Origin: Actinoalloteichus hoggarensis
Lineage (GTDB): Bacteria; Actinomycetota; Actinomycetes; Mycobacteriales; Pseudonocardiaceae
DNA length: 64,000 nucleotides
Assembly: GCF_002234535.1 (NCBI RefSeq)
Contig: NZ_CP022521.1
Coordinates: 3,410,001 to 3,474,000, forward strand
Direction of reading: 5' to 3'
The position numbers and the translations under genes were made by a program. Shown piece by piece: positions 1 through 64,000 of this stretch. Position 1 is the first letter of the stretch. Every line of letters starts with the position of its first letter. The notes under the pieces were generated by a model. It was not told where the DNA came from and did not search any database. It saw only the letters and a program-made list of their open reading frames with translations.

Positions 1-251
1 TCGTTGATCGCCCGCTGGTAGCGGTCCGGGTATCGGGCCTGCCCGAACAGCAGCCAGTCGCCGAGCCACCAGACGGAGGACTCGGATATCGCGGCGATCT
101 GTCGGCCGATCTGCTTCCACTCGTCGATCAAGAGCGTGTCCGCCAGCACGAGGGAATTCCGTCGAGATCGGATCTTCTTCATCGCGACCGGCACCGAGCG
201 GTTCTCTGTCGCCACGGTGGTCGCCTGTCCGGAATCCTGCGGTAGCGTCAT
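1..251 (-). CDS. LmbU-family transcriptional regulator, N-terminal part (runs off left edge)
   Basis: Reading the minus strand from about position 182 down to 1 gives an open frame with MKKIRSRRNSLVLADTLLID, then EWKQIGRQIAAISESSVWWL, then GDWLLFGQARYPDRYQRAIN. The combination of a short Arg-rich start, a W..IG..I..IS.SS run, WWLGDWL and RYPDRYxxAI is the signature of LmbU-type DNA-binding activators, named after the lincomycin cluster regulator and common beside antibiotic clusters. The C-terminal part lies outside the window. The start is uncertain: in-frame ATG at 251, GTG at 215 and ATG at 182 are all possible, and none has a strong ribosome site. The gene suggests a secondary-metabolite locus continuing to the left, or distant control of the PKS cluster. 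The family call rests on the WWLGDWL region. Confidence 0.75.
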   Translation of the reverse strand, partial: MTLPQDSGQATTVATENRSVPVAMKKIRSRRNSLVLADTLLIDEWKQIGRQIAAISESSVWWLGDWLLFGQARYPDRYQRAIN

Positions 252-1065
252 TCTTCGCGCCGTCCGTTCGTCACGTGATCTCACCCGTCGACATCGTCAT
301 CGTCCGTGTCCGGCGATCGTGAACGGACGAAGGGGAACACACCAGGTCAGCGGAATGATGAGACGGCGCGGGCGGCCAGACGATCGAGCGACCGGACATC
401 GACCCGACGACACCGGGGCGGGCCGACGAGCGAGTCCGGCCGTCAGCGCCGTTCCGCCTGACGGAGTCCCGGCCGACACCACCGAGGAGAACGGATCGCC
501 GTCACCACAAAGGCGCGCGGGGAGCTCTCGACTGTCGGCTCGACGACCTCGAACAGGACTCGACCATGATGGTCTGGAGTCGGTTCCTACCGACCACCAT
601 CCGGTATCCGAGTGTCATTCGAGAAGGCGATGACCGACGAGAACACAATCATTCGCCAACGACGATCGCGGTTCGCCGACCCGAAGTACATGACGACGAA
701 ATTATCTGCCCGCCGATGACGGCCCTACCGCCGATCGAGTGAACGTCGTCCGCCGTGGCGAAACGACGAGCAGCGACTGGATGACGGGAGATCGACACGA
801 GTCGGCGCGCCCGAGGACGCGACGGATCGCGGGGACCGCACAGCCCACGGTCTGAGGACCGTGCCCGCGGCGGAGGAAGCGCCGACCAGCAGGCGATGTT
901 CCGGCGCTCGAGTCGGTCGAGCCGCCGGGCGGGCGAGCGGGCGAGCGGGCGCGACGTCCAAGGATCGAGCGCCACGGATCGGCGCGGCCTCGCCGGGTGC
1001 GCCGCCGGCCTCCGGGCGGGCGCGGCGACGCCTGGTCGGCTCGGAGGCCGCGCCCGTCCCCCCGT
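252..1065. other. Gene-poor stretch upstream of the lmbU-like gene
   Basis: About 0.8 kb with no convincing coding frame. The open frames present show no domain, weak codon bias and many Arg/Pro/Ser residues typical of shadow frames. Positions 925-953 hold a short run of near-repeats of gcgggcga. The stretch must contain the promoter of the leftward lmbU-like gene and the 3' flank of the tetR gene, but I see no clear -35/-10 pair or terminator. Confidence 0.4.
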
Positions 1066-1635
1066 TCAGTCCGCCGGGGCACGGGAGGCGACGGGGGCGG
1101 CCGACACGATGCCCTCCACCACACGGAGGATGCGCCCGAGTGCCTCGTCCGGATCGGGACAGCCGACGTCGAGCCAGCAGAGCACGGCCTCGACGACCGT
1201 GCTGGTGGCCAGCCGAGCCGTCCAGCGCCCCCAGGGCCCCGTCTGGTCCCCGGTATGCGGCAGGACGGCCGCGGTCATGGCATCGAGCAGTGCGTCGACC
1301 TGAGTCCGGCACGCGGGTTCGCGCACGGCGTGGTGGAACAGCAGGCGGAATGCCGCGGGTTCGCCGTGCGCCCAGCGCAGCATGCCTCCGATACTGTCGT
1401 CTCGCAGTTCGCCGTCGGTGGTCGTCGCCGCGTGCAGGTCCGTTGCCGCCCGGTCGACGGCCGCCCGGAGGAGATCGTCCTTCGAGTCGAAATGCCGGTA
1501 GAGGATCGCGCGCGTCACTCCGGAGGCCTGGGCGACGTCCTCCAACGACGTCGCGGCGAAGCCGCCCCGCGCGACGAGGACGGCCGTCGCCGCCCGCAGG
1601 ATCTGCACGCGCCGTTCGACTCTGGACAGTCGCAT
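1066..1635 (-). CDS. TetR-family transcriptional regulator
   Basis: A 189-residue protein starting MRLSRVERRVQIL. The helix-turn-helix spans roughly residues 29-56 (TSLEDVAQASGVTRAILYRH followed by FDSKDDLL), a textbook TetR pattern. The C-terminal ligand domain is unspecific. The frame is open further upstream, but I chose the ATG at 1635 because GAGGAG sits about 8 nt before it and the HTH then lies at the usual distance from the N-terminus. It is divergent from a cytochrome P450 gene across a 181 bp gap that contains inverted repeats, so the likely role is repression of the P450 and of itself. The inducer cannot be read from the sequence. Confidence 0.88.
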   Translation of the reverse strand: MRLSRVERRVQILRAATAVLVARGGFAATSLEDVAQASGVTRAILYRHFDSKDDLLRAAVDRAATDLHAATTTDGELRDDSIGGMLRWAHGEPAAFRLLFHHAVREPACRTQVDALLDAMTAAVLPHTGDQTGPWGRWTARLATSTVVEAVLCWLDVGCPDPDEALGRILRVVEGIVSAAPVASRAPAD

Positions 1636-1770
1636 TCTGCCTGACTCCTCGCAGCGGATCGCGCCCGTCGGCGCTGGTCGGACATGCCGGCTGTGCCGAT
1701 CGGACGATCGAAGCACTCACCTGACCCTATGCCGCCGCCGCGACGCGCGGTTGTCGCCCGACGGAAGTAA

Positions 1771-1810
1771 GTATACGTTCTTGTGTACACGGCAACGCAT
1801 ACACAAAGGA
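1771..1810. promoter_or_regulatory. Candidate TetR operator and P450 ribosome site
   Basis: The tetR-P450 gap holds TGTGTA at 1782-1787 and its inverted copy TACACA at 1800-1805, separated by 12 bp. Two short palindromes overlap or lie beside it: GTATAC at 1771-1776 and GTGTACAC at 1783-1790. The P450 ribosome site AAAGGA is at 1805-1810, 6 nt before the ATG. A second symmetrical pair, CGATCG at 1697-1702 and 1705-1710, lies nearer tetR. Either could bind the TetR protein; this is inferred from symmetry and position only. Confidence 0.4.
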
Positions 1811-1816
1811 TCGTCG

Positions 1817-2998
1817 ATGACCGACCCCTCCGAGACCGCCCCTCCCCTGCCGCTGGAGCAGCCGGAACCGCTGACACACGATCCCCGGCTGCTCGCCCTG
1901 CGGGAGCAGGCGTGTCCGGTGATCCCGGTGCGCGTGGCCCACGACGCCGCCGCCTGGCTGCTCACCGAGCACTCCGCGATCCGCGCCATGTATCAGGATC
2001 CGCACCTGGGCAGGACCCATCCGCACCCGTCCGCGGCCGCACGACTCGGCGACAACCCGGTGCTGCACGGCCCCAGCGAGCTGTACACCCACGCCGACGA
2101 GCACGCCGAGCACCTGGAGGCGCGGCGGCTGCTGTCGGGCTTCTTCTCGGCACGCCGTATCGCGGCGCTCACACCAGGCATCACGAGCACCGTGACGGAA
2201 CTGCTGGCGGAGATGGAGACGGCCCCACGTCCCGTCGACCTCCACGAGGCGTTCTCCTATCCCCTGCCGCTGCGCGTGTTATGCGAGGTGCTCGGAGTCC
2301 CCTTCACGGAACGTCGACGGTTCACGGCGATGGTCCGACGAATGGACGGACGGGACGCCTCGGGCGCCGTCCGCGCCCATCACGACCTGGTCGGCCACCT
2401 CCGCGAGGTGACCGCGTTCCTACGCGGCCGGGGCGACGACGGCAGCGTGATCGCCGGGCTCTGCGCGCAGGGACTCGAGGACGAGCAGGTGGCAGGCTTC
2501 GCCTCCCTGCTGCTGTTCGCGGGCCACGAGAGCACCGCGTTCCACATCGACCTCGGCGTTCTGCTGCTCACCCGAGATCGGACGCTGCTCCGGCGGCTCG
2601 CGGACGACCCGGATCTCGTCGCGGGCGCCGTGGAGGAGATCCTGCGGCTCGGGGATCGAACGGCCACCGGGTTCCCCCGCTACGCGCGGACGGACCTGCG
2701 CCTGGCGGACCGGGCGGTCGCGCGTGGCGACGCGGTCGTGCCGTCGCTGGCGCTGGCCAACGTGGACCCGCGCGTCTTCGAGAACCCGTTCGTCTTCGAC
2801 GTCGAACGGCGACCCAACCCCCACCTGACCTTCGGGCACGGCGCGTGGCACTGCCTGGGCGCCCCGCTGGCCCGCGTCGTGCTCCGAGCCGCCGTCACCG
2901 GCCTGGCGACACGGTTTCCGGACCTCCGGCCGGCGGTTCCGGTCGAGCGGCTCGCCCGAGGGGACTCGGGAGTCGCTCCCCTGCCCGTGCGATGGTGA
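1817..2998 (+). CDS. Cytochrome P450
   Basis: A 393-residue soluble bacterial class I P450 that would oxidise an organic substrate using electrons from a ferredoxin. The I-helix motif AGHEST is near residues 235-240, the K-helix ExxR is in EEILRLGDR near 273, and the heme loop FGHGAWHCLG carries the axial Cys at about residue 346. Length is normal. The frame is open upstream, but the ATG at 1817 is preceded by AAAGGA and begins the usual hydrophilic leader MTDPSETAPP. No ferredoxin gene is adjacent. The gene is divergent from tetR and probably controlled by it. It is about 24 kb from the PKS genes with primary-metabolism genes between, so a role in that pathway is only possible, not shown. 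Confidence 0.92.
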   Translation: MTDPSETAPPLPLEQPEPLTHDPRLLALREQACPVIPVRVAHDAAAWLLTEHSAIRAMYQDPHLGRTHPHPSAAARLGDNPVLHGPSELYTHADEHAEHLEARRLLSGFFSARRIAALTPGITSTVTELLAEMETAPRPVDLHEAFSYPLPLRVLCEVLGVPFTERRRFTAMVRRMDGRDASGAVRAHHDLVGHLREVTAFLRGRGDDGSVIAGLCAQGLEDEQVAGFASLLLFAGHESTAFHIDLGVLLLTRDRTLLRRLADDPDLVAGAVEEILRLGDRTATGFPRYARTDLRLADRAVARGDAVVPSLALANVDPRVFENPFVFDVERRPNPHLTFGHGAWHCLGAPLARVVLRAAVTGLATRFPDLRPAVPVERLARGDSGVAPLPVRW

Positions 2999-3000
2999 CC

Positions 3001-3016
3001 GGCGGCCTCAGCCGCC
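3001..3016. terminator. Weak hairpin between convergent P450 and epimerase genes
   Basis: GGCGGC-ctca-GCCGCC starts 3 nt after the P450 stop, with a perfect 6 bp GC stem. The rest of the 249 bp between the two convergent genes (2999-3247) is GC-rich, with no gene and no stronger hairpin that I can see. Confidence 0.3.
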
Positions 3017-3247
3017 TGGCACGGGTCGCGTCGGGTCGCCGGATCCCGCGCGGCCCGTGGGACGCCGCGGCCCCGAACCGAGACCGATCGAAGACAGGCC
3101 CGCCGAATTCGCGACCGAGAGGCCTGGTCTCGGGGCACGTCGCGCCGTCCTCGTCGACGGCCGACGTGCCCTGCCCCGCCGCGCCCCCGCCGGCCGGGCA
3201 CCCGGAACCGACCGCCCTACAGGCGGCGTCCCGGATCGAGGCCTCGG

Positions 3248-4249
3248 TCAGAACGAGAATCCGGCCGGGAACGGGTCCGTCGGATCGAGCAGGTACTGCC
3301 CCATCCCCGTCACCCACGCCCGTCCGGTGATCGTCGGAACCACGGCGGGAACGCCTGCCACCTCCGTCTCCCGCACCAGTCTGCCCACGAAACGACTGCC
3401 GATGAACGACTCGTTCACGAAATCCGTGTCCAGCGCAAGCTCGCCCCGCTGCCACAGCTCCGCCATCCGGGCGCTGGTTCCCGTGCCGCAGGGCGACCGG
3501 TCGAACCAGCCGGGATGGATGGCCATGGCGTGCCGCGACAGCCTCGCGTCCGAACCGGGCGCGATGAACTCGACGTGATGGCAGTGGTTCACCCCGTCGA
3601 TGCTCGGGTGTCGCGGCGGTGCCGTGGCGTTGACGGCGGCCATGATGTCCAGCCCCGCCCGCAGGACGTCGTCGGCGCGGGATCGGTCGAAGGGCAGACC
3701 GACCGCGTCGAGCTCGACCATGGCGTAGTAGTTGCCGCCGAAGGCCAGGCTGTAGGGCACGTCCCCGAGTCCCGGCACGGTCACGACCGCGTCGAGCCGG
3801 TCCACGAAGCTCGGGACGTTCTCGATCGTCACCGACTCGGCATGCCCGTCGGAGACGGCCACCCGTGCGACCACCACGCCGGCAGGCGTGTCCAGCCGGA
3901 TGACGGTCTCCGGCTCGCGCACCTCGACCATGCCCGTCTCCACGAGCACCGACGCGACCCCGATGGTGCCGTGGCCGCACATGGGCAGGAAACCGGAGAC
4001 CTCGATGAACAGCACGCCCCAGTCGCAGTCCGGGCGGGTGCTCGGCTGAAGGATCGCCCCGCTCATCGCGGCATGCCCCCTCGGCTCGGTCACCAGGAAG
4101 GTGCGCAGTTCATCGAGATGCTCGATGGCGTGCAGTCGGCGCTCGTTCATGGTCTCGCCGGGGATGACGCCGACGCCGCCGGTCACGACGCGCGTCGGCA
4201 TCCCCTCGGTGTGCGAGTCGACCGCGCTGACGGTCCGAATGGATCGCAC
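3248..4249 (-). CDS. 4-hydroxyproline 2-epimerase (proline racemase family)
   Basis: A 333-residue member of the proline racemase family. Both catalytic cysteines are present: Cys91 in MCGHGTIG and Cys254 in SPCGTGTS. This separates it from trans-3-hydroxy-L-proline dehydratases, which have Thr at the second place. The enzyme would convert trans-4-hydroxy-L-proline to cis-4-hydroxy-D-proline. A true proline racemase cannot be excluded from motifs alone, but the neighbours (D-hydroxyproline dehydrogenase subunits and a DapA-type deaminase) fit the hydroxyproline pathway. The start is GTG at 4249, with AGGAGG about 9 nt upstream. It is the last gene of the minus-strand hydroxyproline operon, 27 bp after the DapA-type gene. 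Confidence 0.88.
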   Translation of the reverse strand: MRSIRTVSAVDSHTEGMPTRVVTGGVGVIPGETMNERRLHAIEHLDELRTFLVTEPRGHAAMSGAILQPSTRPDCDWGVLFIEVSGFLPMCGHGTIGVASVLVETGMVEVREPETVIRLDTPAGVVVARVAVSDGHAESVTIENVPSFVDRLDAVVTVPGLGDVPYSLAFGGNYYAMVELDAVGLPFDRSRADDVLRAGLDIMAAVNATAPPRHPSIDGVNHCHHVEFIAPGSDARLSRHAMAIHPGWFDRSPCGTGTSARMAELWQRGELALDTDFVNESFIGSRFVGRLVRETEVAGVPAVVPTITGRAWVTGMGQYLLDPTDPFPAGFSF

Positions 4250-4276
4250 GGGTGTCGCCCTCCTGATCGCCGGGAC

Positions 4277-5194
4277 TCAGCGGTTCCTCGTGTAGGCCAG
4301 CGCCCGCTCGGTGTCCCGACGGACGGCCGCCGCGGCCTCCTCGGAGAGCGGGCGGCGCGGCGGACGGGTCACACCGCCGTAGCTCTCGCCGACCACGTCG
4401 ATCGACAGCTTGATCGCCTGGACGAACTCGGTCTTGGAGTCCCAGGTGAACACCGGCACCATGTTCTGGTACAGCTCGCGTGCCTCGAACACCTTGCCCG
4501 CCATGACGAGCCGGTACAACTCGACGGCCTCCCGGGGGAAGGCGTTCGGGTAGCCCGCGAACCAGCCGGTCGCCCCCGCCACCAGCGATTCGAACAGCAG
4601 ATCGTCGGCGCCCGCGATGACCTGGAGGCTCGTCTTGTCCAGGATCTCCATGACGCGCCGGACGTCCCCGGAGAACTCCTTGATCGCGACGACGTTCTCC
4701 AGCCCGTCGATCTTGGCGAGCAGGTCGGGGGTGAGATCGACCTTCGTGTCGAAGGGGTTGTTGTAGGCCATGATCGGCAGGCCCACCTCGTTCACCTTCT
4801 CGTAGTGCTCGATGATCTCGCCCTCGTTGGCGCGGAAGATCGTCGGTGGCAGCAGTAACACCCCTGCCGCGCCGTCCTCGGCGGCCAGTTCGGCCCAGTG
4901 CTTGGCCTGGTGCCAGCCCACGCCGTGCACTCCCGCGACGACGAGCCCTCGGTCGCCGACGGTCTCCACCGCGACCTGGATCACCTTGCGGCGCTCCTCG
5001 TCGGTGAGCGAGGAGTACTCGCCGAGCGACCCGTTCGGGCCGACGCCTCGGCAGCCGTTGTTCATCAGCCAGTCGCAGTGCGCGGCGAAGCGGTCGAAGT
5101 CGACGGCGAGGCCTGCGGGGGCGTTCGGGTCCTCCTTGAAGGGGAGTGTGGTGGCGACGATGACGCCGCCGAGGTCGAACTGCGTGCCGGTCAT
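4277..5194 (-). CDS. DapA-family lyase, likely 1-pyrroline-4-hydroxy-2-carboxylate deaminase
   Basis: A 305-residue TIM-barrel enzyme of the DHDPS/NAL family. The Schiff-base lysine is Lys172 in VVAIKEFSG, the partner tyrosine is Tyr144 in IMAYNNPFD, and the glycine-rich GPNGSLGEY is at 52-60. Members of this family next to hydroxyproline epimerase and D-hydroxyproline dehydrogenase deaminate 1-pyrroline-4-hydroxy-2-carboxylate to 2-oxoglutarate semialdehyde; that function is inferred from context. It is unlikely to be the lysine-pathway DapA, because it sits in a catabolic operon. The ATG at 5194 overlaps the stop of the upstream oxidoreductase by 4 bp (ATGA), which fixes the start. No 2-oxoglutarate semialdehyde dehydrogenase gene is in the window, so the final step must be encoded elsewhere. 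Confidence 0.85.
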   Translation of the reverse strand: MTGTQFDLGGVIVATTLPFKEDPNAPAGLAVDFDRFAAHCDWLMNNGCRGVGPNGSLGEYSSLTDEERRKVIQVAVETVGDRGLVVAGVHGVGWHQAKHWAELAAEDGAAGVLLLPPTIFRANEGEIIEHYEKVNEVGLPIMAYNNPFDTKVDLTPDLLAKIDGLENVVAIKEFSGDVRRVMEILDKTSLQVIAGADDLLFESLVAGATGWFAGYPNAFPREAVELYRLVMAGKVFEARELYQNMVPVFTWDSKTEFVQAIKLSIDVVGESYGGVTRPPRRPLSEEAAAAVRRDTERALAYTRNR

Positions 5195-6615
5195 GGGATG
5201 TGCCCTTCCTGTGCAGTCGGGGCGGCCGGGAGCGCCGCCAGTTCCGCGAGACTGATCGGCGCCGCGAGCGGCCGCCGGTCGGTGGAGGTGTCGGCGATGG
5301 CGCCGTCGGGCACGGTCTGCCCGAGGACCTCCTCGACGTTCCTGCCGCACATCCGGGCCTGGCAGATGCCGAGCCCGGCGCGGCTGGTGAGCTTGGTGGA
5401 GCGCAGTCCCCGCGCTCGGGTGGTGTCGACGGCGTCGACGAGTTCGCCGTGGGTGACCTCCTCGCACCGGCACAGCACGGTGTCGCGGTCCAGCCACGCG
5501 GTCCAGCCCGGTCGGATGCCGTGCGCCTGTTCGATCCGCGCGGCGAAGCGGCCCGCGCCTGCCCGTCTGCGCCGCAGCGCCGCCGTCCGGCGGTCGTCGG
5601 CGGCCCCCGCGGCGGCCCGGCCGGCCAGCACGCCCTCGGTCTCGGCCGCCTGCGCGCCGCCGATGCCGGTGATCTCACCCGCGGCGAACACGCCGTCGAC
5701 GCTGGTGCGGCCGTCGGAGTCCGTGACCACGAAGCGGTCCGGGCCGATCCGGCAGCCTGCCGCGATGGCGAGTTCGAGCCTCGGCGTGAACCCGTGGCTG
5801 ACGCAGACGGCGTCCACCTCGATGCGCCGTCCGGTGCCGGGCAGCGGTGCCCACGTCGGGTCCAGTCGCGCGACGGTCACGGACTCGACCCGCTCGTCGC
5901 CGTGGGCGGCGATCACCGCGGAGCCCGCGACGTAGGGGATGCGGTGGCGGAGCTGGCCGAGCACGTAGCCGCCCAGCTCGCCCGCCTTGGCGAGGCCTGC
6001 GCCCAGTTCCCACGGTCTGGCCGCCCAGTTCCGCAGCAGCGAGGACGGCCGGGCCGCCTCGTGGACGCCGACGACGCGCGCGCCGGTGTGGGTCAGGGAG
6101 GCGGCGACCGGCAGCAGGAACGGACCCGCGCCCGCGACGAGGACTCGGCCGCCCACCGCGACGCGCTCCCCCTTGGCCAACGCCTGGGCCGCGCCCGCGG
6201 AGTAGACGCCCGGCAGGTCCCAGCCGGGGAACGGAAGGGTCCGGTCGTGGGCGCCCGTGGCGAGGACGAGGGCGGTGGGCCGGAGGGTCCGCGGCGTCCG
6301 GTCCCGGCCGTCCGCCTGCCCGACGAGAACGTGCACCCGGAGACCGTCGTCCTGGCGATCGATCGCCCAGACCTGGGCCCCGGTCACGATCTCGCACCCC
6401 GCGTCGGCGGCGAGCCGGTCGCGCAGCGCGGTGAATCGCGACCAGCCGTGATGCAGGCGTCCCTGACGGCGGGCGGGTCGCTCCGGCGGCAGGTGTCGCC
6501 AGTACTGGCCGCCCAGTTCGGCGGCGTCGAGCAGGACGACGTCCGCCCCGGCCGTGCGGGCGGCGCTCGCGGCGTTCAGTCCGGCGGGGCCCGCGCCGAT
6601 GATCACGACGGTCAT
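5191..6615 (-). CDS. FAD/NAD(P)-binding oxidoreductase, D-hydroxyproline dehydrogenase alpha-type subunit
   Basis: A 474-residue flavoprotein. The N-terminal dinucleotide fold is MTVVIIGAGPAGLNAA, a central second fold lies near GRVLVAGAGPFLLPVAASL, and a later FAD contact is GVFAAGEITGIGGAQAAE. The C-terminal part has a bacterioferredoxin-associated-type cysteine set (LCRCEEVTHGEL, then GICQARMCGRNV) that could hold a second Fe-S cluster. This layout is that of the large subunit of heteromeric amino-acid dehydrogenases (octopine/nopaline oxidase-like, LhpF-type). With the next two genes it would form the dehydrogenase that oxidises cis-4-hydroxy-D-proline. Start and stop overlap both neighbours by 4 bp, implying tight translational coupling and equal stoichiometry. 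Confidence 0.85.
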   Translation of the reverse strand: MTVVIIGAGPAGLNAASAARTAGADVVLLDAAELGGQYWRHLPPERPARRQGRLHHGWSRFTALRDRLAADAGCEIVTGAQVWAIDRQDDGLRVHVLVGQADGRDRTPRTLRPTALVLATGAHDRTLPFPGWDLPGVYSAGAAQALAKGERVAVGGRVLVAGAGPFLLPVAASLTHTGARVVGVHEAARPSSLLRNWAARPWELGAGLAKAGELGGYVLGQLRHRIPYVAGSAVIAAHGDERVESVTVARLDPTWAPLPGTGRRIEVDAVCVSHGFTPRLELAIAAGCRIGPDRFVVTDSDGRTSVDGVFAAGEITGIGGAQAAETEGVLAGRAAAGAADDRRTAALRRRRAGAGRFAARIEQAHGIRPGWTAWLDRDTVLCRCEEVTHGELVDAVDTTRARGLRSTKLTSRAGLGICQARMCGRNVEEVLGQTVPDGAIADTSTDRRPLAAPISLAELAALPAAPTAQEGHIP

Positions 6616-6965
6616 GACCGGGCCTCCGGCAGCGTGTCCGCCTGCAGGGTCACGGTGTCGCCGTCGCGGGCGCGGCGTTGGCAGGCACGCACGTCGCGTT
6701 CGCCGTTGACGGTGACGATGCAGTCGAAGCACACGCCGATTCCGCAGAACACCCCTCGCGGTCTGCGGTCCCGGCTCGTCGTCCGCCAGGAGTCGCGGCC
6801 CGCGGCCAGCAGCACGCCCGCGAGGGTCTGGCCGCGCACGCCGGTGACGGACTCGCCGTCCACCTCGATGACGAGGTCGGCCCGGTCGACGCGCCGGACC
6901 TCGTCCGTCGCCGCCGGGATCATGGTCGGGGGCGTCCGGCGCCCGGTCTCGGGTCTCGGGCTCAT
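6612..6965 (-). CDS. (2Fe-2S)-binding protein, small subunit of D-hydroxyproline dehydrogenase
   Basis: A 117-residue ferredoxin-like protein. Cys74, Cys79 and Cys82 in FCGIGVCFDC, and Cys95 in VRACQ, give the CX4CX2C...C plant-type 2Fe-2S pattern. It belongs with the flavoproteins on either side as the electron-transfer subunit. I chose the ATG at 6965 because it overlaps the stop of the upstream flavoprotein gene by 4 bp; a downstream ATG at 6923 (MIPAATDEV) is possible and would remove a non-conserved 14-residue tail. The stop overlaps the next gene in the same way. Confidence 0.85.
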   Translation of the reverse strand: MSPRPETGRRTPPTMIPAATDEVRRVDRADLVIEVDGESVTGVRGQTLAGVLLAAGRDSWRTTSRDRRPRGVFCGIGVCFDCIVTVNGERDVRACQRRARDGDTVTLQADTLPEARS

Positions 6966-8152
6966 GCGGCGCCTGCCTTCGGGTCGAGGCCGCCGACGGC
7001 GAGCGGTCGGCCGCCGGGGCGGAACGGCGTCGGGTCCACGGGCGCGTCGCCGCCGAGCAGCTCGGCGGCGAGCAGCTCGGCGGTGATCACGGACAGGCCG
7101 ATGCCCGCGCCCTCGTGGCCCGTCGCGTGCCACAGGCCGCGCAGCCGGGGGTCCTGCCCGATGAGCGGCAGGTGATCGTCGAGGTACGGCCGGAATCCGC
7201 CGTAGGCACGCATCACCGGGGCGGTGGCGAGGAAGGGGAACAGGGCGACGGCCTTGCGGGCGATCTCGCGCAGGACCTCGACGCGGAGGCTCGCGTCGAA
7301 GCCGATCTGCTCTCGGCTCGATCCGATGAGGACGGTCCCGGCGGCGGTGGACTCGACGACGCTGGACGTCTGGAGGTCGGCCTCGGCGGACTGGGTGGCG
7401 CCGACGTAGTCGCCGTCGTAGACCTTGTGGAAGACGCGGTGGGGCATGCGCGTGGTGACCAGCACCATTCCTCGGCGGGGCCGGACGAGCACCGGCGCGC
7501 CGATCCGTTCGGACACCTCGCCGGACCAGGGGCCCGCGGCGAGGACGACGGCGTCGGCGGTGAGGTCGCCGTCGGTGGTGGTGAGGCCGACGATCCGGCC
7601 GTCGCGGACGATTCCGCCCAGCACCTCGACGCCGGGGCGGACCTCGGCGCCCGCACGGCGCGCGGAGGCGAGCAGCGCCTCGCCCGCCGCCACGGGCTGG
7701 ACCTGGCAGTCCTGCGGGTAGTACACGGCGGCGGTCAGGTCACGGGTGAGGTCCGGTTCGAGCTCGTGCGCCTCCTCGGCGGACACGACGCGGGCGTCGA
7801 CTCCCGCCGCCCGCTGTTCGGCGGCGAAGTCGATCAGCGGCTGCGCGCCGATCTCCGTCGTGGCGACGACCAGCCCGCCCTTCTTCTCGAACTCGATCGA
7901 GGGGAAGTCCGGGCCCAGCTCGTCGGCGAGGTCGGCGACGACGGCGGGCCATCGGGCGTTCGCGGCCAGGGCCAGCTCCAACTCCGCTCCCGGCCCCTTG
8001 TCGGAGACCAGCAGGTTCCCCTCACAGGACGCGCTGGTGCCGGTCATCGTCGGGCCGCGGTCCACGATGAGGACACGGTGGCCTCGGCGGGCCAGCTCCC
8101 TGGCGCAGGCGGCACCGACGATGCCCGCGCCGATCACGATGATCTCGGTCAT
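6962..8152 (-). CDS. FAD-dependent D-amino-acid oxidoreductase (DAO/DadA type), D-hydroxyproline dehydrogenase beta-type subunit
   Basis: A 396-residue DAO-family flavoprotein. The N-terminal FAD motif is VIGAGIVGAACARELARRG, and the C-terminal FAD/substrate loop is GLWHATGHEGAGIGL. In heteromeric hydroxyproline dehydrogenases the DAO-type subunit carries the substrate-oxidising flavin, so this is probably the catalytic subunit; sarcosine or glycine oxidase are the alternatives by fold. It is the first gene of the hydroxyproline operon. It has a strong GGAGG ribosome site and, 20 bp before its ATG, a perfect palindrome that probably binds the neighbouring GntR regulator. A 4 bp overlap links it to the 2Fe-2S gene. 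Confidence 0.88.
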   Translation of the reverse strand: MTEIIVIGAGIVGAACARELARRGHRVLIVDRGPTMTGTSASCEGNLLVSDKGPGAELELALAANARWPAVVADLADELGPDFPSIEFEKKGGLVVATTEIGAQPLIDFAAEQRAAGVDARVVSAEEAHELEPDLTRDLTAAVYYPQDCQVQPVAAGEALLASARRAGAEVRPGVEVLGGIVRDGRIVGLTTTDGDLTADAVVLAAGPWSGEVSERIGAPVLVRPRRGMVLVTTRMPHRVFHKVYDGDYVGATQSAEADLQTSSVVESTAAGTVLIGSSREQIGFDASLRVEVLREIARKAVALFPFLATAPVMRAYGGFRPYLDDHLPLIGQDPRLRGLWHATGHEGAGIGLSVITAELLAAELLGGDAPVDPTPFRPGGRPLAVGGLDPKAGAA

Positions 8153-8172
8153 CCGCCCTCCTTCCGCTAGTA

Positions 8173-8185
8173 ATATGTCACATAT
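8173..8185. promoter_or_regulatory. Perfect palindrome, candidate GntR operator of the hydroxyproline operon
   Basis: ATATGTcACATAT is a perfect 13-bp palindrome 20 bp upstream of the first dehydrogenase gene and 84 bp past the gntR stop, in a 117 bp gap. It is the only A/T-rich island nearby and lies where a -10 element would be, which fits repression by a GntR/FCD protein acting on a short symmetrical site. It also resembles the TGTCAC core of the repeat upstream of the GH127 gene (19442-19460). Confidence 0.55.
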
Positions 8186-8269
8186 CGCACTCGAATGAGA
8201 GTGGTCTGCCTCACGAATCGCCGATGTCCGCTCGAACCGCCCGACCGATGCGGCCCGCCGAGCGTCTCG

Positions 8270-8947
8270 TCAGTGCCCGGAGGTCTCCGACCGACCGGCC
8301 CACCACCCGCTGATGTGGCTGAGATGCTGGTGCATCAAGGCCTTGGCGCCCTCGGCGTCGCCCGCCTCGATCCGGTCCAACAACAGGTGATGCTCCGAGG
8401 CCGACTGGTCGAGCTGACGCGATTCGAGCATCGTCACCAGCCCGACCAGTCGTGTCCGCGACCGCAGATCGGCGATGAGCTGGGTCAGCAGCGGATTGGC
8501 CAGCAGATCAGTGAGCGCCAGATGGAACTCCCGATCCGCCTGGAGATAGGCGTGCAGATCACTCGTCGTGGCGCCGGCGACGATGGCGTCGGCGAGTGCG
8601 CGGAACCGCGTCATGTCGACCGGGATGCCGCTGGCGGCCAGGTCCCGCATCGCCGAGGGCTCCAGTCGCTGTCGGACGTCGAGCAGCTGACCGAGCACCT
8701 CCTCGCTCACCGTGGTGACCCGGAATCCCTTGTTGCGCACCGGCGTCACGAAGCCGCGCTTCTCCAGGTCGAGCATGGCCTCCCGCACCGGCGTCGCCGA
8801 CATCTCGTACTGCGCCGCCAGCGTCGGCACCGTGAGAAGGGAGCCGGGAGCGAGCTCCCCGGACACGATGGCGGAGGAGAGCGCCTCCTCCACCTGAGCA
8901 CGCAGGCTCAGCTGCCGCTGGATCTTCGAGCCGGACAGGTTCCTCAT
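8270..8947 (-). CDS. GntR-family (FCD) transcriptional regulator
   Basis: A 225-residue protein with an N-terminal winged helix (about residues 15-80; APGSLLTVPTLAAQYEMSAT, then PVREAMLDLEKRGFV) and a C-terminal all-helical FCD effector domain (LLDVRQRLEPSAMRDLA through the LEHHLLL-like SEHHLLLDRI). FCD domains usually bind small carboxylates, often with a metal held by Asp/His residues. Its place between the peptide-import/peptidase genes and the hydroxyproline dehydrogenase genes, all on the same strand, makes it the obvious local regulator. The inducer could be hydroxyproline or a pathway intermediate (inferred). AAAGAGG precedes the ATG. Confidence 0.9.
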   Translation of the reverse strand: MRNLSGSKIQRQLSLRAQVEEALSSAIVSGELAPGSLLTVPTLAAQYEMSATPVREAMLDLEKRGFVTPVRNKGFRVTTVSEEVLGQLLDVRQRLEPSAMRDLAASGIPVDMTRFRALADAIVAGATTSDLHAYLQADREFHLALTDLLANPLLTQLIADLRSRTRLVGLVTMLESRQLDQSASEHHLLLDRIEAGDAEGAKALMHQHLSHISGWWAGRSETSGH

Positions 8948-9001
8948 CCTCTTTCACCGTCGAGCGCCTCGACCTGCTGCCTGATCGCGGTCGTCAACCG
9001 C

Positions 9002-10216
9002 TCAGCGTAGGACTCCCCGCTGAACGATCGTGCGCGGCTTGGCCTCGTCCCAGAGCACGGCCGGGTCCGTGAGCGGGTCGCCGTCGAAGACGACCAGGTC
9101 ACCCGAGAGCCCCTCGCTGATCGCGCCGATGTCCGGACGGCGCATGGCTCGGGCGTTGACCGTCGTGGCCGCCCGCAGCGTCTCCAGCACGCCGTCGACG
9201 CCGATCTGCAACCGGAGGCCGACGAGCTGGTCGTCCTCCAGCTCGCCCATGAGGTCGGAGCCGAAGCCGACCGGTACTCCCGCGCTCCTGGCGATCTTGA
9301 TCGCCTCCAGCCCCGCCGCGAGGACCTCGCTGTTCTTGGCCTGCCCCGTCGGCGACAGCCCCACCGACACGCCCCGGCGCTCCATCGCGTCGTAGGCCAC
9401 CAGGGTCGGGATCAGGTAGGCGCCGTGCTCCGCCACGACGGCGGCGGCGTGCTCGTCCATCAGGTTGCCGTGCTCGATGGTGCGCACGCCGTTCTCCACC
9501 GCGTGGATGATCGCCGCGGGCGGGTAGGCGTGCGCGGCGACGTAGCTGCCCCGGCGGGCGGCCTCGTCCGTGGCCGCGCGGACCTCGTCCGCGTGGTACT
9601 GCAGGAACTGGATCGGGTCCGTCGGCGACACCACGCCGCCCGAGGCCATGATCTTGATGGCGTGCGCGCCCGTGCGGAACCGCTCCCGCACGGCCCGGCG
9701 GACCGCGTCGGGTCCGTCGACCACCTCGGAGAGGTGCGCATGGGCGGCGCAGTGGTCCAGGTCGCCCTGACGGGGATCGCCGTGTCCGCCGGTCTGGCTC
9801 AACGCCGGTCCGGTGTAGAGGTACCGGGGGGCGGTCACGTAACCGAGGTCGATGGCCTTGGCGAGGCCCGGGTCGCCGCCCGCCACGTCGCGCACCGTGG
9901 TGAAGCCCCGGTACAGGGCCCGGCTCAGCCGGTCGGCGCCCACCAGCGAGACGTAGCTCAACGGCGACGACTCGATGGACATGACGTCGATGCTGGTCCC
10001 GTAGGCATGGAAATGGGCGTCGATGAGCCCCGGCGTGACCATCCGCCCGCCCGCGTCGAGGACCTCCCCGGCACGAGGCAGATTCCGGCCCACGGCGGTG
10101 ATGACGCCGTCGACGATCGTGATCTCGTCGGCGTCGTCCCGGACGCGCTCGCCGTCGAAGATCCGGGCGCCGACGACCGTGATCGTCCCGATCGCGGTGC
10201 TCCTCGTGCTGGTCAT
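9002..10216 (-). CDS. Metal-dependent amidohydrolase (possible Xaa-Pro dipeptidase)
   Basis: A 404-residue amidohydrolase-superfamily enzyme. The first metal pair is His68 and His70 in IDAHFHAYG. The bridging Lys is in AIKIMASGGV, further His ligands are in AAHAYPP and TIEHGNLMD, and the catalytic Asp is in GFGSDLMGEL. This subgroup includes imidazolonepropionase-like proteins and bacterial prolidases acting on Xaa-Pro dipeptides. Given the co-transcribed peptide importer, a peptidase and hydroxyproline degradation genes, hydrolysis of Xaa-Hyp or Xaa-Pro dipeptides is a reasonable inference. Its ATG overlaps the stop of the DUF885 gene by 4 bp, and gntR follows 54 bp downstream. Confidence 0.85.
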   Translation of the reverse strand: MTSTRSTAIGTITVVGARIFDGERVRDDADEITIVDGVITAVGRNLPRAGEVLDAGGRMVTPGLIDAHFHAYGTSIDVMSIESSPLSYVSLVGADRLSRALYRGFTTVRDVAGGDPGLAKAIDLGYVTAPRYLYTGPALSQTGGHGDPRQGDLDHCAAHAHLSEVVDGPDAVRRAVRERFRTGAHAIKIMASGGVVSPTDPIQFLQYHADEVRAATDEAARRGSYVAAHAYPPAAIIHAVENGVRTIEHGNLMDEHAAAVVAEHGAYLIPTLVAYDAMERRGVSVGLSPTGQAKNSEVLAAGLEAIKIARSAGVPVGFGSDLMGELEDDQLVGLRLQIGVDGVLETLRAATTVNARAMRRPDIGAISEGLSGDLVVFDGDPLTDPAVLWDEAKPRTIVQRGVLR

Positions 10217-11895
10217 GCGCGTTCCTCTCCCTCGTGGTCGGCGGCCCTGGCTCGGATCGCCCGTTCGATCTCGTCCTCCAGGACGGCGAGCGGCACGCTG
10301 CCCAACCCGAGCACGGCGTCGTGGAACCAGCGGATGTCGAAGGCCTGCCCCAGCGTGTCCTCCGCGAGGCGACGCAGGCGCATGATCCGCAGCTGCCCGA
10401 TGAAGTAGGCGGTGGCCTGGCCCGGCCAGGCGATGTACCGGTCGATCTCGGTGACGATCTCGTGCTCCGCGATCGCGGTGTTGCTCCGCAGGAACTCCTG
10501 GGCCCGCTCCCGGCTCCAGCCGAACGCGTGCATGCCGGGGTCGACGACCAGCCGCACGGCGCGCCACATCTGGAAGCTGAGCATGCCCATCGTCTCGAAG
10601 GGGTCGCGGTACATCCCCATCTCGACGCCGAGCCGCTCGGTGTAGAGCGCCCAGCCCTCCCCGTAGGCGGAGATGTAGACGTGCCGACGGAAGGCGGGCA
10701 GGTCGGCCAGTTCGCTGGCCAGCGCGATCTGGAAGCAGTGTCCCGGCGCCGCCTCGTGCAGGGTCAGCGCCGACAGCGAGTACAGCGGCCGGGCGGGCAG
10801 GTTGTAGGTGTTCAGCGTGTAGCGGTCGATCCCGCCTCGACCGAAGGTGTAGTAGGGCGCCAGCTCGGGCGGGGGCTCGATGATGCCGAACCGCCGCATC
10901 GGCACCCGACCGAAGTACTCGTGGACGATCCCGTCGAAGCGCTTGGTGTGCCAGGCCGCCTCTTTGAGCAGGTCCTCCGCCGTGGTGGCGTAGAACCGGG
11001 AGTCGGTGCGCATGAACTCCAGCATCCGAGGCACGTCGCCGTCGAAGCCGGCCTCATGGGCGACCGCGACCATCTCCTCGCGGATGGCCGCCACGTTCTC
11101 CTCGCCGAGCGCGAAGATCTCCTCCGGGGTCAGCCGCGTCGTGTTGTACTCGGCGAGCTGCGCGAGGTAGTACTCCCGACCGCCGGGCCCCTTCGTCGCG
11201 GCGATCTCCTCGGGCAGCGCCGGAAGGTACTCCTCCTCCAGGAATCGCAGCAGGTCGGCGTGGGCGGGGATCACCGAGGAGCCGATGACCTCCAGCGCAC
11301 GCGACAGCAGCGCCTCGTCGATGATCCCCGCGGCGCGGGCCTGGGTGAAGGGGGCCGCGTAGCGCGTCTTCTCGGCCGTCTCCGCCGAGGCGACGGACCG
11401 CACCGGGTCGGACCGACCCGCCATCGAGACCCGCGCGGGCCCGAAACCGCGGGCCAGTCCGGCACGCATGTTCTCGATGTGCTGGGAGAACCAGCGAGGC
11501 AGCTCGGCGAGCTGCCGCAGGAACGCCTCGGCCTCCGTGACGTCGTGCAGCGTGCCGTTCGCCCGGTCGGCGTGCGTCGTCCAGAAGGCCGTGTCGGCGT
11601 TGGCGGGCCGCTCGTACTGCCGATGCTCGACGGCCGTGACGAGCGTCTCGACCTGCTGGACGTAGACCGCGAGGTTCACCCGTGAGACGGCGTCCAGCGC
11701 GTCGACGTCCAGGGCGCTCACCTGGGCCAGGACGTCCCGCCAGTGCGCGGCGCGTCGTTCGTGCGCCTCGGGGCTCTCGTCGGGCAGGAAGTCGTCGACG
11801 CCGAGGGCGGAGCCGTAATGTTGACGGCCCAGCTCGCCCAGCCGCCACTCCCATTCCCGCTCGCTGATCGTCCGGAACGTCTCGGCGGGGGTCAT
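10213..11895 (-). CDS. DUF885-family metallopeptidase-like protein
   Basis: A 560-residue protein of the DUF885 family, which is thought to comprise zinc carboxypeptidase-like enzymes. The hallmark is LHEAAPGHCFQIAL at about residues 379-392, a HExxxGH metal site. The protein has no signal peptide, so it would act in the cytoplasm on imported peptides. It lies between the ABC importer genes and the amidohydrolase, 1 bp after the upstream gene and overlapping the downstream one by 4 bp. Substrate is unknown; release of amino acids or dipeptides from imported hydroxyproline peptides fits the context. Confidence 0.85.
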   Translation of the reverse strand: MTPAETFRTISEREWEWRLGELGRQHYGSALGVDDFLPDESPEAHERRAAHWRDVLAQVSALDVDALDAVSRVNLAVYVQQVETLVTAVEHRQYERPANADTAFWTTHADRANGTLHDVTEAEAFLRQLAELPRWFSQHIENMRAGLARGFGPARVSMAGRSDPVRSVASAETAEKTRYAAPFTQARAAGIIDEALLSRALEVIGSSVIPAHADLLRFLEEEYLPALPEEIAATKGPGGREYYLAQLAEYNTTRLTPEEIFALGEENVAAIREEMVAVAHEAGFDGDVPRMLEFMRTDSRFYATTAEDLLKEAAWHTKRFDGIVHEYFGRVPMRRFGIIEPPPELAPYYTFGRGGIDRYTLNTYNLPARPLYSLSALTLHEAAPGHCFQIALASELADLPAFRRHVYISAYGEGWALYTERLGVEMGMYRDPFETMGMLSFQMWRAVRLVVDPGMHAFGWSRERAQEFLRSNTAIAEHEIVTEIDRYIAWPGQATAYFIGQLRIMRLRRLAEDTLGQAFDIRWFHDAVLGLGSVPLAVLEDEIERAIRARAADHEGEERA

Positions 11896-11896
11896 G

Positions 11897-12727
11897 TCAG
11901 TCCTGCCCTTCTCGTGCCGTCCACTCTCGTCTCCGTCTCTCCCACTCGGGGTTGATCCTGGGCACGGCCGCCAGCAACGCCCGCGTGTACTCCTCGCGCG
12001 GGGCGTCGAACACCTGGTCCCGGCTGCCCTGCTCGACCACCCGCCCGCCGCTCATCACCGCGACGCGATCGGCGAGGCTGCGCACCACCGCCAGGTCGTG
12101 GGCGATGAAGACGTAGCTGAGGCCGAGTTCGCGTTGCAGGTCACGCAGCAGGTCGATCACCTGTGCCTGTACCGACACGTCCAGCGCGGAGACCGCCTCG
12201 TCGCAGATCACGACCTTCGGTCCCACCGCGAGCGCACGGGCGATCCCGATGCGCTGTGCCTGGCCGCCGGAGAACTGATGCGGATACCGGGTCGAGTGGT
12301 CTGGATTCAGCCCGACCCGCTCCATCAGCTCCTTGCAGAGCCGGGTCCCGTCGCCGCGCACGCCCAGGCCCTGGTAGCGCAGCGGCGCCGTGATGATCTT
12401 CTCGACGTCGTGCCGAGGGTTCAGCGAGGAGTAGGGGTCCTGGAACACCACCTGCACCGTGCGGCGGAAGGTCCGCAGCCTGGCGGGCGGCGCCGAGGTC
12501 ACGTCCTCGCCGTCCAGCTCGATCACCCCCGAGGTCGGGTCGTCGAGGCGGGCCAGCAGCCGAGCCGTCGAGGACTTCCCGCTGCCCGACTCGCCGACGA
12601 CGGCCAGGGTCTCCGACGCGCCGACCTCCAGGGTGACGTCGTCGACCGCTCGGAAGACCGGGCCGCGCCGGTTCCTGGTCGCGTACTCCCGGACGAGATT
12701 GCGCCCGGCGAGGATCGGCGTGCTCAT
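11897..12727 (-). CDS. Peptide ABC transporter ATP-binding protein (DppF/OppF type)
   Basis: A 276-residue ATPase. Walker A is GESGSGKSS, the Q-loop is in FQDPYSSLNPRHDV, the signature is FSGGQAQRIGIARAL, and Walker B is VVICDEAVSALD. The end (EYTRALLAAVPRINPE) is the usual start of the oligopeptide-ATPase tail, cut rather short. It would pair with the next ATPase to power import through the two permeases. Its start overlaps the stop of the upstream ATPase gene by 4 bp. It is part of a dpp/opp-like operon that continues into peptidase genes. Confidence 0.92.
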   Translation of the reverse strand: MSTPILAGRNLVREYATRNRRGPVFRAVDDVTLEVGASETLAVVGESGSGKSSTARLLARLDDPTSGVIELDGEDVTSAPPARLRTFRRTVQVVFQDPYSSLNPRHDVEKIITAPLRYQGLGVRGDGTRLCKELMERVGLNPDHSTRYPHQFSGGQAQRIGIARALAVGPKVVICDEAVSALDVSVQAQVIDLLRDLQRELGLSYVFIAHDLAVVRSLADRVAVMSGGRVVEQGSRDQVFDAPREEYTRALLAAVPRINPEWERRRREWTAREGQD

Positions 12728-13551
12728 GCCCCGGCCTCCTCGACGTCGTCGATGCGCGGCGTCGCGTCGAGCAGCTGCCGCGTGTAGGCGTGGCGGGGGC
12801 GGGAGAACACCTGCTCGGCGGTGCCCGCCTCCATCTGCTGCCCTCGACGCAGCACTAGCACGTCGTGGGCGACCTCGCTGACCACCGCGAGGTCGTGGGT
12901 GATGAAGAGCATCCCCACCCCGGTGTCACGCTGCAGATCGGTGAGCAGCGTCAGGATCTGTGCCTGGACGGTGACGTCGAGCGCGGTCGTCGGCTCGTCC
13001 GCGATGATGACCTCCGGCTCGCAGACCAACGCCATCGCGATCATGATCCGTTGGCGCATCCCCCCGGAGAACTGGTGGGGATAGTGGTCGAACCGCCGCT
13101 GCGGCTCCTTGATGCTGACCCGCTCCATCGCCTCGATCGCGATCTTCCTGGCCTGCGCCGCGGTCGCCCGACGGTGCGCCCGATAAGCCTCGGCGATCTG
13201 AAAGCCGACCGTGTAGTAGGGATTGAGCGAGGACAACGGATCCTGGAAGATCATCGCGATCCGCTCCCCCCGGAGCGCCCGCATCTCCCGGGCGGAGCGT
13301 TCCAGCAGCTCCTGGTCCCCGAAGCGGATGGACCCCGACGTGCGTGCGTCGGGCGGCAGCAGCCCCATGATCGCCAGGGACGTCATGGACTTGCCCGAGC
13401 CGGACTCGCCGACGACGCCGAGGGTGCGCCCGGCACGCAGCGAGAACGACAGGTCGTCGACGACCGCGTCGTCGGGATCGGGGCCGAAGGCGATGCGCAG
13501 CCCGCTGACGCGCAGCAGCTCGTCGCCCCCCGTCTGCACTGCGGCGCTCAT
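12724..13551 (-). CDS. Peptide ABC transporter ATP-binding protein (DppD/OppD type)
   Basis: A 275-residue ATPase with Walker [10 protein letters not shown], signature [15 protein letters not shown] and Walker [13 protein letters not shown]. At 275 residues it lacks most of the roughly 50-residue C-terminal oligopeptide-transporter extension common in DppD; the tail ends soon after [13 protein letters not shown]. The ATG at 13551 overlaps the stop of the permease gene by 4 bp. Function as one of two ATPases of the peptide importer is well supported by family and neighbours. Confidence 0.92.
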
Positions 13552-14543
13552 CGGGTTCCCTTCCTCACACGCGGGTCCAGCAGGGGATAGAGGAGGTCGA
13601 CGACGATGTTCATCAGCACCACCGCGGCGCCCGCCAGCAGGGTGACGCCCATGATGACCGGCTGGTCATTGGTGCCGATGGCGTCGTAGGCGAGCTTGCC
13701 GACGCCGTTGAGTCCGAACACCGTCTCCGTGATGAGCGCGCCGCCGAGCAGGGCCGCGAAGTCCATCCCGAACAGGGTGGCCACCGGGGTCAGCGACGGC
13801 CGCAGCGCATGGCGGGTCAGCAGCTGACCCTTGGGCAGGCCCTTGGCGCGTGCCGTGCGAACGTAGTTCTCCGACAGCGTGTCGAGCACGTTCGCCCTGG
13901 TCATCCGCGTGTACATCGCGGCGTACATGATGGACAGGACGATCCAGGGCATCAGGTAGGTCTGGAACCACCGGAGCGGGTCCTCCCCGAAGGCGACCAC
14001 CGTCGGGAACGGCAGCACCTGCAGCTGCACGACCAGCAGCCATTGCAGGATGAGGGCGACGAAGTAGTTGGGCAGGGCGATGCCGCCCAGCGCCAGACCG
14101 GTCGCGCCCCGGTCCCACCACGTCCCGGACTTCACCGCGGCGAGCAGGCCCGCGCCGACCCCGACGAGCAGCCACAGCAGCGCGGCGCCGATCGCGATCG
14201 TGACGGTGACGTCGATGCGGTCGCCGATCATGGTCATGACCGACTGACGGGTCTGGAAGCTGTAGCCCAGACACGGCGCCTCGCAGACGATCGCGGTGAC
14301 GCCCTCGCCGTAGGTGCGGCCGACGAAGATCCCGGCCAGGAAGGTCCAGAACTGGACCCAGAACGGGTCCTCCAGGCCGAGTCTGGTGCGGATGTCCTCG
14401 ATGCGTTCGGGGGTGCACGTCTGCCCGCAGATGCTCAGCGCGGGGTCCGGCGTGAGCACGAAGAACACGACGAAGGTGAAGAAGACGACGGCGAGCAGGA
14501 CGAGCACCGCGCTCATGAGCCGTCGGGCGATGTAGAGGGGCAT
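13548..14543 (-). CDS. Peptide ABC transporter permease (DppB/OppB type)
   Basis: A 331-residue integral membrane protein. It starts MPLYIARRLMSAVLVLLAVV with the typical first membrane helix, then a periplasmic-side loop holding two cysteines (SICGQTCTPERIE), then five further hydrophobic segments. The ATPase-contact motif is ARAKGLPKGQLLTRHALRP. I placed the start at 14543, although the frame is open upstream, because the helix begins there and the ATG overlaps the preceding stop by 1 bp (TGATG). Confidence 0.92.
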   Translation of the reverse strand: MPLYIARRLMSAVLVLLAVVFFTFVVFFVLTPDPALSICGQTCTPERIEDIRTRLGLEDPFWVQFWTFLAGIFVGRTYGEGVTAIVCEAPCLGYSFQTRQSVMTMIGDRIDVTVTIAIGAALLWLLVGVGAGLLAAVKSGTWWDRGATGLALGGIALPNYFVALILQWLLVVQLQVLPFPTVVAFGEDPLRWFQTYLMPWIVLSIMYAAMYTRMTRANVLDTLSENYVRTARAKGLPKGQLLTRHALRPSLTPVATLFGMDFAALLGGALITETVFGLNGVGKLAYDAIGTNDQPVIMGVTLLAGAAVVLMNIVVDLLYPLLDPRVRKGTR

Positions 14544-15460
14544 CAGCGCTGCGTCCTCCTCTGCAGAGTCGCCTGAAGCGTGTCGCCGATCACCATGAAC
14601 GAGAGCACGGTCAGGGTGAGGAACAGGCCGGGGATCATGAAGAACATCGGGTTGGAGGCGTACCAGGGGACGGCCGAGGAGATCATCTGTCCCCACGAGG
14701 CCGTGGGTGGTCGGACGCCGACGCCGAGGAACGACAGCCCCGCCTCGGTGGCGATGAACGTCGGCACCGACAGCGTCGCCATCACCGTGATCGTCCCCAC
14801 CAGGTTCGGCAGGACCTCCTTGAACACGATGGCGATCCGGCTCGCGCCCGAGGCCCGTGCCGCCTCGACGAACTCACGCTGGGCGATCGACATGGTCTGA
14901 CCCCGCACGACCCGCGCCGTCGCGGGCCAGCCGAACAACGCCAGCACCGCCACCAGCAGCGCGGGCCGGTTGCCCTGCGGGAGCGCCGAGAGGATCGCGA
15001 TCATGAAGATCAGCGCCGGGAAGGCCATCAGGAAGTCCATGACCCGCGAGACGACCTGGTCGACGATGCCGCCGAAGAACCCGGCGAGCACACCGAACAC
15101 GACGCCGAGCACGGTGGTGACGGCCGCCGCGCTCACCGCGATCGTCAGCGACACCTGGGCGCCGTAGACGATGCGGGCGAAGATGTCGCGACCGTTGAGC
15201 GGCTCGACGCCGAACCAGTGTTCGGCGCTCATCCCCCCGAAGGGGCCGATGGGCAGGCCCCCTCGGATGGGATCGATCTTGTCCTCGTGGAACTCGTACG
15301 GCCCGGAACCGCTGATCATCGTCAGCAGCGGCGCGAAGACCGCCATGAGGACGACGATGCCGAGGAACACGAAGGAGGCGATCACGGCGGGTCGCCGCCA
15401 TCGGCTGCCGCCGCGTCGGCGCACCGCCTGCCGGGTGAGTGCCTGTGTGGTCATCGCCAT
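14543..15460 (-). CDS. Peptide ABC transporter permease (DppC/OppC type)
   Basis: A 305-residue membrane protein. The N-terminal helix is in PAVIASFVFLGIVVLMAVFA, a long extracytoplasmic loop (HWFGVEPLNGRDIFARIVYG) is diagnostic of DppC proteins, and about five more helices follow. The coupling motif is VEAARASGASRIAIVFKEVL. Two in-frame ATGs lie close together (15460 and 15454). It forms the translocation pore with the DppB-type protein encoded next. Confidence 0.92.
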   Translation of the reverse strand: MAMTTQALTRQAVRRRGGSRWRRPAVIASFVFLGIVVLMAVFAPLLTMISGSGPYEFHEDKIDPIRGGLPIGPFGGMSAEHWFGVEPLNGRDIFARIVYGAQVSLTIAVSAAAVTTVLGVVFGVLAGFFGGIVDQVVSRVMDFLMAFPALIFMIAILSALPQGNRPALLVAVLALFGWPATARVVRGQTMSIAQREFVEAARASGASRIAIVFKEVLPNLVGTITVMATLSVPTFIATEAGLSFLGVGVRPPTASWGQMISSAVPWYASNPMFFMIPGLFLTLTVLSFMVIGDTLQATLQRRTQR

Positions 15461-15467
15461 GGCGACG

Positions 15468-17189
15468 TCACCCCTGCGGGTTCTTCAGGCCGATGGACGA
15501 GTAGTCGATGTAGCCGCTGCGGGCGGAGCTGGCGAAGGCGTTGCCGATGTTCTCGCCGACCATCTGCAGGGGCGTCTCGCGCACCAGCGGGACGACGGGG
15601 GCGAACTCCATGATCTCCCGGTCCAGCTCGCCGTAGGCGACGTTCTGCTCGTCGATGTCGGCGATCGCCTCGATCTCGTCGAACCGGTCGTTGATGGCCT
15701 GCTCGTCGAACTGGCTGATGTTCGTGTTGCCCGTGTCGGTGATGCTCTCGCCGTCGAACAACGAGGTCAGCAGGGGGTAGCCCGACATCCAGGACGAGCA
15801 CCAGCCGGTGATGGCCAGGTCGTTCTGCTGGGCGGGGGTGGCGATGACCTCGTAGAAGGTCGCCGCGTCGATGACGTTCAGCTCGACCTCGATGCCCACC
15901 GCCTGGAGGGACTGCTGCACCGACTCCGCCTGTGCCTGCCACTTCGGCAGCGCCCGGACGTCCAGCGTCAGCGTCAGGTCGCCCTCGCCGAAGCCCGCCT
16001 CCTCCAGGAGTGCGATCGCCTGTTCCTGATCCGTCGGGTAGAGGTCGAACTCCTGGCGCTCGGGCACCGACGGCGTGAGCATCGTGTGCGCCGGTTCGGC
16101 CATCGCGGGGCCGCCGGTGGCGGTGACGACGCTCTCCTTGTCGACCGCGTGGTTGATGGCCTGCCGCACCCGGACGTCGGACAACGCCTCATGGGTGTTG
16201 TTCATCGCCAGGTACATCGTGCAGGTGGGCAGCGAACGGACGGTGCGCTGCTGAAGCTCCGGATTCGACATCACCTGGGCGAGCGAGGCGGGCAGCATGC
16301 CGTTGGTGCTCGACGCCATCGCGTTCGCGTCGGAACCCTGCCCCGAGAGCATCCGCTGGTCGACGGTGTTGGCGTCGATTCCGAAGAGGAACTCGTAACC
16401 GTCGGGCGACGCGGCGCGGGTCTCGTCGGTGGCGGGGTCCCACTCCTCGTTACGGACCAGCGTCAGGCGCTCACCACGCGTGTACTCCTCCACCCGGTAC
16501 GGGCCGGACGACAGGGGCTGCTGGTCGAGCTGATCCACCGCGATCTCGCCCACCGGGAACGGTGTGAAGGGCTGGGTGGCGGCGACCGCGTCGAATCCGG
16601 CCAGCGGTCCGCGGAGGCGGAACACGATCGTCTTGTCGTCGGGCGTCTCGATGGAGTCCAGGCCCTCGGGCGCCTCATAGACGCCCGGGTAGTCGGTGGC
16701 ACCGTCGATGATCTCGTGGTAGTCCGATCCGATCGCCAACGCCGGGTCGAGTGACCGTTCGATTCCGTACTTCACATCGGCCGAGGTGATCTCACGGCCG
16801 TCCTCGTACCGCAGACCGTCCTTGAGCGTGTACGTCCACTCCGTGGCGTCCTCGTTGTACTCGCCGGGCCCGACGGCCAGATCGCCGACGATCTCCAGCT
16901 CGCCGGTCTCCTCGTCGAAGGCGAAGTCGGTGAGCTGGCGGTAGATCAGCTCGTAGACGTTGTTGACGTTGCCGTCGTTGCCCATCGCGGGATCGAGATG
17001 GGAGAGGTCGACCGACCCCAGCACGGTGACGATGCCGCCCTGCTCGGTCTCCCCCGTGTTGAGCGCGAAGCCGCCGTCCGTGGTCGTGACGTCGTCCGCG
17101 TCGTCTCCGGAGCCGCCGCAGGCGGTGAGGGTCAGCGCGGCGACCGCGAAGACTCCGATCGCGGCGCGTGCCCTGCGATGTGTGGCCAT
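15468..17189 (-). CDS. Peptide-binding lipoprotein of ABC importer (solute-binding family 5)
   Basis: A 573-residue lipoprotein. The signal peptide MATHRRARAAIGVFAVAAL ends in a lipobox with the modified residue Cys24 (LTAC-GG). The mature protein has the family-5 fold, with an early motif VLGSVDLSHLDPAMG and VRQAINHAVDKESVV in the middle. It would sit outside the membrane and deliver peptides to the permeases. The ATG at 17189 is preceded by AAGGAA. It is the first gene of the importer operon; its promoter should lie in 17190-17420. Binding specificity is not readable, but its company (hydroxyproline catabolism, GH127) suggests hydroxyproline-rich peptides or glycopeptides. Confidence 0.92.
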   Translation of the reverse strand: MATHRRARAAIGVFAVAALTLTACGGSGDDADDVTTTDGGFALNTGETEQGGIVTVLGSVDLSHLDPAMGNDGNVNNVYELIYRQLTDFAFDEETGELEIVGDLAVGPGEYNEDATEWTYTLKDGLRYEDGREITSADVKYGIERSLDPALAIGSDYHEIIDGATDYPGVYEAPEGLDSIETPDDKTIVFRLRGPLAGFDAVAATQPFTPFPVGEIAVDQLDQQPLSSGPYRVEEYTRGERLTLVRNEEWDPATDETRAASPDGYEFLFGIDANTVDQRMLSGQGSDANAMASSTNGMLPASLAQVMSNPELQQRTVRSLPTCTMYLAMNNTHEALSDVRVRQAINHAVDKESVVTATGGPAMAEPAHTMLTPSVPERQEFDLYPTDQEQAIALLEEAGFGEGDLTLTLDVRALPKWQAQAESVQQSLQAVGIEVELNVIDAATFYEVIATPAQQNDLAITGWCSSWMSGYPLLTSLFDGESITDTGNTNISQFDEQAINDRFDEIEAIADIDEQNVAYGELDREIMEFAPVVPLVRETPLQMVGENIGNAFASSARSGYIDYSSIGLKNPQG

Positions 17190-17420
17190 GATTCCTTCAC
17201 TCCCGGATGCGTCGGGGAACACTCGAGTGCCCCACTGGAGAAGGGGTGTGGTGGAGAACGGTCTGGTGGAGATGCGGTGCGATGAAACGGGTGTGGTGCG
17301 TGATCCGGCGGTGCGACGGTGCGGCGCCGGCACGCCGCGATGCCGGGGAAGCGATGCGGGGGGCGCCGGCCGCGCGGACCGTCGTCGCGGCGACCCCGGT
17401 GCGGGCGTCATCCGCACGGA

Positions 17421-17438
17421 CGGCCCTGGTACGGGCCG
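17421..17438 (-). terminator. Hairpin downstream of the GH127 gene
   Basis: CGGCCC-tggtac-GGGCCG forms a perfect 6 bp GC stem 13 bp past the GH127 stop, in the 261 bp gap before the importer operon. It may end GH127 transcription only partly. The rest of the gap (17190-17420) holds no gene and should contain the importer promoter; no clear -35/-10 pair is visible. Confidence 0.35.
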
Positions 17439-17450
17439 CCCGAGGTGGCG

Positions 17451-19412
17451 TCATCCGCCGCGGAGCCAGACGCGCATGGCATCGGCTCCCCGATTGGCCC
17501 ACAACCGATACGGCAGGAGGTCGACGGTCGTCGGCTCCGCCGGCTGCTCCGACTCGGCGGTCGCGTCGAGCACCGGGTAGAGCTCGGCGGACGCCGCCGG
17601 GCGTGCCCTGGCGTCCAGCGTGATGCGCAGGACGTCGGTGTCGGGGTCCGAGCCGAGACGACCGGCGTGGACGCGAGCGGAGCCGAGGTCGGCCGGGCAC
17701 AGCACGACGTCGTCCAGGGGCGCGTGCTGGTCCTGCTGTTCGGCGCAGTAGACGACCGGTCCCCTGGCGACGGCGATCGAGCCGCGAAGCGCGTCGACCG
17801 ACGGGTGCGCGCCGTGGAACCGCACCGGCATGGGCAGGTCGAGTTCGACGACGGTTCCGGACGCCCAGTCACGGCGCAGCCGAAGCCAGCCCCCGTCGGT
17901 CTCGACGGGCACGTCCTCGCCGTCGATCCGGGCGGCGGCGCCGTCGGTCCACGCGGGAATCCGGAGGGCCAGCTCCGTGTCCGGCTCGGCACGGTCGATC
18001 GTCACGGTCACGCGGCCGTCGTCCGGATAGGCGGTCCGAAGTCGCAGGGCGATGCGCTCGGTGTCGACGTCGGCGTCGGCGTAGACGACCAGCCCGACGC
18101 CGCCCGGCGTGACGATCGCCAGGTGGTCCTGGAGTTCGGCCGTCCAGCGGATGACGTTGGGCGGACAGCACGCGCAGACGAACCACTCACGCCGCGGCGG
18201 CGAGCCCGTCGGGGCGCCGCCGCCCTGCCGGTGTTCGGGCCGACGTTGCAGCGGATTGTCGTAGGAGAACGCCGTGCCACCCTGGGACAGCGCGACGGCG
18301 TAGGCGTTGTACAGGATCCGCTCGAACACGTCGCCGTACCGCGCGTCCCCGGTGGCCAGCAGCAGGCGCCACGCCCACTGCATCGTGCCGATCGCCGCGC
18401 AGGTCTCCGAGTAGGAGCGTTCCGAGGGCAGTTCGTATCGGTCGCCGACCGCCTCGTCGGAGTGTCGAGCGCCGAGCCCGCCGGTCAGGTACAGCCTGGT
18501 GGCGAGCATGTCGTCCCAGAGCCGCCGGGACGCGGCGAGCAGTTCGGCGTCGTCGCGCTCGATCGCCACGTCGGTGGCGCCCGCGGCGAGGTACACCATC
18601 CGCACGGCGTGCCCCCGCACCCCGGTGAGCTCGCGGAAAGGGGCGTCGTCCTGGAAGTAGTCGGCGGAGAAGAAGGTCTTCGGCACGGAGCCGTGACCCC
18701 GACGGTCCACGAACGACGCGGCGAGGTCGAGATACCGCTGGTCCCCGGTGTGCCGTGCCAGTTCGACGAGTGCCGTCTCCACCTCGGGATGACCGCACCC
18801 GTCGCCGGTGCCCGCGAAGCGGATGACCGCCAGGTCGGCGAATCGGACGGCGACCCGCAGCAGCCGGTCGTCGCCCGCCTGCCTGCTCGCGGCCACGGCG
18901 GCCTGCACCAGGTGCCCGAGGTTGTACAGCTCGTGTCCCCAGGCGAGGTCCTCCCACGGTTCGCGGGTGGTGTGCTCGTTCTGGACGAAGGAGTTGAGGT
19001 ACCCGTCGGCCCGCTGCGCCCGCTCGATGAGGTCGAGCGCCTCCGACCAGAAGGCAGTCACCGCCTCGTCGGCCGTGCCTCGCCCGATCTCGTAGGCGAG
19101 CCCCTCCAGTGTCTTGTAGACGTCGGTGTCCAGAAACGGGTAGCGCCCGACGTATTCCGCGCCCGTACCGTCGGCCACTGCACGCAGGTTGCCGAGGATG
19201 CCCTGGTCACGCAGCCGCGCGATGGTGTGCGGGATGGTCGCGGCCCGATTGCGCTCCTGCCAGTCGCCGAGCAGGCCGCCGCGCAGGACGACCGTGTCGG
19301 CGGACGTCGCGTGGGCCCGGTCCGAAGTGGGTCGTACGGCGGCGAGGCGACCCGCCCGGGCGGCGGACGCCGGGGCGCTCACCTCACGTTCTGCACTCGT
19401 CGTACGGTCCAT
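17451..19412 (-). CDS. GH127 beta-L-arabinofuranosidase (HypBA1-like)
   Basis: A 653-residue intracellular glycoside hydrolase without signal peptide. The conserved zinc/nucleophile site is intact: Glu336 and Cys338 in SYSETCAAIG, and Cys413, Cys415 and Cys416 in FVCACCPPN, with the candidate acid/base Glu320 sixteen residues before Glu336. This spacing equals that of Bifidobacterium HypBA1 (Glu322, Glu338, Cys340, Cys415, Cys417, Cys418, from memory), as does the total length. HypBA1 removes L-arabinose from beta-L-arabinofuranosyl chains attached to hydroxyproline in plant glycoproteins. The next genes import peptides and degrade hydroxyproline, which fits that activity. The start at 19412 has AAAGGA 7 nt upstream; an open extension to 19457 lacks a ribosome site and would run over the inverted repeat. 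Confidence 0.9.
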   Translation of the reverse strand: MDRTTSAEREVSAPASAARAGRLAAVRPTSDRAHATSADTVVLRGGLLGDWQERNRAATIPHTIARLRDQGILGNLRAVADGTGAEYVGRYPFLDTDVYKTLEGLAYEIGRGTADEAVTAFWSEALDLIERAQRADGYLNSFVQNEHTTREPWEDLAWGHELYNLGHLVQAAVAASRQAGDDRLLRVAVRFADLAVIRFAGTGDGCGHPEVETALVELARHTGDQRYLDLAASFVDRRGHGSVPKTFFSADYFQDDAPFRELTGVRGHAVRMVYLAAGATDVAIERDDAELLAASRRLWDDMLATRLYLTGGLGARHSDEAVGDRYELPSERSYSETCAAIGTMQWAWRLLLATGDARYGDVFERILYNAYAVALSQGGTAFSYDNPLQRRPEHRQGGGAPTGSPPRREWFVCACCPPNVIRWTAELQDHLAIVTPGGVGLVVYADADVDTERIALRLRTAYPDDGRVTVTIDRAEPDTELALRIPAWTDGAAARIDGEDVPVETDGGWLRLRRDWASGTVVELDLPMPVRFHGAHPSVDALRGSIAVARGPVVYCAEQQDQHAPLDDVVLCPADLGSARVHAGRLGSDPDTDVLRITLDARARPAASAELYPVLDATAESEQPAEPTTVDLLPYRLWANRGADAMRVWLRGG

Positions 19413-19441
19413 GCGTGCGTCCTTTCGCCGTCCAGCCGCAT

Positions 19442-19460
19442 GTAGTGGGTGACACACTAC
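19442..19460. promoter_or_regulatory. Inverted repeat upstream of the GH127 gene
   Basis: GTAGTG (19442-19447) and CACTAC (19455-19460) are perfect inverted arms around a 7 bp spacer, 30 bp before the GH127 ATG and next to a lower-GC stretch (19461-19510) that should hold the promoter. Read on the minus strand the centre contains TGTGTCAC, similar to the TATGTCAC centre of the palindrome upstream of the hydroxyproline genes. It is a likely repressor site; the regulator could be the GntR protein encoded at 8270-8947 (inferred). Confidence 0.5.
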
Positions 19461-20078
19461 TGAGAAAAGCGCTGGTGTAAAGGGGTGAAAACGCAGCGAA
19501 ATACTTCCTTAACTTCCGATCCCGCGAGTCCGTGACCAGGAGGGACCGCGCACGACCACCGCGAGCGGACGTTATGGGGCACTCACGAGCGGGCATCAGA
19601 TCGCCTAGGACGCAGCGGGCCGGGTGCCACGCCACCGTCCCCCGCCCGCCGAGCCGCCGCCGAGAGCCGGCCGGGACCACGATCCGAGGGCCGCGCTCCG
19701 CCCGGCCGGACGTCTCCCGCGCGCAGGGCCGCACGCCGCCCACCCGCCCGGCGACGGCGACGGCAGGACACCCGGCCGAAGGCGAGAAGGCCGCTTCACA
19801 CCGGCCGACATCCCGCCGACGTCAGGGCGCCGTCGGCCGCCCGACCCTGCCGACACGCCTGCCGGGTCGATCTTCCGCCGGGCGGAGCGTCGCGGGCGGG
19901 CGGGCGAGCGGGCGGAGCGTCGTCTGGGGCGTCCGAGTCACCCGACGCGCCGGATCTACCTGGCCGTCGATCAACCTCGACGCACCCGCGTCGCGCGCCG
20001 CCGACGCCCGCCGAACGGTGGCAGGCCGCCGCCCGATGTCGGCGACCACCCGCATCGACGCGGCCGACGAGTGCGACA
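19461..20078. other. Gene-poor stretch upstream of the GH127 gene
   Basis: Positions 19461-19510 are relatively A/T-rich and probably carry the GH127 promoter. From about 19510 the DNA is GC-rich, with several overlapping open frames on both strands, none with a recognisable motif, ribosome site or proper composition. I see no gene here. Confidence 0.35.
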
Positions 20079-20132
20079 CTGCGACGCTGGAGGCTGTCGC
20101 GGGGATTCCTCGTCCTCGCCGCCGCGCTGACC

Positions 20133-20488
20133 ATGCTCGCCGGCCTTCTCCACGTCCTCGCACACTCGACGACGACAGGCGAGTCTGCCCGTGACTCGGG
20201 ATCCGACATCGCGACGACGGCCACGAAGTCCTCCGCGGCCGCGTGGCAGGCGGGGCACCTGGCGGCGCGACCGCGGCTGCTCAGCGCCGCACGCATCGGC
20301 CGCGTCGTGGGCGGAGCGACCGACGCGATCACCGTCGGCGGCTGATCTCCGGCACGACACTGTCGAACCTGCTGACGGTCCACGCCTCGATGGCGGCGAT
20401 GGTGACACTCCTCGTCCTCGCCGCCCGCAGGGCGAATGAGGCGGGACGTGCGGTGGAGAGCACGGCGGAGAATCCCTCACGGTGGTGA
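20133..20488 (+). pseudogene. Broken small membrane-protein gene (unknown function)
   Basis: Two adjacent frames look like one small membrane protein split by a frameshift. The first runs from about 20080 (ATG at 20133) to 20345. It has a hydrophobic helix (RGFLVLAAALTMLAGLLHVL) and ends AARIGRVVGGATDAITVGG. The second continues in another frame from about 20337 to 20488 with LISGTTLSNLLTVHASMAAM and VTLLVLAARRANEAG, a second hydrophobic segment. Both parts have high GC at third codon positions. No good start codon or ribosome site precedes the first helix. I do not recognise the family. It could be a decayed gene or chance; the complementary hydrophobic segments favour decay. Confidence 0.3.
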
Positions 20489-20500
20489 TCCGGGATTCTC
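20468..20500 (+). terminator. Hairpin at the end of the small membrane-protein frame
   Basis: GAGAATCCC (20468-20476) and GGGATTCTC (20492-20500) are perfect 9-bp inverted arms with a 15 nt loop that contains the TGA of the frame ending at 20488. It could end transcription of that region. Confidence 0.35.
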
Positions 20501-20599
20501 ACGGAGCGGGACCTTCTCCCTGAGTACGTCCGCCGAGCTGGATCGACTCGTCGGCTCCGGACGGGAGGAAGGGCACTGCCGCATCGGCGGGGCAGGAGA

Positions 20600-20653
20600 G
20601 ACGGGTGCGCCGCTGAGCACGCGGTCCACCGTGCTCAAGAGGACGCACCCGTC
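20600..20653. repeat. Two-tier inverted repeat / structured hairpin
   Basis: The outer arms GACGGGTGCG (20600-20609) and CGCACCCGTC (20644-20653) are perfect 10-mers. Inside them the arms TGAGCAC (20614-20620) and GTGCTCA (20631-20637) are perfect 7-mers around a 10 nt loop. Seventeen base pairs in one 54 nt element is far more than expected by chance. It lies 121 bp past the formate dehydrogenase stop on the minus strand and could be its terminator or a small structured RNA. There is no T-run. Confidence 0.5.
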
Positions 20654-20773
20654 TGCGCCGTACACCGCGGGCCGTGCTCGTCTGCCGTGATCACCGGACC
20701 TGACTGTCGACGCGCCGGTTCCGCCGGAGACGACCCGCGACGCCTCGACCTGGCGGCCGCCCCACCCGCCACA

Positions 20774-21931
20774 TCAGGTCGTATAGGACCGGGAGCCCGA
20801 TCCCGCCAGGCGGCCTTGGTCGACGATCAGGTATTCGTCGCGGATCGGCGTGCCGGACAGCCAGTTCTCCAGGATCTCCCGGGTGGCGGCGGCATACCTG
20901 GCCTGCGCCGACAGCGTCGTCCCCGAGACATGCGGGGTCATGCCGTGGTGCGGCATGTCGCGCCACGGGTGATCGGTGGGCGGCGGCTGCGGGTGCCACA
21001 CGTCTCCCGCGTAGCCGGCGAGCCTGCCGCTCTCCAGGGCGCGGACCACCGCGTCACGGTCGCAGATGGCGGCGCGTGCGGTGTTGACGAGGTAGGAGCC
21101 CCGCTTCATCGAGCCGATGAGCTCGTCGTCGAAGAGCCCCTTCGTCTCGGGATGCAGCGGTGCATGGATCGACAGGACGTCCACGGCGGGGGCCAGCGAG
21201 TGGACGTCCTCGTGGAAGACGAGGTTCAACTCCTCCTCCACCTCGGTGGGCAGTCGGTTCTTGTCCGTGTAGTGCAGCGCGACGTCGAAGGGGGCGAGTC
21301 GGCGCAGGACGGCGATGCCGATCCGGCCCGCCGCCATCACGCCGACCGACATTCCTTCGAGGTCGTAGGAACGCCGCGCCGCGTCGGCGATGTTCCAGCC
21401 CCGGTCGTCGGTGACGATGCGATGCGCGGGCAGGTAGTCGCGCACCAGGGCCAGGATCTGCATGACGGCGTGCTCGGCGACGCTGATGCTGTTCGAGTAC
21501 GTCGCCTCCGCCACCGTGATGCCGTTGTCGACGGCCGCCTCCAGATCGACGTGATCCGAGCCGATGCCGGCCGTGATCGCCAGCTTCAGCCGGGGTGCCC
21601 TGGAGATCAGCTCGGCGGTGAGGTAGGCAGGCCAGAACGGCTGTGAGATCACCACGTCGGCGTCTGGCAGCTCACGCTGGAACACCGAGTGGTCCCCCTC
21701 CTTGTCCGAGGTGACGACGAGCTCGTGGCCCTGCTGTTCGAGGAAGCGCCGCAGTCCCAGCTCGCCGGAGACGCTGCCGAGCAGTTCACCAGGGTGGAAG
21801 TCGACGGCCTCGGGCGTGGGCGCCGACTGGCCGTCGGGATAACGATCGATCGTCGGGATGTCGTCCCGGGCGGGGCTCGGTGGAAAGCCGTCCGCCGGAT
21901 CGTCGTAGAGGACGCAGAGAATCTTCGCCAT
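20774..21931 (-). CDS. fdh: NAD-dependent formate dehydrogenase
   Basis: A 385-residue D-2-hydroxyacid dehydrogenase-superfamily enzyme with the features that mark formate dehydrogenase. These are the substrate-side motif SQPFWPAYLT, TAGIGSDHVDLEAA, the SNSISVAEHAVMQ segment with the catalytic Asn, the NAD fold with GVMAAGRIGIAVLRRL and the acidic HYTDKNRLP end, and the catalytic His in TPHVSGTTLSAQARY. It oxidises formate to CO2 and reduces NAD+; it has no metal or cofactor beyond NAD. Length is normal. The ATG at 21931 follows GGAGGAGGA, an unusually strong ribosome site. It stands alone on the minus strand, with no formaldehyde-oxidation genes next to it in the window. Confidence 0.92.
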   Translation of the reverse strand: MAKILCVLYDDPADGFPPSPARDDIPTIDRYPDGQSAPTPEAVDFHPGELLGSVSGELGLRRFLEQQGHELVVTSDKEGDHSVFQRELPDADVVISQPFWPAYLTAELISRAPRLKLAITAGIGSDHVDLEAAVDNGITVAEATYSNSISVAEHAVMQILALVRDYLPAHRIVTDDRGWNIADAARRSYDLEGMSVGVMAAGRIGIAVLRRLAPFDVALHYTDKNRLPTEVEEELNLVFHEDVHSLAPAVDVLSIHAPLHPETKGLFDDELIGSMKRGSYLVNTARAAICDRDAVVRALESGRLAGYAGDVWHPQPPPTDHPWRDMPHHGMTPHVSGTTLSAQARYAAATREILENWLSGTPIRDEYLIVDQGRLAGSGSRSYTT

Positions 21932-22497
21932 GTGTTTCCTCCTCCTCACGTGCGGACCGTCATCCCTTCGTACCCACTGAACACAGCGGACAATCAGCCC
22001 ACGACACGGACCGTCGGAGGCCGGCGGCCCAGGGCCGTGCCGATCAGTCCCCTGACCTGGTACGGACTCGTCTCTCGACCGCTCCATCGAACAGCGGTCC
22101 CGCCAGCGGCCGGGCGGCGGCCCACGGTGACCAGGCGAGACGGCCTCGACACGCCCCTTCGTCCGAGGCCGGGCTCGGCCGGCCCCTCTTCGCCGGGCGA
22201 TGCGGCATCGCCCGGTGCGGGACGACGAACGGAGAGCGCCGTGTCCGCGAAGCGCGCCCGCCGACGGCACGCGACACCAACCATCCTGACCTGCTCGTCC
22301 GCCGCCGTTCCCGAATCGAGGCCGGGACCGACTCGGTTCAGGCCCGGACGGACCGTCGACGCCGGACGCGTCCGGATCGGTCGTGAAAGCGGATTCGCTC
22401 CTCAGGCGGCGGCCGGTCGACACCGCGCCGTCGATCGACCTCCCCGTCCCGGCAGCACACCCGCGGAACGAGGCACACACCGAGGAGGGACCCGACC
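21932..22497. other. Divergent promoter region between fdh and the rpiB-like frame
   Basis: This 566 bp stretch holds no convincing gene; open frames on both strands are Arg/Pro-rich shadows. It must carry the fdh promoter leftward. An AGGAGGG ribosome site at its right end (22481-22488) belongs to the rpiB-like frame. Confidence 0.4.
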
Positions 22498-25460
<2,963 letters not shown>

Positions 25461-25675
25461 TCATACCATGCGATCGTCACGAAGGATGGTCCGACCATGG
25501 AGTTCGTCGAGGCCGGTCACACGGCCCGATCCGGGCACCCCGGCAACCACGGAGTCTGTTGACCGAATACTCCGTCGAGCCCAACCCGTTGCGCCGAGAG
25601 ATTCACCGGAAGCCGGCCTGACGGTGTACAGATCGTATACATGGCAACCCGTCCGCCGACCACGAATCATATTCC

Positions 25676-25753
25676 GCTCAGATGAGCACCGGCACTTATC
25701 CGGATTGCGCTCAGATGAGCGAGGCAGCATATCCGAATGGCGCTCAGATGAGC
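25676..25753. repeat. Three palindromic repeats GCTCAgaTGAGC at exact 33-bp period
   Basis: GCTCAGATGAGC occurs at 25676-25687, 25709-25720 and 25742-25753: start-to-start distance 33 bp each time. Each copy has inverted arms GCTCA/TGAGC. Copies 2 and 3 also share about ten preceding bases (tATCCGgATtGC / aTATCCGaATgGC). Read on the minus strand the array would encode AHLSAIRI-type 11-residue repeats, but no ribosome site or full gene accompanies it. Period 33 bp is about three helical turns. Confidence 0.85.
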
Positions 25754-26297
25754 ACGATCGCCTCCTTTACATCGAATATCGGTTTACCGGTACTCCGGTC
25801 GGCCCGACCTCCCTCGGATCACGTGGTCTCCGGCGGCCGACGCTGCCCGCCGCCTCGGCGGAGGCCCGCGAGGGCGTCGGCGGCGGCAGGCTCTCGAGGC
25901 CTCGGCGCGCGGTGACGACCGGATGCTCGGCCGTCGGGCTCGATCTGGCGCGGTCCCGAGGGCGCGGCCGCGTCATCCGTTCCCCGGGAGGCGGGGCGGG
26001 CCGTGGGCGGACCTGTCCGCCGCTGAGGCACACCATCCGGACATCCCGACGCGAGTCGCTCGCCCGTACCGGGCGGGCATCGAAGTATTCCACCGCCATC
26101 GCACGTCACGACGCCGTCTCGCGCGAATCGGCTTCCGAAAGACCACCTGCGGGCGACCGCGTCACGGCCCGCGCGACGGCAGCGTGAAGCGACGGCGACA
26201 CCGACGGCCGGACTTTCGACGGACCAGTGGGACGAGTCCGTCGAGCGGTCGCCGCCGTCCGGAGCACCACTCACCCCCTGCGAGAACGGAGACCAGC

Positions 26298-26987
26298 GTG
26301 ACCGATGCGAGCAGCACGATGACACCACCGCGAACCCTCGTCGCCGAGGGCCACCGCTCCGCCGACGATCACTGCGACGTCTACACGTCGTTGTTCCAGC
26401 AGTCCGGCCTGTGCATGGCGCAGCTGGACACCCACCTGCGTGTCCGGGACGCCAGCGAGGATTTCTCCGAACAGTTCGGACGGACCAGCGCCCAGGTGCG
26501 CGGGCTCAATTTCGTCGAGCTGGTCCACCCCAGTGTTCGACGGCCGCTTCAGCAGCATTTCGGCAGGCTGGTGGAGGGCACAAACAAGCTGTTCGTCGAT
26601 CGGCTGATCACGGTTCGGCAGCAGCGCTCGGCATTCCTGGGAGATCTACGGGCCATGGCGGTGACCGAGCCGTCGGGAACGCTGAAGCACATCCTCGTGC
26701 TGCTGAACCCGGCCAATGACGACAACCGCCCGGTACGGCCGAGGAAACGCTTCATGCTGTCGCCGATGGACGCGATGATCGTGGAGAACATCGCGTCCGG
26801 CCTGTCGAGCGTGACGATCGCCAACAAGATGTACCTGAGTCGACAGAGCGTCGAATACCACGTGAGCAATCTGATCCGTGAGCTCAAGGTGTCGAATCGC
26901 ACGGCGCTCATCGCGAAGGCCTACAGTCTGGGAATTCTCACCTCCGACACCTGGCCGCCGCGAGTCCGTGAGACCTACATCAAGTAG
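26298..26987 (+). CDS. PAS-LuxR transcriptional regulator (PimM type)
   Basis: A 229-residue protein with a PAS-like sensor domain (about residues 25-138, LFQQSGLCMAQLDTHLRVRD then VRGLNFVELVHPSVRRPLQQ) and a C-terminal LuxR helix-turn-helix (about 152-216, FMLSPMDAMIVENIASGLSS, TIANKMYLSRQSVEYHVSNL). This two-domain build is that of PimM, AmphRIV and NysRIV, pathway activators in polyene/polyol macrolide clusters. The start is GTG at 26298 with GGAG 6 nt upstream; an ATG at 26319 is an alternative. It faces the glycosyltransferase and PKS genes across a strong terminator and is probably the cluster's own activator (inferred). Confidence 0.88.
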   Translation: MTDASSTMTPPRTLVAEGHRSADDHCDVYTSLFQQSGLCMAQLDTHLRVRDASEDFSEQFGRTSAQVRGLNFVELVHPSVRRPLQQHFGRLVEGTNKLFVDRLITVRQQRSAFLGDLRAMAVTEPSGTLKHILVLLNPANDDNRPVRPRKRFMLSPMDAMIVENIASGLSSVTIANKMYLSRQSVEYHVSNLIRELKVSNRTALIAKAYSLGILTSDTWPPRVRETYIK

Positions 26988-26999
26988 GACGACCCGCAG

Positions 27000-27025
27000 G
27001 CTGCCGTGCAACGGCGCACGGCAGC
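27000..27025. terminator. Bidirectional terminator between luxR and glycosyltransferase genes
   Basis: GCTGCCGTGC (27000-27009) and GCACGGCAGC (27016-27025) are perfect 10-bp arms with a 6 nt loop, midway in the 89 bp between two convergent genes. It would stop transcription from both sides. Confidence 0.75.
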
Positions 27026-27076
27026 GACGCGAGCATCGACGCGAAGCGCATCGGGCTCGCCCCGCCGCCGAGCACG

Positions 27077-28327
27077 CTAGGCCGGAGTCGTGGCCCGCGC
27101 GCGGGACTCGACCACCTCGACCGCCCTGTCGACCCCGCCCGCCTCGCGAATGCTCTCCCGCAGCGTCGCGACGGCCGCACGGTAGTTCGGCGCATCCGCC
27201 TCCCGCACCGCGGCACGCAGCAGCGCCGCGTCGATCCGGTCGTGCCGGATCAGCGGGCCGACGCCGAGATCGGCCGCCCGCTCAGCGATCATCTGCTGCT
27301 CCGGCGAGTGCGGCACCATCACCGGCGTGACCCCGAAGTGCAGCGCCTGCATCAGGCTGCCCATGCCCGCCTGGGTGACGACCGCCTTCGCGTGCGGCAG
27401 CACGGCCAGGTGGGACAGCCACTGGTGCACCTCGACATTGGCGGGGATCTCCCCCAGCTCCTCCGGGCGAACCCGGCTGCCGAGCGTGAGCACCACATGC
27501 CAGGGCAGGCCCTCGAAGGCTCGGGCGCACATCCGGAAGAAGTCCGGCTGCTCGTTGGTCGTCGTGCCGAGCGACACCAGGACCACGGGACGGCCGTCGG
27601 CGGGCGGCGTCCAGCTCGTCTCCGGCTCCGCGCGTTCCAGGCAGGGCCCCACGAAGGCGTGCCGATCGTCGAAAGACTCGCTGCCCAGCTGGAACATCTT
27701 CGGGAAGAAGGCCAGGTTGGCATCCTCCGCGGGGTCGTTCATCAGCGCGGGATCGTCGATACCGTGCCCGCCGAGGTAGGTCATCAGCTCGGTGAAGTAT
27801 TCGGCCATCGACGGGTGCCGCGGGTCCAATCGAGCGCCTACCTGCTCGAAGAGTTTGATCAGGAAGACGAACTCATGGCTGGAGGCGAAGGTGGGGAACA
27901 GCTCGAGGCCGGGGCGGTTCCACTTCCGAGACAGCACCCGGCCGGAGAAGAACGTGACGAGGTCGTAGACCACGACGTCCGGCGGCCCGTCGGCGAAGTA
28001 GGCCTCGATCGACGCCGTGGTGGCCTGTGCCTCCCGCACCGCCCTGATGGGCTGGCCGGACATGTGCTCGGTGTCGAAGAGGTCCCCCGGCGGATTGGTG
28101 GACGACGGAGACTCGTAGATCAGCACCTCGGCGCCGGTGGCCCCGACGGTCTCGGCCAGCGTCTGCGTGGCGGCGTAGACCACCTGGTGGCCCCGGCGCA
28201 CCAGCTCGGTCACCAACGGCAGGGTCGGCATGACGTGACCGTGGATCGGCAGCGGCATCATGAGGATGCGCAGCCCCTTCCCCGGTGCCGCGTCGCTGAT
28301 GTCCGGAGTGGACGAACTCGGTGGCAT
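27077..28327 (-). CDS. Macrolide-type glycosyltransferase (MGT/OleD-like)
   Basis: A 416-residue GT-B glycosyltransferase of family 1. The N-terminal acceptor domain begins LRILMMPLPIHGHVMPTLPL with the catalytic-type His in HGHV. The C-terminal donor domain has VVLVSLGTTTNEQPDFF and the sugar-nucleotide motif HQWLSHLAVLPHAKAVVTQA followed by GMGSLMQAL and PEQQMIAERA. The pattern is closest to OleD/OleI-type macrolide glycosyltransferases, which need no helper protein and often inactivate macrolides for self-protection; a biosynthetic role is equally possible. GAGGAG precedes the ATG at 28327. It is 80 bp after the other glycosyltransferase gene, at the end of the PKS transcription unit. Confidence 0.88.
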   Translation of the reverse strand: MPPSSSTPDISDAAPGKGLRILMMPLPIHGHVMPTLPLVTELVRRGHQVVYAATQTLAETVGATGAEVLIYESPSSTNPPGDLFDTEHMSGQPIRAVREAQATTASIEAYFADGPPDVVVYDLVTFFSGRVLSRKWNRPGLELFPTFASSHEFVFLIKLFEQVGARLDPRHPSMAEYFTELMTYLGGHGIDDPALMNDPAEDANLAFFPKMFQLGSESFDDRHAFVGPCLERAEPETSWTPPADGRPVVLVSLGTTTNEQPDFFRMCARAFEGLPWHVVLTLGSRVRPEELGEIPANVEVHQWLSHLAVLPHAKAVVTQAGMGSLMQALHFGVTPVMVPHSPEQQMIAERAADLGVGPLIRHDRIDAALLRAAVREADAPNYRAAVATLRESIREAGGVDRAVEVVESRARATTPA

Positions 28328-28407
28328 TGCTCTCCTCGCGGGTTGGTCGCGGTTGAAGACGTGCCTGCGCCCGGTGTCTCGCGCGGCCGACGCACCGCTT
28401 CTTGGTA

Positions 28408-29694
28408 TCAACTCGATGCTTGGGAAAATGCCGAATCCGACGTGGGCGAACGCCTCGCCGCCACGAGATCCTCGAGTCGGGCGACGACGGCGTTGGGGCT
28501 CGGCATCGCCGCCACCTCGTCTCGCAGCAGTTCCGCGGCGCGGCGGGCGCCCGGATCGGCGAGCAGGCCGCGCAGCCGGTCCGCCAGCACGGGCGTCGTC
28601 TCGCTGGTGCGCAGGAACACCCCGGCGCCGCTGCGCGCCAGGCGCCTTCCCCGCTCGATGTGGTCGGAGACGGCGGTGGAGACGACCAGTTGCGGCACGC
28701 CGTGGGCGAGTGCGGTGGCGTAGGAGCCGAACCCGCCGTGGTGGATGATCGCCGAACAGCTCGGCAGCAGGAGGTCGAGTGCGATCGAGTCCACGATGCG
28801 CGCGTTGTCCGGCACGGTCACCAGTCGCTCACGCTGTTCGGGCGTGACCGCGGCGATCACCTCGGCATCCAGGTCGGCCAGCTCGGCCAGCACCTTCTCG
28901 ATGGAGACGTAGTCGGTGCCGTAGGCCTCGATGTTCGACGTGCCGAGGGTGAGGCACACCCGAGGACGGGCGGCGGGCTCGTGCAACCAGTCGGGCAGCA
29001 CCGTCGGGCCGTTGAAGGGCACGTAACGCAGCGGGAGGCGCTGCACTCCGGTGTCCAGCCGGAGGCTCGGGGGCATCGGATCCAGGGTGCGCTCGCCGAG
29101 GATCAGCTCCTCGGTGAACTCCACGCCGTACGGGGCACCGATCCTGGCGAGCCATTCGGCGAGGGGGTCGGCTCGTCGCTCCGGCGGCTGAGCGTCGTGG
29201 TGGTGTCGGAACGCCGCGCGCATCCCGGCCCAGACGTCGGCGCCCCACAGGATGCGGACGTGCGCCGCGCCGACGGAGGCGGCGGCGACGGGACCGGCGA
29301 AGGCCAGGGTGTCCCACACCACCAGGTCGGGTCGCCAACTCCTGGTGTAGTCGACGAGATCGGCCAGCAGCGGTTCGGCGTAAAGGGAGAACGCGGCCTC
29401 CACCGCCGCCTGATAACGGAAGTACAGCTCCTCCCAGCTGGTTCGTTCCGGGTCGGTCTCGCTCCAGCTGACGAACTCGTTCTCCTGCGACTCCGGCGTC
29501 GACCTCATGCTCTCGTGGACGATCGGGTCGGTGCCGAGCGGCACCGCCGGCAGGCCGGTGGCGGTGACGACCTCGGTCGTCATCGGGCTGCACGCCACGC
29601 GCACCTGGTGGCCATCGGTGCGCAGTGCCCACGCGAGCGGGGTCATGCAGTAGACGTGGGAGCGTTCCGGCAGTGCGACGAACAGGACGCGCAT
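28408..29694 (-). CDS. Deoxysugar glycosyltransferase (DesVII/EryCIII-like)
   Basis: A 428-residue GT-B enzyme like the activator-dependent glycosyltransferases of macrolide clusters. It begins MRVLFVALPERSHVYCMTPL, with LAWALRTDGHQVRVACSP next, and has a long insertion with WSETDPERTSWEELYFRYQA typical of this group. The donor site is RPRVCLTLGTSNIEAYG and LLPSCSAIIHHGGFGSYATA, with PQLVVSTAVSDHIERG. It would attach a TDP-deoxysugar to the macrolactone. Related enzymes need a P450-like helper (DesVIII type); none is in the window. Start at 29694 chosen for the AAGGGG 7-8 nt before it; an ATG at 29709 is less likely. It follows the PKS thioesterase gene after 101 bp. Confidence 0.9.
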   Translation of the reverse strand: MRVLFVALPERSHVYCMTPLAWALRTDGHQVRVACSPMTTEVVTATGLPAVPLGTDPIVHESMRSTPESQENEFVSWSETDPERTSWEELYFRYQAAVEAAFSLYAEPLLADLVDYTRSWRPDLVVWDTLAFAGPVAAASVGAAHVRILWGADVWAGMRAAFRHHHDAQPPERRADPLAEWLARIGAPYGVEFTEELILGERTLDPMPPSLRLDTGVQRLPLRYVPFNGPTVLPDWLHEPAARPRVCLTLGTSNIEAYGTDYVSIEKVLAELADLDAEVIAAVTPEQRERLVTVPDNARIVDSIALDLLLPSCSAIIHHGGFGSYATALAHGVPQLVVSTAVSDHIERGRRLARSGAGVFLRTSETTPVLADRLRGLLADPGARRAAELLRDEVAAMPSPNAVVARLEDLVAARRSPTSDSAFSQASS

Positions 29695-29742
29695 CCTCTT
29701 CCCCTTCATGGTCGGCGGCACGGTCGCGGCGGAGCTTCGGCG

Positions 29743-29764
29743 GTCACCGCGTCTCGGCGGTGAC
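29743..29764 (-). terminator. Hairpin between the last PKS gene and the glycosyltransferase gene
   Basis: GTCACCGC (29743-29750) and GCGGTGAC (29757-29764) are perfect arms around a 6 nt loop. Lying between co-directional genes, it may attenuate or process the transcript rather than end it. Confidence 0.4.
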
Positions 29765-29795
29765 GAACGCCGGGACAACCGCCACGTCGGGTCGG

Positions 29796-32700
29796 TCACA
29801 GCGTCTCGGCGATCCAGGCCTCGACGGCGGCCGCCGTCGTCTCGGCGTGGGACTCCACCATCGTGTAGTGATCACCGGGCACCTCGACGGAGGTGTGCGC
29901 GGTGTCCCAGGTGGACCGCCACTCGCCCTCCGGCTCGCGTTGCTCCGGGCCTATCCGGACGGCGTCGGCGGGCCGGACGAACAGGACCGGCGCGTCGAGT
30001 TCGCCGGGCTCGAAGTCGGCGAAGATCCGGAAGTACCAGCTCATCGCGCTGAGACGGGTGGTGTCCAGCTCGCCGAAGAGGTTCTCGCGGTCGAACATCC
30101 CCTGCGTCATCTGCTGCCAGAACGCATTGCCGGTGACGGTGCGCGGCACGTAGCTGTCCAGCAGTACGACGGCGGCGGGCGACCGACCGGCGGCCTCGAG
30201 CGCACTGGCGGTGGCGTGGGCGAACAGCCCGCCGGAGGACGATCCGAGCAGGATCACGGGTTCGTCGCCCGCCGCCGCCAGCACGGCCTCGGCGTAGAGG
30301 TCGAACAACGCCTCCCGAGTCTCGGGAAGCGGCTCGTCGGCGAGGAAGCCGGGGGTGGGTATGCCGTACAGGTCACGAACGCCTCGGCTGGCGGCCGCGA
30401 GCCTGGCGTACTGGTGGATGCCGCCCATCGCGGCGTAGGAGCTGAAGCAGACCAGGGGCGGGCGGGCGTCGCCTCGGGCCAGTTGGACCGGCGTCAGCGG
30501 GCTGCCGTACCCGACGGAGTCCCGGAACGACGGCCGCAGCGTCGCCGCCGCCGCGAGGAGGTCCAGGCCCTCCTTGAGACGGTTCGCCGCGCACGCGTCG
30601 CGGAAGAGGTGTCGGAGGCTGTCCGCCGGGTCGGTCCGCGATCCCGGCGTGGTCTCGGGTGCGGCGGCCAGCTCCTCGGCGAGCACTCGGGCCAGGGCGG
30701 CCGGGGTGCGGTGGTCGAACACCACGCTCGCCGCCATGCGCAGCCCGGTGGCGGTGCCGAGACGGTTGCGCAGCTCCATCGCGGTCAACGAGTCGAAACC
30801 CGCGGCCAGGAGGTCCTCGTCGGCGGCGAGCGACTCCCCGTCGGTGAAACCGAGGATCGTCGCCGCGGTGGTCCGCACCAGGTCGGTGAGCGAGTCGCGT
30901 CGCTCCGGTTCCGCGAGGCTCGCGAGTTCCCTGCGCAGGGCGCCGGAGTCGGTGCCCTTGGCGGCGGCCCGTCGGCGGCCCGGTCGGCCGAGCCCGGCGA
31001 ACATCCTCGGCAGTTCCGCGCCGGAGCGCAGGGCCGCCGTGTCCAGCGGCGCCGTGACGAGGACCGGTTCACGCGAGGCCAGGGCGGCGTCGAACAGGGC
31101 GAGGCCCTCGGCCTCCGACAGCGGGAGCAGGCCGCCGCGCGACATCCGGGAGCGACCCGCGCCGCCGAGGTCGTCGTCGGCGGCCCAGAGCCCCCAGGCC
31201 AGCGAGTGCGCGGGCAGGCCGAGACCGTGTCGGTGTGCGGCGAGGGCGTCGAGGAAGGCGTTCGCGGCCGCGTAGTTGCCCTGTCCGGGCCAGCCGAAGG
31301 TGCCGACGACCGAGGAGAACAGCACGACGGCGACGGGGGTGTCGCCGATCAGCTCGTGCAGGTTCAGCGCGGCGTCGACCTTGGGGCGCAGCACTCGGTC
31401 CATGCGCTCCTCGTCGAGCGAGCCGAGCACACCGTCGTCGAGCACTCCCGCGGCGTGCACGACGGCGGTGAGCGGGCGATCGGCGGGGACGGCGGCGAGC
31501 ACGTCTGCGAGGGCGGCGCGGTCCGCGGCGTCGCAGGCCACCAGGTCGGGGCGCGCGCCGAGGGAGATGAGCTCGGCGAGCAGGTCGGCGGCGCCGTCGG
31601 CCTCGGCGCCGCGGCGGCTGAGCAGCAGCAGGTCGCGGACGCCGTGTCGGGTGACGAGGTGCCGGGCGAAGAGGCGGCCGAGGGTGCCGGTGGCGCCGGT
31701 GAGCAGCACCGTGCCGCCGTCGAGGGCGATCGGCGGCATGGCGGGGGTCGACGCCGTGCGCTCGAGCCGGGGGACGTGCACGGCGCCGTCGCGCATGGCG
31801 GCCTGGGGTTCGCCCGCGGCCAGCAGCGCGGGCAGGGCGGCGGCGGACTTCTCCCGCTCGTCCAGGTCGACGAGCAGGAACCGATCGGGGTTCTCGGTCT
31901 GGGCCGTGCGCAGCAGCCCCCAGACCGCGGCGGCGCCGAGGTCGGTGATCCGGTCCTGGGCGTCGACGGCGACCGCGCCCCTGGTGCACAGGACGAGACG
32001 TGAGTCGTGGAGGTGGTCTTGGGCGAGCCAGTCCTGCACGAGACGGAGTGCATCCGCGGCGTCGGCGCGGACCGCCGCCGCGTCGCCGTCCGCCCCGGTG
32101 ACGGCGGAGACCAGGACGACGTCGGGCGCGGCTGCTCCTCGGCCCGCCGCCGCACCGAGCGCGGCGAGGTCGAGGTAGGACTCGGCGGGCAGGCCCGCGG
32201 CCCGCAGACTCGCGACGAGGTCGAGTGCGTCGCCGCCCACCACGGCCCAGCGCCCGTCCTGTTCGGCGGCGTCGACGGGCAGCACCGGCCAGGTCATCCG
32301 CAGCAAGGACGGACCGCCGGCGTCCGGGGCGGCGGGCGGCGGCCGTAGGACGAGGGACTCGGCCGTCGCCAGCGGGGCTCCCGCGCCGTCGGCGAGGGTG
32401 AGCGCGACGGTGTCGGCGGCCGTCCTGGTGAGCCGGACGCGGGCGGCGGTCGCCCCGGCGGCCGAGGCCGACACGCCTGCCCAGGTGAACGGCATCCAGC
32501 CGTCCGCGAGTGCGCCGTCGAGTCCGAGCAGATTGATCGCGTCGAGCGCGGCGGTGAGCAGCACCGGGTGGAGGGTGAAGCGGGCGGCCTCGTCATGCAG
32601 GTCCGCGGGCAGGGCGACGTCGGCGAAGATCTCCTCGTCTGCCCGCCAGGCGGCCAGGACGCCGTTCTCCTCCGCACCGAGTTCGATCGGCACGGTGCCC

Positions 32701-35700
32701 TCGGGCGGCCAGGCGCGCAGGCTCTCGGCCGGGCCCGCCGCCGGGGAGAGCAGTCCGGTCGCGTGGCGAGTCCAGTCCGGGTCGGCGGCGCCGACGGCCC
32801 GCGAGTGGACGCTGACGGCGCGGCGGCCGTCCGCCTCGGCGTCGGCGATCACGACCTGGATCTGGACCACGCCGTCGTCGGGCAGTGTGAGCGGGGCCGC
32901 CAGTACGAGCTCGTCGACCCGTCGACAGCCGACGTGGTCGGCGGCGTGCAGGGCGAGTTCGAGGAACCCCGCGCCGGGGAACAGCACGGTTCCGGCCACC
33001 GAGTGCCAGCGCAGCCAGGGCTGACGTGCGGTGGAGAGGGTTCCGGTGAGGATGGTGCGGCCGCCGTCGGCGAGGTCGGCGGCGGCGCCGAGGAGGGGGT
33101 GCGCCGCGACGTCGAGACCGAGGGCGGCGGCGTCGCCCGCGGGCCGGGGGTTCGCAGGCCAGTAGTGGCTGCGCTGGAAGGGGTAGGTGGGCAACGGGAC
33201 CCGTCGGGCATGGTCGCCGAAGGCAGGTGTCCAGTCGACGGCGTGGCCGCGTGCCCAGACCTGACCGACGCTGTCGTAGAGGCGACGCGGTCCGCCGTCG
33301 TCCCGCCGCAGCGTCCCGACCACCAGTACGTCGTGCGCGTCCAGAGCCTCCTGGATCGGCATGACCAGCACCGGATGCGGGGAGGACTCGACGAAGGCGG
33401 TGTGACCCTGATCGGCCAGCGCGGTGATCGCCGGATGGAAGCGCACGGTCTGCCGCAGGCTCCGGTACCAGTAGGCGCCGTCGAGGTGCGCGGTGTCCAG
33501 CCAGTCGCCCGTGACGGTGGAGAAGAACCCGACCTCGCTGCTCCGCGGCGCGAGGTCCGCCAGCGCGGTTCGGAGGTCCGCCTCGATGCGTTCGACCTGT
33601 GCGGAATGGGAGGCGTAGTCCACCGGAATCCATCGCACCCGGACGCCGTCGGCCTCCCCGGCGGCGGCGAACTCCGCCAGCGGTACGGCATCACCGGAGA
33701 CCACGACGGACGACGGCCCGTTCACCGCCGCCACCGACACACCCTCGAACCCGGACAACCGCCTACGCACGTCGGCCTCCGACAGCGCGACCGAGAGCAT
33801 CCCACCGTGCCCCGCCAGCGTCTCCGCGATCAGCCGGGACCGCAGACACACCACCCGGGCGCCGTCGGCCAACGACAGACCACCCGCCACCACCGCCGCC
33901 GCGATCTCACCCTGCGAATGACCCACCACCGCATCCGGCACCACACCGAACGACTCCCACACCGCCGCCAACGACACCAACACCGCGAACAACAACGGCT
34001 GCACCACATCAACCCGCGACAACAGGACCTCATCGCCCAACGCCGCCAACGGCGCGAAATCCACCCACTCACCCAAAGCATCGACACACTCACCGAACCG
34101 CGCCGCGAACACCGGAGAACAGGCCAACAACTCCCGACCCATCCCCACCCACTGCGAACCCTGACCAGGAAACACCAACACCAGGCGACCGACGGCTCCC
34201 GCGGCCGCCGTCGGCTCTGTGGTGGTGAGACCGGCGAGCAGTTCGTCGCGGCCCTCGCCGATCACGACCGCGCGATGTTCGAAGGCCGTCCGCGAGTTCG
34301 CCAACGACCAGCCCACGTCGGCCGGTTCGCGTGCCGGCTCCGCCGTGAGGAAGGACGACAGTCGCCGAGCCTGCTCGGCCAGTGCCTGCGGTGAGCGCGC
34401 CGACAGCAGCCACGGCACGACCGCGGGGGCGGGCGGCGACGCGACGGGCACGGCGTCGGCATCGGCGTGGGGGTCGGGGTCGGCGGGGGCCTCTTCCAGC
34501 AGTACATGGGCGTTGGTGCCGCTGATCCCGAACGACGACACCCCCGCGCGCCGCGGCCGATCACCACCGTCCCAGGGTGTCGCCTCGGTCAGCAGCCGGA
34601 TGTCGCCCGCCTCCCAGTCCACCTGCGACGTCGGCGCGTCGACGTGCAACGTCTTCGGCAGCACCCCGTGCCGCATCGCCTCCACCATCTTGATCACACC
34701 CGCCACACCCGCCGCGGCCTGCGCATGCCCGATGTTCGACTTCAACGACCCCAACCACAACGGCCGACCCGCCGGCCGATCCCGCCCGTACGTCGCCAAC
34801 AAGGCCTGCGCCTCGATCGGATCGCCCAACACCGTTCCAGTGCCGTGCGCCTCGACGGCGTCCACCTCGGACGCCGCCAACCCGGCGTCGGCCAATGCGC
34901 CGCGGATCACCCGCTGCTGCGACGGACCATTCGGCGCCGTCAACCCGTTCGACGCCCCGTCGGAGTTCACCGCCGAACCCCGCACCACCGCCAACACCGG
35001 ATGCCCGAGGCGACGGGCATCCGACAACCGCTCCACCAGCAGCACACCGACACCCTCCGACCAGCCGGTCCCGTCGGCCCCCTCGGCGAACGCCTTGCAC
35101 CGACCATCCGGTGCCAGCCCCCGCTGCCGACTGAACTCCAGGAACATCCCGGCGGTCGCCAGCACGGCGACGCCGCCGACCAGGGCCAGCGAGCACTCCC
35201 CCGCCGCCAGCGACCGGGACGCCAGATGCAGCGCCACCAGGGAGGACGAGCAGGCCGTGTCCACCGTCATCGACGGACCCTCCAGCCCCAGGACGTAGGC
35301 GATGCGGCCGGAGGAGACGCTGCCCGCGTTGCCGGTGAGCAGATGTCCGGTCAGATCCTCGGACATCTCGGCGAGGCCGGTGCCGTAGCCGCTGGAGGCC
35401 GCGCCGATGAACACGCCCGTCGGGGTGCCGCGCAGCGAGGCGGGGACCACGCCCGCACGTTCCAGGACCTCCCAGGACGCCTCCAGCAGCAGCCGTTGCT
35501 GCGGGTCCATCGCCAGCGCCTCCCGAGGGGAGATGCCGAAGAACCGCGGATCGAAGTCGCCGACCCCGTCGACGAACCCGCCCTCGTGGACGTAGCTGAC
35601 GCCGGCCCGCTGTTGTCCGGAGTCCGCCATCCCGGCCAGGTCCCAGCCCCGGTCGGTGGGGAAGTCGCCGATCGCGTCGGTGCCCTCGGCCACCAGCCGC

Positions 35701-38700
35701 CACAGGTCCTCCGGGGACGCGACGCCGCCGGGGAAGCGGCAGCTCATCGCCACGATGGCGATCGGCTCGGCCGGATCGGCGGACCGCGTCGACGTGGCCG
35801 GGGTCGGGACCGCCGCCGCGCCGCCGAGGTCGGCGTCCAACTGCGCGACCAGGGCGGACGGGGTCGGATAGTCGAAGGTGAGGGTGGCGGGCAGCCGCAG
35901 CCCGGTCGCCGAGGCGAGCAGGTTGCGCAGCTCGACGGCCGTCAGCGAGTCGAACCCGAGGTCGGTGAAGGCGCGGTCGGGGTCGACGGACTCGGGCGAG
36001 GGGTGGCCGAGCACGCCCGCCACCTGGGCGCGCACCAGGTCGAGCAGGGTGCGACGGCGTTCGGCGTCCGTCGCCCCGGCGAGCCGGTCGAGGAGGGTGC
36101 CCGCATTCGCCGCGCCCGCCGCCGCCTGCCTGCGCCGGGTCGGGGCGAGTCCGGAGAGGATCGGGGACAGCGCCTCGGCTCGCGCGCGCAGCGCCCGCAG
36201 GTCGAAGCGCACCGGGACCACGGCGGGGGCGGCGGCCGCGACCGCGAGGTCGAACAGCGGCCAGCCGTCGTCCTCGGTGAACGGAACGAGACCTGCGGCG
36301 GCGAGTCTGCGGCGGTCGGCCGCGCCGACGGTGCTCGTCATCCCGCCGTCCGCCACCCACGGGCCCCACGCCAGGGAGTGGGCGGGCAGGCCCGCGGCGG
36401 CGCGGCGGATCGCCACGGCGTCCAGGAGGGCGTTGGCGGCGGCGTAGTTGGCCTGGCCAGGCGCGCCGACGGTGGCCGACAGCGAGGAGAACAACACGAA
36501 GCCCGCGAGGTCGAGGCCTCGGGTCAGCTCGTCCAGCGCCAACGCCGCGTCGGCCTTCGGGCGGAGCACGGCGTCGAGTCCGTCGGCGTCGAGCGTGTCG
36601 ACGAGTCCGTCGGCGAGGACGCCCGCGGCGTGCACGACGGCGGTGAGCGGACGGTCGGCGGGCACGCCGGCGAGCACGGCGGTGAGGGCGGCCCGGTTGG
36701 TCACGTCGCAGGCGAGCACCTCGGTCTCGGCGCCGAGATCGGCCAGTTCGCGGATCAGTTCCTCGGCCTCGGGCGTGGCGCCCCGCCGGCTGATCAGCAG
36801 GAGGTGTCGGAAGCCCGCGCGGGCGAGGTGCCGGGCCAGCTGGGCGCCGAGCGCGCCGGTGCCGCCGGTGACGAGCACGGTGCCGTCGGTCCGCCACGCC
36901 GTCGGAACGGTGAGCACGGCCTTGCCGACGAGGCCGGCCTGGCTGAGCCTGCGGAAGGCGGTGCGTGCGTCGCGGACGTCCCAGGCGGTGATCGGCAGCG
37001 GCTGGAGCGTGCCGTCGGCGAACAGCGCCAGCAGGGCCGCGAACATCTCCTGGATGCGGTCGGGCCCGGCCTCGATCAGGTCGAACGCCCGATACCCGGC
37101 GCTCGGCTCGCGCACGTCGGTCTTGCCCAGTTCGAGGAACCGACCGCCCGGCACCAGCAGCCGCTGCGAGGCGTCGACGTACTCGCCCGCCAGGGAGTTG
37201 AGCACGACGTCCACTCCCCGGCCGTCGGTGACGGCGCGGAAGCGGTCCTCGAAGCGCAGGTCGCGGGAGGAGGCCAGGTGGTCCTCGGTGAATCCGAGGG
37301 CGCGCAGCGTGTCGTGTTTGGCCGCGCTCGCCGTGCCGAACACCTCGGCGCCGAGGTGGCGGGCGAGCTGGGTGGCGGCCATGCCGACGCCCCCCGCGGC
37401 GGCGTGGATCAGCACCGTCTCCCCCGGCCGGACCCGACCGAGGTCGACCAGCGCGTAGTAGGCGGTGAGGAACACCAGCGGCACCGAGGCCGCCTCGGCG
37501 AAGGTCCAGGAGTCGGGGATGCGCGCGCACAGGCGGTGGTCGGCGAGCGTGGTCGGGCCGAAGCCGCCGCCGACGATGCCCATCACCCGGTCGCCGGGTC
37601 GCAGAGCGGTGACGTCGGGGGCGACCTCCCGGACGATCCCGGACGCCTCGATGCCCAGCGGCACGGGCGGCCCCGGGTACATCCCGAGCGCGCCGAGGAC
37701 GTCGCGGAAGTTGACGCCTGCAGCGCGGACCTCGATCCGCACCTGTCCCGCGGTCAGCGGCGCGCCTGCCTCGGGACACTCCACCAGCGTCAGGTTGTCC
37801 ACCGAGCCGCGTTCCGGCGCGTCCAGTCGCCAGTGCTCGACGGGCGGCGGGCGCAGCGGGCCGCCCGGTTCGCCGGGGTTGGGCAGCCGGCCGAGTCGGG
37901 GCACCACGGGGGTGCCGCCGCGCAGCACGGCCTGGTCCTCGCCTGCAGCGGCGAGCGCGGGCAACGCGGCGGCCGAGGCGGGGTGTTCGTCGACGTCGAC
38001 GAGCATGATCCGGCCGGGATGTTCGGACTGCGCCGAGCGGACGAGGCCCCACACCGCGGCGCCCGCCGGGCACGCGGTGTCCGGGCCCGCCGCCATGCCG
38101 GTGACCAGGATCAGCCGCGACTCGGCGAAGCGCTCGGCCGCGAGCCAGGAGCGCAGCAGGGCGAGGGCGGCTCGGACGGCGGTGTGCACGTCAGCGGTCT
38201 CGACGTCGCGGCCGGTGGACAGCGCGGCGACCACCACGTCGGCGGCGGCGATCTCGTCCAGGGTGGTGTGTCGGGGGGCCTCGGGGAGGTGGTCGGCGAG
38301 GGAGGCGGCGAGAGCGGTCTCGCCGAGAACGGCCCAGTGTTCGGCGCCGATGCCGGCTCTCGACTCGACGTCCCGTGGTCGCCAGTCCACTCGATACAGC
38401 GCGTCGGTCGACATGCCGAGCCGATCGGCGACCATCGGGCGCAGAACCAGCGACTCGACGGCGGCGACGGGTGCGCCCGTGCCATCGGCGACGGTCAGCG
38501 CGAGGGAATCCGGGCCGCGGGGGGACAGCCGGACGCGCAGGGTGTCGGCGCCCGTCGCGTGCAGGCTCACCCCGGAGAAGGCGAACGGCACGAGTCCTCG
38601 GTCGTCGCCCGCGCCGAGATCGGCGAAGGACACGGCGTGCAGGGCCGCGTCGAGCAGCGCCGGATGCAGGCCGAAGGCGGCGGCCCGGTCGCGTTCCGAT

Positions 38701-39983
38701 TCGGGCAGCTCCACCTCGGCGTACACGTCGTCGCCGCGCCGCCAGACGGCGCGCAGACCTCGGAACGCGGGCCCGTAGGCGAGGCCGCCCGCGGCGAGCC
38801 GGGAGTAGAGCGCCGCGCCGTCGAAGGGCAGGGCCGCCGCATCGGCGGGGGGCCAGGCGGTGAGGTCGGCGGCGGCGGGCCGGTAGGCCTCGGCGAGCAG
38901 CACGCCGCCGGCGTGGGTGGTCCAGGAGGCGTCGTCGTCGGGGCGAGAGTAGACGTGCAGCGGACGTTCACCGTTCTCCGCCGGGGCGCCGACGACGATC
39001 TGTACCTGGGTGTCGTGTCGGGTGAGGGTCAGCGGGGTGTGCAGGGTGAGTTCGGCGAGGTGCGGGGCGCCGACGTGATCGCCTGCGTGGACGGCGAGTT
39101 CGACCAGGGCGGTGCCGGGCACGATGGTGGTGCCGTGCACGACGTGATCGGCCAGCCACGGGTGGGTGCGGGTCGAGATCCGCCCGGTGAGCACGAGGCC
39201 GTCCGTGCCCGCCACCGAGACGCGCGCGCCCAGCAGCGGATGCTCGACGGCCGAGAGTCCGGCGGCGGCGACGTCGGCGGAGTCGGCGCCGGGCTCCGGC
39301 CAGAACCGCTGCCGTCGGAAGGCGTAGGTGGGCAGGTCGACGCGGCGGGCGTCGGGCAGCAGGGCGGCCCAGTCGAGATCGACACCCGTGGTGTACAGGA
39401 CCGCCAGCGCGGCCGACAGCGCGGCGGGCTCGGGACGGTCGCGGCGCAGCGCGGCGACCGCCGTGGCGTCGGCGACGAGGTCGGTGATCATCGGGGTGAG
39501 CACGGCCCGGGGGCCGAGTTCGAGGAATCGGGTGACGCCCGTGCCGCGCAAAGTGGTGACGCCGTCGGCGAAACGGACCGTCTCCCGCACATGCCGCACC
39601 CAGTACTCCGGAGTCGTGATCTCCGCACCCGCCACCTCACCGGAGACCAGAGAGATGACCGGCAACCGAGGCGACTCGAACCGAACACCGCCGACGACCT
39701 CAGCGAACTCATCCAGCATCGGATCCATCAACGACGAATGAAACGCATGCGACACCGACAACCGACGAGTCTTCCGACCCAGAACGACGAAATGTTGTTC
39801 CAGGCTGCCGATCGCACTCTCCACACCGGAGAGCACGACAGCCCGCGGCCCGTTCACCGCCGCCAGCGACACCGCATCCGACAACAACGGCCGCACCTCA
39901 TCCTCCGAGGCCGCCACCGCCACCATCGCACCACCCTCAGGCAACACCTCCATCAACCCACCCGAGCCGCCACCAGACGACAC
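29796..39983 (-). CDS. Type I PKS, last two modules with thioesterase (downstream part of a frameshifted gene)
   Basis: About 3390 residues in the order rest of AT (malonyl type, HAFH)-DH-ER-KR-ACP, then KS-AT-DH-KR-ACP-TE. First module: DH active-site His in [13 protein letters not shown] (about 278) and Asp in [10 protein letters not shown] (443) are both present; ER NADPH site [11 protein letters not shown] (857); [15 protein letters not shown] (1031) with LAD, B-like; ACP GFDSL (1342). So this module should give a methylene. Second module: KS Cys in DTACSSS (1575); AT GHSQGE (2021) and YASH (2120), methylmalonyl type; DH keeps [10 protein letters not shown] but has Thr for the Asp (HPVLLTAAL) and lacks YGPxF, so it is probably dead; KR with LDD (2756); ACP (3060); TE with GSSSGG (3248) and GDHY. 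The N-terminal part of the first AT is in the frame ending at 39953. The frame may begin at GTG 39983 or ATG 39953, the latter overlapping the stop as TGATG. Confidence 0.9.
39951..39971 (-). other. Frameshift point in PKS AT domain (1-bp deletion, TGATG stop/start)
   Basis: On the minus strand the gene reads CGG GTG GGT TGA TGG, whereas the paralogous tract at about 54213-54232 reads CGG GGC AGT CTG ATG GAG. Restoring one base before TGATGG would put [11 protein letters not shown] in frame. The stop TGA and an ATG overlap in TGATG, so re-initiation could in principle give a split AT. A sequencing error next to the GGGTT run is the simplest alternative. Confidence 0.75.
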
Positions 39984-42046
39984 GCGTCTTCCAGCGAGAA
40001 CACTCCGGCCACATACGCCGCCGTGATCTCACCCAACGAATGACCCGTCACCACATCCGGACGAACACCCCACGACTCCACCAACCGAAACAACGCCACC
40101 TCGAACGCGAACAGACCCGCCTGCGCGAACACCGTCCGATCCAACACAGCACCCGCGGCACCGGCACCGGCACCGGCACCGGCACCGGCACCGGCACCGG
40201 CAAACACCACCCCGGCCAACGAACCCGGCAACAGACCCTCGAAACCCGCACACACCTCATCGAAGACCCCGGCGAACACCGGAAACGCCCCGTACAACCC
40301 CCGACCCATCCCCGACCGCTGCGCACCCTGACCCGAGAACAGCGCGGCGGTGCGGCCCGGCCGAACGGCGCCCGTGATCACGGTCGCACCGGTGCCGCCC
40401 GAGGCCAGGGTCTCCAGGCCGGCGAGCAGCTCCGTGCGATCGGCGCCCAGGACCACCGCCCGGCGGGTGTGCCGCGATCGAGAGGTCACCAGCGAGTAGG
40501 CCACGTCGGCCGGGTCGTCCGTCGACTCGACCGCGAAGTCCTTGAGCCGGGCAGCCTGCGCGGTCAGCACGTCGGCCGATCCCGCCGACAGCACCCAGGG
40601 CAGCACCGGCAGCGGCGGGCGGGCGGGGACCGCCGACGCCGACGCCGGTTCCGGGGCCTGCTCCAACAGGATGTGCGCGTTGGTCCCGCTGATCCCGAAG
40701 GACGACACCCCGGCGCGGCGGGGCCGGTCGACCTCGGGCCACTCTCGCCGCTCGGTGAGCAGCCGTACCGCGCCGGACGTCCAGTCGACGTGGGAGGTGG
40801 GGGCGTCGACGTGCAACGTCCTCGGCAGCACCCCGTGCCGCATCGCCTCCACCATCTTGATCACACCCGCCACACCCGCCGCCGCCTGCGTGTGCCCGAG
40901 ATTCGACTTCACCGACCCCAACCACAACGGCCGACCCTCGACACGATCCCGGCCATAGGTCGCCAACAACGCCTGCGCCTCGATCGGATCACCCAACGTC
41001 GTACCCGTGCCATGCGCCTCCACCACGTCCACACCGTCCGCCGCGATGCGCGCGTTGGCCAACGCCTGCCGAATCACCCGCTGCTGGGCAGGCCCGTTAG
41101 GCGCGGTCAGGCCGTTGGACGCGCCATCGGAGTTCACCGCCGACCCGCGCACGACGGCCAGCACCGGATGCCCGTTACGCCGAGCATCGGACAGCCGCTC
41201 CAACAACACCAGACCCACGCCCTCCGACCAACCCGTCCCGTCCGCCGCCTCCGCGAACGGCTTGCACCGACCATCGGGCGCCAGGCCACGCTGCTGACTG
41301 AACCCGATGAACGAGCTCGGCGTGGACATCACCGTCACCCCGCCCGCCAACGCGAGGGCGCACTCATGCCTGCTCAGTGAGTGGCACGCCAGGTGCAGGG
41401 ACACCAGCGACGAGGAGCAGGCGGTGTCGACCGACACCGCCGGGCCCTCCAGACCGAGCACGTAGGCGATGCGACCGGACAGGATCGCGGCCGCGCTGCC
41501 GGTGCCCGTGAATGCCTCGGCACGCTGCGGCGACGCCGCCATCAGCGCCGGATAGTCCTGCCCATTGGTGCCCGCGAACACGCCGACCGGCGCGCCGCGC
41601 AGCGACGACGGGTCGATTCCGGCGCGTTCCAGGACCTCCCAGGCGCTCTCCAGCAGGAGCCGCTGCTGGGGGTCCATCCCGAGGGCCTCGCGGGGGCTGA
41701 TCCCGAATAGCTCGGCGTCGAAGTCCGCCACCTCGTCGAGAAAACCGCCCTCGCGCACGTAACTCCGGCCGGGCACGCCGGGCTCGGGGTCGTACAGCGC
41801 CTCGACGTCCCAGCCTCGGTCGTCGGGAAACGCCGAGACGGCGTCCGTGCCGTCCGACACCAGCCGCCAGAGGTCTTCCGACGAGCGGACGCCGCCGGGG
41901 AACCGGCAGCTCATCGCGACGACGGCGATCGGCTCCTGCGTCGCGGACTCGGCGGCGCGCAGCCGTTCGCGGGTCTCGTGCAGCTCGGCGGTGACCCGCT
42001 TCAGGTATCCGACGAGCTTCTCTTCGTTCACCATGTGCGGTCTCAC
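39953..42046 (-). CDS. Type I PKS, docking domain, KS and front of AT (upstream part of a frameshifted gene)
   Basis: 697 residues: an N-terminal docking helix ([20 protein letters not shown]), KS with the Cys in [13 protein letters not shown] (about 205) and its two His regions ([18 protein letters not shown]), then the front of a malonyl-type AT up to [14 protein letters not shown] (668). It stops at [13 protein letters not shown] where the closest copy, in the neighbouring three-module PKS, reads on as [15 protein letters not shown]. One base is missing here, so the protein is split inside the AT. The GTG at 42046 overlaps the upstream stop by 4 bp (GTGA) with AAGGA in front; ATG 42034 is an alternative. 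A seven-unit GA repeat sits in the AT at residues 616-629. Confidence 0.88.
40157..40198 (-). repeat. Hexanucleotide tandem repeat (7 units) coding for Gly-Ala in an AT domain
   Basis: GGCACC is repeated seven times without error on the plus strand, coding for (Gly-Ala)7 on the minus strand. It lies in the AT between [11 protein letters not shown] and [10 protein letters not shown], a place where the other ATs have a short variable loop. Changes by whole units keep the frame. Confidence 0.95.
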
Positions 42047-45000
42047 TGGTCCTTCGTTGCTGAAGCCGTGCCGAATTCGTCGTCGATGAACGCGAGCAGT
42101 TCGTCGGCGCTGGCCGCGTGCAGCCGGTCGCCGACCGAGTCGGGGGCGTCGTCGGGGAGACCGTCGGGGTCGGCCGAGCCTCGGCGCACGGCGTCGAGCC
42201 GGGCCAGCAGTGCCTGCAACCGGTCGACGATCCCGGTGGTCTCGATGTCGGCCGCGCTGAACCGCGCGGTGCCGTTCTCCAGTCGGTCCAACGGGGTCAG
42301 CATCGCCAGCGGCTCGTCGGAGTCTCGCTCGTCGAGCAGCTCCGCGCGCAGGCGGTCCGCCAGGTCGGCCGCCGTGGGGTGGTCGAACACCAGCGTGGTC
42401 GGCAGGGACAGCCCGGTGGCGCTCACCAGTCGATCGCGCAGCTCCACCGCGGTGAGCGAGTCGAAGCCGAGGTCGCGGAAGGCCCGATCCGGCTCCACCG
42501 CGTCGGGGGTGTCATGGCCGAGTACCGCCGAGACCTCGGTGCGTACCAGGGTGAGCAGCAGGGCGCCGCGTTCCGCCGCCTCGGTCGCGGCGAGCCGGGC
42601 ACGCAGGTCCGCGCCGCCGTCGCCGGTCGGGTCTGCCGCGACGTCCAGGGCGGCGCGGGCCTCCGCCAGCTCGCCCAGCAGCGGGCTCGGCCGCAGTGCG
42701 GTGAAACCGGGGGCGAACACCGACCAGTCCACGTGGGCGACCGTGGTCGTGGCGCGATCCTCGACCAGGCTCGCCTCCAGCGCGGCGATCGCCGTCGCGG
42801 GGGTGAGGAGGAGGAGACCCACGCGGCGCAACGCCTGGGCCGCCTCGTCGTCGGCGACCATGCCGCCCTCTCCCCACGGCCCCCACGCGATCGCGGTGGC
42901 CGCCAGCCCCGCGGCCCGACGGTGCGACGCAAGGGCGTCCAGGTGGGCGTTGGCGGCCGAGTAGGCGGCCTGACCGCCGCTGCCCCAGACACCCGCGATG
43001 GAGGAGAAGAGCACGAAGGCGTCCAGATCGCGGTCGCCGAGGACCGCGTGCAGGTTGTCCGCGCCCGCAACCTTGGCGCGGAGGATGTTCGCGACCTCCT
43101 CCACCGAGGTGTCCCGCAGCGCGCCGAAGCCCGCGACACCCGCGGTGTGGACCACGGTGCGCAGATCCTCGCCCGCCTCGTCGAGGTCGCGCACCACCGT
43201 CGCCAGCGCGGCGCGGTCGGCGACGTCGCACACCGGCATGGTCACCCGCACGCCGAGGGCGTGGAGTTCGCGTTCCAGTTCGGCCGCCCCCGGAGCCGCC
43301 GGGCCGCGCCTGCTGAGCAGCACCAGGTGTTCGGTGCCGGTCTCGGCGAGGCGGCGGGCGACGTGCCCGCCGAGTGCCCCGGTGCCCCCGGTGATCAGGG
43401 CGGTGCCCCGGCTCGGCCAGCTCTGCGCCTGCACGGGTTCGACGATCCGCCGCAGCCGCCTGCCGTGGCCCGCCGCGGCCCGCAGCGCCACCTGGTCTTC
43501 GCCGGCGTCGCCGAGCAGCACGCCGGGCAGCCTGCCCACGGCGCGCCGGTCCACAGCCGACGGAAGGTCGATCAGGCCGCCCCAGTCGCGGGGGAACTCC
43601 AGTGCGGCGACGCGGCCGAGTCCCCACACCGCGGCCTGTGCCGGCGCGGCCACCGGGTCGTGGTCGCCGATGCCGACGGCCCCCCGGGTGACCAGCCAGA
43701 CGGGCGCCTCGATCGCGGCGTCGGCCACCGCTTGGAGGAGCAGTACGGCGACGGTCACCGGGCAGGACGATTCCTCGGCTTCGCCGCCGGGGGCGGACCA
43801 GGAGAGCAGGGAGAGCACTCCGGCGGGCGGGACGTCCTCGGCCGCGGCGCGCAGCAGCCCGGCGAGGCCGTCGCGCCGCAGTCCCCGGACGTCGACCGGC
43901 TGGACGTCGACCTCGCCGACGGCCTCCGCGAGCGTCGCGCGGACCGCGGCCGGGTACTCGTCGGCCGCGAGCGCCTCGGGCACCAACACCAGCCAGCGGC
44001 CCGCCGAGCCCGCAGGCGCGAGGTCGGTCGACTCGTCGAGTTCCGTCCAGCCGACCTCGTAGCGCGCCGAGTCCTCGTCGCCCGATGTCGGATCGGCCAG
44101 CCAGAAGCGGGTGCGGGTGAAGGCGTAGGTCGGCAGGTCCACCGGGCGGGCGTCGGGGAACACCGCGTCCCAGTCGGGCGAACGGCCCGCCGTGTGCAGG
44201 CGTGCGACGGCGGCGGCCAGCGCCGCGGGCTCGTCCTGTCCGCCGCGCAGCGCCGGGATCAACGCCTCGTCGCCCGCGCGGGACTCCCCGGCCAGCGCGG
44301 TGAGCACGCCGCGCGGCCCCACCTCCAGGAAGCGCACGACCTCTCGGCCGCGCAGCGCGGTCAGGCCGTCGTGGAACCGCACCGGCTCCCGGACGTGCCG
44401 CACCCAGTGTTCCGGGGAGGTCGGATCGGCGTCGGCGAGGTTCGACACGAGCGGGATCGTCGGCGCGGCGTAGTCGATCGACTCGGCGACCGCGCGGAAC
44501 TCCGCGAGCATGGGCGTCATGTGCGGCGAGTGGAAGGCGTGGCTCACGGTCAGCCGCCGGGTGCGGCGGCCGAGGGCCTCGAAGCGGGCGCCGAGTTCGA
44601 GGACGGCGTCCTCGTCGCCGGAGAGCACCACCGAGGCGGGTCCGTTGACCGCCGCGAGGTCGACGGTCTCGGTCAGCAGCGGCCGCACCTCGTCCTCCGT
44701 CGCGGCCACCGACAGCATCGCGCCGCCGCCGGGGAGGTCCCGCATCAGACCGCCTCGGGCGGCGACCAGGAGGCAGGCCGACTCCAACGACAGCACGCCC
44801 GCCGCGTGTGCGGCGGCGACCTCGCCGATGGAGTGTCCCGTCACCACGTCCGGTGAGAGGCCCCAGGATTCGAGCAGTCGGAACAACGCCACCTCGACGG
44901 CGAACAGCCCGGCCTGGGTGTAGTCGGTGCGGTGCAGCAGAGCGGCGGCCTCGGTGCCGTCCTCGGCGAACACGACGTCGCGCAACGGAGGGTCCAGCGT

Positions 45001-46938
45001 GCCCTCGAAGCCCGCGCAGACGTCGTCGAACGCCGCCGCGAACGCGGGGTGCGCGGCATGCAGCGCGCGGCCCATGCCGTGGCGTTGCGCGCCCTGGCCG
45101 GAGAACAGGAACGCGGTCCGGCCCGTGAGTCGGGTCCCGGTGATCACGCGCGCCTCGGCGGTGCCCTCGGCCAGTGCGGCCAGACCGCGCAACAGCGTGG
45201 GCCGGTCGGCGCCGAGCACGACCGCGCGATGGTGATGGGCTGCCCTGGTGGTGGCCAGCGACCAGCCGACGTCGGCGAGCGGCGCGGTCCCGTCGGAGGT
45301 CGGGGAGTCCTGAACGGTCTGGTGAGAGCTCTGGGCGGCCAGGAGCCGGGCGGCCTGCGCGGGCAGCGCCTCGGAGCTCCGGGCGGACAACGGCCAGCCG
45401 ACGATCGCGGGCGGCTGCGCGGAGCCGGTCAGGACTCCGGCGGGAACGGCGGGTGCCGCGCCGGTGTGGGAGCCGCCGGGGGTGGCGGAAGCGTCGGAGG
45501 CGTCGGGAATGGCGACGTCGCCGGGTGCCGCGGAGTGGGCGGGCATCGCCGCGTCGCCGGGTGCGGCGGAGCCGGCGGGCCGCGGTGGGTGCTCGGCCGG
45601 GGCCTCCTCGAGGAGCACGTGCGCGTTGGTGCCGCTGATGCCGAACGAGGACACCCCGGCTCGGCGCGGTCGGTCCGCGACAGGCCAGGCCTGCTCCTCG
45701 GTGAGGAGCCGGACCGCACCGGTCGTCCAGTCCACCTGGGTGGACGGCCGGTCCACGTGCAGGGTGCGCGGCAGGACACGGTGGCGGAACGCCTCGACCA
45801 TCTTGATCATGCCCGCGACCCCGGCGGCGAGCTGGGTGTGGCCGAGGTTGGACTTCACCGAGCCCAGCCACAGCGGCCGCTCGGCGGGACGGTCCCGTCC
45901 GTAGGTCGCCAGCAGTGCCTGTGCCTCGATCGGATCGCCCAGGGCGGTGCCGGTGCCGTGGGCCTCCACGACGTCCACCTCGGACGGCCGGAGATCGGCA
46001 TCGGCGAGCGCCGCGCGGATGACCCGCTGTTGAGAGGGCCCGTTCGGCGCGGTGAGTCCGTTGGAGGCGCCGTCGGAGTTCACCGCCGTGCCCCGGACGA
46101 CGGCCAGCACGGTGCGGCCCTCACGTCGGGCGTCGGAGAGCCGCTGCACGAGCAGCATGCCGACGCCTTCGGACCAGCCGGTGCCGTCGGCCGCCTCGGC
46201 GAAGGGCTTACATCGGCCGTCGGCCGCGAGCCCGCCCTGGCGTCCGAACTCCTGGAAGGCCATCGGGGAGGCCATGATCGTCACCCCGCCGACCAGGGCG
46301 AGGGAGCACTCCCCCGCGCGCAGCGCGCGGGCGGCCAGGTGCAGCGCCACCAGCGAGGACGAGCAGGCCGTGTCGAGCGAGACGGCGGGTCCCTCCAGGC
46401 CGAGCAGGTAGGCGATGCGACCGGAGACCACGCTGCCCGCGCTGCCGGTCAGCAGATGCCCGGCGACCTCCGCCGGGGTCTCGGCGAGTCCGGCGCCGTA
46501 GCCGCTGGTCGCGGCGCCGAGGAACACTCCCGTCCGGCTGCCCGCCAGCGTGGTCGGGTCGATCCCGGCGCGCTCCAGCAGCTCCCATGACGTCTGCAGG
46601 ACGAGCCGCTGCTGCGGGTCCATCGCCAGCGCCTCGCGCGGAGAGATCCCGAAGAAGCCGGGGTCGAAGTCGCCCGCGTCGTGGACGAAGCCGCCGATGC
46701 CGCGCTCGCGCCAACCACGGTCGGTCGGGAAGTCCCCCATGGCGTCGGTGCCGTCCCGGACCAGCTGCCACAGCCGCTCCGGCGAGTCGACGCCGCCGGG
46801 GTAGCGGCAGCTCGTGGCGAGGATCGCGATCGGCTCTCCCGCCGCGTCGGACAGCTCCCGTACCCGCCTCTGGAGCCTGCCGTTCTCCTTGAGCGAGGCG
46901 CGCAGCGCCTCGACCAGCTCCTCGGTGGACGTGGTCAT
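42043..46938 (-). CDS. Type I PKS, one module (KS-AT-KR-ACP)
   Basis: 1631 residues. The N-terminal coiled-coil docking segment is [22 protein letters not shown] has Cys at about 188 ([13 protein letters not shown]). AT has GHSIGE at about 700 and HAFH, so malonyl-CoA. After a long structural half-domain, KR has [14 protein letters not shown] (1174) and the Tyr/Asn pair in [15 protein letters not shown] lacks the LDD motif ([10 protein letters not shown] instead), so it is A-type, giving an L-hydroxyl by the usual rule. ACP GFDSL is at 1490. The C-terminus ends in a four-helix-type docking tail. No DH or ER. It starts 1 bp after the stop of the three-module PKS with GGAGGG upstream, and overlaps the next PKS gene by 4 bp, so all are co-translated in order. 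Confidence 0.95.
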
Positions 46939-46939
46939 C

Positions 46940-49900
46940 TCATCCCTCCACTCGCGCGGTCGCCGACGTGCCGAGCGCCCGTTCGATCAGGGCGGCGGCG
47001 TCCAGTGCGTCGTACTCCTCGGGCGACTCGTCGCCCTCGGCGCCCGCCGCGCCGTCCTCGGCGAGCCGCAGCAGGGTCTCCAGCAGGCCCGCTTTGCGGA
47101 ACCGCTCCAGCGGGGTCGCCGCCAGCGCGCGGCGCAGCTCGGCCTCGGCGGGGTCGACGGGCTCCGCCGCCGGGACGAGTTCCGCGAGCAGCGCCCCGGC
47201 GAGCACCGCGGGCGTGGGGTGGTCGTAGACCAGCGTCGCGGACAGTCGAAGCCCGGTCGCCGAGGTCAGCGCGTTGCGGAACTCCACGGCGGTCAGCGAG
47301 TCGAAACCGAGGTCGGCGAAGGCCCGCTCGGCGTCGAGGGCGGCCGCGTCGCGGTGTCCGAGCGCGACCGCCGCCTGCTCACGCACCAGCCGCACCAGCA
47401 GCTCGTGCCGTTCGTCGGGCTCCGCCGAGGCGAGGGCCGCCCGCAGGGCCGCGCCCGACGACACGCCGTCGGGCGTCGCCTCCCGCACCGCGGCCGCGAC
47501 CTCGGCCAGCTCCCCGAGCAGCGGGCTCGGCCGCAACCCGGTGAAGCCGGGGGCGAATCGCGACCAGTCGACGTCGGCCACGACCGCCCCGGCGCCGTCC
47601 GCCGCGAGGACGCGCCGCAACGTGAGGACGGCGAGTTCCGGGGCCAGCAGCCGAAGGCCGTGTCGTTGCAGGGATCGCTCCGCCTCCGAACCCGCGGCCA
47701 TGCCGCCGCCGCCCCACGGGCCCCAGGCCACGGCGGTGGCCCGCAGCCCGCGTGCTCGGCGCCGGTCGGCCAGCGCGTCGAGATAGGCGTTGCCCGCCGC
47801 GTAGGCACCCTGGCCGCCGCTGCCCCAGACGCCCGCGATGGAGGAGAAGAGCACGAAGGCGTCCAGGTCGGCGTCGGCGAACGCGGCATCGAGGTTGCGG
47901 GCCCCGGCGACCTTGCCCGCGACGACCCGCTCGAACTGCTCCGGGGAGGTCTCGACGAGCGGGCTCACCTCTGAGACTCCGGCGGCGTGCACCACGGTCC
48001 TGATCCGCTCGCCCCGCCCGGCCAGGTCGCGCAGTAACGCGGCGGCGGCCTCGGGGTCCGCGACGTCACAGGCCGCGACGGTCACCGCGACGCCGTGACC
48101 GCGCAGCTCCTCGGCGAGCTCGGCGGCGCCGGGCGCGGCGAGACCCCGGCGACTGGTGAGGACGAGGTGCTCCGCGCCGCTGCGGGCCAGCCAGCGGGCG
48201 ACCTGCCCGCCCAGTGCCCCGGTGCCGCCGGTGACGAGCGCGGTTCCACTCGTGGACCACACCGGATCCGCGGCGGAGACCGTCGCCCGGACGAGGCGCC
48301 GGACGAACACGCCCGCGGGCCGCACGGCGAGCTGATCCTCCCCGGCGACGCCCGCCAGCACGCCGGGCAGCCTGCGCAGCACCGCCGTGTCCGGGGCGGC
48401 CGGGAGGTCGACGAGGCCGCCCCAGCCTCGCGGGGACTCCAACGCCGCCACCCGGCCGAGGCCCCAGATCATGGCCTGTGCGGGATCGAGGACGGGGTCG
48501 CCGGGGCCGGTGCCGACGGCCCCTCGGGTGAGGCACCACAGCGGTACGGTCACGCCCGCCTCGGTCAGGGCACGCAGCAGGGCGGGCAGGGCCGCGGCGG
48601 TGTCGCCGCCCGTCGCGGGCAGGAGCACGCCCGTCACGTCCGCCGCGGCGGCGACCAGCCGGGCCGGGTCCCCGACGGCGGCGGACCAGGCCAGCCGGAC
48701 GACGTCGTGCCGCTGCCGCACCAGTTCGTCGGTCAGCGCCGCCAGGTATTCGACGTCGTCCTCGGGTTCGATCACCAGCCAGCTGCCCGGGGTGTGGTGT
48801 TCGCCGGGCGAGTCGAGGTGCCGCCAGACGACGTCGTAACGCCAGGAGTCGGTGACGGCGGCCTCGTGCAGGCGGTGCCGCCAGGAGTGCAGGGCGGGCA
48901 GCACCTCGGCGAGCGAAGCGTCCTCGGCCACGCCCAGCGCCCTGGTCACCTCGGCCAGGTCGGAGCGTTCCACGGCGTCCCAGAGCGGGCCGTCCTCGGT
49001 GGACGGGGCGGGTGCGGGGGTATCGAGCCAGAGTCGGCGCCGCTGGAACGGGTAGGTCGGCAGGTCGATGCGGCGACCGCCGCGGGTCAGCGGGGTCCAG
49101 TCGACGCCGCCGCCGTGGACGTGCCAGGCGGCCAGCGCGGCGGTGAACGCGGCCTGCTCGTCGGCGTCGTCCGCGCGGGCGGCGGGGACGCAGGCCCGCG
49201 CGTCGTTCGGCGGCAGCGCGGCGGCGGTCATCGCGGTGAGCACGGCGTCCGGTCCGAGTTCGAGGAGTCGGGTGACCCCGGCGGCGTCCAGGTGGGCGAC
49301 GGCGTCGCCGAAGCGGACGGTGGCGCGCACCTGCTCGACCCAGTAGTCGGGGCCGCACAGCTCACCGCCCGCGGCGGGCCGCCCGGTGACCGTCGACACC
49401 ACGGTCGTCCTCGGGGCTCGGAAGTCCACCGTGGACAGCACGCGGCCGAACTCGGCGAGCATCGGCTCCATCCTGGGCGAGTGGAAGGCGTGCGAGACCC
49501 GCAGCCTGCGCGCCTTGCGACCTCGCGATTCGAATTCGGCGGCGATCGCCGACACGGCGTCCTCGTCGCCGGAGATCACCACGGAGGCGGGCCCGTTCAC
49601 GGCGGCCAGCGCGACCGCCGTCGACAGCAACGGCGTCACCTCGTCGACGCCCGCCTGCAGGGCGACCATCGCGCCGCCCTCGGGCAGGGCCTGCATCAGC
49701 CTGCCTCGGGCGGCGACCACCCGGCAGGCGTCGGGCAGGGAGAGGACGCCCGCGACGTGCGCCGCGACGAGTTCCCCGATGGAATGGCCGACGAGGAGGT
49801 CGGCGCCGAGCCCGTGGGCCTCGGCGAGCCGGAACAACGCGGTCTCGTAGGCGAAGAGGGCGGGCTGGCCGTAGCCGGTCTGGTCGAGCAGCGCGGCCTG

Positions 49901-52900
49901 CGGGGAGTCCGGTTCGGCGAACACCAGCGTGGCCAGCGGGCGGTCCAGTTCGGCGTCGAGGTAGGCCGCGGCGGCGTCGAACGCCTCGGCGAAGACCTCG
50001 GAGGCGGCGTAGAGCCCGCGGCCCATGCCCGCACGCTGGGCGCCCTGGCCGGTGAACAGGAACGCCGAGCGGCCTCCGGGGCGGGCGACGCCGGTGAGCA
50101 CCCGGGCGGCCGGTTCGCCCTCGGCGAGGGCACGCAGGCCGTCGAGCAGCTCCGCACGGTCGCGGCCCAGCACCGCGGCCCGGTGCTCCAGGGTGGCGCG
50201 GCCCGAGGCGAGAGAGCGGGCCGCGTCGAGCGGGTCCGCCTCGCCGAGTGAGGCGTGCAACCGGGCCGCCTGAGCCCGCAACGCCTCGGCGCCGCGGGCG
50301 GACACCAGCCACGGCGCGGGTCGGACCGCGCGGTCGTCCGGCGCGGGCCGCGCGGCGGGCTCGGGCGGGGGCGCCTGCTCCAGGATGGTGTGCGCGTTGG
50401 TGCCGCTGATCCCGAAGGAGGACACGGCGGCCCGACGCGGGTGGTCGGTCTCCGGCCAGGGCACGGGCTCGGTGAGCAGTCGCACCGTGCCCGCCGACCA
50501 GTCCACCTTGGTCGTCGGATTGTCGGCGTGCAACGTGCGGGGCAGCACGCCGTGCCGCATGGCCTGGACCATCTTGATGACGCCCGCGACGCCCGCCGCC
50601 GACTGGGTGTGCCCGATGTTGGACTTGATCGAGCCCAGCCACAGCGGCCGGTCCGGATCGCGGTCTCGGCCGTACCCGGCGAGGAGCGCCTGTGCCTCGA
50701 TGGGATCGCCGAGGGCCGTTCCGGTGCCGTGTGCCTCGACGACGTCGACCTCGGCGGGCGTGAGACCCGCACCTGTCAGGGCCTGTCGGACGACCCGCTG
50801 CTGAGCGGGGCCGTTGGGGGCGGTGAGGCCGTTGGAGGCGCCGTCGGAGTTGATCGCGGAGCCGCGCACGGTGGCGAGCACGTCGTGGCCGCGCCGCCGT
50901 GCCTCGGACAGCCGTTCCACCAGCAGCAGGCCGACTCCCTCGGCCCAGCCGGTGCCGTCGGCCTCGTCGGCGAAGGCCTTGCAGCGGCCGTCCGGCGCGA
51001 GTCCGCCCTGGCGGCCGAACTCCAGGAAGGCGTTGGGCGTCGACATCACGGTGACCCCGCCGGCCACGGCGAGGCCGCACTCGCCGCGTCGCAGCGACTG
51101 GATCGCCAGGTGCAGCGCGACCAACGACGACGAGCAGGCGGTGTCCAGGGAGACGGCGGGGCCCTCCAGCCCGAGCGCGTAGGCGATCCGGCCGGAGGCG
51201 ATGCTGCTCGCGCTGCCGGTGAGCAGGTGGCCGGCGACGCCGTCGGGCACCTCGGTCAGCGCGGCGCCGTAACCGGAGGAGCCCGCGCCGATGAACACCC
51301 CGGTGTCGCTGCCGCGCAGCGCGGTCGGGTCGATCCCGGCCCGTTCGAACAGCTCCCACGTCGTCTCCAACAGCAGTCGCTGCTGGGGGTCCATGGCCAG
51401 GGCCTCGCGTGGCGAGATTCCGAAGAAGTCGGGGTCGAAGGTGTCGGCGTCGTAGACGAAGCCGCCCTGCCGTGCGATCTGCTCGCCGCCCAGCCGAGCC
51501 GGATCCCAGCCTCGGTTCTCCGGGAAGCGCGAGATGGCGTCGGTTCCGTCGGCGACGAGCTGCCAGAGGTCGTCCGGAGAGCGGACGCCGCCGGGGAGAC
51601 GGCAGCTCATGGCCACGATGACGACCGGATCATCGGCGAGGTCCACCGCCTCGGCGGCCCGCGTGCCCGGCGCCGGGCCGTCCTCCGCCCCGAGGAGTTC
51701 GGTACGGACGAGCCGGGCGAGCGCGGCGGAGTTCGGATGGTCGAAGGCCAGGGTGGCGGGCAGGCTCAGCCCGGTGGCCCCGGCCAGCCGGTTACGCAGT
51801 TCCACGGCGGTCAGCGAGTCGAAACCCAGGTCGGAGAAGGCGCGGTCAGGGGCGATCGCGGCCGCGTCGCCGTGGCCGAGCACCAGCGCGATCTGCTCTC
51901 GGACGAGTTCGTCGATCGCCCGGTCCCGATCGGCGGCGGCGAGGCCGCGAAGCCTGGCGCGCAGTGCATCGCCCGCTCCGCCGCTCGGTGCGCCGCCCAC
52001 GCCCGCCGCCGCGACGGCCGCCTCGGCGGCGGGGACGGCCGTCAGCAGCGGGCTGGGCCGCAGCGCGGTGAAGCCGGGGGCGAAGACCGACCAGTCCACA
52101 TCGGCCACGACGGTGGTGGTGAGGCCGTGCTCGATCGAGGCGTGCAGCGCGGCGAGGGCCGCGCCCGGCTCCAACGGACGCAGGCCGCGGCGGCGCAGTG
52201 CCTCCTCGGCACCGTCGGCGGCGGCCATCCCGGCACCCGCCCACGGCCCCCAGGCGACGGAGGTGGCGGCCAGGCCTCGGGCACGGCGGTGTTCGGCGAG
52301 GGCGTCGAGATAGGCGTTGCCCGCCGCGTAGGCGCCCTGGCCGCCGCTGCCCCAGGTGGCGGCGATCGAGGAGAACAGGAGGAAGGCGTCGAGTTCCACG
52401 TCCGCGAACACATCGTGGAGGTGCCGCGCGCCGACGACCTTGGCGTGGTTGGCCTCGGCGACCTCGGCGGCGGTGGTCTCGGCCAGCGGCCGGTGTCCGG
52501 TGATGCCCGCGGCGTGCACGACCGCGCGCACCGGGGTGCCCTCGGCATCGAGTCGGGCGGCCAGGGCGGCGAGCGCGGCCCGGTCGGTGACGTCGCACGC
52601 CACCGCCTCGGCGCGAACGCCCAGGGCGGTCAGTTCCGTGAGGAGGTCGGCGGCGCCGGGTGCGGCCGGGCCGCGCCTGCCGAGAAGCACCAGCTGTTCG
52701 GCTCCGGAGCGAGCGAGCAGCCGGGCGGTGTGCGCGCCGAGCCCGCCGGTGCCGCCGGTGATGAGCACCGTGCCCCGCCAGACGGGTCCGGCGGGGGCGG
52801 GCCCGGCCGGGGCGCGCCCGGTCAGGGGGGCGGGGACGAGTCGGCGGCCGAGGACGACGGAGCCGCGCACGGCGACCTGGTCCTCGCCGCCGTCGGCGAG

Positions 52901-55900
52901 CACCCGGCACAGTCTGGTGACGGCCCGCCGGTCGGTGGTCGTGGGCAGATCCACGAGACCGCCCCAGCGGCTCGGGTGTTCGAGGGCTGCGACGCGGCCC
53001 AACCCCCACAAACCCGCCTGTTCGACGTCGGCGAGCGGGTCGGCGCGGCCGGTGGCCACGGCGGCGTGCGTGAGCACCCACAGTCGGGTGTCCGCGCGGG
53101 CGTCCGCCAGGGCACGTAGCGCGGCGAGCACGTCGGCGACGTCGGGATCGGCGAGCAGGACTCCCGCCGGGGCGACGGCCGAGGCGGCGAGCGTTCCGAC
53201 GAGGTCGTCGACACGCCGCAGTGGCGTGATGCGGACTCCCTCGACCCGGAGGGAGTCGGCGAGCGGGTCGGCGTCGTCCTCACCCGTGACGAGCAGCCAT
53301 TCGCCGGCGGGGGTCTCGGCGGCGAGGTCGAGCAGCGGTTCCCAGTGCACTCGATAGCGCCAGGACTCCACCTCGGTCCGGGCGGCGAGCCTGCGGCGCC
53401 AGGCGTTCATGGCGGGCAGCACGTCCCGCAGCGGTGCCCGGTCCACCTGAAGGGTGTCGGCGAGGACGTCGAGGTCGTTCTCGGCGACGGCGGCCCAGAA
53501 CGCGGCGTCCGTGCCCTGCTCGCCCTCGTCGACCGCGCCCGCGGCGGGCTCCGGCCAGTAGCGCTCGTGTTGGAAGGCGTAGGTGGGCAGGTCGACGCGG
53601 CGGGCGTCGGGCAGCAGGGCGGCCCAGTCGAGATCGACACCCGTGGCGTACAGCGCGGCCAGCGCGGCCAGCAGTGTCTCGGGTTCGGGGCGATCGCGGC
53701 GTGCGGCGGCCACGGCCGTCACGTCCTGATCACCCTCGCCACCCTCGATCAGCGGAGTCAGCACGGCTTGGGGGCCGAGTTCCAGGAACGCCTGGACTCC
53801 GAGGCCGCGCAAAGTGGTGACGCCGTCGGCGAAACGGACCGTCTCCCGCACATGCCGCACCCAGTACTCCGGAGTCGTGATCTCCGCACCCGCCACCTCA
53901 CCGGAGACCAACGACACCACCGGCAACCGAGGCGACTCGAACCGAACACCGCCGACGACCTCAGCGAACTCGCCCAGCATCGGATCCATCAACGACGAAT
54001 GAAACGCATGCGACACCGACAACCGACGAGTCTTCCGACCCAGAACGACGAAATGTTGTTCCAGGCTGCCGATCGCACTCTCCACACCGGAGAGCACGAC
54101 AGCCCGCGGCCCGTTCACCGCCGCCAGCGACACCGCATCCGACAACAACGGCCGCACCTCATCCTCCGAGGCCGCCACCGCCACCATCGCACCACCCTCG
54201 GGCAACGCCTCCATCAGACTGCCCCGCGCCGCCACCAGACGACACGCATCCCCCAGCGAGAACACCCCCGCCACATACGCCGCCGTGATCTCACCCAGAG
54301 AATGCCCCGTCACCACATCCGGACGAACACCCCACGACTCCACCAACCGGAACAACGCCACCTCGAACGCGAACAAACCCGCCTGCGCGAACACCGTCCG
54401 ATCGATGTCCAAGCCCGGCCCGACACCAGCACCAGCACCAGCACCAGCACCAGCACCGGCATCGGCATCGGCATCGGCATCGGCATCGCCGAACACCACC
54501 CCGGCCAACGACCCCGGCAACAGACCCTCGAACCCAGCACACACCTCGTCGAACGCCTCGGCGAACACCGGGAACGCCCCGTACAACCCCCGACCCATCC
54601 CCGACCGCTGCGCACCCTGACCCGAGAAGAGGACGGCCAGGCCGCCCGGCGAGGCGGCGCCGGTCACCACGAGCGGGCCTGCCTGCCCCGCGGCCAACGC
54701 GTCCAGACCGGCGAGCAGCTCGGTTCGGTCCACGCCGAGCACCACCGCGCGGGTGGGCTGCGTCGACCGGGTGGTCGCCAAGGACGAGCCGACGTCGACC
54801 GGGTCGAGTGCGGGCGTATCGGTGACGAAGTCCCTGAGTCGGGCCGCCTGGGCGCGCAGCGCGACGCCGGAGCGGGCCGAGACCGGCCACGGCACCAGCG
54901 GCAACGACGGACGCGCGGGCCGGTCGCGTGACTCCTCGGTGCCGGTTCCCTCGGTGTCAGGCCGCTCGGCGCCTGCTCCCGCAGCCCCTGATCCACCGAC
55001 GTCCGAAGCCCCGGCGTCCGACTCCGCAGGCGCCTGCTCCAGAACCAGATGGGCGTTGGTGCCGCTCACCCCGAAGGACGACACCCCGGCGCGGCGGGGC
55101 CGGTCGGCCTCGGGCCACTCTCGCCGCTCGGTGAGCAGCCGTACCGCGCCGGACGTCCAGTCCACGTGGGAGGTGGGGGCGTCGACGTGCAGGGTCTTCG
55201 GCAGCACCCCGTGCCGCATCGCCTCCACCATCTTGATCACACCCGCCACACCCGCCGCCGCCTGGGTATGCCCGAGATTCGACTTCACCGACCCCAACCA
55301 CAACGGCCGACCCTCGACACGATCCCGGCCATAGGTCGCCAACAACGCCTGCGCCTCGATCGGATCACCCAACGTCGTACCCGTGCCATGCGCCTCCACC
55401 ACGTCCACACCGTCCGCCGCGATGCGCGCGTTGGCCAACGCCTGCCGAATCACCCGCTGCTGGGCAGGCCCGTTAGGCGCGGTCAGGCCGTTGGACGCGC
55501 CATCGGAGTTCACCGCCGACCCGCGCACGACGGCCAGCACCGGATGCCCGTTACGCCGAGCATCGGACAGCCGCTCCAACAACACCAGACCCACGCCCTC
55601 CGACCAACCCGTCCCGTCGGCGGCCTCCGCGAACGGCTTGCACCGACCATCGGGCGCCAGGCCACGCTGTCGACTGAAGGCCACGAAGGCACCGGGGGTG
55701 GCCATCACCGTCGCCCCGCCCGCCAACGCCAGATCACATTCGCCGGAGCGCAGCGACTGCGCGGCCAGGTGCATCGCCACCAACGAGGACGAACAGGCCG
55801 TGTCCACCGTCACCGCCGGACCCTCCAGCCCGAACGCGTAGGCCACCCGGCCGGAGACGACGCTGGCCGCGTTGCCCGTGCCGGAATGTCCCTCGCCCGC

Positions 55901-58900
55901 GTCGACGGCGCCCATCAGCGCCAGCTGGTAGTCCTGTCCGTTGGTGCCGACGAACACGCCCGCCCGGCTGCCGCGCGTCGCGCCGGGGTCGACGCCCGCG
56001 CGTTCGAACAGTTCCCAGGAGGTCTCCAGCAGGAGTCGCTGCTGCGGGTCCATCGCCAGCGCCTCCCGCGGCGAGATCCCGAAGAGGTCCGCGTCGAAGC
56101 CCGCGGCGTCGTCGAGGAAGCCGCCCTCGGCGACGTAGCTGGTGCCGAGATGATCCGGGTCCGGATGGTAGAGCGCGTCGACGTCCCAGCCCCGGTCACG
56201 CGGGAAGGCCCCGATCGCGTCGGTGCCCGCGGCGAGCAGTTCCCACAGTTCCTCGGGACTGCGCACCCCGCCGGGAAGGCGACAGCTCATCGAGACGATG
56301 GCGACGGGTTCCCCCGAGTCGGCACGGACCTCGGCGGGCGAGACGGCCCCTCCGGTCGGCACGCCGAACTCCTCGGCCAGCCGGGCGGCCAGCGCGGCGG
56401 GAGTGGGGTGGTCGAAGACGAGGGTGGACGGCAGTGTCAGGCCGCTCGCCGCGCCGAGGAGATTGCGCAGCTCGACCCCGGTCAGCGAGTCGAATCCGAG
56501 GTCGCGGAACGCCCGATCGGCGTCGATCGCGGCGGGCCCGGCGTATCCGAGCACGCCTGCCGCCTGCACGCGGACCAGGTCCAGCAGGACCGCCTGCTGC
56601 TCGGCCGGGCTCCGGCCCGCCAAGGCGTCGCGCAGGCCGAGGTCTCCGACCGTCGCCGAGGCGGGTACCGCGTGCACGGCCTCCGGCAGGTCGCGCAGCA
56701 GCGGACTGGGCCGGGTGCGGGAGAGCAGCGGGGCGTAGCGGCTCCAGTCGATGTCGGCGACCAGCAGGTCGGCGCCGGGATGCCAGACGGCGCGACCGAG
56801 CGCGGTCACAGCCAGTTCCGGGGACATCGTCCGCACCCCGCCGCGGCGGGCGCGTTCGGCCACCAGTTCGTCGGCGGCCATCCCACCGCCCGCCCAGGGC
56901 CCCCAGGCGATCGCGGTGGCGGGAAGGCCCTGTCGGGTGCGCCGCTGGGCGAGGGCGTCCAACGCGGCGTTGGCCGCCGCGTAGCCCGCCTGCCCGGCGG
57001 TGCCCACCACGCCTGCCATCGAGGTGAACAGCACGAACGCCGACAGATCCGTCCCCGCCGTCAGCTCGTGCAGGTTCGTCGCCGCCTGGACCTTGGCCCG
57101 CAGCACGGCGGCCAGGCGGTCGGGGGTGAGCGTGTCGACGACGCCGTCGTCCAGCACGCCCGCGGCGTGCACGACCGCGCTGAGCGGGGTGGCGGCGGGG
57201 ATCGCCGCGAGCACGGCGCGCAGGTCGTCGGTCGACGCCGCATCGCAGGCGACGGCCTCGGCGTGGATGCCGAGGTCGGTCAGCTCCGCCACGAGTTCGG
57301 CCACACCGGGGGTGTCGGGGCCTCGGCGGCCCGCGAGCAGGACACGATCGGCGCCGTTGTGCGCGAACCAGCGAGCGGCGTGCCCGCCGAGCGCGCCGGT
57401 GCCGCCGACGATGAGCACCGTGCCGCCGCCACGCCAACCGGCCCGCTCGGTGGCGACGCCCGGCGCCCGAGTCAGTCTGCGGGCGAGCAGCCCGCCCGCC
57501 CGCACCGCGAGCTGATCCTCCGTGCCGCCGGCGAGCGCCGCGAGCACCCGCCGGATGCCGCGGTCGTCGACGGACTCGGGCAGGTCGATCAGCCCGCCCC
57601 AGCGCTCCGGGTGCTCCTGCGCGACCACCCGACCGAGGCCCCACAGCGCGGCCTGCGGCGGACGGTGCACCGGGTCGTCCCCGGCCGCGGCGACCGCGCC
57701 GTCGGTGAGCAGCCACAGCGGGACGGTCAGTCCCGCGTCGCCGAGGGCCTGCACGAGGGTGGCGGTGGCGACGAGGCCGCCGGGCAGTCCGGCGTGGTCC
57801 GGGTGCGGCGAGTCGTCCAGGCCGAGAAGGGAGACCACGCCGGCGAGGTCCGGACCGGTGTGTGCCTGGATCGCGGTGGCGACGGCCTGCCGCGTGGCGG
57901 CCAGGCCGGGATGATCGAGCACGATCGGCTCGGCGCCGCCCGCGGCGAGAGCGGCGGCGAGCCCGGCCGCCCACGGCGTGTCGGCGCGGCCGGTCGGGAC
58001 GATCAACAGCCACCGGCCGGCGGGCCGGAGGTCCGAGTCGCCCTGCGCGGCCCACGTGACGCGGTAGCACCAGGAGTCCACAGTGGATAGGGCGGCGCGT
58101 TCGCGGTGCCACCGGGTGAGGGCGGGCAGGACCTCGTCCAGTGGCGCGTCGTCGGCGACTCCGAGGGCGCGGGCCAGCTCCCGATCGGCCACCAGCTCCC
58201 AGAACGGGTCCGCACCCGCCTGCGCGGCCGAAGCATCGCCTGCGGCGTCGCTCAGCCAGTAGCGGTCTCGCTGGAACGCGTACGTCGGCAGGTCCACTCG
58301 CCGGGCGCCGGGCAGCAGTGCCGCCCAGTCCAGCGGTTGTCCCGCGGCGTGCAGCGCGGACACCGCCGCGGTGAGGGCCTCGGCCTCCGGTCGGTCCGTG
58401 CGCAGCGCGGCCACGGCCGTCACCGCGGCGACGTCGGCTACCAGGTCGGCGACCAGGGAGGTGAGCACGCCGCGCGGGCCCGCCTCCAGGAAGCGGGTGA
58501 TCCCGGCGGCGCGCAGCGTCGCGACGCCGTCGGCGAACCGCACGCTCTCTCGCACGTGTCGGACCCAGTAGTCGGCGGTCGAGATCTCCGCCCCGGCCAC
58601 GTCGCCCGACACCAGGGACACGACCGGAAGGCGGGCTACCTCATACCGGATGCCTGCCGCGACCTCGGCGAAGTCGGCGAGCATCGGTTCCATCAAGGGC
58701 GAGTGGAAGGCGTGCGACACGGTGAGCCGCCGGGTCCGGCGGCCCAGGCCGGCGAAATGGTCGGCGAGGGCGGTCACCGCGTCCCCGGCGCCGGAGACGA
58801 CCACCGACTTCGGGCCGTTCACCGCCGCGACGGCCGCCGTCTCGGCGAGCAGCGGGCGGACCTCCTCCTCCGCGGCCGCGATCGCCACCATCGCCCCGCC

Positions 58901-61006
58901 CTCGGGCAGGCCCTGCATCAGCCTGCCGCGCGCCGCGACGAGCCGGCAGGCGTCCGGCAGCGAGAACACCCCGGCCAGGTGGGCGGCCGTGATCTCGCCG
59001 AGCGAATGCCCCGTCAGCAGGTCCGGCAGCAGACCCCAGGACTCCAGCAGCCGGTAGAGCGCCACCTCGAAGGCGAACAGGCCCGCCTGGGCGAACACGG
59101 TCTGGTCCAGCTCGGTGCCGGGGTCGTCGAACACCACCTCCGCCAGGCCGTGCGGCAGCAGGCCGTCGAACTCCGCGCACACCGCGTCGAAGGACTCGGC
59201 GAACACCGGGAACGCCGCGTACAGCTCCCGACCCATCCCGACCCGCTGCGCGCCCTGACCGGAGAACAGGACGGCCAGGCCGCCGCCCCGCGCCGCGACG
59301 CCGGTGTGCACCGCCGGGTGCCGCTCGCCCGCCGCCGCGGCCCGCAGCCCGTCGAGCGCGGCCGCCCGGTCGGCGGCGACCACGACCGCGCGGTGCTCCA
59401 GGTCGGCCCGCGACGTCCCGAGGGAATAGCCGAGGTCGGCGAGGGCGAGGTCGGGGTGCTGCTCGACGTGGGCCAGCACGCGGGCCGCCTGGGCGCGCAG
59501 TCCGGGCTCGGTACGTGCGGTGACCCGCACCGGGACGATCACGGTATCGCGCGGCGCGGCGGTCGGGCTGCGGTGGCCGAGTTCGGTCCCCGGCCGCTTC
59601 CCGCCCGCCGCCTGCTCCCCGGCCGTCGGGGCCTGCTCCAGGATGGCGTGCGCGTTGGTGCCGCTGACGCCGAACGCGGAGACGCCGATACGGCGCGGCC
59701 GGCCGGTCGCGGGCCACTCCCGTGCCTCGCGCAGCAGTTCGACGTTCCCGGCAGACCAGTCCACATGGGAGGTCGGCTCGCTGACGTGCAGGGTCTTGGG
59801 GAGGGTGGCGTGTCGCAACGCCAGCACGGCCTTGATCACGCCGGTCACCCCGGCGGCGGCCTGGGTGTGCCCGATGTTGGACTTCAGCGTGCCCAGCCAC
59901 AGCGGCTGCTCCGGGCTCCGATCGCGGCCGTAGACCGACAACAGGGCCTGGGCCTCGATCGGATCGCCGAGGGTGGTCCCGGTGCCGTGTGCCTCGACCG
60001 CGTCCACGTCGTCGGCGGCGAGGCGGGCGTCGATCAACGCCTGGCGGAGGACCCGCTCCTGAGACGGGCCGTTGGGCGCGGTCAGGCCGTTCGACGCGCC
60101 GTCCTGGTTCACCGCGGAACCGCGCAGCACGGCCAGCACCTCGTGCCCTCGGGCCTGGGCGTCGGAGAGGCGCTCCAGCATCAGCAGCCCGACGCCCTCG
60201 CCCCAGCTGGTGCCGTCGGCGTCGTCGGAGAACGCCTTGCACCGGCCGTCCACGGCCAGCCCGCGCTGCCTGCTGAACTGGACGAACGACGCGGCGTTGG
60301 CCAGGACCGCGACGCCCCCCGCGATGGCGAAGTCGCATTCCCGCCTGCGCAGCGCGTGCGCGGCCAGGTGCAGCGCCACCAGCGAGGCGGAGCAGGCGGT
60401 GTCGATGGTGACCGCGGGCCCCTCCAGTCCGTACACGTAGGACAGGCGACCGGATGCGACGCTGGCGGAGATGCCGGTCAGCAGATGCCCCTCCACGTCC
60501 TCCGGAACACTGCGCAGTCCGGTGGCGTAGCCGGAGAGGCCGGCGCCGATGAACACTCCGCCCGCGGACCCCTTCACCGAGGTGGGGGCGATCCCGGCCC
60601 GCTCGAACAGTTCCCAGGTCGCCTCCAGGAGCAGCCGCTGCTGCGGGTCCATCCCGAGTGCCTCGCGCGGGGAGATGCCGAACAACGAGGCGTCGAACCA
60701 GCCCGCGTCGTGCAGGAACGCCCCGCGCCGGGTGTAGCTCGTGCCGGGCGCGTCGGGATCGGGGTCGTACAGGGCGTCGAGATCCCAGCCCCGGTCCGCC
60801 GGGAATCCGGTGACGGCGTCCTCGCCCGCGGCGAGCAGTTCCCACAGCTCCTCGGGAGAGCGAACGCCGCCGGGATAACGACAGCTCATCGACACGACCG
60901 CGATCGGCTCGCGATCCGCCGCCTCGCGATCCCGAAGCCTCTCACGCGTCTCGTGCAGATCGACCGTGACCCGCTTCAGGTACTCGCGGAGCTTGTCCTC
61001 GTTCAC
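46940..61006 (-). CDS. Type I PKS, three modules (each KS-AT-KR-ACP)
   Basis: 4688 residues, start GTG 61006 with AAGGTG upstream. N-terminal docking helix [19 protein letters not shown]. Module 1: KS Cys in DTACSASL (203; Ala replaces the usual Ser), AT GHSLGE (668) with HAFH, KR 1194 with LDD (B-type), ACP 1505. Module 2: KS 1735, AT 2234 with HAFH and an 11-unit hexanucleotide repeat before it, KR 2745 without LDD (A-type), ACP 3060. Module 3: KS 3289, AT GHSIGE 3739 with HAFH, KR 4254 A-type, ACP 4566. All KRs keep Ser, Tyr and Asn. No DH or ER, so the three modules should add three malonyl units, each leaving a hydroxyl: a 1,3-polyol stretch. The C-terminal docking tail ([20 protein letters not shown]) is unlike that of the upstream PKS. 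Confidence 0.95.
53803..54625 (-). repeat. Near-identical AT tract, copy A (matches 39543-40330)
   Basis: Long runs here are identical to the AT tract at 39543-40330, base for base over stretches of 100 or more, ending at the shared GDRT/TVFAQ and [17 protein letters not shown] region. The codon style inside (many GGT and GTG, less strict GC at third positions) differs from the flanking DNA, pointing to recombination between modules or a common donor. Confidence 0.85.
54425..54490 (-). repeat. Hexanucleotide tandem repeat (11 units) in AT of PKS module 2
   Basis: On the plus strand: accagc five times, accggc once, atcggc four times, then atcgcc. On the minus strand this codes for Asp-Ala repeats followed by Gly-Ala repeats. 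It sits at the same loop as the seven-unit repeat at 40157-40198, so the two copies of this AT differ mainly by repeat type and number. Confidence 0.95.
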
Positions 61007-61032
61007 GGTTACACCTTGCCCACGAATCGATG

Positions 61033-61056
61033 TCGAAATACCAATCGAAATACCAA
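61033..61056. repeat. 12-bp tandem duplication in the PKS-PKS gap
   Basis: TCGAAATACCAA is present twice in direct contact (61033-61044, 61045-61056) within the 74 bp gap between two PKS genes. The gap is much more A/T-rich than its surroundings. It may separate the two translation units or act as a weak promoter region; no clear hairpin. Confidence 0.8.
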
Positions 61057-61080
61057 AGGAAATTGGCTACCGGCCGCGAC

Positions 61081-64000
61081 TCACGACATGCCGAGCTGCT
61101 TGTCGATGAAGTCGAACATCTCGTCGTCACTGGCCGCGCCGATCCGATCGACCACCGAGTCGGCGGCCTCGTCGCCCGCGCGGTCGCCCGCGAGCTCGTC
61201 CAGTCTGGACAGCATCGCCTTCAGCCGGATGCTCACCGAGGCTCCCGCCGCGGCGTCGGCGCCGAGTGCCGAGATGGCCGCGTCGAGCCGGTCCAGCTCG
61301 GCGTCGACCGTGGAACCCGGCTGCTCCCCCGGCTCGACGAGCTGGTCTTGGAGGAACTCCGCCATGTCCGCCGCCGTCGGGTGGTCGAACAGCAGCGAAC
61401 CGGGCAGGCGCAGCTCGGTGGCGGCGGCCAGTCGGTTGCGGACGTCCAGCGCCATCAGCGAGTCGAACCCGTAGTCCTTGAACGCCCTGGTCGGATCGAC
61501 GTCCTCGGGGCCCGCGTGACCGAGCGTCCCCGCGACCTGCGCCCGGACGAGCTCCAGCAGCTCCAGCCGTCGCTGGGCGGGCAGCATGCCCGCCAGGCGA
61601 TCGCGGAGCCTGGTCGCGGCCCTGGTGGCGGCGGTCCGCCGAACCGTGCTCAGCAGTCCGCCGAGCACACCGGGGAGCGCGTCGCCCTGCGCGCGCAGAG
61701 CCACCCGGTCGAACCGCGCGGGCAGCGTGATCGTCTCCCCCGAGGCCAGTGCCGCGTCGAACAGTGCGAGGCCGGTCGCCGAGGACATGGCCATGACGCC
61801 GCCGCGCCCCAGCCGCGCCCGGTCCGCCTCGCCCAGGTCGCCGGTCAGTTCCCCGGTCTCGGCCCACAGCCCCCAGGCCATGGCGAGAGCGGGCAGCCCC
61901 TCGGCCCGACGGCGTAGCGCCAGCGCGTCCAGGTAGGCGTTGGCCGCCGCGTAGTTGCCCTGGCCCGGTGTGCCGAGGGTGCCCGCCAGCGAGGAGAACA
62001 GGACGAAGGCGGTGAGGTCGTGCTCTCTGGTGAGTTCGTCGAGATGGCGGGCGGCATCGGACTTCGGCCGGAGCACCCGGTCCACCGACTCCGCGGTCAG
62101 CGAGTTGATGACGCCGTCCTCGAGGACGCCCGCGAGGTGGACGACGCCGCGCAGCGGCCGCTCGGCGGGAATCCGGGCGAGCAGGGCGGCCAGTGCCTCC
62201 CGATCCGCGGCATCGCAGGCGACTGCCTCGGCGTGCGCGCCGAGGGCGGCGAGGTCGGCCAGCAGTTCCCCGGCACCGGGCGCCTGTGCGCCTCGGCGAC
62301 TGGTCAACACCAGGTGCCGCACCCCGTGGGTCTGGACGAGGTGTCGGGCGACGAGCCCGCCGAGCGCCCCGGTCCCGCCGGTCACCAGCACCGTCGACTC
62401 GGGATCGAAGGCGACGGCCGCCGCGTCGGACGGTTCGGGCAGCTCCACGACCCTGGGCACGAACGGCGCGCCGTCGCGGATCGCCACCTGGTCTTCGGCG
62501 GAGGCCGACAGGCCCGTGAGGATCTCGGCGAGCCGAGGGGCCGCCGCGTCGGCCTCGACGTCCACGAGGAGGAACCGGCCGGGGTTCTCCGACTGCGCGG
62601 TACGGAGCAGACCCCACACCGCGGCCGCCCCCGGGTCGGGCGACGTCCCGCCGCAGCCGACGGCGCCGGTGGTGAGCACCACCAGCCGGGCCGCGGCGAA
62701 CCGGTCGTCGGCCAGCCAGTCCTGGAGCAGCCGCAGCGCCGCGCCCACGGCGGTGCGCGGGTCACCGCCGCCGAGCAGGGCGATCACCACCTCCGGGTTT
62801 CCGATCACGTCGTCGAGAGCGGCGGCCGTGGGGACCGCCAGATCCGCCGCGACGGCGGGGACGTCGGCGCCCACCAGGGCCCACGGGCGGTCTCCGGCGA
62901 CGACCTCGGGCGCCGCGTCGAAGCCGATCGGCTGCCAGTCGAGGCCGAACAGCGGTATCCGGGTGCCGCCCCGTTCTCCGTCGAGTCGGCGTCGATCCAC
63001 CGGGGACAGTCGGATCGTCGTCGCGGAGAGCACGGGGCCGCCCTCGGAGTCGGCGGCGGTGAGCCGCACCCCGGCATCGCCGTCGAAGACGAGGTGCGCC
63101 CGCAGACGGGTGGCGCCTCGGGCGTGCAGCCGTACGCCGGCCCAGCCGGTGGGGACCAGCCCTCGACCGTCCTGATCGGCCAGCAGCAGCGCGGTGGTGA
63201 GCAGACCGGGGTGGAGGCCGAATCGCCCGGCGGCCGGCTCCTCGTCCGCCGGAAGGTCGATCTCGGCGAACAGCTCCCCGTCCCGCCGCCAGAGCGCCCG
63301 CACGGTGCCGAACCTCGATCCGAGTTCGGTGCCCGCGTCGGCGATCCGCTGGTGCTGCTCGTCGGGGTCGGCCTCGGTCGCCGAGGGCGGCCACGCGACC
63401 AGGCCGGGATCGCCGTCGGGCTCGGCGGTCGGGGTCGCGAGCAGTCCGTGCGCGTAGCGGGTCCAGCCGCCCGCCGTGCCGTCCGCGTCCCCGTGTTCGC
63501 GCACGTGGACGGTGAGGGGTCGCTGCCCGGAGTCGTCCGGTGCGGCGACGGCGACCTGGACCTGGAGGACCGCGTCGGCGGCCAGGGGCAGCGGCGACAG
63601 CACGTCGAGCCGGACGAGGTGATCGAAGCCGATCCGCTGCCCGGCCCGCAGGGCGAGTTCCGCGGGCAGTGCCTCCGGGACCACGACGACGCCGTCGACG
63701 GAGTGGTCGGCGAGCCACGGCTGATGCCGCGCGGACAACAGTCCGGTGAGCACGATGCCGTCGGCGTCGGCGAGGTCCACCTCGGCGCCGAGGACGGGGT
63801 GTTCGGCGTCGGCGAGACCGAGGGCACCGGGGGCGCCGCCTCGCGCCGACGATCGGGCGGGCTCCGGCCAGTAGCGGCTGTGCTGGAACGGGTAGGTGGG
63901 CAGGGTGATCCGGCGGTCCCGAGGGCCGGTGAACGCGGCGGTCCAGTCGATCGGGTGACCCTGTCGCCAGGCCTCGGCGAGGTTCGCGTAGAGCTGTCGC
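61081..64000 (-). CDS. Type I PKS, C-terminal part of a module (DH*-KR-ACP-docking), runs off right edge
   Basis: About 970 visible residues. From the right edge: the post-AT linker (LPTYPFQHSRYWPEP), a DH-like domain, KR (GTGALGG; LED in place of LDD, B-type; active Ser, Tyr and Asn in [20 protein letters not shown]), ACP (DYGFDSLMAL) and a C-terminal docking tail (VSIRLKAMLSRLDEL then MFDFIDKQLGMS). The DH keeps HSVDGVVVVP but has Thr-Thr where the catalytic Asp should be (HPGLLTTALLL) and lacks YGPxF, so it is probably inactive and the KR hydroxyl is kept. KS and AT of this module lie outside the window. The stop is TGA at 61081. Confidence 0.93.
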   Translation of the reverse strand, partial: RQLYANLAEAWRQGHPIDWTAAFTGPRDRRITLPTYPFQHSRYWPEPARSSARGGAPGALGLADAEHPVLGAEVDLADADGIVLTGLLSARHQPWLADHSVDGVVVVPEALPAELALRAGQRIGFDHLVRLDVLSPLPLAADAVLQVQVAVAAPDDSGQRPLTVHVREHGDADGTAGGWTRYAHGLLATPTAEPDGDPGLVAWPPSATEADPDEQHQRIADAGTELGSRFGTVRALWRRDGELFAEIDLPADEEPAAGRFGLHPGLLTTALLLADQDGRGLVPTGWAGVRLHARGATRLRAHLVFDGDAGVRLTAADSEGGPVLSATTIRLSPVDRRRLDGERGGTRIPLFGLDWQPIGFDAAPEVVAGDRPWALVGADVPAVAADLAVPTAAALDDVIGNPEVVIALLGGGDPRTAVGAALRLLQDWLADDRFAAARLVVLTTGAVGCGGTSPDPGAAAVWGLLRTAQSENPGRFLLVDVEADAAAPRLAEILTGLSASAEDQVAIRDGAPFVPRVVELPEPSDAAAVAFDPESTVLVTGGTGALGGLVARHLVQTHGVRHLVLTSRRGAQAPGAGELLADLAALGAHAEAVACDAADREALAALLARIPAERPLRGVVHLAGVLEDGVINSLTAESVDRVLRPKSDAARHLDELTREHDLTAFVLFSSLAGTLGTPGQGNYAAANAYLDALALRRRAEGLPALAMAWGLWAETGELTGDLGEADRARLGRGGVMAMSSATGLALFDAALASGETITLPARFDRVALRAQGDALPGVLGGLLSTVRRTAATRAATRLRDRLAGMLPAQRRLELLELVRAQVAGTLGHAGPEDVDPTRAFKDYGFDSLMALDVRNRLAAATELRLPGSLLFDHPTAADMAEFLQDQLVEPGEQPGSTVDAELDRLDAAISALGADAAAGASVSIRLKAMLSRLDELAGDRAGDEAADSVVDRIGAASDDEMFDFIDKQLGMS

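Follow-up and report, generated by a model that had tools for sequence, protein, structure and literature searches.

A predicted HypR-type regulon that appears to couple a GH127 glycosidase and an oligopeptide-type importer to hydroxyproline catabolism in Actinoalloteichus hoggarensis

The window analysed here, a stretch of 64,000 nucleotides from Actinoalloteichus hoggarensis (contig NZ_CP022521.1, positions 3,410,001 to 3,474,000), holds 14 minus-strand genes between positions 3248 and 19412, all with open frames (Table 1). Every gene named in a preliminary description of this DNA was recovered by Pfam matches and open frames: a GH127 enzyme, a peptide ABC importer, a DUF885 protein, an amidohydrolase, a GntR regulator and the hydroxyproline (Hyp) route. 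All lie, as it had claimed, on a single strand; the metabolic order that it gave them was wrong, as the epimerase, which would act first in catabolism, comes last in the gene order. Adjacent genes overlap by 1–4 bp or are separated by 1–54 bp, except between GH127 and the substrate-binding protein (261 bp) and between GntR and DAO (117 bp). GH127 probably starts at ATG 19412 rather than GTG 19457, because the operator falls within the longer frame, and the substrate-binding protein probably starts at Met 17189, where its signal sequence begins, although the ORF runs to 17417. Listed ORF starts are also too early for the DHDPS-family gene, the FAD/BFD protein and the amidohydrolase (5194, 6615 and 10216 in Table 1). 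Scans for sigma-70 promoters and terminators returned none and two, respectively, neither exceeding shuffles.

Table 1. Genes and putative operators of the locus, in window coordinates.
Feature	Position	Strand	Basis
GH127 glycoside hydrolase, 653 aa	17451..19412	-	PF07944/PF20736/PF20737
SBP_bac_5 family-5 substrate-binding lipoprotein, lipobox LTAC	15468..17189	-	PF00496
OppC-type permease	14543..15460	-	PF00528
OppB-type permease	13548..14543	-	PF00528+PF19300
OppD-type ATPase	12724..13551	-	PF00005+PF08352
OppF-type ATPase	11897..12727	-	PF00005+PF08352
DUF885 protein, 560 aa, HEAAPGH motif; possible metallopeptidase	10213..11895	-	PF05960, 459.7 bits
COG1228 amidohydrolase, prolidase-like	9002..10216	-	PF01979 (Amidohydro_1)
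FadR-subfamily GntR regulator, HypR-like, 225 aa	8270..8947	-	PF00392+PF07729 (GntR+FCD)
D-Hyp dehydrogenase beta-type subunit (DAO)	6962..8152	-	PF01266; place of SCO6289
D-Hyp dehydrogenase gamma-type subunit, 2Fe-2S, 117 aa	6612..6965	-	CGIGVCFDC...C by eye
D-Hyp dehydrogenase alpha-type subunit	5191..6615	-	PF07992+PF04324; domains of SCO6291
Predicted DHDPS-family pyrroline-4-hydroxy-2-carboxylate deaminase	4277..5194	-	PF00701; place of SCO6292
Proline-racemase-family 4-hydroxyproline epimerase, predicted from context	3248..4249	-	PF05544, 410.7 bits; place of SCO6293
Operator TAGTGTGTCAC before GH127, inside dyad TAGTGTGTCACCCACTA	19449..19459	-	one of two TARTRTGTCAC sites in genome
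Operator TAATATGTCAC before Hyp operon, dyad ATATGTCACATAT	8171..8181	+	other of the two genome sites

The Hyp operon runs in the order DAO, 2Fe-2S, FAD/BFD, DHDPS, Pro_racemase, which is that of SCO6289–6293 in Streptomyces coelicolor. The small 2Fe-2S-type gene, recognised by eye and by homology outside the Pfam scan, completes a three-subunit D-Hyp dehydrogenase, and its homologues occupy the same place in relatives. The FAD/BFD protein combines Pyr_redox and Fer2_BFD domains and has TIGR01372 as its best match, below cut-off; the DHDPS-family gene likewise matches NCBIfam dapA below cut-off. For the epimerase, the best NCBIfam match is proline racemase (334 of 556 bits), with 4-Hyp epimerase at 325 of 376 bits, both below cut-off, and the best solved relative is the proline racemase 7pb3 (E 2.6e-83). 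The protein has the Cys91/Cys254 pair (CGHG at 91, CGTG at 254); according to a passage in PMC4113996, a threonine at the second site marks 3-Hyp dehydratases, while epimerases carry cysteine. Genomic context favours 4-Hyp over proline as its substrate. Judged by gene content, the route from Hyp to 2-oxoglutarate semialdehyde appears to be present, and this part of the preliminary description stands. Its term ‘complete’ for the locus does not: there is no aldehyde dehydrogenase among the 14 genes, L-arabinose isomerase (AraA) was not found in the window genome, and a GH121 search of that genome, using a homologue from the related genome G171 as query and run without a positive control, gave no match.

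The GH127 protein contains the catalytic, middle and C-terminal GH127 domains by Pfam and shows no signal peptide by eye; it is predicted to be an intracellular beta-L-arabinofuranosidase. The exact Glu/Cys spacing of HypBA1 earlier claimed for it is borne out by alignment, in which the HypBA1 residues H142, Y145, H194, H270, R273, E322, E338, C340, Y386, C415, C417 and C418 are all identical, as are 127 of 384 aligned catalytic positions overall. In HypBA1 we take Cys417 to be the nucleophile, Glu322 the acid/base and Glu338, Cys340, Cys417 and Cys418 the zinc ligands. The sugar-site residues H142, Y145, H194 and R273 and the Cys3-Glu zinc site of HypBA1-type enzymes are described in a passage of PMC10850190. 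The best solved relatives, BT3674 (6ex6), Ara127N (4qjy) and HypBA1 (3wkw), at about 26–32% identity, have the fold and the Cys/Glu/Zn site in common with the window enzyme. The window enzyme falls in an Opp-linked clade (17 rows, every member adjoining Opp genes, support 100/100), in a tree whose sampling leaves the solved enzymes outside. Active-site residues were of no help in discriminating substrates, as BT3674 and HypBA1 have the same ones. The AlphaFold model (mean pLDDT 71.8) falls below 50 at residues 309–334 and 384–412, which contain or flank active-site residues, and was therefore used for the fold only. The sole NCBIfam GH127 match is aceric acid hydrolase (NF049879), an identity that we rejected as a sub-threshold model match (351 of 950 bits). 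BT_1003 (5mqo), presumably an aceric acid enzyme, has the weakest sequence score of the GH127 relatives, though by a small margin (247.5 bits vs 256 for HypBA1); in the fold comparison it comes ninth, after BT3674, Ara127N and several HypBA1 entries, the E-values being close. HypBA1 acts on beta-1,2-arabinosyl-Hyp, according to a passage in a review (PMC7889515), and we infer that the window enzyme acts on beta-L-arabinofuranosyl-Hyp.

The substrate-binding protein has as its best solved relative the oligopeptide-binding protein 2wok (E 3e-66), and the OppC permease best matches NCBIfam Opp4C, below cut-off; the cargo of the importer would be glycopeptides. The DUF885 protein, whose solved relatives are without a named function, may be a peptidase. 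By sequence the amidohydrolase resembles the COG1228 prolidases 3feq/3n2c, its best solved relatives, which are named amidohydrolase/prolidase (E 1.4e-87); its best NCBIfam match, Xaa-Pro dipeptidase, is below cut-off (216 of 500 bits), and action on Xaa-Hyp is a candidate activity. In G408, a 63% relative of this protein and the Hyp operon lie on opposite sides of the operator. The peptidase slot at other loci holds an M24 protein with an aminopeptidase-P N-terminal domain (Xaa-Pro aminopeptidase) at five of five where that ORF was scanned (L006, L007, L008, L010 and G408), accompanied in L006 and L008 by an alpha/beta hydrolase; in G330 the sole ORF scanned in the slot is an alpha/beta hydrolase. 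At most loci read, a relative of the GntR regulator lies next to the Hyp block or the GH127 cluster; none was seen at the L010 locus.

The two transcription units carry a common sequence. The strict pattern TARTRTGTCAC occurs twice per genome in the window genome (G000) and two congeners (G043, G076), only before GH127 and the Hyp operon, and its reversed control gave no sites in these three genomes. The relaxed pattern TANTRTGTCAC gave 17 sites in 12 further genomes, 15 of them before GH127, Opp or Hyp operons, one beside the Hyp block of G171 and one elsewhere (G953:C2); with 13 sites for the reversed control in the same genomes, the evidence lies in position, not in number. G293, whose two blocks are separated by 1.16 Mb, has two relaxed sites at GH127, one at the Hyp operon and no others. 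Streptomyces loci L007, L009/L103 and L011 have AGTGCAATGYTACA before GH127 and before DHDPS-ProR. The relaxed pattern is absent at the GH127 promoters of G408, G330, L008 and the Streptomyces loci, and no common motif was found in L010 or at the GH127 promoter of G408 (G408 being covered by one of two comparisons). Both the TANTRTGTCAC-type operator and the Streptomyces sequence resemble the footprinted HypR site of S. coelicolor, TACAATGTCAC (PMC6608401). The FadR-type GntR protein, with HypR-like operators before its putative targets, is predicted to bind them.

The gene order GH127-SBP-OppC-OppB-OppD-OppF is conserved at 17 loci, L009 ending at a contig end in OppD. The Hyp block lies in the same cluster at 12 of these, directly in the window, G043, G076, G487, G412, L004, L005, L006, L007, L010 and L011 (L005, L006 and L011 read in part) and, counted across a contig break, in L009/G951; at the other five (G293, G408, G330, L003/G949 and L008/G950) the five-gene block is elsewhere in the genome. 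The joint occurrence of the two blocks in relatives had been set beforehand as a check capable of refuting the preliminary description, and the outcome favoured it: they were found together in the window's family, in Plantibacter (Microbacteriaceae) and in Streptomyces, with a common operator even at a distance of 1.16 Mb. In G171, a family member, a large GH127-family protein, a sugar-type importer, another GH127 and a GH121 homologue (matching PDB 6m5a, E 1.2e-99) lie upstream of the Hyp operon. In G021, an Aldedh-domain gene adjoins the epimerase gene. A GH127 orthologue (E <= 1e-170) was present in 2 of 396 genomes of a phylum sample, one being the window's own, and in 6 of 394 of a class sample, including the window. 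All six also have a close epimerase (E <= 1e-140), which occurs in 81 of the 394 overall and in 26 of 52 other GH127 genomes (Fisher p 0.022 for orthologue against other GH127 genomes, the rows being related). Of 38 genomes listed from the family sample as having both families, 8 have the pair within 25 kb, against 0.66 expected; the list takes GH127 rows down to about 110 bits and racemase positions from genomes with both, omits partial or weaker rows (G147 and G192 among them), and includes among the close pairs G093 and G146, known from positions alone. The pairing of GH127 with Hyp genes exceeds chance.

The HypR regulon of S. coelicolor, SCO6289–SCO6294 (PMC6608401), shares with the window the five-gene order beta, gamma, alpha, DHDPS, epimerase, operators ending in ATGTCAC or GTGTCAC and a FadR-type GntR of 225 aa, the regulators being compared by subfamily and length. 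It also includes a collagenase and a 2-oxoglutarate dehydrogenase/decarboxylase, whereas the window adds GH127, the Opp importer and two peptidase-type genes; the terms ‘arabin’ and ‘extensin’ are absent from the main text of that paper. The HypAA-HypBA2-HypBA1 system of Bifidobacterium longum (BLLJ_0208–0213; PMC7263609) also combines an intracellular GH127 with an ABC importer for Hyp-linked beta-L-arabinosides, a cargo that the window importer may share. In B. longum, GH43 and GH121 enzymes trim the substrate outside, and a sugar-type importer takes up beta-Ara2, which is hydrolysed to arabinose (PMC7263609); the window differs in its peptide-type importer (SBP_bac_5, OppB, C, D and F) and in the attached Hyp operon, and the single-query search described above gave no GH121 match in its genome. 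Judged by the listings of the literature searched, outside which most subscription journals lie, no paper connects GH127 with a locus for Hyp catabolism, in agreement with the preliminary description, which names no actinomycete system with this arrangement.

The locus is likely to be a HypR-type regulon dedicated to short beta-L-arabinosylated Hyp (glyco)peptides or Hyp-arabinosides. The lipoprotein-dependent Opp-type ABC importer would take up Hyp glycopeptides freed outside by other enzymes or organisms, and the cytosolic GH127, with the residues for a Cys/Zn mechanism in place, would cut beta-L-arabinofuranose from Hyp. The DUF885 protein and the prolidase-like amidohydrolase may then release Hyp from the peptides, as suggested by their families and by the Pro-type peptidase in the relatives' slot. 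The epimerase, three-subunit D-Hyp dehydrogenase and DHDPS-family deaminase would convert trans-4-hydroxy-L-proline to 2-oxoglutarate semialdehyde, with the gene set and order of S. coelicolor, which can no longer grow on Hyp once the epimerase gene is deleted (PMC6608401). By analogy with S. coelicolor HypR, the GntR/FadR protein may keep both units repressed via the one operator as long as Hyp or a metabolite is absent. Hyp itself is probably the chief benefit.

An unlikely alternative centres on the sugar: the Opp importer would carry beta-arabinosides or plant-wall oligosaccharides (fragments of pectin, arabinogalactan or RG-II), GH127 would cut those, and the Hyp operon would be co-regulated as Hyp signals plant wall. 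SBP_bac_5 importers can also carry non-peptides, including sugars, and the only curated name match for GH127 is aceric acid hydrolase; however, the score is far below cut-off, BT_1003 ranks as low as described above, among the 14 genes there is one of prolidase type but none recognised as sugar-catabolic, and 6 of the 14 Opp-linked genomes searched lack AraA. Peptidases and Opp genes would be enough for the plain use of Hyp or Pro peptides, from collagen or unglycosylated plant sources, and S. coelicolor HypR does control a collagenase (PMC6608401). We nevertheless regard it as quite improbable that GH127 is a fellow traveller with another role, given that no gene lies between it and the operator and that it adjoins Opp in 17 of 17 clade loci, and that a different GH127 and a GH121 homologue adjoin the Hyp operon in G171. 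The blocks are apart in 5 of 17 genomes, as might be expected of two unrelated operons adjacent by chance; we give this next to no credence, and it is contradicted by an operator common even to unlinked blocks and by the linkage counts, with eight close pairs where fewer than one was expected.

A doubtful extension of the HypR-type regulon proposed here is that intact arabinosylated Hyp glycopeptides—extensin fragments and also tri-arabinosylated plant peptide hormones of the CLE/PSY kind—are imported whole through a dedicated peptide importer and deglycosylated inside by the specialised GH127 clade. If this is true, actinobacteria living in soil or in association with plants could use glycosylated plant peptide signals as food, or silence them.

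In conclusion, one jointly controlled gene set appears to import sugar-decorated Hyp peptides, probably from the plant wall, to strip the sugar intracellularly and to burn the Hyp. This would bring the biology of beta-L-arabinofuranosidases, until now chiefly concerned with how gut bacteria and Xanthomonas harvest sugars, together with actinobacterial Hyp catabolism through a single operator and a single importer; each of the two processes has previously been described only on its own. For a GH127 clade with no assigned function that we could find, the scheme predicts both substrate and inducer. It also predicts roles for the DUF885 protein and for the Opp importer, as well as a way in which bacteria of soil and plant surfaces may use extensin-type glycoproteins.

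The locus lies in a high-GC genome assembled as a single contig of 6.6 Mb (G000, the window being C1:3410001-3474000), and its 14 genes follow one another on the same strand, with two putative operators (see table). No operator was seen in motif scans of the 261 bp gap between the GH127 and SBP genes. The Hyp locus is neighboured by a macrolide-like biosynthetic cluster, of which the two intervening genes may be part.

Features of the locus, its surroundings and related loci (window positions unless a genome or locus is named)
Feature	Position	Description
GH127-Opp-Hyp locus	19412 down to 3248, minus strand	In order: GH127, SBP_bac_5 lipoprotein, OppC, OppB, OppD, OppF, DUF885, COG1228 amidohydrolase, GntR/FCD, DAO, 2Fe-2S, Pyr_redox/BFD, DHDPS, Pro_racemase
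Putative operator TAGTGTGTCAC	37-47 bp upstream of GH127 start	Inside dyad; motif scan
Putative operator TAATATGTCAC	GntR-DAO gap, 19-29 bp upstream of DAO	Inside dyad; motif scan
Genes between Hyp locus and polyketide genes	20774-25445	D-2-hydroxyacid dehydrogenase; argininosuccinate-synthase-like
Macrolide-like cluster	27077-63780	Modular type I polyketide synthase parts (KS, AT, DH, ER, KR, ACP, terminal thioesterase) and two EryCIII-type glycosyltransferase genes; domain scan of genes other than ORF 46940-61006
Second GH127 of the same genome	G000:C1:3723327-3725018 (3.72 Mb)	~40-42% identical to window GH127
G171 arabinoside genes and Hyp block	L059 3373-18396 with L060 1262-6750	Large GH127-family protein, sugar-type importer, GH127 of another clade, GH121-domain protein; then DAO, 2Fe-2S, FAD, DHDPS, ProR
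Tandem racemase-family genes, G330	L098 8188-10172	Last genes of Hyp operon
Tandem racemase-family genes, G950	L100 8686-10652	Last genes of Hyp operon
TANTRTGTCAC site elsewhere	G953:C2:916967

The window GH127 aligns with HypBA1 over 384 residues (127 identities), and the 12 active-site positions of the latter that were compared are all identical (H142, Y145, H194, H270, R273, E322, E338, C340, Y386, C415, C417 and C418). By sequence its best solved relatives are BT3674 (6ex6), Ara127N (4qjy) and HypBA1, with BT_1003 (5mqo) slightly below. The predicted substrate is beta-L-arabinofuranosyl-Hyp. No signal peptide is visible by eye, and the enzyme is therefore probably cytosolic, like HypBA1 (PMC7263609). 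The second GH127 of the genome groups with the enzyme of G171, a genome of the same family, on a long branch of a 44-row tree.

The Hyp block has the same domains and gene order as SCO6289-SCO6293 of S. coelicolor, where a mutant lacking the epimerase gene SCO6293 can no longer grow on L-Hyp and the operon is repressed by HypR (SCO6294), a FadR-type GntR protein of 225 residues (PMC6608401). No aldehyde dehydrogenase gene is present in the window block, and none adjoins the S. coelicolor operon (PMC6608401). By motif reading the window racemase has both catalytic cysteines, a pair shared by proline racemases and many 4-Hyp epimerases, with Thr at the second position in 3-Hyp dehydratases (PMC4113996). 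No NCBIfam model of the family reaches its cut-off, the highest score being that for proline racemase (334 of 556 bits), followed by 4-Hyp epimerase (325 of 376), and a structure database search gives a proline racemase as best solved relative. It is thus gene context that suggests action on 4-Hyp. In the tandem pairs of G330 and G950, one gene product is ~70% and the other ~38% identical to the window's.

The preliminary description had taken the GH127 and Hyp genes as one locus, and a neighbourhood survey of relatives bears this out. Orthologues of the window GH127 are uncommon, present at 57% identity or more in 6 of 394 genomes of the class with the window counted; the next match is at 49%. 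GH127, SBP, OppC, OppB, OppD and OppF are conserved on the same strand at 17 loci, drawn from a named-genome search (10 loci) and further genomes, L009 ending in OppD at a contig end. Nine of the named loci have the arrangement (Glaciibacter, three Plantibacter, four Streptomyces and one Nonomuraea); the tenth, Amycolatopsis L012 (46%), is without Opp genes. The Hyp block lies within the same cluster at 12 of the 17, counting L009 across a contig break and L005, L006 and L011 as seen in part. In the other five (G293, G408, G330, L003/G949 and L008/G950) it is elsewhere in the genome, ~32 kb away in G949; some genes of the G408 and G330 blocks align as separate pieces. The 17 enzymes form a single clade (support 100/100; 44-row tree), and the loci are not independent, three coming from the window's genus and several from one microbacterial group. 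Neither contrast genome with a non-Opp GH127 (G215, G360) has an epimerase match, and across a larger sample of the class such a match is present in 26 of the 52 genomes with other GH127s.

Common operators also connect the two halves. TARTRTGTCAC, derived from the two window sites and hence present there by construction, occurs exactly twice per whole genome in three genomes, always at the GH127 and Hyp operon promoters; its reversed control has no site in them. For TANTRTGTCAC, 12 further genomes hold 17 sites versus 13 for the reversed control, so it is the positions that are special and not the number: 15 lie upstream of GH127, Opp or Hyp operons, one adjoins the G171 Hyp block and one is elsewhere. 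G954 and G955 have no such site. In G293, where GH127 and the Hyp operon are 1.16 Mb apart, two sites precede GH127 and one DAO. The G408 site is flanked on one side by the Hyp operon and on the other by a divergent gene, whose product is a relative (63%) of the window's amidohydrolase, a placement that links this enzyme to the proposed regulon. Streptomyces loci L007, L009/L103 and L011 carry a different common motif, AGTGCAATGYTACA, upstream of both GH127 and DHDPS-ProR; a similar motif precedes GH127 in L008 and G330, and no shared motif was seen in L010. Both types resemble the published HypR sites TACAATGTCAC/TGCAATGTCAC (PMC6608401), and the window GntR protein is a predicted repressor.

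The peptidase slot after OppF holds exchanged genes. The window's genus has DUF885 and a prolidase-like amidohydrolase, and L006, L007, L008, L010 and G408, among the relatives scanned, have an M24 peptidase with an aminopeptidase-P domain (NCBIfam best match Xaa-Pro aminopeptidase, below cut-off), preceded in L006 and L008 by an alpha/beta hydrolase gene; in G330 the scan covered the alpha/beta hydrolase only. This swapping of one putative Pro-type peptidase for another points to Pro/Hyp peptides as the likely cargo of the importer. The GH127-Opp block is found even where the usual arabinose route (AraA) is missing, since AraA_N (PF02610) was not found in 6 of 14 Opp-linked genomes searched (G000, its congeners G043 and G076, and three Streptomyces) and was present in the other eight, the search covering genomes other than those of L005, L006 and L011.

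Other pairings were also observed. The G171 arabinoside genes, likened to the B. longum arabinoside cluster, lie ~1.8 kb upstream of a full Hyp operon, and one of them encodes a beta-L-arabinobiosidase domain of family GH121 (PDB 6m5a, E 1.2e-99). In G021 (L057-L058), genes for an aldehyde dehydrogenase, an alpha/beta hydrolase and a GH146-like protein (relatives PDB 5opj and 8k7y) adjoin the Hyp operon along with a related set of Opp genes; a GntR gene is also present. GH127 and racemase families lie at most 25 kb apart in 8 of 38 genomes with both, against 0.66 expected, the 38 being taken from hand-typed lists for a 200-genome family sample. On G146:C27 and on G093:C40 the GH127-family gene is divergent, and the proline-racemase gene ~20 kb away is of a lower-scoring type. 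Because Hyp-linked beta-arabinosides are substrates of the sole characterised GH121 enzyme (PMC7263609), removal of beta-arabinosides and Hyp catabolism seem to have been brought together more than once. The GH127 half and the Hyp half are each already known, no description joining them was found in the open-licence literature searched, and any novelty would lie in the joining of these two known halves.
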